40,912 nucleotides of DNA, from positions 1-40,912 of the IMG/VR virus record IMGVR_UViG_3300024182_000015; one strand, given 5' to 3'. Position numbers and translations under genes: made by a program. The stretch is from a virus. Of this stretch, positions 1-40,912 are shown in pieces. Position 1 is the first letter of the stretch; each line of letters opens with the position of its first letter. The notes under the pieces are model-generated. The model was not told the DNA's origin, did not search any database, and worked only from the letters and a program-made list of their open reading frames with translations.

Positions 1-694
1 CAGGGCGCCTAACGTCCAAGATCTCGAGAAAGACCACGTGCACACCGGCCGCGGCGACTTCGACGTAACGATCGAAGACGGGCCGAGCTATAAGAGCGAG
101 CGCCGCGAGCAGTCGGCCTTCGTCGATACGCTGATCGAGAACTGGCAAGAGCTCGGGATCTCGGCGCCGATCGCGAATAAGATCCTGGCCCTGGCGATCA
201 AATTAAAGCCAGATCTGGGCGCCGTCGGCGTCGAGATCGCTACGCTGCTGAATCCTCCAGACCCGACCAATCTGCCGCCAGAGGCACAAGCGATCGTGCA
301 GCAGCTGCAGGCCCAGATTCAGCAACTGACGCAGGAAAACGCGTCGCTGCACATGGAACGCGCCGCGAAGGTAATGGAGCTGAATTCGAAGGAAAAGATC
401 GAAGCGATGAAAGGCCAGCACGTGCTCGACAAAAGCACGATGGAATTCATCACCAAGATCGTACAGGCCGAGCTCGCGAAGGGATCGAAGGCCGCGGAGA
501 TCACCGCGCAGACCGACGCACAAAAAGAGCTGCAGACGCTCGGCTTTGCCGACGCGCACGTCGATCGCGCGCACCAGGCGGCACACGAAGCCGGCCTGCA
601 GGCCGTCGATCACGCGCATGCAACCGATCAACTGGCCCAGCAGGCCGCTTTGACGCCACAGCCAGAACCGGCCGCGGCCGAGCCTGCAGACTAA
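1..694 (+). CDS. Portal protein, C-terminal part (continues from 39273-40912)
   Basis: This is the C-terminal part of the portal ring protein, the dodecameric DNA channel at one capsid vertex. It is the same gene as 39273-40912: the sequence from base 10 repeats the right end of the window exactly, and position 38 maps to 40815, in frame with the ATG at 39273. The joined gene encodes about 732 residues, close to the roughly 725 of P22 gp1. The last 120 residues are helical and rich in Gln, Ala and His, as expected for the barrel-like C-terminal extension of P22-type portals. Bases 1-9 lack two bases found in the right-end copy, so the first codons here are out of frame; the right-end copy is the one that keeps the gene open. 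Next come the scaffold and coat genes. Confidence 0.85.
   Translation, partial: RAPNVQDLEKDHVHTGRGDFDVTIEDGPSYKSERREQSAFVDTLIENWQELGISAPIANKILALAIKLKPDLGAVGVEIATLLNPPDPTNLPPEAQAIVQQLQAQIQQLTQENASLHMERAAKVMELNSKEKIEAMKGQHVLDKSTMEFITKIVQAELAKGSKAAEITAQTDAQKELQTLGFADAHVDRAHQAAHEAGLQAVDHAHATDQLAQQAALTPQPEPAAAEPAD
10..135. repeat. Contig-end overlap, left copy
   Basis: These bases match 40787-40912 exactly (126 bp). The nine bases before them also match if a two-base TA/AT gap is allowed. This is what an assembler leaves when it closes a circular or circularly permuted genome. It implies a unit length near 40,777 bp and fits headful packaging of the P22 type, although a short true terminal repeat cannot be excluded from sequence alone. 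Confidence 0.9.
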
Positions 695-763
695 CGAGTT
701 TTGTACTTTCGCGCCGCCGGTCTCACGTCACATCCGGCACTCAACACAAAAGGAAAACGCATC

Positions 764-1921
764 ATGGCATCACGTACCGTCACTCCTGGCGCCTCGGTAG
801 CGCCTGATCGTGAAACAAATTCGCACTTTCTGCCCTCCGACCCGAATTATCGACTCACCGGCGAGCTGCCGGACGAGCTCGAGCCGGCCGGATCGCAGGT
901 CGCGGACGATGGCGAGCATATTCCCGCTCTAATCCGCGAAGAGCGCGCCAAAGAAAAGCCAGTGAATCGCGAAGGCTCGGCACCTTCCTCCGAAACCGCC
1001 GCGGCCTCGGAAGCCGCATCAACGCAGCAAAGGGAAACGGAAACGCAGACGAGGACCGCGGGCGAAAGCGAAAGCCGCTGGCGGAAACTCAGTCGCGAGA
1101 ATCGCGAACTGCGCGAAAAACTAGCTCGCCAGGAAGGTCGAGCCGAAGGCGCCGCCCAGCGTGACACTTCGCAGGCTTCGCAACCTGCAGCGGACACTAC
1201 GGCCCAGCCGGCCAAGGCAGTCGAGCCGAAGATCGACGACGTCGATCCGAAGACAGGTAAGCCGAAATTCGCCACTTTCGACGAATATCTGGCCGCTGTC
1301 CGGAAATACGATCGCGACCAGGTACTCGCCGAAATCGACAGCCGCGGCGCCAAGAGCGAGCAGCAACGCGCGCAGACCGAAGCCGAAAAAGTCATCGAGC
1401 AGACGATCAATGAACGCGTCGCCAAGATCCGCGAAACGCATCCGGATTACGACGACTCGATTAAAGATCTGCTATCTCGCAAAGACGAAGCCGGCCGCGA
1501 CGAGTTTTTCTATACGAAGGGATCGCATATCGACGGATTTTTTCTCGACTCTGACGTCGGGCACGAAGTCATGTTGCACCTAGCTCAGAACTGGGATGCA
1601 TACAAACATATCTTCGCGCGCGACCAGGCGGGAAAGTATCTCGTCAATCCCATTCGCCAGGTCCGCGAGCTCGCCAAGATCGAGCACGCTCTAGGCGGAT
1701 CCTCGTCAAACGAAGGCGGCGCCGACGAAACCGGCGCGGCCGCACGAAAACCCATTGCTGCAAAACCCGTTAGCCAGGCCCCGCGGCCGCCTCACCAGAC
1801 ATCCGGCAAAGGTGCCGTGACGAAGGATCCGATCGCGGAAGCCGTCGAAGCTGGCGACACAGATAGTTACATGCGCGAAATGAACGCGCGAGATCTGGCC
1901 CGCCGCAAACGAGGAAAATAG
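764..1921 (+). CDS. Putative scaffolding protein
   Basis: 385 residues, very hydrophilic, no cysteine, rich in Glu, Ala, Arg and Gln. A heptad-like charged helix lies around residues 105-140 (ESRWRKLSRENRELREKLAR), and the C-terminus is short and basic (RDLARRKRGK). P22-type scaffolds are elongated helical proteins whose basic C-terminal helix-loop-helix binds coat protein. The gene sits exactly between portal and coat, as gp8 does in P22. The ATG at 764 is preferred over the upstream in-frame TTG at 701 because AAAGGAAAA lies at a good distance before it. The assignment rests on position and composition, not on a recognisable motif. Three bases separate it from the coat gene, so the two are probably translated from one message. 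Confidence 0.7.
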   Translation: MASRTVTPGASVAPDRETNSHFLPSDPNYRLTGELPDELEPAGSQVADDGEHIPALIREERAKEKPVNREGSAPSSETAAASEAASTQQRETETQTRTAGESESRWRKLSRENRELREKLARQEGRAEGAAQRDTSQASQPAADTTAQPAKAVEPKIDDVDPKTGKPKFATFDEYLAAVRKYDRDQVLAEIDSRGAKSEQQRAQTEAEKVIEQTINERVAKIRETHPDYDDSIKDLLSRKDEAGRDEFFYTKGSHIDGFFLDSDVGHEVMLHLAQNWDAYKHIFARDQAGKYLVNPIRQVRELAKIEHALGGSSSNEGGADETGAAARKPIAAKPVSQAPRPPHQTSGKGAVTKDPIAEAVEAGDTDSYMREMNARDLARRKRGK

Positions 1922-1924
1922 AAA

Positions 1925-3160
1925 ATGGGCAACCAATTTTTAAACACTTCCTGGATTTCGATGGAAGTGCTTCGCAACCTCAAGAACGCTTTGAAAGTCG
2001 CGGAGTACTTTAACAGCGACTGGCAGAAGGACTACACAAAGACCTTCGCCGTCGGTACCACGATCCAAGTGAAGTTTCCGCAGCAGTTCCTGATCCGCGA
2101 TGGCCTGGACTACAATCCGCAGGGCATCGATCGGATTTCGACCACCGTTTCGCTCGATCAACCCTTCGGAATCGATTTTCAGTGGGACGATTACGAGGCC
2201 GCAGTCAAGGCCGAACGCTCAGAGGAAGAGATCAAAGAGCAATACCTCGAGCCGGCCGGCGTGCAGCTGGCGCAGGAAATCGACTCTCGCGCCGCGAAGT
2301 TTGCCTATCAGAACGTGTCGCAGATCGTCGGCTCGCTCGGCCAGGATCCGACCAGCGTCGTGTTTCTCGATCAGGCTCGCGCTCGCTTGCTGCAAAAGGC
2401 CGCACCTCCTGGGAAACGCGCCGCGCTGATCACTTCGTCGATGCAGACGAACTCGATCAACACGCCCGTGACGTCGCTGTTTCAGCCATCCGACGAAATC
2501 ACGACTGCGTTTAAGGAAGGCTCGCTCGGCCGCCTGAAAGCGTTCGACGTGTTCGAAGAGCAATCGCTCTACTCGCACACGGCCGGCACCTGGGCGTCGA
2601 CTGTCACCGTCACCGGCGGCGGCCAGACTGGCACTTCCCTGGTGATCACCGGAACGAACGGCGACACCTTGAATCAGGGCGATAAGATCGCGATCGCCAA
2701 CGTGAATTTTGTCAATCCCCGTACTCGGCGCATCCCTGGGCCGAAGACGGCGCAGACCTTCACCGTGACGCAAGACTTCACGCTGACAGGCGGAAACGAC
2801 ACGATCACGATCCTGCCGGCCATCTACGGGCCCGGCTCGCAATACCAGAACGTCGACGCGCTGCCAGTGAACGGCGCCGCGCTGACTCTCTGGCCTGGCA
2901 CGGCTAACCCGAATGGTGCCGTCGGCAGCGTCGGGCTGGCCCTCACGAAGCAAGCTTTCGCGATCGTCGGCATGCGCTTCTATCTGCCGAAGGCCGTCGA
3001 AGCGCGCAGCCAGGCGGAAGACAAGCAGACCGGCATCCCGGTTCGCTTCGTCAAGGCCTGGGATCCGGTTCGATCGATGCAGATCCATCGCTTCGACACC
3101 GTCGTCGGCTTCGGAAACCTGTATCAAGACAACGGCGCAGTTGGGCTGTTGGGAGCCTAG
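1925..3160 (+). CDS. Major capsid (coat) protein, P22 gp5-like
   Basis: 411 residues, cysteine-free; P22 gp5 has 430. It has the hallmarks of the P22 coat family: an N-terminal helix, a segment around residues 106-120 reading YLEPAGVQLAQEID, then SRAAKFAYQNVSQIVG, and a beta-rich insertion (about residues 215-300, with the GDKIAIANVNFVNP strand) before the conserved C-terminal HK97-fold strand (FVKAWDPVRSMQIHRFDTVVG). It forms the icosahedral shell around the scaffold. Directly downstream is an AT-rich inverted repeat and then an exported decoration-like protein. Position after portal and scaffold supports the call. Confidence 0.92.
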   Translation: MGNQFLNTSWISMEVLRNLKNALKVAEYFNSDWQKDYTKTFAVGTTIQVKFPQQFLIRDGLDYNPQGIDRISTTVSLDQPFGIDFQWDDYEAAVKAERSEEEIKEQYLEPAGVQLAQEIDSRAAKFAYQNVSQIVGSLGQDPTSVVFLDQARARLLQKAAPPGKRAALITSSMQTNSINTPVTSLFQPSDEITTAFKEGSLGRLKAFDVFEEQSLYSHTAGTWASTVTVTGGGQTGTSLVITGTNGDTLNQGDKIAIANVNFVNPRTRRIPGPKTAQTFTVTQDFTLTGGNDTITILPAIYGPGSQYQNVDALPVNGAALTLWPGTANPNGAVGSVGLALTKQAFAIVGMRFYLPKAVEARSQAEDKQTGIPVRFVKAWDPVRSMQIHRFDTVVGFGNLYQDNGAVGLLGA

Positions 3161-3182
3161 AGAAAGGGCAATCTCGGCCGGA

Positions 3183-3202
3183 ATATAAGAATTTTCTTAT
3201 AT
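3183..3202. repeat. AT-rich perfect inverted repeat after coat gene
   Basis: ATATAAGAA-TT-TTCTTATAT, arms of 9 bp with a 2-base centre, in the 63-base gap between the coat gene and the next gene. It is strikingly AT-rich in a GC-rich genome. The hairpin is too weak in GC and lacks a T tract, so it is not a typical terminator. A protein-binding site, an RNA-processing site or an internal promoter element (TATAAG, TTATAT) are possible. Confidence 0.6.
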
Positions 3203-3223
3203 CTCCCGATCGAGGCTCACACC

Positions 3224-4177
3224 ATGACAAAAAAACTTAGCACCAGCATTTTCTCTTTCGTCCTGGCTCTGGCGGTTTTCATTGTTCCCGCCTTCGGCCA
3301 AACCGCGCTGACGCGAACCACGTTGAGCGCTGCAGTAAAAACCACCAGCCAGACGGCGATCGTCGTCGGATCGGTGACAGGGATCACGGCCACTTCGACC
3401 GTGATCTTCGTCGACGAGGAAGCGATGTTTGTGAACGCCGTTTCCCCGACCGGCACGACTCTCAGTGTGACTCGAGGCTATAACGGCACGCTGGCGCAGA
3501 CACACTTATCGAGCGCGCTGGTTTGGGCTGGGCCGCCTTTCGCCTTCACTTCCCAGGCGCCGAGCGGATCCTGCACTCGAGCGAATGTGCCGTATCTGCC
3601 GCAGATTTCTTTCGGCGTCGGCGGCGCGCAGCCGCAGATCTCCGATTGCGTCGGCGGCGTATGGTCGACATCAAATCTCGCGGCGCAAAACAACGTCCCG
3701 CTAGTGATCCTGTCGGCCAATTCCGGCGGCACGGCTTATACCTCGCTCAACACGAACGGGACGACCGTCGTTGCCGGCACGTTGTATTGTGCCGAGCTCG
3801 ACGTGACCGTGCCGAAGTTGCTGACTGGCCTGGCGCCGATGTTTGGCACCACGGCCGGCGGCAGCGATAAGCACCTGGTCGCGCTGCTCGATGCAAGCGG
3901 CAACGTGCTCGCAAATAGCGCCCTGGCCGGCGCAACGAACTCGACCGCATCGACTTACGTCAAGTATGCGTTCACGAGTCAGTACTACATCGTTCCAGGG
4001 CAGTATTACGCGTGCACGCAATCGAACGGCACCAGCGACACGATCCGGATGCTCGTCACAGGGACACAAGACACCTACCTGACGACCAGCAAAACCGGAA
4101 CGTTTGGCACCATTCCGACGATCACCGTCCCGACGGGTTTCACGACCGCGGTCGGGCCGTATATGTACGCGTACTAG
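3224..4177 (+). CDS. Exported capsid-decoration-like protein
   Basis: 317 residues. Residues 1-25 form a clear Sec signal peptide: Lys-Lys, then a hydrophobic stretch, with probable cleavage AFG|Q. Residues about 27-95 resemble a small beta domain recurrent in phage virion proteins (pattern T-T-L-S-A-A-V ... VDEE-M-V-AV ... LSVTRGYNGT-A-TH). The C-terminal 170 residues look like a beta-sandwich. The mature part has four cysteines. The gene follows the coat gene directly, the usual place for decoration proteins, and is followed by a strong terminator. A signal peptide on a protein expected to join cytoplasmic capsids is odd. It could instead be a secreted or outer-surface protein. The structural role is inferred from position and fold pattern. 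Confidence 0.6.
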   Translation: MTKKLSTSIFSFVLALAVFIVPAFGQTALTRTTLSAAVKTTSQTAIVVGSVTGITATSTVIFVDEEAMFVNAVSPTGTTLSVTRGYNGTLAQTHLSSALVWAGPPFAFTSQAPSGSCTRANVPYLPQISFGVGGAQPQISDCVGGVWSTSNLAAQNNVPLVILSANSGGTAYTSLNTNGTTVVAGTLYCAELDVTVPKLLTGLAPMFGTTAGGSDKHLVALLDASGNVLANSALAGATNSTASTYVKYAFTSQYYIVPGQYYACTQSNGTSDTIRMLVTGTQDTYLTTSKTGTFGTIPTITVPTGFTTAVGPYMYAY

Positions 4178-4197
4178 CTTCACTCTTCACAGCAGCA

Positions 4198-4241
4198 GAG
4201 CGCGGCCGAAGGCTCTTTATAGAGCGGCCGCGCTCGTTTTT
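4198..4241 (+). terminator. Rho-independent terminator
   Basis: A perfect 11-bp stem (GAGCGCGGCCG at 4198-4208 pairing with 4225-4235) encloses a small inner hairpin (CTCT-TTAT-AGAG) and is followed by GTTTTT. It ends the coat/decoration message. The next gene begins only 7 bases later if its first ATG is used, so the site may also act as an attenuator for the downstream tail genes. Confidence 0.85.
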
Positions 4242-4248
4242 CCCCGCT

Positions 4249-4752
4249 ATGCCTTTGAACGAAGCACGTCGCCGGCCAAGGCGCGAACACTATCCACTCG
4301 AATTCGATTTGACTGGCGTCCCGCGCGACAAAGCGACGCGCGATCGCCTGATGCAACAGCGAAAGGAACAAGAGCAAATGACACAAAATAGTTTTGTACT
4401 CGACAAGCTTTCCGAACAGGACAAGGCAGCACTGCTCGATCAGCTTCTGCAGGCCGCACCGGTCGGCCGCGAGATCGATCTCGGAAAGCCAGTCGTCACT
4501 CGCTACCAGTACCGCGAATTGCCGCGCCTGGTCTATCACCATGAAAGCGGCGCCGTGCTGCAGGTGAATGATCCCGCGCAGCTTAAAGCAGCGTTGAAAC
4601 GCGGCTTCAATCTCAAGCCTTCGGAAAAGCACGACTATTCGAAGCTGTCGGCCGCGAACGTTGCGCCGATCAAGGAAGTTGGGCCGGCTCGCGAAACCGC
4701 GATGAGCGCCGAAGAGCTCGCCGAGCTCGACGCCGCCGACGAAGACAAATAA
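4249..4752 (+). CDS. Hypothetical protein between coat and adaptor genes
   Basis: 167 residues from ATG 4249. Not recognised. The N-terminal 43 residues are very basic, the middle carries a helical stretch (LSEQDKAALLDQLLQAAP), and the C-terminus is acidic (AEELAELDAADEDK). A second start at 4378 has a better ribosome site (AAAGGAA nine bases upstream) and would give a 124-residue protein beginning MTQNSFVLDKL; the reading upstream of it still looks coding. The gene lies just after a terminator and abuts the gp4-like gene (stop at 4750-4752, next ATG at 4753), which suggests translational coupling and a virion or assembly role. The function is unknown. Confidence 0.65.
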   Translation: MPLNEARRRPRREHYPLEFDLTGVPRDKATRDRLMQQRKEQEQMTQNSFVLDKLSEQDKAALLDQLLQAAPVGREIDLGKPVVTRYQYRELPRLVYHHESGAVLQVNDPAQLKAALKRGFNLKPSEKHDYSKLSAANVAPIKEVGPARETAMSAEELAELDAADEDK

Positions 4753-5571
4753 ATGACGCCGATCGCGCCGCCAGCCTCAGAAACGCCGCTCGCGTACACC
4801 GTCGAAGACATCGTTACCGATGCTCTGATCGAGACTGGTGCGCTCTCACCTGGCGAGCCGCTGGAAGCCGACGTCGGACAATGGGCCTTTCGCAAACTGA
4901 ATTACCTGGTCGATATTTGGAGTGCGAAAAAGCCTTTCGTCTGGTCGTACGTTTACAACGTGTACACGCTGCAGGCCGGTCTCAGTCCTCACACGATCGG
5001 CAATTCTGGCGTCGCGACCTTCGACACCAGTCCGAATCCGCGGCCGACGCGGCTCGAGTCGGCTGCGCTGTTGCTGAATATTTCACCAGGCCAGGTCGAT
5101 CAGATCATCAACGTGCGCGATCACGACTGGTGGGCTGTAAACCAGGTGAAGTCGATCCAGACGAACGTTCCGACTGATGTCTATTACGATCCGACCTATC
5201 CCGACGGATCTCTTTACTTCTGGCCGGTACCGAACAGCGCGAATCAGGTCCGGCTGCAGTTCTGGCAAGCGATTTCGCAGTTTGTCGAGATCACGGATCC
5301 GATCGGCGGGCCGGAAGGCCCAGGAACGCTGCCGCAGGCCTATCGCGCGGCCATGATGCTATCGCTGGCCGAAACGCTCTGCCCAGGCCTCAACAAGAGC
5401 GTGAAGGCGGAAACGGTAAAGGGCGCGATGGAAGCGCGCAAGGCTGTCTTTGGGAACAATGACAAGTCGCCGCGGCAGCGGAGTCACGATTCGGGCATGC
5501 CGAAGTCGGGCCAGGCGAAGCCGGATTTCAACTGGGCGACTGGCGGGCTACCTGGTGGGCCGCCGGAATAG
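4753..5571 (+). CDS. Head-to-tail adaptor, P22 gp4-like
   Basis: 272 residues. The N-terminal helices (YTVEDIVTDALIETGAL, then DVGQWAFRKLNYLVDIWSAKKPFVW) and the later stretch LPQAYRAAMMLSLAETLCPGL match the arrangement of the P22 tail accessory factor gp4 family, in which an alpha-helical core binds below the portal and seals packaged DNA. A beta-rich insertion (residues about 70-190) makes it longer than P22 gp4 (about 166 residues). The position after the coat module and before the gp10-like gene agrees with P22 order. Its last 88 bases are overlapped on the other strand by the Tat-signal gene. The family call is by pattern and synteny. Confidence 0.7.
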   Translation: MTPIAPPASETPLAYTVEDIVTDALIETGALSPGEPLEADVGQWAFRKLNYLVDIWSAKKPFVWSYVYNVYTLQAGLSPHTIGNSGVATFDTSPNPRPTRLESAALLLNISPGQVDQIINVRDHDWWAVNQVKSIQTNVPTDVYYDPTYPDGSLYFWPVPNSANQVRLQFWQAISQFVEITDPIGGPEGPGTLPQAYRAAMMLSLAETLCPGLNKSVKAETVKGAMEARKAVFGNNDKSPRQRSHDSGMPKSGQAKPDFNWATGGLPGGPPE

Positions 5572-5975
5572 ATCTTTTCGACGGCCGCGGCGACCGCGGG
5601 ATCCTCGAGCTCGTCGACGTACCAGAGCGGAACCTTTCGCAAATGACGCCTCGCGGCGCCAAAGATAAAGCCGAGTTTATCCTGCTCGGCCTTCTGGATT
5701 TTTATAGAATCCGCCTGGATGCCGGTCACGATGTAACGCTCGATGCCGAATGCCGGCAAGCTGACAATGTCGCCGATTTGGAAGAGCCCGTCTATATCGT
5801 TCCTGAGCTGTTCGACAGCTGGCGCGAGATAGCGCTGCTCCATTTCCTCGAGCGACAGTTTCGGGATCACGATATTTTTCGGGAACGACCAGACACGGCC
5901 GAGCGGGATCGCGGGCACGATCGCCGCGCTCGCGATCGCGCCCCCTATTCCCCGTAAGAAGGCTCGGCGATCCAT
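5484..5975 (-). CDS. Tat-signal protein with a coat-like motif, antisense in late operon
   Basis: 163 residues on the minus strand. It starts with a textbook twin-arginine signal (MDRRAFLRGIGGAIASAAIV), which would direct a folded protein across the inner membrane. Residues 49-62 read YLAPAVEQLRNDID, matching 8 of 14 positions of YLEPAGVQLAQEID in this phage's coat protein, and a beta-like region follows (GDIVSLPAFGIERYIVTGI). It fills the otherwise empty 420-base gap between the gp4-like gene and the gene at 5991, and its 3' end overlaps the gp4-like gene tail to tail. No good ribosome site is visible. The ordered signal peptide and domain make chance unlikely. Its function is unknown. Confidence 0.65.
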   Translation of the reverse strand: MDRRAFLRGIGGAIASAAIVPAIPLGRVWSFPKNIVIPKLSLEEMEQRYLAPAVEQLRNDIDGLFQIGDIVSLPAFGIERYIVTGIQADSIKIQKAEQDKLGFIFGAARRHLRKVPLWYVDELEDPAVAAAVEKIYSGGPPGSPPVAQLKSGFAWPDFGMPES

Positions 5976-5990
5976 TTGGAGTAATCTACC

Positions 5991-6410
5991 ATGGCCGAAA
6001 TTGAAATCCCCGACGGCTTAATGCAGGCCTGGGATCCCGTACAAAAGAAAGTGATTCTGGTCGCGGCGCCGCCACCTGGGCCGGATCGACTCAAGCTGAC
6101 TCTGCGGCTACACGATCCGCGCGAGCGCAAAAACGCCAAGCTGGCCGCTTCCTGGGTAGTCGTCGACGTGCCGCGGGAAGATCTCGCGCTCGCGCCAGCG
6201 GCCTTCGCCGAGAAATACCTGGCGCCGGCCGTGATCGAGCTCGAGCACTTCAAGATTCAAATGGATCAGGCGAAAGCACCGTCGGGCGCTGATGCAGGTA
6301 CGACAGCCGATTCACCGCCGGCCCTCGATAACACAGCTCATCAATCCGAAGCTGTAGCCGGATCAGCGGATCCGCCGGCGGCCGCCGCCAGCGTTCCAGA
6401 TAAGCCGTAA
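5991..6410 (+). CDS. Hypothetical protein, tail region
   Basis: 139 residues, not recognised. The ATG at 5991 has GGAG nine bases upstream. The first 90 residues look folded (beta-rich, then a helix reading YLAPAVIELEHFKIQ at 77-91, similar to motifs in the coat protein and in the neighbouring antisense Tat protein). Residues 95-139 are a low-complexity Ala/Pro/Ser/Asp tail. The 3' third overlaps the antisense gene 6250-6585. It lies between the gp4-like and gp10-like genes, so a minor tail or connector role is plausible but unproven. Confidence 0.55.
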   Translation: MAEIEIPDGLMQAWDPVQKKVILVAAPPPGPDRLKLTLRLHDPRERKNAKLAASWVVVDVPREDLALAPAAFAEKYLAPAVIELEHFKIQMDQAKAPSGADAGTTADSPPALDNTAHQSEAVAGSADPPAAAASVPDKP

Positions 6411-6585
6411 TCATTCGTTGCTGGCCTTCGTGATAGTAGCGATCGACGAAGGCCTCTAGGGATTTCTGTACCGGCCAGCGCTGTCGAGTGCAGGGCCATT
6501 CGTATTCGCGCCAATCAATCGCCCCGAGACTCGAGCGACCGCGCGGCCAGCCAGCGATCAGATCTCGCGCTTTTGTTTTCATCAT
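6250..6585 (-). CDS. Hypothetical protein, antisense, shares CATG start with the gp10-like gene
   Basis: 111 residues starting MMKTKARDL, with Met codons at 6585 and 6582. Rich in Trp, Arg and Tyr (IDWREYEW, QRW, ERWRRPP). It is not recognised. The codons up to about residue 85 look like the rest of the genome; the last 25 overlap the low-complexity tail of the plus-strand gene and are less convincing. It fills the 173-base gap before the gp10-like gene, and its ATG and that gene's ATG share the palindrome CATG at 6583-6586. There is no ribosome site on either strand there. It could be a real antisense gene or a fortunate open frame. Confidence 0.45.
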   Translation of the reverse strand: MMKTKARDLIAGWPRGRSSLGAIDWREYEWPCTRQRWPVQKSLEAFVDRYYHEGQQRMITAYLERWRRPPADPLIRLQLRIDELCYRGPAVNRLSYLHQRPTVLSPDPFES

Positions 6586-8032
6586 GGCTAAAAACTGGGG
6601 TTTCTGCGGACCATCCTATACCGCGCAGTCGCCGAACGTCGACGACGAAGACGCGATGAATTGTTATTGCGAGCGGTCGGAGTCGACCGGCGCGAAGGTG
6701 CCGATCGCGCTGCTCGGCACACCTGGCCGCAAAGTTTTTGCGCAGTTTCCCGAATCATCGATCCCGTTTGACTTCACCGTTAACGGCCGGACCTTTTTCG
6801 CCGCCAGCCAGCTTTACGAAGTCGACGCCAGCGGCAATGTGACCGTCCGCGGCTCGCTCGGCGCGGCGCCGACGCGGCCGACGATGATCACGGCAAACGA
6901 GACGCAACTCGTCATCCTTAACAATGGCGATCTGTTCGTGCTCACGCTGGCGACGAATGCTTTTATCGTCGTCAACATGGGCCAGTTTAACGGGCCGATC
7001 AATCAGATAGGCTTCGACGATGGCTATATCATCGCGACGCTGCAGGATTCGCACACCTTTCAGGTATCGAACCTGGAAGACGCGACGACCTGGTCAGGCC
7101 TCGACATCGCGACGTTGTCGCTGTTTCCCGACAACATTGTTTCGCTGCTTTGCGACCATCGCGAAGCCTGGTTTTACTCGGGGAAGAAAACCGCGGTTTA
7201 TTACAACGCCGGCGCCGGCTTTCCGCCTTTCATCCCAGTGCAAGGCGCCTTCCTCGAGGATGGCGCCGCGGCGACGTTTGCGACGGTACAGCTCGACAAC
7301 TCGGCTTTCTGGCTGGCGCAAGATGAGCGCGGCTTCCTCACCGCGAAGCGCGCGAGCGGTTATGCCGGCGAGCGCGTATCGACGCACGCGATCGAGAGCG
7401 AATGGCAGAGTTTCGCGACGACCGCGGACGCGATCGGTTGGACGTACCAGGAAAACGGACATCCCTTCTGGGTGATCCTTTTCCCGACCGTCAGTAAAAG
7501 CTGGGCGTATGACGTATCGACCGGCTTCTGGCATCGCCGCGGCTTCTGGAATGCGCGCAACGGCACTTATATCGCCGATCGCGCCATGTGTCACACCTTC
7601 AATTTTGGGAAGCACCTAGTCGGCGACTGGGCGAGCGGCACGGTCTACGATCTGTCGTCGAAGTACTTCGACGACTTCGGCAACGTGATTCGCGGCTATC
7701 GACGCACGCCGACAATTTCAGACGAAAACAAGTTTGTGCAATACCCGTCGATCGAATTCGACATCGACGCAGGCCTGGCGCCGATCCCGCCGATTCTCGA
7801 CGGCGACGGCCAGCCGCGGCCGGCACAGCTGATGCTTCGATGGTCGAACGATGGCGGCCGCACCTGGTCGAATACCTATTCCCTCAGTGTTGGCGCCGGC
7901 GGCGAATACAGCCATCGCGTGATCAAACGCATGTTGGGCCGAGCGCGAAAGCGTATCTGGGAAGTCAGTTGGACCGATCCGATTCCCTGGCGCTTTGCCG
8001 ACGCCTATCTCGAGCTAGTTCCGGAAGACTGA
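6584..8032 (+). CDS. Packaged-DNA stabilisation / tail hub protein, P22 gp10-like
   Basis: 482 residues (P22 gp10 has 472). The start, MAKNWGFCGPSYTAQSPNVD, is typical of this family, which forms the hexameric hub between the gp4 ring and the tail needle and carries the tailspikes. The rest is a repeating beta pattern consistent with the beta-propeller/wing fold, including a conserved-looking TWSGLDIATLSLFPDNI stretch and a C-terminal strand ending in RFADAYLELVPED. ATG 6584 is preferred over an in-frame GTG at 6488 because the family motif starts there. There is no Shine-Dalgarno site before it. Its stop overlaps the next start (TGATG). Confidence 0.85.
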   Translation: MAKNWGFCGPSYTAQSPNVDDEDAMNCYCERSESTGAKVPIALLGTPGRKVFAQFPESSIPFDFTVNGRTFFAASQLYEVDASGNVTVRGSLGAAPTRPTMITANETQLVILNNGDLFVLTLATNAFIVVNMGQFNGPINQIGFDDGYIIATLQDSHTFQVSNLEDATTWSGLDIATLSLFPDNIVSLLCDHREAWFYSGKKTAVYYNAGAGFPPFIPVQGAFLEDGAAATFATVQLDNSAFWLAQDERGFLTAKRASGYAGERVSTHAIESEWQSFATTADAIGWTYQENGHPFWVILFPTVSKSWAYDVSTGFWHRRGFWNARNGTYIADRAMCHTFNFGKHLVGDWASGTVYDLSSKYFDDFGNVIRGYRRTPTISDENKFVQYPSIEFDIDAGLAPIPPILDGDGQPRPAQLMLRWSNDGGRTWSNTYSLSVGAGGEYSHRVIKRMLGRARKRIWEVSWTDPIPWRFADAYLELVPED

Positions 8033-8400
8033 TGTCGACAACACAAACGCAGCTCTTCGATCCGCCGACGCGATCGCAGGCGATCGACGACAAAGGCTTT
8101 CTCGGGATCCCGCTTCGCCAGTGGCTTTTTACGCTGCAGTATTTGCTGCCGCTGGTGACGATCGACACAACGAGCGGGCCGGTCACGATCGCGCTGCCGG
8201 CTGCAGGCCTGGCCGGCACGACGGGCCAGTCGAATCAGAACATGGAGGTTACCTATCGGAAGACGTCGGCCGATGGCAATCACGTCACCATCACCGGCTC
8301 GGCCGATGGGACGCAAACGCTCACGACGAACAGCGGCGCCGGCTCTGTCGTGAAATTTAAAAGCGATGGAACTTCCTGGTGGGTCACCGAATGGCCGTGA
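8032..8400 (+). CDS. Small protein in the gp26 (tail needle) position
   Basis: 122 residues. It occupies the slot of the P22 tail-needle gene gp26 between the gp10-like and gp14-like genes, but lacks the long trimeric coiled coil. The N-terminal 40 residues are helical (PLRQWLFTLQYLLPLV). The C-terminal half looks like a small beta knob often found at phage fibre tips (VTYRKTSADGNHVTITGSADG ending SDGTSWWVTEWP). It may be a minimal needle, a plug or a tail-associated knob. The overlap TGATG couples it to the gp10-like gene. The role is inferred mainly from position. Confidence 0.6.
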   Translation: MSTTQTQLFDPPTRSQAIDDKGFLGIPLRQWLFTLQYLLPLVTIDTTSGPVTIALPAAGLAGTTGQSNQNMEVTYRKTSADGNHVTITGSADGTQTLTTNSGAGSVVKFKSDGTSWWVTEWP

Positions 8401-8861
8401 TCTTTCGTTCTCGAGACTATAAGGCGATTCGCGAGCTCTGCCTCGATCCATCGATCTTCCCTTATATCTCGGATGATTTCACCGCGGACGCGTCGACCTG
8501 GAAGCCGATCGAGAGCGACCAGGTCGTTTACTTGCTCGCACGCGACGCCGAAGGCCTCTGTGGCTTCGGGATCTTCCTACCGGACACCTGGGCGTGCTGG
8601 AAAGCGCATGTCGGCTTTCTCCCGCGCAGTTACGGCAGCGTAGCTTTCACAGCGTTTAAAGAAATGGTCGATTGGATGTGGACGAACACCAAAGCCGAGC
8701 GGATCGTCGGCGAGATCGTGCAACAGAACCGGCGCGCGATCCAGTTTGTGACTCGAGTCGGCTTTCGGCCTTACGGCGTGAATGAAAAGAGCTATCGCCG
8801 CGGCGGCCAGCTGCTCGACCAGGTCTGTCTCGGAATCTCGAAACCAAAGGCGGCTTTATGA
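8391..8861 (+). CDS. GNAT-fold protein, P22 gp14-like
   Basis: 156 residues from ATG 8391 (the GTG at 8379 would add MGHR). The C-terminal half has the GNAT acyltransferase pattern: KAERIVGEIVQQNRRAIQFVTRVGFRPYG, an Asn-Arg-x-Ala helix followed by the strand typical of ribosomal-protein N-acetyltransferases. In P22-like phages a GNAT-like protein (gp14, DUF2824) sits at exactly this place, just before the ejection genes, and is needed for particle infectivity. Whether this protein acetylates anything is unknown. The gene overlaps both neighbours by a few bases. Confidence 0.7.
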   Translation: MAVIFRSRDYKAIRELCLDPSIFPYISDDFTADASTWKPIESDQVVYLLARDAEGLCGFGIFLPDTWACWKAHVGFLPRSYGSVAFTAFKEMVDWMWTNTKAERIVGEIVQQNRRAIQFVTRVGFRPYGVNEKSYRRGGQLLDQVCLGISKPKAAL

Positions 8862-9547
8862 GTTTCGTATCTAACATCGTCGGCGGTTTGTTCGGCGCGA
8901 GTGCTGCCGGCAAGGCTTCAAACGCCGAAGTGCAAGGCGCCCAACAAGCGCAAAAGACCTTCGAGACGAATCAGACGAATGCCAACGCGGCCCAGCAGAC
9001 CGCGCTCGGCAACATCACTGCGGCCGAGCAGCCTTACCAGGCTGTCGGCTCGACGGCCGCCGGCGGCCTTAACAAGCTGCTGTCGACCGGCTTCACCGCG
9101 CCGACGCTCGCGGAAGCCGAAGCGACGCCAGGCTATCAATTCAATCTCGAGACTGGCAGGAATGCGATCGACGAGAATGCCGCAGCGAATGGCACGCTGA
9201 TGTCGGGCAATACCGGCGTCGCGCTCGAGAAATTCGGCCAGGGTCTCGCCCAGAACACTTACCAGCAGGCTTACCAGAATGCACTCAATTCGTACATGAC
9301 GAATTACCAGACACTCGCCGGCGGGACGCAGCTCGGCGAGACGTCGACCGGCCAGCTGGGCCAGGCCAATCTCACGACGGCCGGCAATACGGCAAACATC
9401 GATCTGACAGCGGCCCAGCAGATCGCGCAGCAACAGAACAACGCCGCGGCTGCGCGTGCGTCTGGCTATCTGGGCAAGGCTGCAGGCTACTCGAGCGCCG
9501 CCGGCGGCGTGACCAGTGGCCTCGAGACAGCGCTCTTTGGCGTCTAA
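8858..9547 (+). CDS. Ejection (DNA-transfer) protein, P22 gp7 position
   Basis: 229 residues, the same length as P22 gp7. Alanine, glutamine, asparagine and glycine rich, no cysteine. It begins with an amphipathic/glycine-rich segment (MSFVSNIVGGLFGASAAGKA) and contains long helices (AQQTALGNITAAEQPYQAVG, GQGLAQNTYQQAYQNALNSY). Proteins of this type are packaged in the capsid and ejected with DNA to span the cell envelope. It is the first of three consecutive genes matching the P22 order gp7-gp20-gp16. Its ATG overlaps the previous stop. Confidence 0.75.
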   Translation: MSFVSNIVGGLFGASAAGKASNAEVQGAQQAQKTFETNQTNANAAQQTALGNITAAEQPYQAVGSTAAGGLNKLLSTGFTAPTLAEAEATPGYQFNLETGRNAIDENAAANGTLMSGNTGVALEKFGQGLAQNTYQQAYQNALNSYMTNYQTLAGGTQLGETSTGQLGQANLTTAGNTANIDLTAAQQIAQQQNNAAAARASGYLGKAAGYSSAAGGVTSGLETALFGV

Positions 9548-9557
9548 GGGGGAATAA

Positions 9558-11114
9558 ATGGGAACCATCGCAGCACCGAACATCGTCCAAGACGCGCAGC
9601 AAATTGCCGCGGCGCCGGTCAATCAGCTCGCCGAATTTGCTCGCGTTGCCAATTTGAAGCAGCAGACTTCGGATCTCGCGCAACAGCAACAAGAGCGCGA
9701 GCTGCAGATGCAGCAACAGCGCCAGGCGATCGCCGACCAGGCCGCGCTAACGAAGACGATCTCGGAATTCGATCCCGCAAAGCACACGATCGCCGATCTT
9801 CCGAAGATGATCACGGCGAATGGTGGCTCCGGCCAGGCTGCTCTCAATGCCCAGCAAGGCATGATTACGCAGCGCAAAAGCCTCGCCGGCCTATCCGACG
9901 AGGAATTCGCGCGCCAGCAGAAGATCGCAGATCTCACGGCCGGCGTACATGACTCCGTCACGAACGCGAAGCCAGAGGATAAGCAAACCGTCTATTCGCA
10001 GGGCCTGCAGCAAATCGCCGCGGCCGGCGGCGATGTATCGAAAGAGCCGCAGCTCTACCCAGGCGACGACATCTTCGCGCAGCATCTGCCGGCGATCCGG
10101 CTGCATTCGGCGATCATGTCCGAAGCCGAGAAAGATCGCGAACTCACGGCCAAAGAGCAGGAAGCGCAAGCCAAGATCACCGGCGCCAATACTACACAGC
10201 AACGTCTGCAGGCCGAGCTACCAGGCGGCCCGCTCGAGGCGCCCGACAAAGCAGAATTGCGGTCCTATCTGCACGACGAAAAGGTGCCTGGGGAAACGCT
10301 TCCGCCGGCGCAACGCACGCCGGCCAGTTACGTCGCGTGGAAAGCAAAACAGTCGCCGACGGCGATGGTGCTCGGGAACATGCTCGGCCAGGGCGGCGCG
10401 AATACGGCGCTCGATCAGCAGGCCGAAAAGTACTTTCAGACCGGCATCTTGCCGAGCGGCTTCGCGCGCAGTCCTGGCACGACTGCCGCGATCATCAAGC
10501 GCTCGAATGAGTTACACCCTGGCGAAAGCCTGGCGTCGAATGAAGCGAGTTACAAAGCGAATTCCGGCTCGCTGAAAAAGCTGCAGACAAACTTCGATCA
10601 GGTCTCGGCCTTCGAAAACACTGCCGGCAAAAATATCGATCTTTTCCTCAACAAGTTAAGCCAGATCCCCGATCTCGGCGTGAAATTCGCGAACGTGCCT
10701 CTGCGAATGATCGACGAGAAGATGATCGGCAGCGACAACTATCAGGCCATGAAGGCCGCGCAGCAAACCGCGGCGTCAGAAGCCGCGAAAGTGCTCGGCA
10801 GCGCGAACGCGTCCGGAGTGTTGAGCGATTCGCAGAAGAAAGAGGCCGACGACATGTTGAGCGGAAACCTGTCGTACTCGGCCGCGAAAAAGGTCGCCGA
10901 CACGCTTAAACAGGATTTCTCAAATCGACATCAGTCCTACCAGGCGCAGATCGAGGACATTCAGCAGCGGCTCGGCGGTAAGCCGAATGCCGGCGCTGGC
11001 GGCCAGGGCGGCGGCACGACGAAGCATGTGATCAAGATCGGGAATAAACGGTACGAATACAAAGGATCTGGCGACACTGCAGATCTTGCGAACTATAACG
11101 CGCTGCCGCAGTGA
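9558..11114 (+). CDS. Ejection protein, P22 gp20 position
   Basis: 518 residues (P22 gp20 about 471). Almost entirely helical, with a Gln-rich coiled coil at residues about 25-60 (DLAQQQQERELQMQQQRQAI) and a second helical region at 330-460. A glycine-rich linker precedes a short beta hairpin near the C-terminus (KHVIKIGNKRYEYKG). There is a strong ribosome site, AAGGGGGAATAA, before ATG 9558. Expected to be carried in the head and released at infection as part of the trans-envelope conduit. Assignment is by position, size and composition. Confidence 0.7.
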   Translation: MGTIAAPNIVQDAQQIAAAPVNQLAEFARVANLKQQTSDLAQQQQERELQMQQQRQAIADQAALTKTISEFDPAKHTIADLPKMITANGGSGQAALNAQQGMITQRKSLAGLSDEEFARQQKIADLTAGVHDSVTNAKPEDKQTVYSQGLQQIAAAGGDVSKEPQLYPGDDIFAQHLPAIRLHSAIMSEAEKDRELTAKEQEAQAKITGANTTQQRLQAELPGGPLEAPDKAELRSYLHDEKVPGETLPPAQRTPASYVAWKAKQSPTAMVLGNMLGQGGANTALDQQAEKYFQTGILPSGFARSPGTTAAIIKRSNELHPGESLASNEASYKANSGSLKKLQTNFDQVSAFENTAGKNIDLFLNKLSQIPDLGVKFANVPLRMIDEKMIGSDNYQAMKAAQQTAASEAAKVLGSANASGVLSDSQKKEADDMLSGNLSYSAAKKVADTLKQDFSNRHQSYQAQIEDIQQRLGGKPNAGAGGQGGGTTKHVIKIGNKRYEYKGSGDTADLANYNALPQ

Positions 11115-12868
11115 CGTCACCGACTCTAACCTGGGAACAATATCAACAGTTACCGCCGGACAAACGCCGGCGGCCGTTGACGTCGGCGGAATACGCCGCG
11201 CTGACACGTGCACAGAAGCAAGCCGCAGGCCTCGAGGATCCCGACGAAGGCGCGCCGGCAGACTTTGCCGGCCCAGTCTTCCCAAATCCTGATCACATAC
11301 AGCCGCAACTCGACACCGATCCAGAGATGCCCGTTACGCGGCTGCCCTCTGGTGTGAGTTTCCAGGCCGACACGTGGAAAGGGCCGGCGCCGGCTCTAGA
11401 AATCGCCGCAAAGATGGATCCACAACAAATCAAACTTCCGCCAGGGGCGACACTCGAAACCCCGCCGCCGCCGGCAGCGATGAAATTGCCGCCTGGGGCG
11501 ACGCTCGAGACGGCGCCGCCGGCAGCCGAAGACGAGCCTGGCATTCTCGATCGCGAGATCCCGATCACAAACCACTGGGCCGCGACCGCATCTGGCCTGC
11601 AGTCTGTCGCCCGCGGCACTCGCGATGCCGTCAAAGGCATGTTTTCGCTACTGGATCCGCGGCCGCAGAATCCAGAGGAAGAGGCCGTCGCGGCCCAGGC
11701 GCCGGGCGGCATCCCTGGCGGCGGTCACGCTGCTTTACCGGTCTATCGGATCTTGCGATCGATCGGGCACACCGCGCAAGACGCGACGCAGATCGCCGGC
11801 GCGATTCATGACATCAATAACTCGCCGGATCCTGTCGGCACTTACGAAAAAGCCGCGCAGGAAACAGCCGGCCAGGGCGCCGGCCAGGCGATCACTGCTC
11901 TCGCGACCGAAGGCCTCAGCCGCGGCGTGACATCGGCGGCGAAAGCGATCGCGAAAAATCCCACGGCCGCAGTTACGGCGCCGGTACGTCTGGCTGCACG
12001 GACAGCGGAAACGGCTCTCAATCAAAAGCTGATTCCGCTGAAAAAGCTGGCGAATCTCAACACGCCGGCCGACGTCGCCGAATCGCTCGACGTCAAAGTG
12101 CCTGGTCGCGATCTCGGATTAACTGTCGTACGGCACCCTGTCACCGGTAAGCCGGAATTTTCCGACGTCGTCGCCGCGCAGAAACAGGCCGCGGCGCCGC
12201 CAGCAGCTGCAGCGGCACCAGCGCCCACACCGGCAGCGGCGCCGCCAGCTGCAGCGGTCCAACCGCCGCCGGCACCTGTGCCGGCGCCTGCAGCGGCAGC
12301 GGCACCAGCTGCAGCACCAGAACTGCCGACGAGCTCGCCGGCAGCTGCCAAAGTCACTCCCCAGGGCGAAACCTATCTCGATCGCTTAAACAAGCTGGCC
12401 GCCGAGATCCGCGCGGAGGAAGCCGCCGGCAAAGGGCCGAAAGCCGAAGTGCCTGGCCCAGAGGAAAACTTAGAGCAAAAGCTGAAAGACAGCCTGGCTG
12501 TCGTCGAAGCGCGCAAGGCTGCAGGCCAGTCGCCCGTCACTGGCGCCGCGCCGGTCGAAGTGATTCCCCGCGGCGGCGTACATACGACGGCCGAGCCGAA
12601 AGCGCTGCTCGATCGCTGGGGCGTCGACGAAAACAGCTTCACCGAAGGCCGATCGCAGACTCGAGGCATGAAGCCGGACGAGTCGGCGGCGGCGATCGCG
12701 AAGCTGAAAAAGGCCTACCAGAGCGGCACACCAGTGCAGCCAGTGCTCGAGACACGCGACGCGGCAAACAACATTATCGACGTCGACGGCCGCGGCCGTG
12801 CCTTGGCAGCTCACAAAGCAGGAATTGAAAGGATCCCGATTATCGTGCGGCGGATTGGCGTGCAGTGA
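11111..12868 (+). CDS. Large internal/ejection protein with ParB-like C-terminus, P22 gp16 position
   Basis: 585 residues (P22 gp16 about 609), starting with a GTG that overlaps the previous stop. Features in order: a Pro-rich N-terminus with a tandem repeat (KLPPGATLET twice, about residues 113-140), a helical and glycine-rich region (about 160-330), a long Ala/Pro low-complexity linker (about 355-415), and a C-terminal domain (about 480-585). The last part, PVLETRDAANNIIDVDGRGRALAAHKAGI, followed by IPIIV, resembles the ParB/sulfiredoxin fold (Asp-Gly-x-x-Arg-Ala pattern). This could be a DNA-handling or nuclease activity delivered with the genome. The 3' end overlaps the antisense cREC gene by 29 bases. 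Confidence 0.65.
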   Translation: MTSPTLTWEQYQQLPPDKRRRPLTSAEYAALTRAQKQAAGLEDPDEGAPADFAGPVFPNPDHIQPQLDTDPEMPVTRLPSGVSFQADTWKGPAPALEIAAKMDPQQIKLPPGATLETPPPPAAMKLPPGATLETAPPAAEDEPGILDREIPITNHWAATASGLQSVARGTRDAVKGMFSLLDPRPQNPEEEAVAAQAPGGIPGGGHAALPVYRILRSIGHTAQDATQIAGAIHDINNSPDPVGTYEKAAQETAGQGAGQAITALATEGLSRGVTSAAKAIAKNPTAAVTAPVRLAARTAETALNQKLIPLKKLANLNTPADVAESLDVKVPGRDLGLTVVRHPVTGKPEFSDVVAAQKQAAAPPAAAAAPAPTPAAAPPAAAVQPPPAPVPAPAAAAAPAAAPELPTSSPAAAKVTPQGETYLDRLNKLAAEIRAEEAAGKGPKAEVPGPEENLEQKLKDSLAVVEARKAAGQSPVTGAAPVEVIPRGGVHTTAEPKALLDRWGVDENSFTEGRSQTRGMKPDESAAAIAKLKKAYQSGTPVQPVLETRDAANNIIDVDGRGRALAAHKAGIERIPIIVRRIGVQ

Positions 12869-13235
12869 CGATCTCGAAATCGCCGTAGCGGGCGATCGTT
12901 GCTTCGGGGAGGATCCGCCGCATCGCGGCGACGCCGTCTTCGTTTTTGGAGTGGATGACGACACGGCCGGCAAACTTCGTTCTGGCGAGATAGCGAGCGA
13001 TTTCCTTGCCATTGCCGTGCTGCCGCTCAGGAAACCCGGCATCTTCCCAGCTGAGATCGTGATCGAGGAAGACGAGATCGAAGGACTCGGCCGAAAGGAT
13101 CTCGAGCGCTTTCTCTGACGTCTTCGCTTCGCGATAGGCGATCGGCGAGGCCAGGCGCTGCCGAAACCAGCGCAAACGCTCTTCGGTATCGTCGAGGACG
13201 AAGACGCGCCAATGCTCAAGAACGTGAAAAACCAT
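12840..13235 (-). CDS. Receiver-like cREC domain protein, antisense in late operon
   Basis: 131 residues on the minus strand. It matches the pattern of the cREC family (cyclic-phosphate-processing receiver domain): RVFVLDD (Asp15-Asp16), then FDLVFLDHDL (Asp58, His59, Asp60), HGNG at 73-76, and VVIHSKNEDGVAAM (His95, Asn98). These His/Asp/Asn positions differ from phospho-receivers and suggest an enzyme rather than a signalling switch. The biochemical role is not settled; the family name reflects a prediction. It is convergent with the gp16-like gene and divergent from the tailspike gene, sharing the palindrome CATG at 13233-13236 with its start. GAGGAG and AGAAGG lie upstream at less than ideal distances. 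Confidence 0.7.
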   Translation of the reverse strand: MVFHVLEHWRVFVLDDTEERLRWFRQRLASPIAYREAKTSEKALEILSAESFDLVFLDHDLSWEDAGFPERQHGNGKEIARYLARTKFAGRVVIHSKNEDGVAAMRRILPEATIARYGDFEIVTARQSAAR

Positions 13236-14721
13236 GACTAACTCTAACCTTCTCCGCTCCTCTTTCGTAGGGCACCGAAGAGCCTTGCTGCTCGGCCTGT
13301 TCGGGCTATTACTGGCTAGTTACCTTGGTGCACAGACGGCCGTCGTCCTCGCGCCGACGCCGCGGTTTACTCAGCTCGACAATTCCGGCCGGCCGCTGTC
13401 GTTTGGGTGCGTCTTCACCTACCAGGTCGCGTCGACGACGCCCCTGGCGACGTACACGGATTACACCGGCGTCACCGTCAATCCGGATCCCGTCATCCTG
13501 ACCGCCGGCGGCACAGCGAATATCTGGCTTCTGGCCGGCCAGGCTTACACTTTCCGCGTGAAATCAGCCGGCGGCACGAATTGCGCATCCGGCAGCACAC
13601 TTTATACAGTGGATGGTATCGGCGGCGGCTCGAGCGTTTTGACGACCGCGGTCACTTACTCGACAACTCCGACGTTTATCGATGCGGCGCAGATCCAGCT
13701 CTTCACCATCACTCTGACCGGCAACGCCAGCGCCCAGCCGATGAGTTTCGTAGGCGTCACGCCGCCAGGCCTGATCTATTTTCAGATCACACAAGACGGA
13801 TCCGGCGGCCATACGTTTGCATGGCCGGCCAATACTGTCGGCGGCTGCACGATCGCTGCCGGAGCGGGCCAGGTGACGACCCAGGCCTTTATCTATAACG
13901 GCACAAACGCCACAGCGACCGGCCCATGCGTGACCGGCAACGGGCCCGCGGTCAACGTCGGCAGCCTGGTCGCGACGGGCAACGTCACAGCCTCGCGTCT
14001 GATCTCGACGATCACGACTGGCACGTCGCCTCTGGTCGTCACGTCGACGACCGAAGTCGCGAATCTGAATTCGAATCTTTTGGAAGGCTTCGACTGGGCC
14101 AGTCCTGGCACGATCGGATCGACCGCGCCGAATACTGGCGCGTTCACGACTTTCGTCCTGAATAGCTCGACGATACAAACCGGCGTGCAAGGCAGCGACA
14201 CGCACCTTTTGAGCGCCGGCACCGTCGCGAACAGCTCGCCGATCCTGTGCACCGACGCGAATGGCGGCGCCACAACTTCGAACTGTGCTGCCGGCAGTAC
14301 GCCTCAACGTGTCGTGCTGGGCTCGCCTGTCGGGATGACGGGCAATCTGCAGGCTACGATCCTCACTGAGTCGGTGACGTTTCCTTCCGGCGTCGGCACC
14401 TATCGCGCCGATGTTCGGTATGGGGTTTTCATCACGGCCGGATCGAATGCCTGCGTCGCCGAAGTCGTCGACGCTACCAATAGTCACGCTTTTGCGATCA
14501 GCGCCCAGGATTCGAACGGCGTCGGTTATATCGGCCTGTCTGGCGCGGAAGTGTCGGCCAACACTTACGCGGCCGGCGCGACCGTCACTTTCAACCTGGC
14601 GGCGCAATGCAATGATGCCGCGGCGCCTCATCTGGTCGGTGCAACCGTCAACAGCGGTCTTCTGACGATGTCGCCGAATGGTGTGACGTTTCTTGAAGTG
14701 ATCCCAGTACTCAGTAACTAA
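13234..14721 (+). CDS. Tailspike/tail-fibre protein with Sec signal peptide
   Basis: 495 residues. Residues 1-33 form a signal peptide (basic n-region with His-Arg-Arg, then LLLGLFGLLLASYLGA) with cleavage at A|Q34. Right after it is a phage head-binding-type domain (about 40-115): FTQLDNSGRPLSFGCVFTY, TTPLATYTDYTG, NPDPVILTAGGTANIWL, the pattern used by tailspikes to attach to the tail. The rest is beta-rich with fibre-like repeats (NVGSLVATGNVTASRLIS). The mature part has eight cysteines. It is the first gene of the receptor-binding block. A signal peptide before a virion-attachment domain is unexpected; see the findings. No ribosome site is evident before the ATG. Confidence 0.7.
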   Translation: MTNSNLLRSSFVGHRRALLLGLFGLLLASYLGAQTAVVLAPTPRFTQLDNSGRPLSFGCVFTYQVASTTPLATYTDYTGVTVNPDPVILTAGGTANIWLLAGQAYTFRVKSAGGTNCASGSTLYTVDGIGGGSSVLTTAVTYSTTPTFIDAAQIQLFTITLTGNASAQPMSFVGVTPPGLIYFQITQDGSGGHTFAWPANTVGGCTIAAGAGQVTTQAFIYNGTNATATGPCVTGNGPAVNVGSLVATGNVTASRLISTITTGTSPLVVTSTTEVANLNSNLLEGFDWASPGTIGSTAPNTGAFTTFVLNSSTIQTGVQGSDTHLLSAGTVANSSPILCTDANGGATTSNCAAGSTPQRVVLGSPVGMTGNLQATILTESVTFPSGVGTYRADVRYGVFITAGSNACVAEVVDATNSHAFAISAQDSNGVGYIGLSGAEVSANTYAAGATVTFNLAAQCNDAAAPHLVGATVNSGLLTMSPNGVTFLEVIPVLSN

Positions 14722-14741
14722 CCAAAGAAAGGAAACTCTCT

Positions 14742-17084
14742 ATGTTTCGCCGTTTGCTCGTCGCTCTGTTTTTTGCTTTCGCTCTCGGCCCGCCGCTCTT
14801 CGCGCAAGCCAAGGCTGGGCCGTTCACAATCAATTCTTCGACATCGCCCTGCGCGACGATCACCGTCACCGGTAACTCGACTGTCGGCATCACTGTGACC
14901 GGAACGTTTTCGGCGACGCTGCAGCCAGAAGTCGCGATGGTTAGCCGCGACGGCACGAACGCCGGCTCGCCTCAAAACACGCAAGTCACGCCATCGACGT
15001 CGACCACAGCTCAATCGACCATCACCGCGGCCGGCGTCTACAAAGGCGCTGTCGGCGGCTTCGATACGTTCCTGGTCTGTGTGACGTCGTTCGTCAGCGG
15101 CTCGGCGACGATCTATCTGAATACGACCACGGCCGTAAACGCATCTTTGTTCGGCAGCGGCGCCACACCTGGCACCGTCACCGTCAGCGGAGTGCCGACG
15201 AATGGCGATTGCACGAAGTTTACGGGCTCGACGGTCGTCGCCGACGCTGGCTTTCCTTGTATGGCACCGTCCGGAGTGCCGACGCAACCGGTACAGAATG
15301 GCCTGATCGCCGAATACCGCATTCTGCCAACCGAAACCGCCGGCGCTCTGGTCGACTATTCGGGAAACGGGAATGGTGCGACCGGCACGGTCGGCACGGC
15401 GCCGACGATCATCGCCGGCTCTGGTGGGCTGAATTTCACCGGCAACGGCGCCGTAAGCTTGCCGGCCGCGTTAAATGCTGGGGTCACTTTCCAGTTTGTG
15501 ATCGGCTTTCAGTTCGCCGGCGCGGGCCAATATAACGCGATGATCGCCGGCGGGCCCAGCGCGCCGACGAACTGCACCCAGTTTTTCCTCGACGACCAGC
15601 ACAACAACGTCAACGCCGGCACGAATTACATTTTCGAAACCTGGAAGACGAACTTTCGCAACTTCTGGCGCTACACGGTTCAAGGCTCTGCACTTGTCAC
15701 CTGGGAAATCGGCAATGGCGGCACCGATCAGTTTGCGCTCAATAATCAAACCCTGCAGACGTCGGGACAAGATACGGGATTACTCAATGCTGGAAACTAC
15801 CAGCTGGGCGGCTGGACCGGCGGCGGCGGCAGCTGCCCTTCGGTGTCGACCTACTTCACGGGGAAGATCTATTACGTTCTGGTTTATAGCCGGCAGCTCA
15901 CCCAAGCCGAAGTGAATTCCAACAACGAATTTTTACAGGACGTGCTCGCTGCACGCGGCCTAAATATTGCCCTGGCGAGCACTTCGACGACCGACACTTT
16001 TCTTTTGGACGGTGATAGCGAGATCGGTTTCATCACAAACGCGATGATGAATTTCCCCGCGACGGTCAATGTGTACAACTTGAGCGCGTCGGGTTACACC
16101 ATGGAAACGCTGACCTCTGACGCCCCGAATGCGGTCGATCCGTACTATCAGACGGCCGCGAATCGCGAAGCTGTGCTGATCTGGGGCGGGACAAACGATT
16201 CCGGCGGCAGCTTCACGACGACTCTGAATTACCTCAATGGCTATTGTCGCGCGCGCCATCTCCGCGGCTTCAAGTGCGGCGTGATGACCATGATGGATCG
16301 CAGCGCATCGGACACGTTTAAAAACAATTACGACACTGCGATTCGCACATCCTGGCCGGTTTTCGCTGACTTCCTGGTCGACGCCGGCGAAGATCCTAAC
16401 CTCGGCTGCGATGGCTGCTCGGCGAATACGACGTACATGAGCACCGGTCTGCATCCGACCACGGCGTCGGCAAACAACATTCTCGCGCAGTTTATGCAGC
16501 GCGGGTTAAATCGCGCTTATGGGCACCTGAATTGGACGACAGCGACGACCTACACGACCGGCGCGCCGGCCGCGACTGCGATCACGGCCGCCAGCGAAGC
16601 GACGAACACCGTCACGATCACGTCGACACTGAATCCGCCTGTCGGATCCTGCGTTGTCGTCGCCGGCGTGACGCCCGCCGGTTATAACAACGTCGCCGGC
16701 GAATGCTGGAATGTGCTGACAACGTCGGCAACTAATTTCACGTATTTCAACTTTACTTCTGGCCTGGGCGCCGGCACGATTTTCGGCACTGCAGCCGTGC
16801 CGCGCCAGCTCGACGCCGATGTCTATACGATCCTGGCCGGCTCGGCGACTTCGCCGAGTTTCACTCTCGAGCCTTGCGGCGGCTATACCGGCCAGAATAT
16901 CTACCTGAAAAACGAGAACACGACGAGCCCATGGGTCATTACGCCATTCGCGTCGGAAACGATCGATGGCGCCGCTTCGCTCACGATGCCGACGGCCTCG
17001 AGCGGGAATTTTCCCGTCGTGGTTTTGCAATCGCAGCTGGTCAGCTCTTCCGCCGGCGGCTGTAACTGGGTACGTCTGCAATGA
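14742..17084 (+). CDS. Exported LamG plus SGNH-hydrolase fibre protein
   Basis: 780 residues. Signal peptide 1-21 with cleavage FA|Q22; a beta domain about 25-135; a LamG/concanavalin-like domain about 186-400 (GLIAEYRI ... LVDYSGNGNGATG ... KIYYVLVYSRQLTQAEV); an SGNH/GDSL hydrolase domain about 412-590; and a beta-rich C-terminus. In the SGNH domain, Ser426 lies in GDS (block I), Gly451 in block II, and Asn485 in GGTND (block III). His571 is in block V, but the usual Asp three residues before it is Thr568. Such domains deacetylate surface polysaccharides. The mature part has 14 cysteines. A good ribosome site (AAAGGAAA) precedes ATG 14742. Likely a receptor-modifying spike or secreted esterase. 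Confidence 0.7.
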   Translation: MFRRLLVALFFAFALGPPLFAQAKAGPFTINSSTSPCATITVTGNSTVGITVTGTFSATLQPEVAMVSRDGTNAGSPQNTQVTPSTSTTAQSTITAAGVYKGAVGGFDTFLVCVTSFVSGSATIYLNTTTAVNASLFGSGATPGTVTVSGVPTNGDCTKFTGSTVVADAGFPCMAPSGVPTQPVQNGLIAEYRILPTETAGALVDYSGNGNGATGTVGTAPTIIAGSGGLNFTGNGAVSLPAALNAGVTFQFVIGFQFAGAGQYNAMIAGGPSAPTNCTQFFLDDQHNNVNAGTNYIFETWKTNFRNFWRYTVQGSALVTWEIGNGGTDQFALNNQTLQTSGQDTGLLNAGNYQLGGWTGGGGSCPSVSTYFTGKIYYVLVYSRQLTQAEVNSNNEFLQDVLAARGLNIALASTSTTDTFLLDGDSEIGFITNAMMNFPATVNVYNLSASGYTMETLTSDAPNAVDPYYQTAANREAVLIWGGTNDSGGSFTTTLNYLNGYCRARHLRGFKCGVMTMMDRSASDTFKNNYDTAIRTSWPVFADFLVDAGEDPNLGCDGCSANTTYMSTGLHPTTASANNILAQFMQRGLNRAYGHLNWTTATTYTTGAPAATAITAASEATNTVTITSTLNPPVGSCVVVAGVTPAGYNNVAGECWNVLTTSATNFTYFNFTSGLGAGTIFGTAAVPRQLDADVYTILAGSATSPSFTLEPCGGYTGQNIYLKNENTTSPWVITPFASETIDGAASLTMPTASSGNFPVVVLQSQLVSSSAGGCNWVRLQ

Positions 17085-17827
17085 TCCGGCACCTTCGCAT
17101 ATTCGCGCTGTTCGTCTTCTGCCCTGCGTTGTTCGCGCAAACGCAGGCCGGCCCGCCTTGGACCTATACGCCGAGCAGTGTTCCAGCTGGGGTAATCATC
17201 CTGACGGTGACGAGCTGCCCGACTGGCTTTTCCGAAGTCGCCGCGCTTGATGGCAAGTTTCTGCAGGGCACGCTCGCGGCCCATGGGGACGTCGGCGGCA
17301 CTGGCGGAAATGCGACCATCACGCCGAGCGGATCCGTTACGGCGCCTACTTTCACCGGCGACGTCAACACGACATCGGCTGTTAGCGCTGGCACGCCCGC
17401 CGGCACTAACGGCACGGTCAGTTTTACGCCAGCCGGAACGAACGGCACCACGACGACCGGCGCGACGTCTGCCGGAACGCCAGCCGGCACGAATGGCGCC
17501 ACGGCGACCAGCGGCAACTGTGCGGCGACAAACATCGCAGCTGGTACTGGATCGACGACAGCGTGCAAGGGCACAGCGCCAAACCTGACGGTGCCGGCGG
17601 AAACCTTCACTGGATCGGCTCTTGCGACTCATACACACACCGTCCCCGCGGAAACTTTCACCGGCTCGGCCGGCACAGTGCCGGCGGAAACCTTCACCGG
17701 CTCGGTTCTCGCGACTCATACGCACACCGTTACGCCCAGCGGCACGAACAGCGCGCCGACTTTCAGTGGCAACGCCGTCGACCCGCGGCCGCAGTTTGTG
17801 AAAGTGATTTTCTGTTCCAAGAATTGA
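17081..17827 (+). CDS. Exported collar-like fibre protein with tandem repeats
   Basis: 248 residues. Signal peptide 1-19, cleavage FA|Q20. Residues about 33-80 follow the phage tail-collar pattern (PAGVIILTVTSCPTGFSEV, then LDGKFLQGT and GGTGGNATITPSGSV). After this come repeats: AGTPAGTNGT-type units (about 105-145), then VPAETFTGS three times, two of them followed by ALATHTHT or VLATHTHT. The His-Thr-His motif is typical of metal-binding short tail fibres. The mature part has four cysteines. The start overlaps the previous stop (ATGA). It ends RPQFVKVIFCSKN, resembling the C-termini of collar proteins. Confidence 0.65.
   Translation: MIRHLRIFALFVFCPALFAQTQAGPPWTYTPSSVPAGVIILTVTSCPTGFSEVAALDGKFLQGTLAAHGDVGGTGGNATITPSGSVTAPTFTGDVNTTSAVSAGTPAGTNGTVSFTPAGTNGTTTTGATSAGTPAGTNGATATSGNCAATNIAAGTGSTTACKGTAPNLTVPAETFTGSALATHTHTVPAETFTGSAGTVPAETFTGSVLATHTHTVTPSGTNSAPTFSGNAVDPRPQFVKVIFCSKN
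17591..17730 (+). repeat. Tandem coding repeats in the collar-like gene
   Basis: Three imperfect copies of a unit encoding VPAETFTGS. The first and third are followed by sequence encoding a THTHT loop; the second is shorter. The DNA copies differ at third codon positions, so they are not very recent duplications. Copy-number change here would alter fibre length. Confidence 0.7.
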
Positions 17828-17834
17828 AAACCCC

Positions 17835-18461
17835 ATGAACGCCAAAACTTCTGTTCTCACCTTCGCGCTGATGCTGCTCGTCTGTTCGTTTGCACGCGGG
17901 CAGAATGTGCGCTACTCGGCCTCTTTCCCGTCGATCTCGTCGACGACGTCGACGCCCTGGCTGATCGCGAATATCCCGCCGAACTCGCCAAAGATCGCCG
18001 TTTGCAATTCGCCGGCGAATGCGCTGCCGTGCACGAATTTCGCGACGACTTACACCAGCGCCGGCGCGGCCTGTCCGAACGGCTCGCAAGATACGCCCGA
18101 TCCGCAGCCGTCGGCCTGTCAGCCGATCGGCGACGCGCAGGGCAATATCGGATTCTGGGCCGCGCCTGGCAAATACGATTACACCGTCTGCGTCGGCACG
18201 AACTGTTTCGGCCCTTACACCATCACGCTCGCAGCATCTGACAAAAACGGAACCTGCACGATGTCATCCGGCCAATGTGCCGCCATCACTTTCACTACGG
18301 CTTATGCGACGACACCGACCTGCACTGTTACCTGGACCGGCACCGGCACGCTGACCGGGTTTCTTTCGAGTCAGCGCACCAGCTCCGGCCTGCAGCCGAA
18401 ATCGAGCGTCAATTCCGACACCGCAGTCGTCGACTGGAAGTGTCAAGGGAGCCCGAACTAG
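17835..18461 (+). CDS. Exported Cys-rich fibre-like protein
   Basis: 208 residues. Signal peptide 1-22, cleavage RG|Q23. The mature N-terminal half is a diverged version of the attachment domain seen in the 13234 gene: TSTPWLIANIPPN ... TFATTYTSAG-like strands, then DPQPSACQPIGDAQGNIGFWAAPGKYDYTVCVG, which parallels NPDPVILTAGGTANIWL...YTFRV. The second half is a beta-rich domain. Ten cysteines in the mature protein suggest several disulfide bonds and thus folding outside the cytoplasm. It is the last receptor-block gene before lysis functions, and its stop touches the next ATG. The function is unproven; likely a fibre or surface-binding protein. Confidence 0.6.
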   Translation: MNAKTSVLTFALMLLVCSFARGQNVRYSASFPSISSTTSTPWLIANIPPNSPKIAVCNSPANALPCTNFATTYTSAGAACPNGSQDTPDPQPSACQPIGDAQGNIGFWAAPGKYDYTVCVGTNCFGPYTITLAASDKNGTCTMSSGQCAAITFTTAYATTPTCTVTWTGTGTLTGFLSSQRTSSGLQPKSSVNSDTAVVDWKCQGSPN

Positions 18462-18758
18462 ATGGCAGATCCCGAGATCCAAACGCCGCCGGAATTCCAG
18501 TTCTACGTGCAGCAAAACGGGATCCGGAAAACCCAGCGCGAATTTGAACGCGACTCGCTGCCAGGCCTGCGCAAGTCCCTGAGCACGGCGCATGACAACC
18601 TGCAGCGCCAGGTCGGGATCAACACGCGGCTTTATGCGTCGCTGCTGGCGGCCCAGCGATCGCTGGGCTCGGTGAAACTGGCGCTCTGGATCACGTCGGC
18701 GGCCGTCGTCGCACAGTGGGGCATCATGCTCGTTTTTCTTGACCATCTTTTGCGATGA
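18462..18758 (+). CDS. Small membrane-anchored protein of the lysis cassette
   Basis: 98 residues. The N-terminal 65 are polar and helical (IRKTQREFERDSLPGLRKSLSTAHDNLQRQ), followed by one hydrophobic segment (about 72-94, LALWITSAAVVAQWGIMLVFL) and a short tail. It directly follows the fibre gene and overlaps the endolysin ATG by four bases. It could be a pinholin-like protein, a spanin partner or a membrane anchor. The topology is visible; the role is inferred from position. Confidence 0.6.
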   Translation: MADPEIQTPPEFQFYVQQNGIRKTQREFERDSLPGLRKSLSTAHDNLQRQVGINTRLYASLLAAQRSLGSVKLALWITSAAVVAQWGIMLVFLDHLLR

Positions 18759-19225
18759 ACGACATACAACGCACATTCATCGGCGCCGCTGCAGCCGAGG
18801 CCAGTAAGGCCAGCCATCCTTTCCCGCTGATGGCAGCCTGCGAAGCCGCGCTCGAGTCGAACTATGGCCTAAGCGAGCTCGCACGCGAAGGTAACAACCT
18901 TTTCGGCATGAAGCAGCACAAGCATCCGGCTTTCGGGACGCTATCACTGCCGACGCGCGAATTCGTGAATGCCGAATGGATCGCGACCACTGCGGAGTGG
19001 GTGAAGTATCCGGACTGGCTTTCCTGCTTCGCCGATCGCCTGGCGACGCTGCAGCGGCTCGCCAGCGTGTATCCGCATTACGCGGCCGCGCTCGCCGCCG
19101 GCGATGCCGAAAGCTATATCGCTCAAGTTTCGCTCACCTGGTCAACGGATCCGAACCGCGGCGCGAAAGTGTTGTCGATCTATCAGGAATTTTCAGGGGG
19201 AACCAATGCTTCAAAAACTTCGTGA
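18755..19225 (+). CDS. Endolysin, glucosaminidase family
   Basis: 156 residues. It carries the signature of the mannosyl-glycoprotein endo-beta-N-acetylglucosaminidase family (Glucosaminidase, FlgJ/LytG-like): ACEAALESNYGLSELAREGNNLFGMK, with Glu34 as the probable catalytic acid. It would cleave the glycan backbone of peptidoglycan at lysis. There is no signal peptide, so it needs a holin to reach the wall. It sits between three small membrane-protein genes, a normal lysis arrangement. The end overlaps the next gene by 20 bases. Confidence 0.85.
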   Translation: MNDIQRTFIGAAAAEASKASHPFPLMAACEAALESNYGLSELAREGNNLFGMKQHKHPAFGTLSLPTREFVNAEWIATTAEWVKYPDWLSCFADRLATLQRLASVYPHYAAALAAGDAESYIAQVSLTWSTDPNRGAKVLSIYQEFSGGTNASKTS

Positions 19226-19517
19226 CAAATGGAATGGTTTGCCGCATCAGATGCAGGCTGCGATCGTCGCGTTTCTAGTCGCGGCCGGCGCGAGCCTGGT
19301 GCACGCGGCCGAAGATGCAGGCCTCAAGGGTTGCTCGACTTGGGGATGCGTCGGGAAGACGCTTGCCCTGGTCTTTAGTCCGCACATGGTCTTTACCGCG
19401 GTTTTTGCCGGCGCAGCCGCTCTCAAGGTGTTCTATACGCTGCCTAACGGTACGGCCAAGCTGATCGAGCAGGCCCAGGCAGCGCAGCCAACGAATCCAG
19501 GCCAGCCGCAGAAGTGA
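19206..19517 (+). CDS. Holin-like membrane protein
   Basis: 103 residues with two hydrophobic segments (about 17-34, QAAIVAFLVAAGASLVHA, and about 50-75, LALVFSPHMVFTAVFAGAAAL) and a polar C-terminal tail. ATG 19206 follows a strong AGGGGGAACCA site inside the end of the endolysin gene. Two-helix topology and location next to the endolysin fit a class II holin, but no holin family motif is recognised. The downstream gene starts with a GTG overlapping its stop. Confidence 0.65.
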   Translation: MLQKLRDKWNGLPHQMQAAIVAFLVAAGASLVHAAEDAGLKGCSTWGCVGKTLALVFSPHMVFTAVFAGAAALKVFYTLPNGTAKLIEQAQAAQPTNPGQPQK

Positions 19518-19849
19518 ATCCCTTCGACGCGATCGCGACGTTTGTTCTCGGCAAGATCAAAGAGGGCATTTGGGCGGCATGGCTCAAGTTTCTCTTTGAG
19601 TTAACGTTCTCGGCCGTCGTGTCGTTTCTGTTCGTCTGCGGCACGGTGCTCGCGTCGACGCGCTCGGCCGCGCTCTCGATCGGCAGCGGAATGATCGCCG
19701 CTTCCCTGTCGCTCACGGTCCTTTTCCGCCGCGAAAGTTCGAAGTTAACGAAAGGCATGCTGGTCGTTTTGCCGTCGGCCGAAGCCGCGCAAGAGCTCGC
19801 GAACGATTTCCAAATAATTCAGAAAGCCTCTGAGGATAAAAACAAATGA
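19514..19849 (+). CDS. Second membrane protein of the lysis cassette
   Basis: 111 residues from GTG 19514 (overlaps the previous stop). Two hydrophobic segments, about 28-48 (LFELTFSAVVSFLFVCGTVLA) and 52-72 (AALSIGSGMIAASLSLTVLF), followed by a charged helical tail. It could be a holin, an antiholin paired with 19206, or another membrane protein. Not recognised further. It is coupled to the next gene by an ATGA overlap. Confidence 0.6.
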   Translation: MNPFDAIATFVLGKIKEGIWAAWLKFLFELTFSAVVSFLFVCGTVLASTRSAALSIGSGMIAASLSLTVLFRRESSKLTKGMLVVLPSAEAAQELANDFQIIQKASEDKNK

Positions 19850-20343
19850 AAACCTTGCTCGCTGTTCTCTGTGTTCTCTGTCTTTCCGCGGCCGTGCTGG
19901 CCCAGGCACCGGCGCCGGCAGTTTCGCCGGTCGTCAATATCTACGCCGGCGGGATCTCATTCAATGGCAGCGGCTCGCCTGCGATCGCCGGAACTGGGCT
20001 CTATGCTCGGCTGGTTTCGGATGGCACAGGCACCTATCTGTTTACGGTCGTCGATGCCCTGCCGGCGAGTCTCAAGCCGTTTACCGTGACATCGAACTTC
20101 GGTGCCGGCGTTGCGCAGAAAATCGTCACGATCGGCAAGGTGCCGATCTTTATCCCGACATCGGCGGGCATCTCTTACAACGGAACGAATACCGGCTGGG
20201 CCTGGTCGACCGGCGCGCTCGCATCGATTCGAATAAAAAACAACTGGCGGATCTTTCCGAATGTCCGGATCGTCAAGTCGTCAGTGTCGAACGGCAGCGG
20301 ATACCAGCCGATCGTCGGCGTGTTGTTTGGCTGGGGCCAGTAA
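19846..20343 (+). CDS. Exported beta-rich, possibly outer-membrane, protein
   Basis: 165 residues. Signal peptide 1-19, cleavage LA|Q20. The mature part has no cysteine and alternates short hydrophobic/aromatic strands with turns (GLYARLVSDGTGTYLFTVVDA, ISYNGTNTGWAWSTGALASIRIKNNWRIFPNVRIV), ending in VGVLFGWGQ. This looks like a small outer-membrane beta-barrel, comparable in idea to lambda Lom, which changes the lysogen surface. It closes the late plus-strand operon and converges with the minus-strand gene 2 bases away. The barrel call is an inference from the pattern. Confidence 0.55.
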   Translation: MKTLLAVLCVLCLSAAVLAQAPAPAVSPVVNIYAGGISFNGSGSPAIAGTGLYARLVSDGTGTYLFTVVDALPASLKPFTVTSNFGAGVAQKIVTIGKVPIFIPTSAGISYNGTNTGWAWSTGALASIRIKNNWRIFPNVRIVKSSVSNGSGYQPIVGVLFGWGQ

Positions 20344-20345
20344 TC

Positions 20346-20723
20346 CTAACTGGCTTCCTTGAGTCGCTTCTGGGGCGGCAGGATCTCGCCTTCGCCCAGC
20401 GCCGGCGCGTACAGGATCGTCTGACGCTTCTCCTGCAGCTGCTTCCAGGCCTCATGCGCGACGTCCGGCTGGGCTCCAACCAGGTCGAGCAGGATTTTGA
20501 AGATCGCCATATCAAAGGGCGCTGTCTTCGAAGGCTCTTTCCCGCTGACTGTCCGGTTTGCGCATTGAGGGCAGAGAAATAGCTGCTCTGACTTCGACGT
20601 GCGTCGCTTCCCCATGCCATGCGTGCGCGCGAAGCAGCGGATCTCCACAGCGCTTTCGTTCGGCTGAATTTCGCGCAGGCAGATCGACGAGCAGCAAACC
20701 TGCAGTTGACGCATGCGTGACAT
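20346..20723 (-). CDS. Zinc-binding protein, minus strand, behind twin operators
   Basis: 125 residues, start MSRMRQLQVCC. Cysteine pattern CCSSIC (about residues 10-15) and later CPQC (about 51-54), consistent with a zinc ribbon; a helical C-terminal half follows (FDMAIFKILLDLVGAQPDVAHEAW). ATG 20723 has GGGAGGGAACT just upstream, a strong ribosome site. Its promoter region holds two TTGGTACCAA palindromes, so it is probably tightly regulated. It is the only minus-strand gene between late and early regions, a location typical of repressor or immunity genes, but no classical helix-turn-helix is seen. The function is unknown. Confidence 0.6.
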   Translation of the reverse strand: MSRMRQLQVCCSSICLREIQPNESAVEIRCFARTHGMGKRRTSKSEQLFLCPQCANRTVSGKEPSKTAPFDMAIFKILLDLVGAQPDVAHEAWKQLQEKRQTILYAPALGEGEILPPQKRLKEAS

Positions 20724-20742
20724 AGTTCCCTCCCTGGGATGA

Positions 20743-20774
20743 TTGGTACCAAATCTAGCACGCATTGGTACCAA
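20743..20774. promoter_or_regulatory. Twin palindromic operators TTGGTACCAA
   Basis: Two identical 10-bp perfect palindromes (20743-20752 and 20765-20774), the second extended to ATTGGTACCAAT. Their centres are 22 bp apart, about two helical turns, so dimers would bind on the same face. They lie between the minus-strand gene (start 20723) and the plus-strand early genes (start 20909) and could control one or both. Confidence 0.75.
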
Positions 20775-20872
20775 TCGTTTTAGGCCGCTGGACCGGACTT
20801 CTGGCGGGACTCAAGGAAGTAAACAGCCGCGCGGGACGGGTTACCTCGGTTTGCCTGGCGCGCGGATCTCTC

Positions 20873-20902
20873 TTGGTGACGAAAGGCCTGTGTCGTTAGA
20901 GT
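20873..20902 (+). promoter_or_regulatory. Weak sigma70-like promoter before the Acb2-like gene
   Basis: TTGGTG (20873-20878) and TAGAGT (20897-20902), spacing 18, six bases before ATG 20909. There is no Shine-Dalgarno sequence, so a leaderless message is likely, as for the better-matching promoters before 21979 and 29928. The hexamers are poor matches and the call is tentative. Confidence 0.35.
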
Positions 20903-20908
20903 GGGCGC

Positions 20909-21265
20909 ATGTGCTACGACCAGGAAAAGACGCAAGGCACGCCGCGGCCGTATCCGCTCGATCGCGATCTCGTCGATGAAAAGTTGATGCACGACCAGAT
21001 TCGCGAAGCGAATGGACGGCCCGAGGCCCAGATCGGCCGAGCGCTGAACGAAGCCGAGATCGTTGCCGAGCTCTTCCGCTACCATCCTCCGCGGCCGCGG
21101 GATCTCGCGAAATATTCCGCGATCAACCAGGCCGCCAAAAACTTCGCCGAAGTCCTTCTGCAAAACTGCCCACCTTGCGCGGATCGTTCGGCTTCGATCC
21201 GGATGATCCGCGAAGCGCGCATGACGGCAAATGCCGCCATTGCGCTCGATGGCCTGAGCCTATGA
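20909..21265 (+). CDS. Acb2/Tad1-type hairpin protein (cyclic-nucleotide sponge family)
   Basis: 118 residues. Residues about 56-115 match the Acb2/Tad1 hairpin domain: FRYHPPRPRDLAKYSAINQA, then FAEVLLQNCPPCADRSASIR and REARMTANAAIAL. Characterised members are small phage proteins that bind cyclic oligonucleotides (Acb2, against CBASS) or gcADPR-type signals (Tad1, against Thoeris) and so block abortive infection. The N-terminal 50 residues are an extra, unrecognised extension. It is the first plus-strand early gene, as expected for an anti-defence protein, and its stop overlaps the next ATG. Which nucleotide it binds cannot be read from the sequence. Confidence 0.82.
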   Translation: MCYDQEKTQGTPRPYPLDRDLVDEKLMHDQIREANGRPEAQIGRALNEAEIVAELFRYHPPRPRDLAKYSAINQAAKNFAEVLLQNCPPCADRSASIRMIREARMTANAAIALDGLSL

Positions 21266-21576
21266 CCAGCAGCAAAGCCAAAGCCGGCGAGCTCGCCGCG
21301 CTGCACGTCGCGGCGCTCGTCGAAGGCAAGACGAAGTACAAAGAAGCCGACGCAGCTCTCGAGGCCGTGATCAACGAACTCGGCGAGCATTGCAAGGCCT
21401 GCGGCCAGCTCAAGGCCGGCCAGGTCATCGAACTTCCAAACGCGAAGCCGATTCCCGTCGAGCTCCGCGGGAAGCGCTTCAAGCTGATCGACAAATTCGA
21501 AAAAAAGCACTCGATCGGCGTCGGCCAATCGGCGCGACGTTACGAGCTCGAGGAAGTCGAATCGGTCGGCAGTTAG
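21262..21576 (+). CDS. Hypothetical protein downstream of the Acb2-like gene
   Basis: 104 residues. A helical N-terminal half (AKAGELAALHVAALVEGK, EADAALEAVINELGEHC) with one CKAC motif around residue 45, then a basic segment that includes ELRGKRFKLIDKFEKK. Not recognised. Overlap with the Acb2-like gene (ATGA) suggests co-expression and perhaps a related early or anti-defence role. Confidence 0.6.
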   Translation: MTSSKAKAGELAALHVAALVEGKTKYKEADAALEAVINELGEHCKACGQLKAGQVIELPNAKPIPVELRGKRFKLIDKFEKKHSIGVGQSARRYELEEVESVGS

Positions 21577-21805
21577 GTTTTGTTTTTTCGGTTCGTTCCC
21601 GCCTGCAGTTCTCCCGCTGTGTCCTTTTCCGAGTGGAACTCCGCTTGCTTTGCCGCTTTCACAGGCAAGGGGTTGGGGTTGCTCGTCCAAAAAATGCCTT
21701 TCAGCATCGCGCGCGGTGTGTGCGCGCCTCCGCAAAATCTCTGTGAGGGGGGTAAGGGGGGAGTCTTATACACACTATTTAGAACCCAACACCTTTTGAG
21801 GAGCG

Positions 21806-21873
21806 ACTTCCAACGTGTTGCAACTTTCAACTGGTAGTAACTTCCAACCGGTTGCAACTTCGTACGGGTAGTA
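21806..21873 (+). repeat. Two 34-bp tandem direct repeats (iteron-like)
   Basis: Copies 21806-21839 and 21840-21873 agree at 28 of 34 positions. Each contains ACTTCCAAC, then GTTGCAACTT, then GGTAGTA. CAAC-NN-GTTG forms a dyad in both (a perfect palindrome CAACCGGTTG in the second), and GTTGCAAC is itself palindromic. The 34-bp period is close to three helical turns. They are likely binding sites for the replication initiator or a repressor. Confidence 0.8.
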
Positions 21874-21942
21874 ATGGTCATACCACTCGACAGCGCGAAC
21901 CTCGGAGGGTATCGTTTTCCACAATCGACGCACAGATTTTCC

Positions 21943-21971
21943 TTGCGAACGGCTTCGCATCACTGTACAAA
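21943..21971 (+). promoter_or_regulatory. Sigma70-like promoter with leaderless start
   Basis: TTGCGA (21943-21948), a 17-base spacer, TACAAA (21966-21971), then exactly seven bases to ATG 21979. Transcription would begin at or next to the start codon. AAAGG inside the -10 region could still act as a weak ribosome site if transcription starts upstream. Confidence 0.55.
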
Positions 21972-21978
21972 GGTGCGC

Positions 21979-22287
21979 ATGGCTGACCAAATGGCAGTTG
22001 CGAAGGACCCCTTAGCTGTGGAGTTTGGCAGGCGCGGCGGAAAGTCTCGTCTGACCACGATGACGGCTGAACAGCGTCGGGAATCTGCGCGGCGCGCAGC
22101 TCGGGCGCGCTGGGCGAAGAAGACGGGCGCTCCCGAGCCGCCCAATCCGAACGGCCCTGGCAGCCCAGATCGCGATCGACAGGGAGCTGAAGCAGGTATT
22201 ATGTTAAACTCCCGCCGCAAGCCTGCCACTGCCGCCGCTCCGGCTTCCGTAACAACTCGTCAGGGGGCGTTTCGTGCAGCAGCCTAA
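21979..22287 (+). CDS. Small basic protein with RRGGKxR...MTxEQRR motif
   Basis: 102 residues. The N-terminal half carries a motif common in small phage and plasmid proteins, GRRGGKSRLTTMTAEQRRESARRAAR followed by ARWAKK; the C-terminal half is low-complexity (Pro/Ala/Arg). The gene at 29928 encodes a shorter relative with the same plan. Such proteins are probably nucleic-acid binding, but their function is unknown. It lies between the candidate origin and the initiator-like gene and has its own promoter. ATG 21979 is preferred over an in-frame ATG at 21874 that lies at the end of the direct repeats. Confidence 0.65.
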   Translation: MADQMAVAKDPLAVEFGRRGGKSRLTTMTAEQRRESARRAARARWAKKTGAPEPPNPNGPGSPDRDRQGAEAGIMLNSRRKPATAAAPASVTTRQGAFRAAA

Positions 22288-22382
22288 GGCCCTACTATCA
22301 CCGATTCTCGTTGCACCGCTGTGGGCGTTGAATTCGCGCCCGTCTGTTGGAGTCCCAGGCGCTTCCCCCGAAGGGCCACTCC

Positions 22383-23699
22383 GTGCCAGTCAGCCGCCTT
22401 ACGAAGCGCATCTTGGTGCGTCTCGCCGAGGCCGAAGTGTTGGAGCTGAATCCGCATTATCGCGACGATCTTCGGATCGCGCGGCTCACCGTGGCCTATG
22501 CCGCGAGTGGCGAAGCCGTGTTGTGTTCGGCGCACGTGCTCGCCACCTACGCGGTGCTCGGCCTGCATCCGGAAAAAGTTTGGCCTGCGATTCTGGCGCG
22601 CCGCAATGCGCTCGGATCGTTGGACGAAAAAGTGCGCGGCGCACCGAAGAAACCGCCGCAGTCGGTCAAGCTCTGGTCTGAAAAAACGAACGCCGCGAGA
22701 GCCACTAACTCTCGCGGCGGTAGAACGTTGCTTCGCGACAACACGATCAGCGTGCCTATGGCAGCACCGTCGATAGCCGCACTATACCCCAACCCGGACG
22801 CTCCTTCCAGCGCAAAAAAGCGCGGTTTCACCTATGACGAAATGCTCGCCATCATTGAGTTTTCCGGCGCTCCGCATTCCGTCCGCCAGGGTACACTCAG
22901 CGCGCTAAAAGCTCGCGGACGCTGGCCGAACGAAGACGGCCCTGCGACCGGAGTGATCTGCGTCTCGCTCATAGGGATGCAGTTTCATGGCGTTTGCTGC
23001 CGCTCTACGGCACGATGGCGGGCGCGACGGGCTTGTGCTCTCGGCTTCTGGCGCGAACTGCGCCAGGCGAACTCCTGGGGCGATTGTCGCAACTGCGGCG
23101 CAAAGCGCCGAACTGGAACCTGCGCGAAGTGCGGCCATCGCGGCCGCGCCAAGAATCCGGACGGCTCAGCGAACTTCGACGAGTTCTGCCGCCCCTACAT
23201 GTACGAGATCGACATCGAGAAGTTCCGGACGGCTCCAAGGCCGCGCGAAATTCGGCACTTCGATGCGCGCACCTATGCGGAGTACAAGCAAGCAGCGCGC
23301 CGCGGCGAGCATCCGAACGTTACTGAGATGCCCGCGCGCAGGCCCACACAGCCCGCGCCGACTCCCCTTCCCCCAGCTCCCGCGGCGCCGCTGCCGGAAC
23401 GATCGAAGCCCGCGGCCGAGCACCATCGCAGCACAGAGCGCGCGCAACCCGTGCAGCCGAAGATGACGAAGCGCGAATGCGCGAAGTTTGTCGCCGATAT
23501 GGCTGAACTGATGAAGGGCCACACGCACCACAGCGAATCGGTCGGCGGCTACGGCTACGAGCTGGATCCGGGAGATCCGCGCTATCGCCCCAAGATGAAA
23601 TGGCGCGAAGCCCTGGCGATGGTGTGCGCAAGCTGGAAGCGGACCGAAGAGTCCGCGCTCGAGGCTTTGAAGTTCTGGGGCTACCAGTTCAAGGAATGA
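22383..23699 (+). CDS. Winged-helix/zinc-finger protein, putative replication initiator
   Basis: 438 residues from GTG 22383 (TTG at 22347 would add 12). The first 90 residues are helical (SRLTKRILVRLAEAEVLELN). The middle (about 150-225) looks like a winged helix: FTYDEMLAIIEFSG, then a recognition-helix-like CRSTARWRARRACALGFWRELR. This is followed by a four-cysteine zinc finger (CRNCGAKRRTGTCAKCG). A Pro-rich linker (about 310-365) leads to a C-terminal helical domain (MKWREALAMVCASWKRTEESALEALKFWGY). This layout and its place downstream of the iteron-like repeats suggest an origin-binding initiator, but no exact family is recognised. An 11-bp inverted repeat lies inside the coding sequence at 22691-22719. 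Confidence 0.6.
   Translation: MPVSRLTKRILVRLAEAEVLELNPHYRDDLRIARLTVAYAASGEAVLCSAHVLATYAVLGLHPEKVWPAILARRNALGSLDEKVRGAPKKPPQSVKLWSEKTNAARATNSRGGRTLLRDNTISVPMAAPSIAALYPNPDAPSSAKKRGFTYDEMLAIIEFSGAPHSVRQGTLSALKARGRWPNEDGPATGVICVSLIGMQFHGVCCRSTARWRARRACALGFWRELRQANSWGDCRNCGAKRRTGTCAKCGHRGRAKNPDGSANFDEFCRPYMYEIDIEKFRTAPRPREIRHFDARTYAEYKQAARRGEHPNVTEMPARRPTQPAPTPLPPAPAAPLPERSKPAAEHHRSTERAQPVQPKMTKRECAKFVADMAELMKGHTHHSESVGGYGYELDPGDPRYRPKMKWREALAMVCASWKRTEESALEALKFWGYQFKE
22691..22719 (-). terminator. Minus-strand terminator-like hairpin inside the initiator gene
   Basis: A perfect 11-bp inverted repeat (CGCCGCGAGAG at 22691-22701, loop of 7, complement at 22709-22719). Read on the minus strand it is followed by TTCGTTTTTT, the form of a rho-independent terminator. 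On the plus strand there is no T tract, so plus-strand messages would pass. It may stop antisense transcription running toward the origin. Confidence 0.55.
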
Positions 23700-23782
23700 A
23701 AAAGCAAACGGCGCGGAGTGATGATCCGCGCCGCGCTCGAAACTTTGTTTTCACCCCAACGGCCAAGAAAGGACGAAAACGA

Positions 23783-23959
23783 ATGGCAATTACAGCAGCA
23801 TCATACCGCAAACCGCAAGCCCATCTCACGCCGAACGAATTCGCGCAGCAATCGGCCCTGACTTCGGATCTCGTCGCGCTCTGCGCAGAAGGCATGATCG
23901 AGGCGTTTCGCGATGAGGAAGGCGTGATCAGATATCGGCCAATCCAGAGGGCCGCATGA
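23783..23959 (+). CDS. Small early protein, hypothetical
   Basis: 58 residues, start MAITAASYRKP. AAAGGAC lies upstream of ATG 23783; an in-frame ATG at 23696, overlapping the initiator stop, would add 29 residues. Short helices followed by MIEAFRDEEGVIRYRPI resemble a small winged-helix end. Not recognised. First of a run of tiny coupled genes. Confidence 0.55.
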   Translation: MAITAASYRKPQAHLTPNEFAQQSALTSDLVALCAEGMIEAFRDEEGVIRYRPIQRAA

Positions 23960-24240
23960 CGCTTTACCGCATGAATTCCGTTTTGCCGGCCGGGCGCTTC
24001 CCCACTAACTCACAGACGGCTGGCCCCGAGGATGGCGATCGTGTGCCTCAATGTGCGCGCTCCCGGGCGATCGCCGTCCTCGCTGAGTTCGTAGAGTTCT
24101 CGCGTTTCTGCTTTGTCTGCGATGCAGAGCAGATCTTCCGCGCAGGTTGGGAGTGCGATGCGGGCCTGGTTGGTTGCTGCCTCGGCTGCGGAGACGAGCG
24201 GATCGCGCCATGGACGCGGACGGTAGAGGCTTGCGCATGA
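23956..24240 (+). CDS. Cys-rich small early protein
   Basis: 94 residues. ATG overlaps the previous stop (ATGA). Seven cysteines, with a possible zinc-binding arrangement in the second half (CFVCDAEQ ... CDAGLVGCCLGCGDE). The N-terminal part is polar. Not recognised further; probably nucleic-acid or protein-binding. Confidence 0.5.
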   Translation: MTLYRMNSVLPAGRFPTNSQTAGPEDGDRVPQCARSRAIAVLAEFVEFSRFCFVCDAEQIFRAGWECDAGLVGCCLGCGDERIAPWTRTVEACA

Positions 24241-24449
24241 TCCTCAATCTCTGGCTGCTCTTCCTGGTGCTCGCGAAGGTCGCGCTGCTCTGCGGTTTTG
24301 TGCCGGCACTTTTGATTTTGATTTTCGGCGATCGCATCCGCGCGATCGGAATTGAAAAAGTTTCGGAGCGGGCAGTTAGCCACTGTACCAGCGTCGATCT
24401 AAGCGACGGCAACAAGCCCGCTCCGGAAGTGCTCGAGAGGGCCGCATGA
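24237..24449 (+). CDS. Small membrane protein, early
   Basis: 70 residues. A long hydrophobic N-terminal segment (MILNLWLLFLVLAKVALLCG and the following FVPALLILIFG, residues 1-31) suggests one or two membrane passes, followed by a polar tail. ATGA overlaps on both sides place it in the early coupled run. Function unknown; phage early membrane peptides often target host envelope or exclusion functions. Confidence 0.55.
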   Translation: MILNLWLLFLVLAKVALLCGFVPALLILIFGDRIRAIGIEKVSERAVSHCTSVDLSDGNKPAPEVLERAA

Positions 24450-24652
24450 CAAAAAGAAAGCGAGCAAGGCTCGATCGTTGTCGGATCTGCCACTGCACTT
24501 ACATCCGGCCGTGTCCCGCCGGCTGCGGTTGGGCCGAAGCCGATCTCTGCGACGTCTGTGCGGGGTTTCGCGACGAACTGCAGTCCTACATCGAAAGCTG
24601 CAATCGCGTCACCGCTGCCAGCTTGACCAGGCTGCTCCGAGAGGCCGCATGA
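24446..24652 (+). CDS. Zinc-ribbon mini-protein (phage CxxC family)
   Basis: 68 residues with a recurrent phage pattern: CRICHCTYIRPCPAGCGW, then ADLCDVC, i.e. eight cysteines arranged as two possible zinc sites. Such proteins are common in early regions of phages of soil and water bacteria; their role is unknown. The ATG overlaps the previous stop. Confidence 0.65.
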   Translation: MTKRKRARLDRCRICHCTYIRPCPAGCGWAEADLCDVCAGFRDELQSYIESCNRVTAASLTRLLREAA

Positions 24653-24843
24653 CAGAACATTTCACGCGCAACACCGTCAGCGCGGCTTTCTGGTGTGGTA
24701 AATGCAGCGCGCAAACTCAGCACCGAATCGACAACGGCCGCAAAGGTCCATGTTTGGCTTGCATCGAGCGGCTGGAGAAGCAACATGCCCTGCAGCCTCT
24801 GCAGAAAAAGCCGGCGGCCAGCGCCCAGGGCTCGCTATTCTGA
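24649..24843 (+). CDS. Zinc-ribbon mini-protein
   Basis: 64 residues with CGKC at about 16-19 and CLAC at about 35-38, a simple four-cysteine zinc ribbon, plus a Gln/Pro/Lys tail ending GSLF. ATG overlaps the previous stop. The ending resembles that of the neighbouring 24851 product (NLFDGAA), a feature of peptides that dock on other proteins, though this is only suggestive. Confidence 0.55.
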   Translation: MTEHFTRNTVSAAFWCGKCSAQTQHRIDNGRKGPCLACIERLEKQHALQPLQKKPAASAQGSLF

Positions 24844-24850
24844 CCGCATC

Positions 24851-25129
24851 ATGTGCGAACGGATCAAACTTGGCGATGGCAACTACGCCATTATCTGCGG
24901 CGGCCGGCATTCACGGCCTCAGTTTTGCGAGTGTGGGCGACAGGCGACCGCGCTCTGCGATTGGAAGCTGCGCGGCACCGACAAAACCTGTGATCGGCCG
25001 ATTTGCGCGATACACGCCAAACAGGTCGCGCGCGGAAAGCACCTTTGTCCCGAGCACCAGCTGCAGTACGACGATTGGCTTCGCCGGCATCCACCGGCCC
25101 AGCGAAATCTTTTCGACGGCGCCGCTTAG
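24851..25129 (+). CDS. Cys/His-rich early protein
   Basis: 92 residues, nine cysteines and several histidines (IICGG ... QFCECGRQATALCDW ... TCDRPICAIHAK ... HLCPEHQLQYDDW). This looks like a double zinc-binding domain, similar to the small zinc fingers annotated in many phages. The last residues, RNLFDGAA, could be a short docking peptide. The stop touches the next ATG (TAGATG). Confidence 0.6.
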   Translation: MCERIKLGDGNYAIICGGRHSRPQFCECGRQATALCDWKLRGTDKTCDRPICAIHAKQVARGKHLCPEHQLQYDDWLRRHPPAQRNLFDGAA

Positions 25130-25297
25130 ATGATCTGCCGCTTCTGCCAATTCGATTTCTCCGCCGCCCCGTTCGAAGTCGTCTGCCCTGTGCACAACTC
25201 TCTGGTATGCCTGCGCTGCTTTCAATGTCAGGCGGCGGAACCGATGTTCCGAATTCGGCGCGCTCCACAGAAAAGTTTTTTCGAAGGTGAGACATGA
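25130..25297 (+). CDS. Zinc-ribbon mini-protein, 55 residues
   Basis: Reads MICRFCQFDFSAAPFEVV, then CPVHNSL, then CLRCFQCQ: CxxC, C-x-x-H and CxxCxxC motifs. Starts one base after the previous stop and ends in an ATGA overlap with the next gene, so it fits the coupled early run exactly. It is short and easy to miss. Function unknown. Confidence 0.6.
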   Translation: MICRFCQFDFSAAPFEVVCPVHNSLVCLRCFQCQAAEPMFRIRRAPQKSFFEGET

Positions 25298-25683
25298 ATC
25301 CCGTAGATCAGGCCATGGTCGACAAGCGCGATCAGTTGTTCGCCGAAATTCTGCTCGCGCTCGCTCTGACACGTCGTAACGTCACAGTCCGCGGAGCGAT
25401 CGCGATCCAGAACGCGATCGCGAAATATACCGTCGAGATCCTCGACATTAAAACCTTTGCAGAGACTGGGCCGATTCTCAGTGAAGGCATGATCCGGCAT
25501 GTGTGTTGCGAGATCCAGAACGGCCGCGGCCAGCACGGCAGCTTTCTGCAGGCCTTCGCCGGCGCGATGCTGGCCGCGGATCCGGAAAACTTTCGCCTGA
25601 TGGCCGGCGCGGCTCGTCGCGTCATCGGGAAATATAGCCTCGATCGCTATCTCGACACGCTCGAGGAAAAGGCGGGCGTATGA
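25294..25683 (+). CDS. Hypothetical early protein
   Basis: 129 residues, mostly helical (QLFAEILLALALTRR, AIAIQNAIAKYTVEIL, GSFLQAFAGAMLAADPENFRLM). The last pattern recurs in uncharacterised phage proteins of early regions. Two adjacent cysteines at about residue 70. No catalytic motif seen. Overlaps both neighbours by four bases. Confidence 0.6.
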   Translation: MNPVDQAMVDKRDQLFAEILLALALTRRNVTVRGAIAIQNAIAKYTVEILDIKTFAETGPILSEGMIRHVCCEIQNGRGQHGSFLQAFAGAMLAADPENFRLMAGAARRVIGKYSLDRYLDTLEEKAGV

Positions 25684-25880
25684 ATCCAGAAAAGCGAGCC
25701 GCGGCTCTGGCGCTGATCGGGAAAATGGTGCGCTTCGCGCATCAGCCTGATCGCCTTGTTAACTATTATCGCGTGACGGCTGTCGTCGGGGACATGGTCG
25801 AACTCGACGGCTGGGCCGGCCAATTCGCGCCACATCTTTTCGTCGCAATGCCGCCGCGACGATATGCGGAGGGCGAATGA
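25680..25880 (+). CDS. Small hypothetical early protein
   Basis: 66 residues. An N-terminal helix (EKRAAALALIGKMVRFAHQ) and a beta-like C-terminal half (YRVTAVVGDMVELDGWAGQFAPHLFV), suggesting a small SH3-like or OB-like barrel. Not recognised. Coupled by overlaps to the ATPase gene downstream. Confidence 0.55.
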   Translation: MNPEKRAAALALIGKMVRFAHQPDRLVNYYRVTAVVGDMVELDGWAGQFAPHLFVAMPPRRYAEGE

Positions 25881-27610
25881 ACGATCTTCCCTTCCCTGCG
25901 CGTGTCATTACACACGCTCACAGCGCGACGCTCGGCAAGACCGGCGCCGGCAAGTCTTCGGCGCTTCGCGGCTCGGCCGAGTATCTGCTCGATCGTAAAA
26001 AGCGCGTGACGATCATCGATCCCAAGGGCGACTGGTGGGGATTGAAAGCTTCGGCATCCGGATCCGGCGCCGGCTACCCTGTGATCTGTTTCGGTGATTT
26101 CAAGGAGCCGCGCGCGACCGACGTCCCGATTAACGATCAATCCGGCGCGCACGTTGCCGAACTGATCGCCAGCGGAAACCGGCCATGTGTGATCGGCTTT
26201 CGCGGCTGGATGCCGGCACAGCTGGTGCGCTTCTGGCTTGGCTTCGCGCCGACGCTCTTCAAAGTGAACGAAGGCGAGCTCTACGTCTTTATCGACGAAG
26301 TGCACAACCTGGCGCCGAAGGGCAAGATCCTGGATCCAGAATCAGGCAAGTGCCTGCATTGGACGAATCGGATCATGTCGGAAGGCCGCGGCCTGGGCCT
26401 CACGTTTCATATCGCATCGCAGCGATCGCAAAAGGTGCATAACGATACGCTCGATAATTGCGAAACTCTGGTCGCGATGCGCGTGACACATCCCGCGGCG
26501 CGCCAGTCGATCAAAGACTGGATCGACGGCAATGGGGATCCCGCGGCCGGAAAAGAAGTGCTCGCCACTTTGGCGGCGCTCGAGCGCGGCGAGGCCTGGA
26601 TATGGTCGCCAGAGAATGATTTCGGGCCGAAGCGCGTCAAGTTCCCGATGTTTACGACCTTCGATTCGTTTGCGCCGCCCCAGCTGCAAAAGAAAGTGAT
26701 TCAGGCCGGCTGGGCGGAAGTCGATCTCGACCAGGTCAAGCAAAAGCTGGCCGACGTCGTCGCCGAGCACAAAGCGAACGATCCGAAAGAGCTGAAAGCC
26801 GAAGTCGCGCGGCTGCGCATCGAGCTCTCGCGGAAACAAGTGCCAGTGCCGGCGGCCCCGATCTCTGCCGGCCCAACAAAAGAGCAGATCGAGCAGATAG
26901 TGAAACGCTCGAGCGCGCCGGCGATTAAGCAGCTCGATCAATTGCGCGCGGCTGTCTCTAAAGTGATCGATCGCGCATGCACAGAGTTATTGACGTTTCG
27001 CGATGGCTTGGCGGTGATCAAGATCCCGACCATCGAGATCGCCGCCGCGGCGGCGGCACCCCAGCAAAACCCACAGCCGACGCCGGCAGTACGAAAGCAA
27101 CTGCCGGCGCCGGTCGCCGCCGCTGAATCGAATGGCCGGCTCGAGACAGGCGAGAAAGCTGTACTGCTGGCAGCTGCGCAGAATCATCCCGCCGATCGCG
27201 AATCGATCACGGTGCTCACTGGTTACAGACGGTCGGCGCGCAATCGTTACATTCAATTTCTGCAGGCGAAAGGCTTCATCGAAGACCAGGGCGGCAACAT
27301 TGTTCCGACGTCTGCCGGCATGGCGGCCCTGGGATCCGATTACACTCCGCTGCCGACGGGATCCGATCTGCAGCGCTACTGGCTCGAGCGGCTGCCGAAG
27401 GGCGAGAAAGACATTCTGGCCTTCGTGCTCCGATCCGGCGGCCAGCCTGTCGACCGCGAGCTGCTCAGCGAAGCGACTGGCTATCTCCGGTCGACCAGGA
27501 ATCGCTACATCCAGCTTTTGCAGGCGCGCCACTTGCTGAAAGCCGGCGCCAGTTCCGTCGTCACGCCGGCAGCGATGTTGTTCGATGGTGCAGAACGGAA
27601 GATGGCATGA
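25877..27610 (+). CDS. HerA/FtsK-like AAA ATPase with winged-helix tail
   Basis: 577 residues. Walker A GKTGAGKS at 20-27, Walker B YVFIDE at 136-141 followed by VH, a sensor-like ASQRSQ at 180-185, and the IIDPKGDWWGL segment at 46-55 typical of HerA/DUF87 ATPases. A coiled coil follows (about 285-350). Then come two related winged-helix-like repeats (about 418-490 and 500-565), each with TGY-x-RS-x-RNRYIQ-LQA. HerA-type motors pump or unwind DNA and often act with nucleases. Here the likely roles are phage replication or recombination; no DnaB helicase or polymerase is seen elsewhere. Start MNDLPF overlaps the previous stop. Confidence 0.75.
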   Translation: MNDLPFPARVITHAHSATLGKTGAGKSSALRGSAEYLLDRKKRVTIIDPKGDWWGLKASASGSGAGYPVICFGDFKEPRATDVPINDQSGAHVAELIASGNRPCVIGFRGWMPAQLVRFWLGFAPTLFKVNEGELYVFIDEVHNLAPKGKILDPESGKCLHWTNRIMSEGRGLGLTFHIASQRSQKVHNDTLDNCETLVAMRVTHPAARQSIKDWIDGNGDPAAGKEVLATLAALERGEAWIWSPENDFGPKRVKFPMFTTFDSFAPPQLQKKVIQAGWAEVDLDQVKQKLADVVAEHKANDPKELKAEVARLRIELSRKQVPVPAAPISAGPTKEQIEQIVKRSSAPAIKQLDQLRAAVSKVIDRACTELLTFRDGLAVIKIPTIEIAAAAAAPQQNPQPTPAVRKQLPAPVAAAESNGRLETGEKAVLLAAAQNHPADRESITVLTGYRRSARNRYIQFLQAKGFIEDQGGNIVPTSAGMAALGSDYTPLPTGSDLQRYWLERLPKGEKDILAFVLRSGGQPVDRELLSEATGYLRSTRNRYIQLLQARHLLKAGASSVVTPAAMLFDGAERKMA

Positions 27611-27945
27611 GGACGAAGGATCTGATCGCAGAATTAACTGCCGCAGGGCCGCAGGATCTAAGCGTTATCCTGCATTTTTTCGCCGATCGAGCTCATGCGG
27701 CGCGACTCGCCGACGGCCAGGGCCTGCGCGATTGTCTCGATTTTTCGGCCTGGCTGCGCGAGCTCGCCGAAGCATCGAAGGTCGTCGATCCGATCGGTCA
27801 GTTACTTTCGGCCAACCCGTCGACGCGAATCCAGCCTAGTCCCGCGGTAATGCAGGACTGGTGTAACAGTTGCGGTCACGAAGCACACCCTGGCCGCGAA
27901 TGCGGCGTCGCGATCGGCGGCGAAAGGATCTGTCGGTGCGAATGA
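27607..27945 (+). CDS. Hypothetical protein with C-terminal zinc finger
   Basis: 112 residues. The N-terminal 75 are helical (MRTKDLIAELTAAGPQDLSV ... FSAWLRELAEAS). The C-terminal region WCNSCGHEAHPGRECG ... CRCE offers a four- to six-cysteine zinc site. Coupled by ATGA to the HerA-like gene. Function unknown; possibly an ATPase partner. Confidence 0.55.
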   Translation: MRTKDLIAELTAAGPQDLSVILHFFADRAHAARLADGQGLRDCLDFSAWLRELAEASKVVDPIGQLLSANPSTRIQPSPAVMQDWCNSCGHEAHPGRECGVAIGGERICRCE

Positions 27946-28142
27946 TGCCTCTAATCTTGCTCTGCGTTCTCTCGATCGCCGGTAATATCCTGGTCGCGAT
28001 GGCGTCGGCAGCACGCGGCTACAAGCGCGGCCATGACGCAGGCTTCCGCGCCGGCCATGAGGCCGGCCGATACGCTGAATGTCGCTGGTGGGCGGAAACC
28101 GATCAGGAAGTGCAGACGGCCGAACGGGAAGGAAAGCGCTAG
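27942..28142 (+). CDS. Small membrane-anchored protein
   Basis: 66 residues. An N-terminal hydrophobic segment (MPLILLCVLSIAGNILVAMA) is followed by a Gly/His/Arg/Glu-rich soluble part (RGYKRGHDAGFRAGHEAGRYAE). Last gene of the plus-strand early operon; its stop overlaps the stop of the convergent exonuclease gene by four bases. Function unknown. Confidence 0.5.
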   Translation: MMPLILLCVLSIAGNILVAMASAARGYKRGHDAGFRAGHEAGRYAECRWWAETDQEVQTAEREGKR

Positions 28143-28753
28143 ATTGGCTTCGGGAAGCGCTTCCCGTTATTTAACTTCCAGTGCGCAGTTCCGAGTGCGC
28201 GATCCCATTCGTCAAAGTCTTCCGGCTTGGGAAACCGGATCAGCTCACCAGGTAAGCCAGTCGCGAACAGCTGCACGCAGGCCCGCGGGCCGTCGAAGTT
28301 GGCGCCGCGGCAATAGGCGGCCGTTTGCACGCCCCAAAAAGGCGATCGCCTTTTTGCCGTCTTGAGATCGAGCAGGATCTCTTCGCCGGCCAGGATCCCA
28401 ATCCGGTCGAGACAGAAGCCGAAAGGAAGAGCGCCGCCAGGGCCGACGGAGATCCCGCGGCGCTCGATCACGATCGGCGAGAAATCCTTCGTTTCTTTGA
28501 AGCGCTGCCAGCTCAAGACATAGCCGACCAGGTCTTCGCTCACAGTCTCGAGATCGAGATCGTCTTCGTCGAGGAAGTGTGTCGCCTGGTGAACGGCCGT
28601 GCCGATCGCGGCCGCGCGCTCGAGGAAGCGACGCGGCACGCCGGCATACTCGTCGAGGCCTGCCATGGTCATCGCTTGCGTCACGCTGGGAATAGGGACA
28701 CCGTCGAGCTCGTAACGGTGTCCCTGGGCGGTGAATGTGGCGATCGCATCCAT
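28139..28753 (-). CDS. PD-(D/E)XK exonuclease
   Basis: 204 residues from ATG 28753 (two bases after the upstream stop). Pattern of the RecB/Cas4/YqaJ-like nuclease superfamily: GTAVHQATHFLDEDDLD (histidine and acidic residues of motif I), GFCLDRIGIL (Asp), EEILLDLKTAKRRSPFW (Asp-Leu-Lys, the D-x-K core) and VQTAAYCRG (Gln...Tyr of the QxxxY motif). It would resect double-stranded DNA ends. Pairing with the annealing-type protein upstream makes a Red-like recombination module. Codon use resembles the rest of the genome. Confidence 0.8.
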   Translation of the reverse strand: MDAIATFTAQGHRYELDGVPIPSVTQAMTMAGLDEYAGVPRRFLERAAAIGTAVHQATHFLDEDDLDLETVSEDLVGYVLSWQRFKETKDFSPIVIERRGISVGPGGALPFGFCLDRIGILAGEEILLDLKTAKRRSPFWGVQTAAYCRGANFDGPRACVQLFATGLPGELIRFPKPEDFDEWDRALGTAHWKLNNGKRFPKPI

Positions 28754-28755
28754 CG

Positions 28756-29535
28756 CTAGTTGACTCCCAGCAGTGCATTTGACAGTTCCTGGTAGCGATC
28801 TTTCGGGATCAGCTTCACTTCGGCGAAGCCGCATTTCGCAAGCCAGGCATGCAGCTCAGATTTGCTGATGCCCTTTTCGCGAGCGATCGCATACAGGCGA
28901 TTGATCTGGGCATCAGAGATGCTGTCTGCGTTGCGGCGTTTGGGCGGCTCGATGGTCGATGCCGGCGCGGCCGTTTCCGAACGACGCCGCGGCGCCGCGA
29001 CAGCTGGCGGCGTCGTTTCGCCATCCAGCTCTTCGGCCGGCGTCGGCTGATAGCCGGCGAGCACGACGACCCAGGCGAGCACGTTGCGGAAAGCTTTCGC
29101 GCACGCCCTGGTCTGTGCCATCGATTTCAGTTGGAACATCGGCTTGCCTTGCCACTTCCATTCGTCGTCGAGGCACATGGCCTCGGCCGAGCTGATCACC
29201 TGGTTAGAGCCGACGAGCAGCGCCTCGGCCGTCGCTTCGAAGCCGCGAACCTCGCCGAACTCGATATATTTCGTCGAGCGCGCGGCGACCGTGACACCGT
29301 AAAAGCGGCCGAGAGTCTGCCAGTCTTCAAACTGCAGATAGGTCTTCCCCTCGATCACGCATTTATTCGGCTTGCTCTCGATCAGCTGGTTTAAGGCCTG
29401 GGCGGCCTTTTGCGCTTCCTGCAGGACGAGCTCTGGCGCACGCTGAATAGCGAGCGCATGCAACTCGGCCGGCGGGATCAGGGCCGGCAACGCGATCGCT
29501 GCCGGATCTTCGTGAAATGCTCCATTGGTGGACAT
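28756..29535 (-). CDS. Probable single-strand annealing recombination protein
   Basis: 259 residues. A core of about 55-170 includes KTYLQFEDWQTLGRFYGVTV, then EFGEVRGFEATAEAL and MAQTRACAKAFRNVLAWVVV, followed by LAGY. Next come a Pro-rich linker and a C-terminal helical domain (ISDAQINRLYAIAREKGISK ... LIPKDRYQELSNAL) of a kind common on RecT/ERF/Rad52-type annealing proteins. The context, directly upstream of an exonuclease gene, fits a two-component recombinase. I cannot assign the precise annealase family. AAGGAG ten bases before ATG 29535 lies inside the end of the upstream gene, coupling the two. Confidence 0.6.
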   Translation of the reverse strand: MSTNGAFHEDPAAIALPALIPPAELHALAIQRAPELVLQEAQKAAQALNQLIESKPNKCVIEGKTYLQFEDWQTLGRFYGVTVAARSTKYIEFGEVRGFEATAEALLVGSNQVISSAEAMCLDDEWKWQGKPMFQLKSMAQTRACAKAFRNVLAWVVVLAGYQPTPAEELDGETTPPAVAAPRRRSETAAPASTIEPPKRRNADSISDAQINRLYAIAREKGISKSELHAWLAKCGFAEVKLIPKDRYQELSNALLGVN

Positions 29536-29540
29536 GCTAG

Positions 29541-29774
29541 TTAGCTCTCCTTGTCGATTGAATTGAAATGGTGCGCGCAGAACTCGAGTTCAGACTGCAG
29601 GTGATGTACGGTAGCTTTCTCGCGGCAGTCGCCGTACTGGTCTTCGTACCAGCACTGGCCGAGCTGGGCCTCGGCGACGACCCTGCTGACGCGGCGGATC
29701 TCAAATTCGATGGCGGATTCGAATACCTGTGGAAAAGATCGAGAGGAGAGAACGGTAAGATGCTGTGCAGCCAT
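29541..29774 (-). CDS. Small Cys/His protein heading the recombination operon
   Basis: 77 residues, ATG 29774 with GGAGG five bases upstream; an in-frame TTG at 29786 is less likely. The C-terminal part, CWYEDQYGDCREKATVHHLQ followed by ELEFCAHHF, has a C...C...HH...CxHH pattern suited to zinc. First gene of the minus-strand operon, about 80 bases downstream of the promoter. Function unknown. Confidence 0.65.
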   Translation of the reverse strand: MAAQHLTVLSSRSFPQVFESAIEFEIRRVSRVVAEAQLGQCWYEDQYGDCREKATVHHLQSELEFCAHHFNSIDKES

Positions 29775-29852
29775 TTGAGCCTCCAAGTCAGGTTCAGGTG
29801 GTTAGGGCTGAGTCGTGTGTTGCAAGCACCGACTCGGCCCGACTACAGATAC

Positions 29853-29881
29853 ATTGTCTCACCGTGCTTGCACGGTGTCAA
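29853..29881 (-). promoter_or_regulatory. Minus-strand sigma70 promoter with an operator in its spacer
   Basis: On the minus strand: TTGACA (29881-29876, perfect consensus), a 17-base spacer, GACAAT (29858-29853). The spacer is almost wholly the perfect palindrome CACCGTGC-TT-GCACGGTG (29860-29877, plus-strand reading; arms 8 bp), so a bound repressor would block RNA polymerase directly. It drives the recombination operon. Confidence 0.75.
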
Positions 29882-29891
29882 GTCTTTTTAA

Positions 29892-29920
29892 TTGCAATCC
29901 TGCCTGCACGGTGATACATT
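29892..29920 (+). promoter_or_regulatory. Plus-strand promoter with half operator, leaderless start
   Basis: TTGCAA (29892-29897), a 17-base spacer containing TGCACGGTG, TACATT (29915-29920), then seven bases to ATG 29928. The spacer repeats one arm (GCACGGTG) of the operator in the opposing promoter, followed in both by GATACATT/GACAATGTATC-like sequence, so the same regulator may bind both with different strength. Confidence 0.55.
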
Positions 29921-29927
29921 CCCCATC

Positions 29928-30092
29928 ATGGACGTCCGAGAAATGGCCCGACTCGGGGGCCTGGCCCGAGCACAATCCATGACGGAAAACGAGCGCCGCG
30001 CAAGTGCGCTGAAAGCGTCAAAAGCAGCGGCGGCGGCCCGAACGCGCAAGGCGAAGGCGAAAAAGCGGGCCGCGAAAAAAGTCTCCGAGTGA
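29928..30092 (+). CDS. Small basic protein, relative of the 21979 product
   Basis: 54 residues: MDVREMARLGGLARAQSMTE, NERRASALKASKAAAAARTR, then a Lys/Ala-rich tail. It shares with 21979 the order Arg-x-Gly-Gly ... Met-Thr-x-Glu-x-Arg-Arg ... Ala/Lys helix, and the same promoter layout. The composition suggests nucleic-acid binding. It faces the recombination operon across a shared operator region, a place where a Cro-like regulator would sit, but no helix-turn-helix is recognised. The stop overlaps the GTG start of the methyltransferase. Confidence 0.6.
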   Translation: MDVREMARLGGLARAQSMTENERRASALKASKAAAAARTRKAKAKKRAAKKVSE

Positions 30093-30817
30093 TCCGCTCC
30101 CTGCTCAAACAGTTCAGCCGCGGCCGCGTGCTGAAGCGCCATCTGCCGCCCGAATTCGGCAGCCATGCCTTCTACGTTACCCCGGAGTCAGCCCTCGGTT
30201 ACTGGCGGTACGACGTCTCGCGCGTCGACTCATTCCTGCTTTCGATGGCTCGCGAACTGGTCCGGCCCGGAATGGTGGTGTGGGATGTGGGAGCGAATGT
30301 GGGCTTGTTTTCCTTTGCCGCGGCCGGACTGGGAGCTTCGGTGATTGCGATCGAGGCCGACGCCTGGCTGGCCCACCTAATGCAGCGATCCGCCTGGCTG
30401 AACCGGCTCCCCGTAACGGCAATTACGGCCGCGGCATCGAGCGCAATCGGAGTTTCCTGCCTCCACCTGTCCGAAAACGGCAGAGCGTCGAATTCGGTCA
30501 AGGGGGAAGGTCCCGAGCAAGCTGTCGTAGGGATCCCCCTCGATATGCTGCTCGATCACTTCCCTGCCCCAGCGCTTTTGAAGATCGATGTCGAAGGCGC
30601 GGAACTGGCGGTCCTCGAGGGTGCAGCTAGGGTGCTAGCGCATCACCCGGTAGTCTTCTGCGAAGTGACGCAGAATCACCGCGAAGTGGGAGCCTTATTT
30701 CGGGAAGCGGGATACACCCTATATCCGGCTCGATTGCAGAATCGTAAGCCGATCGAATGGCCTTCCGTCGACACGCTGGCCGTGCCGGAAAGTCCATCAG
30801 TCCCAGCACTACGGTAA
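30089..30817 (+). CDS. FkbM-family methyltransferase
   Basis: 242 residues from GTG 30089, overlapping the previous stop. SAM-dependent fold: motif I VWDVGANVGLFSF (about 64-76), acidic strand end AIEAD (87-91), and LLKIDVEGAELAVLEGA (about 165-181), the FkbM signature. Family members O-methylate sugars of polysaccharides, lipids or small molecules. Next to the integrase and outside the virion operon, it is a likely lysogenic-conversion gene that could mask or alter surface glycans. It appears richer in G or C homopolymer runs than the neighbouring phage genes, which may indicate recent acquisition; this is a visual impression only. Confidence 0.8.
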   Translation: MIRSLLKQFSRGRVLKRHLPPEFGSHAFYVTPESALGYWRYDVSRVDSFLLSMARELVRPGMVVWDVGANVGLFSFAAAGLGASVIAIEADAWLAHLMQRSAWLNRLPVTAITAAASSAIGVSCLHLSENGRASNSVKGEGPEQAVVGIPLDMLLDHFPAPALLKIDVEGAELAVLEGAARVLAHHPVVFCEVTQNHREVGALFREAGYTLYPARLQNRKPIEWPSVDTLAVPESPSVPALR

Positions 30818-30881
30818 CTTGCTTCCCTGCCCTGTTTGGCCCCAAAGTAGCTCTGATTCGAAAGCCAATGCTCCATTCCAT

Positions 30882-30899
30882 CGCGCCGGGCCCGGCGCG
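30882..30899. repeat. 18-bp perfect GC palindrome
   Basis: CGCGCCGGG followed directly by CCCGGCGCG, in the 120-base gap after the methyltransferase gene. There is no loop and no T tract on either strand, so it is not a standard terminator. It could be a protein-binding site or a weak cruciform/terminator. Nothing else is visible in this gap. Confidence 0.6.
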
Positions 30900-30937
30900 G
30901 TGATCACTCGTCATCCGAAAGTCCTTGCTGCGTCCAG

Positions 30938-31297
30938 ATGGCCCGCAAATTCTGCGTCATTTCCACCTACGGCACCGGCCCGACCGGCGAGCGCTTGAAA
31001 AAGAGCGTCGCGCAGCTGCTGGTGCGCCGCCTGTTTGCTGACTGGGTGCGGGATAAAAGCGGAGCGATCATCGGGATCCGCCGGCGCGAGCTCGCGGCCA
31101 TCCCCGCCGATGCCGTCTTTGCGAAAGTCTCGCCGAGCGATCGCCCAGTGATCACCGAATTTATGAGCGAGCCCTATGCAGCATGTGAGCTGCCAGGAAT
31201 CCGATTTGTCCCGCCGAAGACCGATCCGCGGCCGCCGATCGGCGCGATCCGCGCCGGCTGGGATTGGACTCGAGAGCCGGACTACTTGAGAGTATGA
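30938..31297 (+). CDS. Hypothetical protein upstream of the integrase
   Basis: 119 residues, ATG 30938 without a clear ribosome site. Basic N-terminal half (ERLKKSVAQLLVRRLFADWV, IIGIRRRELAAIP) and a Pro-rich end (FVPPKTDPRPPIGAIRAGWD). Not recognised. Codon use matches the phage. It may be early or lysogeny-related, given its place between the methyltransferase and the integrase. Confidence 0.5.
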   Translation: MARKFCVISTYGTGPTGERLKKSVAQLLVRRLFADWVRDKSGAIIGIRRRELAAIPADAVFAKVSPSDRPVITEFMSEPYAACELPGIRFVPPKTDPRPPIGAIRAGWDWTREPDYLRV

Positions 31298-31309
31298 AAG
31301 CCGCTGCCA

Positions 31310-31498
31310 GTGTTATTCGATCGGTTCGAAGCGAGCGTCGATCTGGCGTTGATCCAGGCCTCGGCTGGGAAGGTTATTGCGCCGGAGATGAGGCTGATTC
31401 TGGCGCTAGTGATCTTCGATGGCTTCCTGCTTTTTCCGAGCGCCCAGGAACGCGCGCAACCGGCCGAGCATAGATTTAACAATTCGTTGTTTTGTTAA
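31310..31498 (+). CDS. Doubtful small ORF before the integrase
   Basis: 62 residues from GTG 31310. Codons look phage-like. An internal ATG at 31388 would give a 36-residue hydrophobic peptide (MRLILALVIFDGFLLFPSAQ at its start) that resembles a short signal or membrane peptide. Competing frames on both strands exist here and no ribosome site is convincing. Its 3' end overlaps the inverted repeat before the integrase. Confidence 0.3.
   Translation: MLFDRFEASVDLALIQASAGKVIAPEMRLILALVIFDGFLLFPSAQERAQPAEHRFNNSLFC
31476..31498. repeat. Inverted repeat before the integrase (possible att/arm or operator site)
   Basis: TTAACAA, nine bases, TTGTTAA (arms 31476-31482 and 31492-31498), with a second small dyad AACAA-TTCG-TTGTT overlapping it. 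It is AT-rich in a GC-rich genome and lies 16 bases before the integrase ATG. It could be recombinase-binding sequence at attP or an operator of the integrase promoter. Confidence 0.4.
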
Positions 31499-31514
31499 GG
31501 GATTTTGATTTCGC

Positions 31515-32051
31515 ATGCCTATTCAAAGCATCAATCGCGCCGAGCTGCTGGCCCTGCTCGAGTGTGCGAAGCGCAAGCGAACGCGCGATTGGCTGATGAT
31601 CTTACTGGCATTCAATCACGGCCTGCGCGCTTCCGAAGTCGTTGCACTGACGCCAGTTAATTTCTCTTCGACCCATATCACCGTGCAGCGGCTGAAAGGC
31701 TCCCTGCGCACGACGCAGGCGCTGCGCGAAGACGCGAATCCGCTGCTCGACGAGCGCAAAGCGCTGTTTGAATACCTTCGAAAAAAGCCTCGGAATCAAA
31801 GGCTTTTCAATGTGTCCCGCGTGCGGTTTTGGCAGCTGATGCAGGAGCACGCGAAGGCCGCCGACATCGAAGAGCACAAGCGTCACCCTCACGTGTTGAA
31901 GCACTCGATCGCGATGCAAACTATAGAAAGCGCTGGAATTGAAAACGTCCGGCAGCATCTCGGACACAAGTCGATCGGATCGACCGGCGCTTATCTCCGA
32001 GTCACAGACGAGGCCGCCGGCGCCGCCATAAAAAAGGCCCTGGCGGTTTGA
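31515..32051 (+). CDS. Minimal tyrosine recombinase (integrase)
   Basis: 178 residues, only the catalytic domain. Arg38 (HGLRASEVVAL), Lys61 (QRLKGS), His126 with Lys129 (HPHVLKH, where most relatives have Arg), His151 (LGHKSIGSTGAY) and the nucleophile Tyr160. The N-terminal core-binding and arm-binding domains of usual phage integrases (300-400 residues) are missing. It may integrate the phage with host help, use simple sites, or act as a resolvase for genome multimers. The neighbouring inverted repeat is a candidate site. The conservative His-x-x-Lys change is seen in some active recombinases. Confidence 0.8.
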   Translation: MPIQSINRAELLALLECAKRKRTRDWLMILLAFNHGLRASEVVALTPVNFSSTHITVQRLKGSLRTTQALREDANPLLDERKALFEYLRKKPRNQRLFNVSRVRFWQLMQEHAKAADIEEHKRHPHVLKHSIAMQTIESAGIENVRQHLGHKSIGSTGAYLRVTDEAAGAAIKKALAV

Positions 32052-32080
32052 TTGTTTGATTTATATGAGGGATTTCAAAC

Positions 32081-32347
32081 GTGCGATCGCAGGCACAACA
32101 CGAACGCCAGCAGCGGCTCGAGATGAGCGCGCGGCGAGCGAAAGAGCTGGCAATGCTACAACTTAGCGCGAAGACGGCCGATCACCGATACGTGCAAGAC
32201 GCGGCCGGCTGGATCTGGCGCGGTGTGCTCGAGCGCAAGCTGAAAGCAAAAGATCGGCTGCCCCTGGCCGAGCAGCGCCGGCTTCGGACGCTGGTCGTCC
32301 TCGAGTCAGCCAGGCTGATCGACGGGCAGAGTTACTTCGGTGTTTAA
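32081..32347 (+). CDS. Hypothetical basic helical protein
   Basis: 88 residues from GTG 32081 with GAGGGA upstream. Strongly helical and charged (QHERQQRLEMSARRAKELAM, ERKLKAKDRLPLAEQRRLRT). Not recognised. First gene of the block that leads into packaging genes, so possibly a late-gene or packaging accessory protein. Confidence 0.5.
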   Translation: MRSQAQHERQQRLEMSARRAKELAMLQLSAKTADHRYVQDAAGWIWRGVLERKLKAKDRLPLAEQRRLRTLVVLESARLIDGQSYFGV

Positions 32348-32348
32348 G

Positions 32349-32585
32349 ATGACGAAGTCAAAGAACACAGCGCGCGGCCGTGAGATCGCGGAAGGCCGGC
32401 GATTCCAGAAATACGCGGGCCCGCGGCGGAAGATGGAAGCACTGTGGCAGCTGATCTCGGCGCCGCCGATCCCGCCATCGGCGCCAGTCCGGCAGATTGT
32501 CGTCAAGCGCTATACCGCGGCCGGCGAAGAGCTGGTCGGATTGCGCCAGGTGATTTGTGTGCCTGTGCTCGAGCTGCGCGCATGA
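32349..32585 (+). CDS. Small hypothetical protein
   Basis: 78 residues, ATG 32349 just after the previous stop (an in-frame GTG at 32340 would overlap it). Basic N-terminal helix (GREIAEGRRFQKYAGPRRKM) and a short beta-like end (QIVVKRYTAAGEELVGLRQV). Not recognised. Close spacing on both sides implies co-transcription with the terminase genes. Confidence 0.5.
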   Translation: MTKSKNTARGREIAEGRRFQKYAGPRRKMEALWQLISAPPIPPSAPVRQIVVKRYTAAGEELVGLRQVICVPVLELRA

Positions 32586-32595
32586 AAGGGAAGCA

Positions 32596-33288
32596 ATGAA
32601 ATACATCGCGAATCCGGTCGAAGTCGACGCGCGCAAGATCCTGGCAGTGGGCGAACTGAGAAACGACGGCAGCCGGCAGATCACGGTCGCGCCTGACGAT
32701 CCAAAGGCGACGACTCTAGGCGTCGCCGACTTAATTGCCGACGCCGGCATGCTGGCGCGCATGATGCCCGTCCCTGGCGACTATGTCGTGCTGCAGGCCG
32801 ACGGCTATCTGTACCTGAATCCGAAAGACGTCTTCGAACGAAAGTACCGGCCGGATCTGGCCGTCGTAATGAATGGCGTCGCCGATCACGCTCGCATGCA
32901 AGGGATCCGCGGCGCTGTTGCGCGCGGCTGGTGTTACGCAAAGAATTCGGCAAAGGAATTCGACTCTGATCTCGCCGAAGCGATCGTCAACGAAGTCGCC
33001 AAGCTGCTCGAGGACTGCGACCAGAAAGTTTACCTCACTGGTTCGGCCCAGCTGTCAGTCGTCGCGCTCACCGTGATCGAGAACGGCGAAGCAAAAGGCG
33101 CGCATGTCGACGTCACGAAATTCGTCGACGCCTATCGAACGATGAGTCGCGGCCAGTTTTACGAAACTTGGCTTCGCCCTATGCTCGAGCAGCTGCTCGG
33201 CAAGTCGCCGGCTCTCGAGCCTGATGCCGAGCCGAACGCATTCGAGCTCGGCGCCGCAGTCCGCCGCGCGGGCCTTGCTGGCAAATGA
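32596..33288 (+). CDS. Phage protein with N-terminal PGDY domain
   Basis: 230 residues, ATG 32596 with AAAGGGAAGCA upstream. Residues 1-85 follow a widespread phage small-protein pattern (MKYIANPVEVDARKIL ... PGDYVVLQADGYLYLNPKDVFERKYRP). The rest (about 95-230) is mostly helical and acidic (DLAEAIVNEVAKLLEDCDQK). The function of the N-terminal family is unknown. Overlaps the small terminase ATG, so it is in the packaging operon. Confidence 0.6.
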   Translation: MKYIANPVEVDARKILAVGELRNDGSRQITVAPDDPKATTLGVADLIADAGMLARMMPVPGDYVVLQADGYLYLNPKDVFERKYRPDLAVVMNGVADHARMQGIRGAVARGWCYAKNSAKEFDSDLAEAIVNEVAKLLEDCDQKVYLTGSAQLSVVALTVIENGEAKGAHVDVTKFVDAYRTMSRGQFYETWLRPMLEQLLGKSPALEPDAEPNAFELGAAVRRAGLAGK

Positions 33289-33662
33289 GCGATGCACCGA
33301 AGAAGCGAGGCGGCGCCCGACCAGGCGCCGGCCGACGCAAGACTCGGCTGATTCCGATGCCGATCGACGGCCGCAGTACCAGCGGCCAGCGCAAGGCCCA
33401 GGAAATTATCGACGCGCTGAATCGGCCGGCGAAAGACTCTGACAGTTACGAGATAAAGCAGTTTCGGCTGATCGACGACGCCGGCGTGCGTGAGTCGCTG
33501 GATCTCAGGCGCTGGCTATACGACAAAGTGAGCGGCAAGGCGATGCAGACCGTCAACCATCTGCACGACAAGCCGATCGAGCACAACGTCACGCTAACTT
33601 TGAGCGAGCGATTCCGCGTCGCCATGCAAAAGGCCGAGCAACGTGTCGCCGACAACAGATGA
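33285..33662 (+). CDS. Putative terminase small subunit
   Basis: 125 residues. Starts KKRGGARPGAGRRKTRLIPM, a motif typical of small terminase subunits and related DNA-binding phage proteins, then helices (GQRKAQEIIDALNR, RESLDLRRWLYDKVSGKAMQ) and a C-terminal beta strand plus helix (IEHNVTLTLSERFRVAMQKA). Small subunits recognise packaging sites and regulate the motor. It directly precedes and overlaps the large terminase gene by 20 bases, the standard arrangement. Confidence 0.7.
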   Translation: MSDAPKKRGGARPGAGRRKTRLIPMPIDGRSTSGQRKAQEIIDALNRPAKDSDSYEIKQFRLIDDAGVRESLDLRRWLYDKVSGKAMQTVNHLHDKPIEHNVTLTLSERFRVAMQKAEQRVADNR

Positions 33663-35166
33663 GGCCATCGATTACGAGCAAGCGCTCGTCGAAAAGCTTT
33701 ATAGCTTCCGCTGGGATCCGCTGGCCTGCGTCCTGTATTCGTTTCCCTGGGGCGAGCCTGGCACAGAGCTCGAGCGCGTCCCTGGCCCGCGAAAATTCCA
33801 GCGCAAGTTTCTCGCGGAGCTGGGCGAGCACCTGCAGAATCCGGCGACGCGGCACAAAGTCTTTCGGAAGGCAGTCTCGAGCGGTCACGGCATCGGCAAG
33901 AGCGCGCTAGTCGGCCAGATCGTGCACTGGGCGAAGTCGACTTGCCTCGATTGCAAAGTGCTGATCACGGCTAACACCGGCGACCAGCTCAAATCGAAAA
34001 CGCAGCCGGAGATCTCAAAGTGGTTTCGGCTCTGCATCAATAAAGATTGGTTCGACGTGCACGTGACGTCGATCAAGGTAAACGATGCCGAGCACGAAAG
34101 CACCTGGCGCACCGACTTTAATACCTGGAGTGAAGACAATCCGCAGGCCTTCGCCGGCGCGCACAACGCCGGCAAACGGCTCGTTATCATCTTCGACGAA
34201 GCCAGCGGCATTTCGGACGCGATCTGGAAGACGGTCGAAGGCGCGCTGTCGGACGCGGACACCGAAATTATCTGGATCGCTTTCAGCCAGGCCACGCGGC
34301 CGGACGGCGCATTCTATGAGGCCGTATTCGGCGACCAGCGGCACCGATGGCGCCCAGAAGTAATCGACAGCCGCACTGTTGAAGGCATCAACGTCGAAGA
34401 GATCGAAGAGGCGATCGAAGTCTATGGCGAGAATTCTGATCATGTGCGCGTCAGATGGCTCGGCCTTTTCCCGCTTGCTGGCGGCGGAAAATTCATCGAT
34501 CTTGAGCTGGTCACTGGCGCACAGCAACGGCCCGCGGTCTGCCTGGTCGACGATCCTCTCGTCGCCGGCGTCGATTTCGCCTGGGGCGGAAGTGACGACA
34601 ACGTTATCAGATTCCGAAAAGGCCTCGATGCTCGATCGATTCCCCCGATCAAAGTCAAAGGCGAGTTTACGAAAGATCCCGCCATCATGGTCGGGAAGAT
34701 CGTCGACGTACTCAGTCGAAGCTGGAATGGCGACCTCGTCGCCATGATGTTCTTTGACTCGGCCGGCATCGCGTCGGCCGTGCAGAGCGGCGTCAGAGCG
34801 CTCGGCTACACCGAGAGAATCATGGTAGTAAACTTCGGCGCCGACTCACCGAAGCCGCACTGCGCATACTTCCGCGATTTCATGTGGGACGAGATGAAAA
34901 AGTGGCTGCGCGATGGCGGCGCCATCGATCGCGACCACGAGCTCGCCGCAGATCTGCAGAAGCCGATCCTGGTAAGCGATCGGCTGCAGCGCGTGAAACT
35001 CGAGTCAAAAGACGACATGAAAAAGCGCCTGGCGAAAATGGGCCTCGATTCCAGCTCGCCGGACGATGGCGACGCCCTGGCGCTCACGTTCGCGATGAAA
35101 GTCGCCGCAAAGAAAAAGTCACAGCCGAAACCAGCGCGGCCGAAGCATCGATCGGCCTGGAATTGA
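33643..35166 (+). CDS. terL: Terminase large subunit
   Basis: 507 residues from GTG 33643. ATPase: Walker A SGHGIGKSA at 80-88, Walker B VIIFDEA at 181-187, coupling motif IAFSQAT near 212-218. RNase H-like nuclease: GVDFAW (Asp311), FFDSAG (Asp372), and DDGDALALTFA near residues 475-485. Complete motifs indicate an active packaging motor and headful nuclease. Length is normal for P22/Sf6-type terminases (about 470-510). It leads into the head genes after a short, mobile-looking beta-helix cassette. Confidence 0.93.
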   Translation: MSPTTDEAIDYEQALVEKLYSFRWDPLACVLYSFPWGEPGTELERVPGPRKFQRKFLAELGEHLQNPATRHKVFRKAVSSGHGIGKSALVGQIVHWAKSTCLDCKVLITANTGDQLKSKTQPEISKWFRLCINKDWFDVHVTSIKVNDAEHESTWRTDFNTWSEDNPQAFAGAHNAGKRLVIIFDEASGISDAIWKTVEGALSDADTEIIWIAFSQATRPDGAFYEAVFGDQRHRWRPEVIDSRTVEGINVEEIEEAIEVYGENSDHVRVRWLGLFPLAGGGKFIDLELVTGAQQRPAVCLVDDPLVAGVDFAWGGSDDNVIRFRKGLDARSIPPIKVKGEFTKDPAIMVGKIVDVLSRSWNGDLVAMMFFDSAGIASAVQSGVRALGYTERIMVVNFGADSPKPHCAYFRDFMWDEMKKWLRDGGAIDRDHELAADLQKPILVSDRLQRVKLESKDDMKKRLAKMGLDSSSPDDGDALALTFAMKVAAKKKSQPKPARPKHRSAWN

Positions 35167-35173
35167 GGAAGCC

Positions 35174-35521
35174 ATGCTCGCAGCACAGCCAAACGTCGCC
35201 GGAATGAGATCCGGCGTCGCGATGCCGGTCGGAATGCCCTTGCAAGCGGCACCAGGCCAGCCAGGCGCGCAACCGATGCCTGTTCGCGGCGTTCCTATGG
35301 GATTTCAAGGCGCCCAGCCTGGCGCGATGCCAGGGCAGCCAGTAGCGCCGATCGCGCGGCCGATGATGCCCGTAAACGGCACAGCGATGCCAGCACCGAT
35401 CGCGCAGCCTGGGACGCCAGGCGGCCCGCCGCTGCAGACTGGCACGCCGGCACGGCCGCAATCGATGCTCATGCATCCGGACGTGCAGAATTTTCTCCGT
35501 CAGAGAATGGGGATCCAATGA
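35174..35521 (+). CDS. Pro/Gly/Met/Ala-rich low-complexity protein
   Basis: 115 residues made almost only of Pro, Gly, Ala, Met, Gln and Val, with repeated MPV/MPL/MPG units, ending in a short helix (HPDVQNFLRQRMGIQ). ATG 35174 has GAGGAAG just upstream. Disordered; possibly a flexible virion or assembly linker. No family recognised. The stop overlaps the next ATG. Confidence 0.55.
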   Translation: MLAAQPNVAGMRSGVAMPVGMPLQAAPGQPGAQPMPVRGVPMGFQGAQPGAMPGQPVAPIARPMMPVNGTAMPAPIAQPGTPGGPPLQTGTPARPQSMLMHPDVQNFLRQRMGIQ

Positions 35522-35721
35522 CACAACTTAACGCAGCATCCCGCCGAGCGCTGCCGGCGAGCGATTTCGGCATGCCAGGCTCGAGAAAATACCCAATGCC
35601 CGACAAATCACACGCCGCGAACGCGAAGGCCCGCGCGACGCAGGCCGTCAAAGCCGGCCGAATGAGCTCGTCGACCGCGGCCAAGATCAAAGCGAAGGCG
35701 AATCGCAAGCTGCACGGTTAA
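35518..35721 (+). CDS. Small conserved phage protein (DUF6582-like)
   Basis: 67 residues: ASRRALPASDFGMPGSRKYP, then HAANAKARATQAV and helices ending KIKAKANRKLHG. This plan (LP-x-S-x-F-x-P-G-x-x-x-YP ... HA-x-NAKARA) is common in phage head-gene clusters and in phage prohead-related proteins. Role unknown. The family name is from memory of the pattern. Confidence 0.6.
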   Translation: MTQLNAASRRALPASDFGMPGSRKYPMPDKSHAANAKARATQAVKAGRMSSSTAAKIKAKANRKLHG

Positions 35722-35747
35722 AGCTTCCCGCGCGAGTGGGGATCTGG

Positions 35748-35780
35748 CGGCGCCGGTACTTCGGGGGAGGACCGGCGCCG
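35748..35780. repeat. Strong stem-loop upstream of the beta-helix gene
   Basis: CGGCGCCGGT (35748-35757), 13-base loop, ACCGGCGCCG (35771-35780): a perfect 10-bp stem. There is no T tract next to it, so termination is uncertain. It lies in the 150-base gap after the 35518 gene and before the ATG at 35873 and, with the terminator at 36949, brackets the beta-helix gene. Confidence 0.7.
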
Positions 35781-35872
35781 TCTGCTAACAAGTTTTCGAG
35801 GCTAATGGATCACGGCACAGCGGAATCTGCCGACTTGCCGCCCAGGCCTCGCGCACCAAAGGAAGAAACACC

Positions 35873-36898
35873 ATGACGCAACTTTCAGCAGGTCCATTCG
35901 GAAGCTATACACCGGCAGCCGCGGCCGCGATCGCCGCCGCCATCGCCGCCGGCGGATTCGGGACGACTGGCCTGGTTTACTACTGTGATCCCGTCAACGG
36001 CCTCGATACAAACGACGGCCAGACTCCGAACACGATCTCATCTGGGCATGGCCCTGTGCAGTCGCTGGCGGCCGGCTACGCGCTTTTACGCAGCGGCTTT
36101 AACGATGTCCTGGTGCTGATCGGCAACGGCCAGGCCAGCGGATCCGCTCGCATCACGACTTTCACCTGGGCGAAAAACGCCGCTCACCTGATCGGCATCT
36201 GCGCACCGTCTGCCGTTTCCCAGCGCGCACGCATTGCCAACCCGACGACCGCGGGCCTCACCATTACGGCCAACTTTTTCACTGTCAGCGGCAATGGTTG
36301 CCTGTTTCAAAATGTCAGCTGGTTCCAAGGCGCCGGCGCCGGCCAGACCGGCATCGCCGCGGCAATCCTGATGACGATCACCGGCTCGCGCAATGCCTTC
36401 ATAAATTGCGACTTCGAAGGAATGGGCGACACGACTGCATCGGCCGATGCAGGCTCGCGCGATATCCTGATTTCCGGCGGCGGCCAGGAAAACTATTTCC
36501 TGCATTGCAACGTCGGCCTGGATACCGTGCAGCGCACGAATGCAAACGCGAGCGTCGAGATCGCCGGCGGCGGCCCGCGGAATATCTTCGAGAATTGCAC
36601 CTTCCCGATCGACTCGAGCGACGGTCTGCAATATGCGTTACTGGTCGCTGCAGCGTCGGGCCTCGATCGCTGGCTGCTCTTCAAGAACTGCATTTTCATC
36701 GGCACGATCCAGAGCGGCGGCACAGCGATCGCGCAGCTGTTTCACCTGGTCGCGTCGGCCGGCGGAATGGTCATCCTCGATCTGGCAAGCGGCTACTACG
36801 GAGTGACCGCGGTCGGAGATGCGACGACAAAGGGCCAGGTCTATCTGTCTGGCGTCGCCGCAACGAATGCCGGCGGCAAGGGCATCGTCGCGACCTAG
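35873..36898 (+). CDS. Pectin-lyase-fold (right-handed beta-helix) protein
   Basis: 341 residues. Begins with an Ala-rich helix, then YYCDPVNGLDTNDGQTPN, an entry motif of beta-helix spikes, followed by repeated short strands with Asn/Cys/Phe ladders (NGCLFQNVSWFQG, AFINCDFEGMGD, NYFLHCNVGLD, NIFENCTFPID, LLFKNCIFIG). No signal peptide. Such folds occur in tailspikes, decoration spikes and polysaccharide lyases. AAAGGAAGAAACACC precedes the ATG. Placed between terminase and portal and bounded by hairpins, it looks like an independently acquired expression unit. Its role as spike or head decoration is inferred. Confidence 0.65.
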   Translation: MTQLSAGPFGSYTPAAAAAIAAAIAAGGFGTTGLVYYCDPVNGLDTNDGQTPNTISSGHGPVQSLAAGYALLRSGFNDVLVLIGNGQASGSARITTFTWAKNAAHLIGICAPSAVSQRARIANPTTAGLTITANFFTVSGNGCLFQNVSWFQGAGAGQTGIAAAILMTITGSRNAFINCDFEGMGDTTASADAGSRDILISGGGQENYFLHCNVGLDTVQRTNANASVEIAGGGPRNIFENCTFPIDSSDGLQYALLVAAASGLDRWLLFKNCIFIGTIQSGGTAIAQLFHLVASAGGMVILDLASGYYGVTAVGDATTKGQVYLSGVAATNAGGKGIVAT

Positions 36899-36948
36899 TT
36901 CCCAGCGCACAACACACAAAGGCCCCTATAGCCAATACGGGCGCTGGC

Positions 36949-36988
36949 GTCTGGGTCGCGGATCCGCATCTCGCGGCCCAGACTTTTT
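36949..36988 (+). terminator. Rho-independent terminator after the beta-helix gene
   Basis: GTCTGGG (36949-36955) pairs with CCCAGAC (36977-36983), an inner CGCG/CGCG pair extends the stem, and TTTTT follows at 36984-36988. It ends the beta-helix message. The next small gene starts only three bases later, as at the 4198 terminator. Confidence 0.8.
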
Positions 36989-36991
36989 CTC

Positions 36992-37162
36992 ATGTATGGA
37001 TCCGAGTTAGTCCACCATCTTATCGACGAGATCGAGCGCGAGCACTGCACTTGCGGCGCCGAGCTCGATCGCGACAAGCCGGCAACCTGGGAGCATTGCG
37101 GCATTCATGCGCGATGCGCGCAGCTGCGCCAGGCCTTTCGCGATTCGATGCCGATTTCCTAG
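36992..37162 (+). CDS. Cys/His mini-protein, 56 residues
   Basis: Reads MYGSELVHHLIDEIE, then HCTCGAELD ... WEHCGIHARCAQLRQAFRD. CxC and HCxxHxxC suggest a zinc site. Starts three bases after the terminator T tract, so it relies on read-through or an unseen promoter. Phage-like codons and tight spacing to the next gene support it. Function unknown. Confidence 0.5.
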   Translation: MYGSELVHHLIDEIEREHCTCGAELDRDKPATWEHCGIHARCAQLRQAFRDSMPIS

Positions 37163-37164
37163 TT

Positions 37165-37425
37165 ATGGCCGATCCCAGACGCTACTACCGCGACGAGCGG
37201 CTTCTCTGTCCCGAGTGTCTTTCGACACTCATCTGGCGGAAGCGCACCGACAAAAGCGACTCGCTGATCCTGGTGCACGTCTTCGCGCCGAAGTGCAGCC
37301 GATCGGAAAAGATGTATTACCCGCACGTCGTCGAGCTCGAGCCTTTCAGTTACGACCTGGTCGTCGGCCCTCTGACGCAGGCGACAGGACAAAACAATGC
37401 CGCGGGAACTGCCAGCAAAGGATAA
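37165..37425 (+). CDS. Small zinc-ribbon-like protein
   Basis: 86 residues from ATG 37165, two bases after the previous stop. CPEC near residue 16 and a later cysteine (APKCSRSEK) give at most a partial zinc site; the rest is beta-rich (LILVHVF, YYPHVVELEPFSYDLVVG). It overlaps the next gene by 29 bases. Not recognised. Confidence 0.5.
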   Translation: MADPRRYYRDERLLCPECLSTLIWRKRTDKSDSLILVHVFAPKCSRSEKMYYPHVVELEPFSYDLVVGPLTQATGQNNAAGTASKG

Positions 37426-37588
37426 GGCGACTCACGCCGAAGTGCATTACGAGCGGCCGAGCCCTTTCGCCGGCAAGTCGTGCGGCGATTGCGATCACCT
37501 GGTCGACGCGCTCGAGCCGCGCTGCCAGACGGTGAAGGATCCGATCTATTTGAACGGCTACTGCATTCGCTTCGATCCGATCAAATGA
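37397..37588 (+). CDS. HiPIP-like Cys-cluster mini-protein
   Basis: 63 residues: CGDCDHLV near residue 30, then RCQTVKDPIYLNGYC and IRFDPIK. The CxxC...C...GxC spacing recalls small high-potential iron-sulfur-like or zinc-cluster proteins found in phage head-gene regions. The metal, if any, is unknown. AGGAC precedes ATG 37397. The stop overlaps the next ATG. Confidence 0.55.
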   Translation: MPRELPAKDKATHAEVHYERPSPFAGKSCGDCDHLVDALEPRCQTVKDPIYLNGYCIRFDPIK

Positions 37589-37764
37589 CTCAAGGCCTTC
37601 GATTTCTGCGGCAGCTGCTTTGCCGGCATTTCTGGCGGCCGGCTCTGATCGGTCGACCGGAAAAGGCCGCGCGCGTCTGCCATCGCTGCGAAAAGATCGA
37701 GCTGTTGAGCGATGCCGAATTCTACATGTACTTCGGAAGGATCCCGCGGATCGGCGCCGTATGA
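37585..37764 (+). CDS. Small basic protein with CxxC
   Basis: 59 residues: LRFLRQLLCRHFWRPALIGR, then ARVCHRCEKIELL and a short end. One CxxC plus Cys and His upstream could bind zinc. Translationally coupled on both sides (ATGA overlaps). Not recognised. Confidence 0.5.
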   Translation: MTQGLRFLRQLLCRHFWRPALIGRPEKAARVCHRCEKIELLSDAEFYMYFGRIPRIGAV

Positions 37765-37973
37765 GATTCGTCGCCGCCATCTTCGCCGTCTTGCTGGCGA
37801 TCGCGCTGTCGGCCCAGCCGCCGCGGCCGTCGACGTCCGACCTGAAAGAGCGAGTTTTTCTGTCGCGCACGTGTCCTGATTCGCGCTGGTACCTCGATAC
37901 CTCTGACGATCAAAGCGCGACGCTGGTTTGCTACACGCTGAAAGGCGATCCCGACCAGGAAGACGGTAACTAA
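37761..37973 (+). CDS. Small exported protein with two cysteines
   Basis: 70 residues. Signal peptide 1-18 (MRFVAAIFAVLLAIALSA), cleavage SA|Q19. The mature part is 52 residues with exactly two cysteines (RTCPDSRWYLD ... TLVCYTL), consistent with one disulfide in the periplasm. No lipobox, so it is not an outer spanin of the lipoprotein type. It lies in the head-gene run, far from the lysis cassette. Function unknown. Confidence 0.6.
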   Translation: MRFVAAIFAVLLAIALSAQPPRPSTSDLKERVFLSRTCPDSRWYLDTSDDQSATLVCYTLKGDPDQEDGN

Positions 37974-37974
37974 C

Positions 37975-38451
37975 ATGCCGAAATTTCTCGAGCAGGATCT
38001 CGCGAACTCGGCCGCAAAGCGCGGCCTCACCGGCGACGCTGCGAAACACTACATTTTCGGCGCCATGAATAACTTAGGCGCGATGCACGGTTCGAAAGAA
38101 ACGGCCAAAGGCCGCGAGATGGAACGCAAACACGAAAGGGACACCATGAAAAAGTCAGCACCAGACCACATGCGCGAGATGAGGATCGAGATTCATCGCG
38201 GCCCAGCTCGCAAAGTTACGGGTTTCACCGTGCACCATCACATGATGCCGAAACCGACGTCGAAGTCGGGCGCCTTCATGGAGAATGAGACGATTTCCCA
38301 CCCATTCTCGGCCAATGAGCACGCGAAGATGATGGCCCACGTCAAACAGCACACCGGCGCCCAGCTCGCCGGCGGCGCCGCGGCCGCGGCCGAACGCCCT
38401 GGCGATGCCGGCAAAGAGGAAGTCGAAGACGCCGATCGCGACGGCGAATAG
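37975..38451 (+). CDS. Hypothetical head-region protein
   Basis: 158 residues. The start, MPKFLEQDLANSAAKRGLTG, followed by MNNLGAMHGSKETAKGREME, follows a pattern common in small phage proteins near portal genes. The middle is His/Met-rich beta (RIEIHRGPARKVTGFTVHHH), the end Ala/Glu/Asp-rich. Not assigned. Followed by a terminator-like hairpin. Confidence 0.6.
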   Translation: MPKFLEQDLANSAAKRGLTGDAAKHYIFGAMNNLGAMHGSKETAKGREMERKHERDTMKKSAPDHMREMRIEIHRGPARKVTGFTVHHHMMPKPTSKSGAFMENETISHPFSANEHAKMMAHVKQHTGAQLAGGAAAAAERPGDAGKEEVEDADRDGE

Positions 38452-38495
38452 ATATTCACCCGCCTGCATAAAACCGCTGTTTTTGCCGGCGATCG

Positions 38496-38517
38496 CCGAG
38501 CTCGAGCTCGGTTTTCC
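38496..38517 (+). terminator. Terminator-like hairpin upstream of the 38536 gene
   Basis: CCGAGC-TCGA-GCTCGG (38496-38511), a 16-bp palindrome with a 4-base loop, followed by TTTT and then CCCCGTTTTT. It is also flanked by ATATTCA (38454-38460) and TGAATAT (38527-38533), a longer inverted repeat that would enclose it. The ATG of the next gene follows within 20 bases. Confidence 0.6.
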
Positions 38518-38535
38518 CCGTTTTTCTGAATATTT

Positions 38536-39264
38536 ATGCCAATCACTCAGCTCGACCGCCAGAAGATCAATCACGAACTGAAGCGCCTTGGCTTCGGCGG
38601 CCTCGACGACCGCAATCTTTACTCACAGATCGCGACGCTCTACACAACGCACCAAGCCTTTCGCGGTCTGTTGATGTCGACGGCGCCGGATCAGCGTCGT
38701 GTCGCTTACGAAGCCTTGCGGCCGCACCTGTGCTTTGCCGCGAAGCCGCTCGACGTCTACGAGATGGAGATCAAACAGCGCGCCGAGCGCGAGCAGTGGG
38801 ACGTCTATAACCGCGAGTCGCATTACACCGAACCGTTCAAGGTGGGCGAAGTCGAGTCGGACGAGTACCGGCTGAATCGGCTGGCCCAGGAAGCGATCGA
38901 GCAGCAAGCGCACGCCAAAGCCGGCGGCGTGCTCGAACTGGTCTGCACCAAATGCACTTACGCCCACCAGTTCCCAGGGAAGACGAAGAAAGACGCACAG
39001 AAAACCGCGCAATCGGCCGGCTGGCGCTGGGCCGAGCGGAATGGCGTAATTAAGATCTATTGCCCGAAAGACGTTCCTGGCCGCGCGACGATGACGCTCG
39101 AGTGTGGCGAATGTCCTCGCAAAGCGCGGATCCGCGTCTGGGACGAGCAGGACGGCTATCGAGACGCGCGGCTGCTCGGCTGGGAAGTCGGCGGCGCGAC
39201 CGACGTGCAGACGACGAAATGCCCGACCTGTGCCGCTAAGACAAAGATTCAGTTAGTGCAGTAA
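38536..39264 (+). CDS. Hypothetical protein with zinc ribbons, upstream of portal
   Basis: 242 residues. The N-terminal 120 are helical (RQKINHELKRLGF, YEALRPHLCFAAKPLDVYEM, RLNRLAQEAIEQQAHAKAGG). The C-terminal half has CTKC (about 136-139), CGECPRKA (about 195-202) and CPTC (about 232-235), consistent with zinc-ribbon modules. It lies eight bases before the portal ATG, so it is probably a packaging or assembly factor, but no family is recognised. Confidence 0.6.
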   Translation: MPITQLDRQKINHELKRLGFGGLDDRNLYSQIATLYTTHQAFRGLLMSTAPDQRRVAYEALRPHLCFAAKPLDVYEMEIKQRAEREQWDVYNRESHYTEPFKVGEVESDEYRLNRLAQEAIEQQAHAKAGGVLELVCTKCTYAHQFPGKTKKDAQKTAQSAGWRWAERNGVIKIYCPKDVPGRATMTLECGECPRKARIRVWDEQDGYRDARLLGWEVGGATDVQTTKCPTCAAKTKIQLVQ

Positions 39265-39272
39265 CCCCACCT

Positions 39273-40912
39273 ATGGCCGCACCCACACCAAAAGAGATCC
39301 GCGATTGCTTTCAGGACTACCGCACCGAATGGAAGGACATTCGCGAGGAAGCCGCGACCGACATGAAATATGTCGCCGGCGATCCCTGGGATCCCGAAGA
39401 CCGCGCGCAGCGCCAGGACGCCGGCCGGCCTTGCATCTCGCTCGACGAGATCAATCAATACCTGAATCAGTACATCAACAATCTGCGCCAGAACAAACGC
39501 GCGATCCAGGTGACGCCGAAAGGCGACGGCGCAAACGACGCCGACGCGGCAAAGCGCTCGAGCCTGATCAAAGGCATCGAAGACGAGTCGAATGCGCAGC
39601 TGGCATACATCACGGCCGCGGAATCGGCCGTCCAACGCAGTTACGGCTTTTCAGTCCTTCGAACGGAGTATCGCGACGACGACAGCTTCGACCAGGATAT
39701 TCGGATCAAGCCGGTACTGAATCCCGACACGGTCCTGATTTGCCCGCATTACAAACAGCCGGACGCGAGCGACATCGAAGACGCTTTTCTCGTCGAGCTC
39801 ATCACCAAAAAGAATTTTAAGGAACGCTTCGGCAAAGCGGCGCAGCTGACAGACTTTTCCGAAGACAATTCGCCTGGAATCAGCGACTGGGTCAAAGAAA
39901 AGTTTGTGCAGATCGCCGAATACTGGCGCGTCGAACATGAGCGATACAAGTTGCTGCTGATGCAGCTGAAAGACGAGCCTGGCCCGCGGATCTTCACCGA
40001 ATCGGAGTGGAAGCAGTTTAAAGAGCTCGGCGCCGTCGGCGAATTAAAGCGCGAGCGCGAGATCGCGAAGCCGAAGGTCGTCCAATATCTGACAAACGGG
40101 CTCGAGATCCTAGACACAATACCCTGGGCCGGCTCGCGCATTCCGATTATTTCGTGCTTCGGTAAAGAGATGTGGATGACCGAAGGCGGCTTCGCGAAGC
40201 GCAAGCTATTTTCGATGGTGCGGCTCGCGCGTGATCCGCAGATGCTCTTCGCTTTCCTCGCGACGCAGGAATGCGAGGAAGCCGGCCAGATCCCGAAAGT
40301 GCCTTTCGTCGGCGCCAAGGGCCAGTTTGAAAGCGATCAGGAAACCTGGGAAGAGCTGAACCACGTCCCACACGCTTACGTGCAATATGACCCGGTTACA
40401 AACCAGACCGGCGACCAGGTTTTAGCGGCGCCGACGCGGCCGCAGTACGTCGCGAATTTCGAACAGTGGGAACTAGCAAAGGATTCGGCGCGCCGCTCGA
40501 TCCAGGCCGCCCTGGGGATCTCGCCGCTGCCGACGGCCGCACAGCGCAATAACGAAAAGTCAGGCCTCGCCCTCGAGCGGATCGACGACCAGGAACAAAT
40601 CGGCAGCTTCCACTTCGTCGACAACTTTAAGCGCTATCTGCATAACATGGGCTGGCAAGTTAACGAGCTGATCACGCCGATTATCGATACGAAACGCGAG
40701 ATGCCGATCCGCAAGCCAGACGGCACGCGGTCGACGCTGCAGATGGTCGGAAATACGTCGCACCCGATCGACGACCAGGGCGCCTATAACGTCCAAGATC
40801 TCGAGAAAGACCACGTGCACACCGGCCGCGGCGACTTCGACGTAACGATCGAAGACGGGCCGAGCTATAAGAGCGAGCGCCGCGAGCAGTCGGCCTTCGT
40901 CGATACGCTGAT
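39273..40912 (+). CDS. Portal protein, N-terminal part (continues at 1-694)
   Basis: 546 residues visible, open at the window end. P22-type portal family: a helical N-terminus (KEIRDCFQDYRTEWKDIREE), the conserved SLDEINQYLNQYINNLRQNK segment, RIKPVLNPDTVLICPHYKQP, and the stem/channel helices near QCEE- and ALGISPLPTAAQRNNEKSGL. The full protein with the left-end part is about 732 residues. It forms the dodecameric DNA portal, binds terminase during packaging and the gp4-like adaptor afterwards. Gene order terminase, portal, scaffold, coat agrees with P22. Confidence 0.88.
   Translation, partial: MAAPTPKEIRDCFQDYRTEWKDIREEAATDMKYVAGDPWDPEDRAQRQDAGRPCISLDEINQYLNQYINNLRQNKRAIQVTPKGDGANDADAAKRSSLIKGIEDESNAQLAYITAAESAVQRSYGFSVLRTEYRDDDSFDQDIRIKPVLNPDTVLICPHYKQPDASDIEDAFLVELITKKNFKERFGKAAQLTDFSEDNSPGISDWVKEKFVQIAEYWRVEHERYKLLLMQLKDEPGPRIFTESEWKQFKELGAVGELKREREIAKPKVVQYLTNGLEILDTIPWAGSRIPIISCFGKEMWMTEGGFAKRKLFSMVRLARDPQMLFAFLATQECEEAGQIPKVPFVGAKGQFESDQETWEELNHVPHAYVQYDPVTNQTGDQVLAAPTRPQYVANFEQWELAKDSARRSIQAALGISPLPTAAQRNNEKSGLALERIDDQEQIGSFHFVDNFKRYLHNMGWQVNELITPIIDTKREMPIRKPDGTRSTLQMVGNTSHPIDDQGAYNVQDLEKDHVHTGRGDFDVTIEDGPSYKSERREQSAFVDTL
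40787..40912. repeat. Contig-end overlap, right copy
   Basis: Identical to 10-135. Just before it, this copy has CTATAAC where the left end has CTAAC; this version keeps the portal frame open and is therefore likely the correct one. Confidence 0.9.

Follow-up and report, generated by a model that had tools for sequence, protein, structure and literature searches.

Virion proteins of tailed phages are taught to assemble in the cytoplasm, and a Sec leader on a fibre or a head decoration therefore raises the question of where such a part would mature and how it would reach the particle. The window analyzed here, a virus record of 40,912 bases taken at its full length, poses this question for several genes: the original prediction had named seven open reading frames with signal peptides, had described their products as virion-type proteins, and had pointed to a clash with ordinary cytoplasmic assembly, on which our analysis agrees.

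The two ends of the window overlap by about 137 bases at 98.5%, so the genome is close to complete. It encodes a P22-type set of coat, scaffold, portal, large terminase, and two tail accessory proteins, together with a P22-type ejection protein, an endolysin, and an integrase. With its coat, scaffold, portal, tail accessory, and ejection genes all present, the virus is a P22-like podovirus. The genes that serve as points of reference below are:

1925..3160, plus strand: P22-type major coat protein, no signal (PF11651, E=2e-28; phrog_283)
6584..8032, plus strand: tail hub/head-closure protein, to which the fibre presumably docks, no signal (phrog_578, E=1.6e-85; signal in 0/18)
8858..12868, plus strand: three ejection-protein genes, no signal (phrog_598 for the first, the second and third assigned by position only; signal in 0/35)
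18755..19225, plus strand: endolysin, adjoining the fibre cassette (phrog_3513, E=4e-18)

Relatives of the coat protein were found on 80 virus contigs and six bacterial genome contigs. Five of the latter are labelled Acidobacteria, Acidiferrales, or Acidicapsa, one of them being a 1.16-Mb scaffold of an isolate, Acidicapsa dinghuensis; the sixth is labelled Betaproteobacteria, possibly through a binning error. Because the bacterial contigs with coat relatives mostly carry acidobacterial labels, the host group is most likely Acidobacteriota.

Signal peptides were called with a heuristic of our own, which asks for a charged n-region, an uncharged hydrophobic core, and small residues at positions -3 and -1. 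Among the 51 called genes it picked exactly the seven previously named, those starting at 3224, 13234, 14742, 17081, 17835, 19846, and 37761, whose leaders are thereby predicted to have the n-region charge, core, and small -3/-1 residues of Sec/signal peptidase I substrates. Whole-protein shuffles pass at a rate of 2.1%, and about one chance call is therefore expected among 51 genes. Read by eye, the predicted cleavage sites (FG|Q, GA|Q, FA|Q, FA|Q, RG|Q, LA|Q, and SA|Q) bear out the earlier claim that every cleavage falls after Ala or Gly and before Gln, and all seven proteins consequently have the +1 Gln of the Q-rule. A Pfam search of the seven gave nothing above the cut-off. Separate from this set, and absent from the original prediction, is a minus-strand gene of Tat type (5975-5484).

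The description as virion-type proteins stands for the fibre and decoration proteins considered below, all with Sec leaders, but two of the seven are without such support, as nothing marks them as virion proteins:

19846..20343, plus strand: secreted protein encoded after the lysis genes (heuristic; predicted signal peptide 19846-19902)
37761..37973, plus strand: small secreted protein, not virion-type, with a mature part of about 52 residues and one cysteine pair (heuristic; predicted signal peptide 37761-37814)

For the first, the loci searched yielded no homologue, and its mature part is free of cysteine; the second, a 70-residue protein, has one or two weak relatives.

One explanation for the leaders would be a prediction artefact or wrong start codons, a concern that arises since both the start choice and the signal calls are heuristic. 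We rejected it, as the signals are conserved across families with diverged sequences, and consider it very improbable. Ribosome-binding sites are present at the starts chosen for the signal-bearing genes. Across 17 near-complete genomes, the window included, the signal occurred in none of 164 core proteins (terminase, portal, scaffold, coat, tail accessory, adaptor, and ejection proteins), while it was flagged in 16/17, 9/13, 9/9, and 7/8 members of the four exported families. Inspection of the misses revealed one gene piece at a contig end, four wrong start calls with an in-frame upstream leader, and one real absence; even one of the 16 flagged proteins (G681) had been called at a wrong downstream start, its true start bearing a leader (L033). 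The real absence, in G686, concerns a genuine homologue of the 13234 protein with a head-binding domain, and export is therefore not obligatory. This exception emerged in the later full-genome checks, the first inspection having found a leader in every homologue of the 13234, 14742, and 17835 proteins. The predicted signals are thus kept across homologues rather than failing for most of them, and to judge from these comparisons the signal is confined to outer virion parts.

The putative decoration gene lies immediately downstream of the coat gene:

3224..4177, plus strand: putative head-decoration/fibre-type protein directly 3' of the coat gene (predicted Sec signal, homologues, structural model)

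Its predicted signal peptide spans 3224-3298, with cleavage between G25 and Q26, and its mature part contains four cysteines. The position next to the coat gene is conserved, and in all 67 loci inspected the homologues have a leader ending in A/G-Gln despite diverged hydrophobic cores. All 53 distinct sequences of the family carry a signal, and their alignment has only ten invariant columns, which include the +1 Gln (Q26) and Cys142, with Cys117 nearly invariant. The model of the protein (pLDDT 86) was related by Foldseek to a cyanophage A4 capsid protein and to phage fibre and tail-tip proteins, the A4 capsid protein being the one PDB match below E 0.001; no match was found in the deposited phage collection. 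The invariance of the +1 Gln in 53 diverse sequences, together with the small -3/-1 residues, argues against an uncleaved leader that would hold the proteins, or their assembly, at the inner membrane. The hydrophobic N-termini would suit such an anchor, which we nevertheless regard as a very slim possibility.

The first gene of the fibre cassette encodes a protein with a head-binding domain:

13234..14721, plus strand: predicted exported tail fibre/spike (conserved signal; the signal-less tail spike of PBR31 occupies the syntenic position)
13333..13644, plus strand: head-binding (virion-attachment) domain of this protein, with an extra cysteine pair (homology to residues 1-96 of the PBR31 tail spike; Foldseek)
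14323..14718, plus strand: C-terminal C1q/TNF-like domain of this protein, limits approximate (AF2 model; Foldseek to C1q-like and Pgp3 C-terminal domains)

The predicted signal peptide of this protein (13234-13332, cleavage A33|Q34) precedes a mature part with eight cysteines, which was modelled with a confident N-terminal domain, a low-confidence shaft, and the C1q/TNF-like domain at the C-terminus. Foldseek matched the N-terminal domain to the Pam1 and Pan3 tail complexes and to the head-binding domain of the P22 tailspike (fold matches 2vky, 2vnl, 2xc1, 7eeq_A), and the first 100 mature residues match the N-termini of tail spikes from Xanthomonas phage PBR31 and from Vibrio and Shewanella phages. 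Homologues from 12 genomes cover the head-binding domain, but those that cover the C-terminus come from 5-7, the usual modular pattern of virion receptor-binding proteins.

We compared 77 distinct homologues of the head-binding domain (E below 1e-20). In 45 of them the protein starts within two residues of the domain and has no signal, and we accordingly rejected the idea that a signal is a general property of fibres with this domain. The other 32 carry a leader, nine of these being assigned by eye, since the heuristic had either started too far downstream or turned the leader down for a charged residue close to the cleavage site; the leader before the domain measures 33 residues in the window protein and 16-54 in its relatives. 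The cysteine pair within the domain occurs in 30/32 signal-bearing homologues vs 0/45 without a signal. The two signal-bearing sequences lacking the pair belong to the Acidobacteriota genome set, and one of the two lies in an apparent prophage remnant with three successive signal-bearing fibre-like genes. A tree of the homologues requires two state changes, with modest support. Searches for the attachment domain gave four hits in 396 genomes of the Acidicapsa phylum and three in 274 from the class to which the betaproteobacterial record belongs, numbers that do not allow hosts to be compared.

The cassette continues with three further genes:

14742..17084, plus strand: predicted exported fibre with weak similarity to SGNH/GDSL hydrolases (PF13472, E=0.008, below the cut-off)
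17081..17827, plus strand: predicted exported collar/fibre-like protein (collar likeness by eye; no Pfam hit)
17835..18461, plus strand: predicted exported fibre-cassette protein (conserved signal)

Their predicted signal peptides span 14742-14804, 17081-17137, and 17835-17900, and their mature parts contain 14, 4, and 10 cysteines, respectively. The signal is present in all nine full-genome homologues of the first protein and, after correction of one start-call error, in all homologues of the third, which range from 208 to 1298 residues. That the putative decoration protein and the fibre cassette are exported is, on these sequence features, close to certain.

Export as such does not place these proteins on the virion, and the main rival reading holds that they act off it: with fibre domains borrowed for the task, they would serve as decoys, exclusion factors, adhesins, or polysaccharide-modifying enzymes on the cell surface or in the surrounding medium. 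The SGNH-like similarity of the 14742 protein would fit an enzyme, and two precedents point the same way. In Porphyromonas gingivalis phages, Q-rule signal proteins without an assigned function were proposed to modify the outer membrane (PMC10367356), and Pantoea WceF is a tailspike-like enzyme that is exported through Tat and belongs to the cell (PMC7949094). WceF shares with the present proteins the combination of export and a tailspike-like fold, but it is encoded by a bacterial gene, has a Tat signal, is biofilm-related, and involves no virion. Against an off-virion role, the conserved virion-binding domain would serve no purpose there, and the genes share a single strand of the late block, adjoining the endolysin and the other lysis genes, with no sign of promoters of their own: a promoter/terminator scan of the cassette gave no enrichment over shuffles. 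Moreover, the cassette replaces the normal tail spike of the syntenic phage PBR31, so that, with an off-virion role, no obvious receptor-binding protein would be left in most of these phages. We therefore regard off-virion action as possible but doubtful. As a point against late attachment of exported fibres, which we favour below, a beta-helix-like protein without a signal is encoded at 35873 and could act as a cytoplasmic spike.

Cysteine content also bears on export. We counted cysteine parity in proteins from the 17 genomes that contain cysteine and are at least 120 residues long, using mature parts for signal-bearing proteins. Even and odd counts stood at 64:7 in the signal-bearing set vs 127:180 in proteins without a signal (P 9e-15, a value that is too small because the sequences are related, which inflates both the parity and the Fisher values). 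The direction of this bias is what disulfide-bonded exported proteins would be predicted to give. Cysteine density per 100 residues was 1.96 in signal-bearing proteins, vs 0.94 overall and 0.43 in core virion proteins. The 35873 protein, however, contains seven cysteines in spite of having no signal, and cysteine content alone is therefore no proof.

Cysteine pairs are not expected to form in the reducing cytoplasm, which argues against a dual use in which export is incomplete and a cytoplasmic fraction, either leader-bearing or made from an internal start, joins virions while the exported fraction acts otherwise. A Met does occur internally, close to the cleavage site, in a few homologues (L096/L103, MAQVAVSP), but the window protein has none and the leaders have strong hydrophobic cores, making dual use improbable. 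Off-virion action is more probable than either incomplete export or an uncleaved anchor.

The leaders also resemble those of the likely host. In 400 kb of the Acidicapsa chromosome, x-[AGS]-Gln occurs near the N-terminus of 35/58 signal-type proteins vs 7/52 internal windows, a bias that resembles the Q-rule of Bacteroidetes (PMC5837995, PMC10653852); the rule was described for Bacteroidetes, whereas the likely host here belongs to Acidobacteriota, and Acidobacteria are unmentioned in the 2018 paper among these two. Since Acidicapsa proteins favour the same A/G-Gln sites, the phage leaders look tuned to the host, and this match to the host's own cleavage sites speaks further against an uncleaved anchor. 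In the P. gingivalis phages, too, predicted cleavage exposes Gln and matches the export habit of the host (PMC10367356), but the proteins considered here are of fibre and decoration type, one of them with a virion-attachment domain, and the host phylum is another.

Among known systems, PBR31 shares the gene order of the window, with a P22-type coat, tail tubes, three internal proteins, a tail spike, a fibre-like gene, and lysis genes. Unlike the 13234 protein, its tail spike has no signal and no cysteine pair in the N-terminal part, which its authors name the "virion-binding domain" (PMC10975493). The gene after the spike or fibre, orf035 in PBR31 and gp19 in Burkholderia phage BcepC6B, encodes a protein that has a Sec-type signal and whose mature cysteines are even in number. 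In the passages located in the PBR31 genome paper, a signal peptide is noted only for the esterase gp40 (PMC10975493), and experimental work on BcepC6B tested gp15 and not the signal-bearing gp19. The two phages, both podoviruses of proteobacteria, represent a related and apparently unremarked case, with one signal-bearing gene beside a normal tail spike or fibre. This qualifies the suggestion of an undescribed mode of maturation: a search of open-access full text turned up neither such an assembly order in tailed phages nor any tail spike that combines Sec export with a head-binding domain, and on signal peptides of phage fibres only the P. gingivalis phage paper (PMC10367356) came close, yet PBR31 and BcepC6B each have the signal-bearing gene described above.

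The P22 tailspike begins at its head-binding domain and is made in the cytoplasm, and the decoration protein of phage L binds finished P22 capsids. The P22 tailspike (gp9), which can join heads in vitro, has its N-terminal head-binding fold in common with the 13234 protein, and the latter would also serve as a receptor-binding part of a P22-like virion, but it has a leader before the domain and a cysteine pair within it. In vitro, P22 heads accept tail parts (Israel 1967, cited in PMC3741392).

We favour, at a probability of roughly 0.55, Sec export, cleavage, periplasmic disulfide formation, and then attachment to finished particles at lysis. The 3224 protein and the cassette products (13234-18461) would be Sec/signal peptidase I substrates of an acidobacterial host, made late and moved across the inner membrane, where removal of the leader would expose an N-terminal Gln and the mature proteins would fold and form disulfides in the periplasm. 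The coat, portal, tail hub, and ejection proteins would remain in the cytoplasm and package DNA. Lysis would then mix the two compartments, and mature fibres and decorations would dock on finished particles through the head-binding domain and a capsid-binding surface. The signals, their conservation and limitation to outer parts, the paired cysteines, and the fold of the head-binding domain are observed here, and from them we infer cleavage, periplasmic residence, and attachment at lysis; secretion signals and paired cysteines on the outer parts suggest that these parts probably mature outside the cytoplasm, and the exported set resembles parts that can be added to a finished particle, namely decorations and tail spikes. 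Of the options originally offered, joining after lysis is favoured over decoys and uncleaved anchors as the more probable reading because the fibre predicted to be exported has kept its head-binding domain, the cassette sits late and on a single strand beside the lysis genes, and conservation extends to both cleavage sites and cysteine pairs. A point against this route is that fibres diluted at lysis would need fast and tight binding.

For the lineage as a whole, a group of short-tailed viruses that probably infect soil Acidobacteria, we see an even chance that assembly is split, with a DNA-filled core built in the cytoplasm and with decorations and fibres that are secreted, begin with Gln or pyro-Glu, are disulfide-bonded, and are fitted at lysis. 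The related prophage in the isolate Acidicapsa dinghuensis makes this two-compartment idea testable. For gene finders, the analysis carries a caution, as such N-termini tend to get trimmed. If true, an export code restricted to the outermost parts would amount to a new maturation route, with disulfides in phage fibres and receptor-binding proteins processed by host export enzymes, and there is a real chance that the route itself is new.

Predicted Sec-type signals also occur on one gene each of two cultured proteobacterial phages, and the mature parts of both products contain an even number of cysteines:

22151-22960 of L101 (Xanthomonas phage PBR31), orf035, structural or tail-fibre annotation, Sec-type signal
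9001-10074 of L102 (Burkholderia phage BcepC6B), gp19, structural or tail-fibre annotation, Sec-type signal

Two further loci follow. The first carries three successive fibre-like genes with signals and looks like a prophage remnant; in the second, the cysteines of the fibre lie at different positions.

14693-19999 of L259 (chromosome from the Acidobacteriota set), apparent prophage remnant
30014-31021 of G686 (L247; acidobacterial P22-like group), fibre with the head-binding domain, without signal

Three genes of the window itself are listed here:

35873-36898, beta-helix-like, cysteine-rich protein without signal, between the terminase and portal genes
30089-30817, FkbM-type methyltransferase-like ORF, read by eye
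5484-5975, minus strand, small gene, Tat-type at its N-terminus

The first product is a possible cytoplasmic spike, and the FkbM-like ORF sits in the genome half distant from the virion genes. The Tat-type gene and its relatives (e.g., in L006, L023, L025, L225, and L238) share the N-terminus M[ND]RRxFL...QAIPxxRVWSFP, followed by hypervariable tails. Twelve of 20 tails match coat-protein pieces of this phage group (best E 8e-10), against 0/20 in the reversed control and 6/474 other small proteins; the proteins with these coat-like fragments would be exported or anchored.

At predicted cleavage sites of acidobacterial signal peptides (Acidicapsa dinghuensis chromosome, L193-L212), Gln is favoured after cleavage. 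This +1 preference resembles the Q-rule, in a phylum other than Bacteroidetes.
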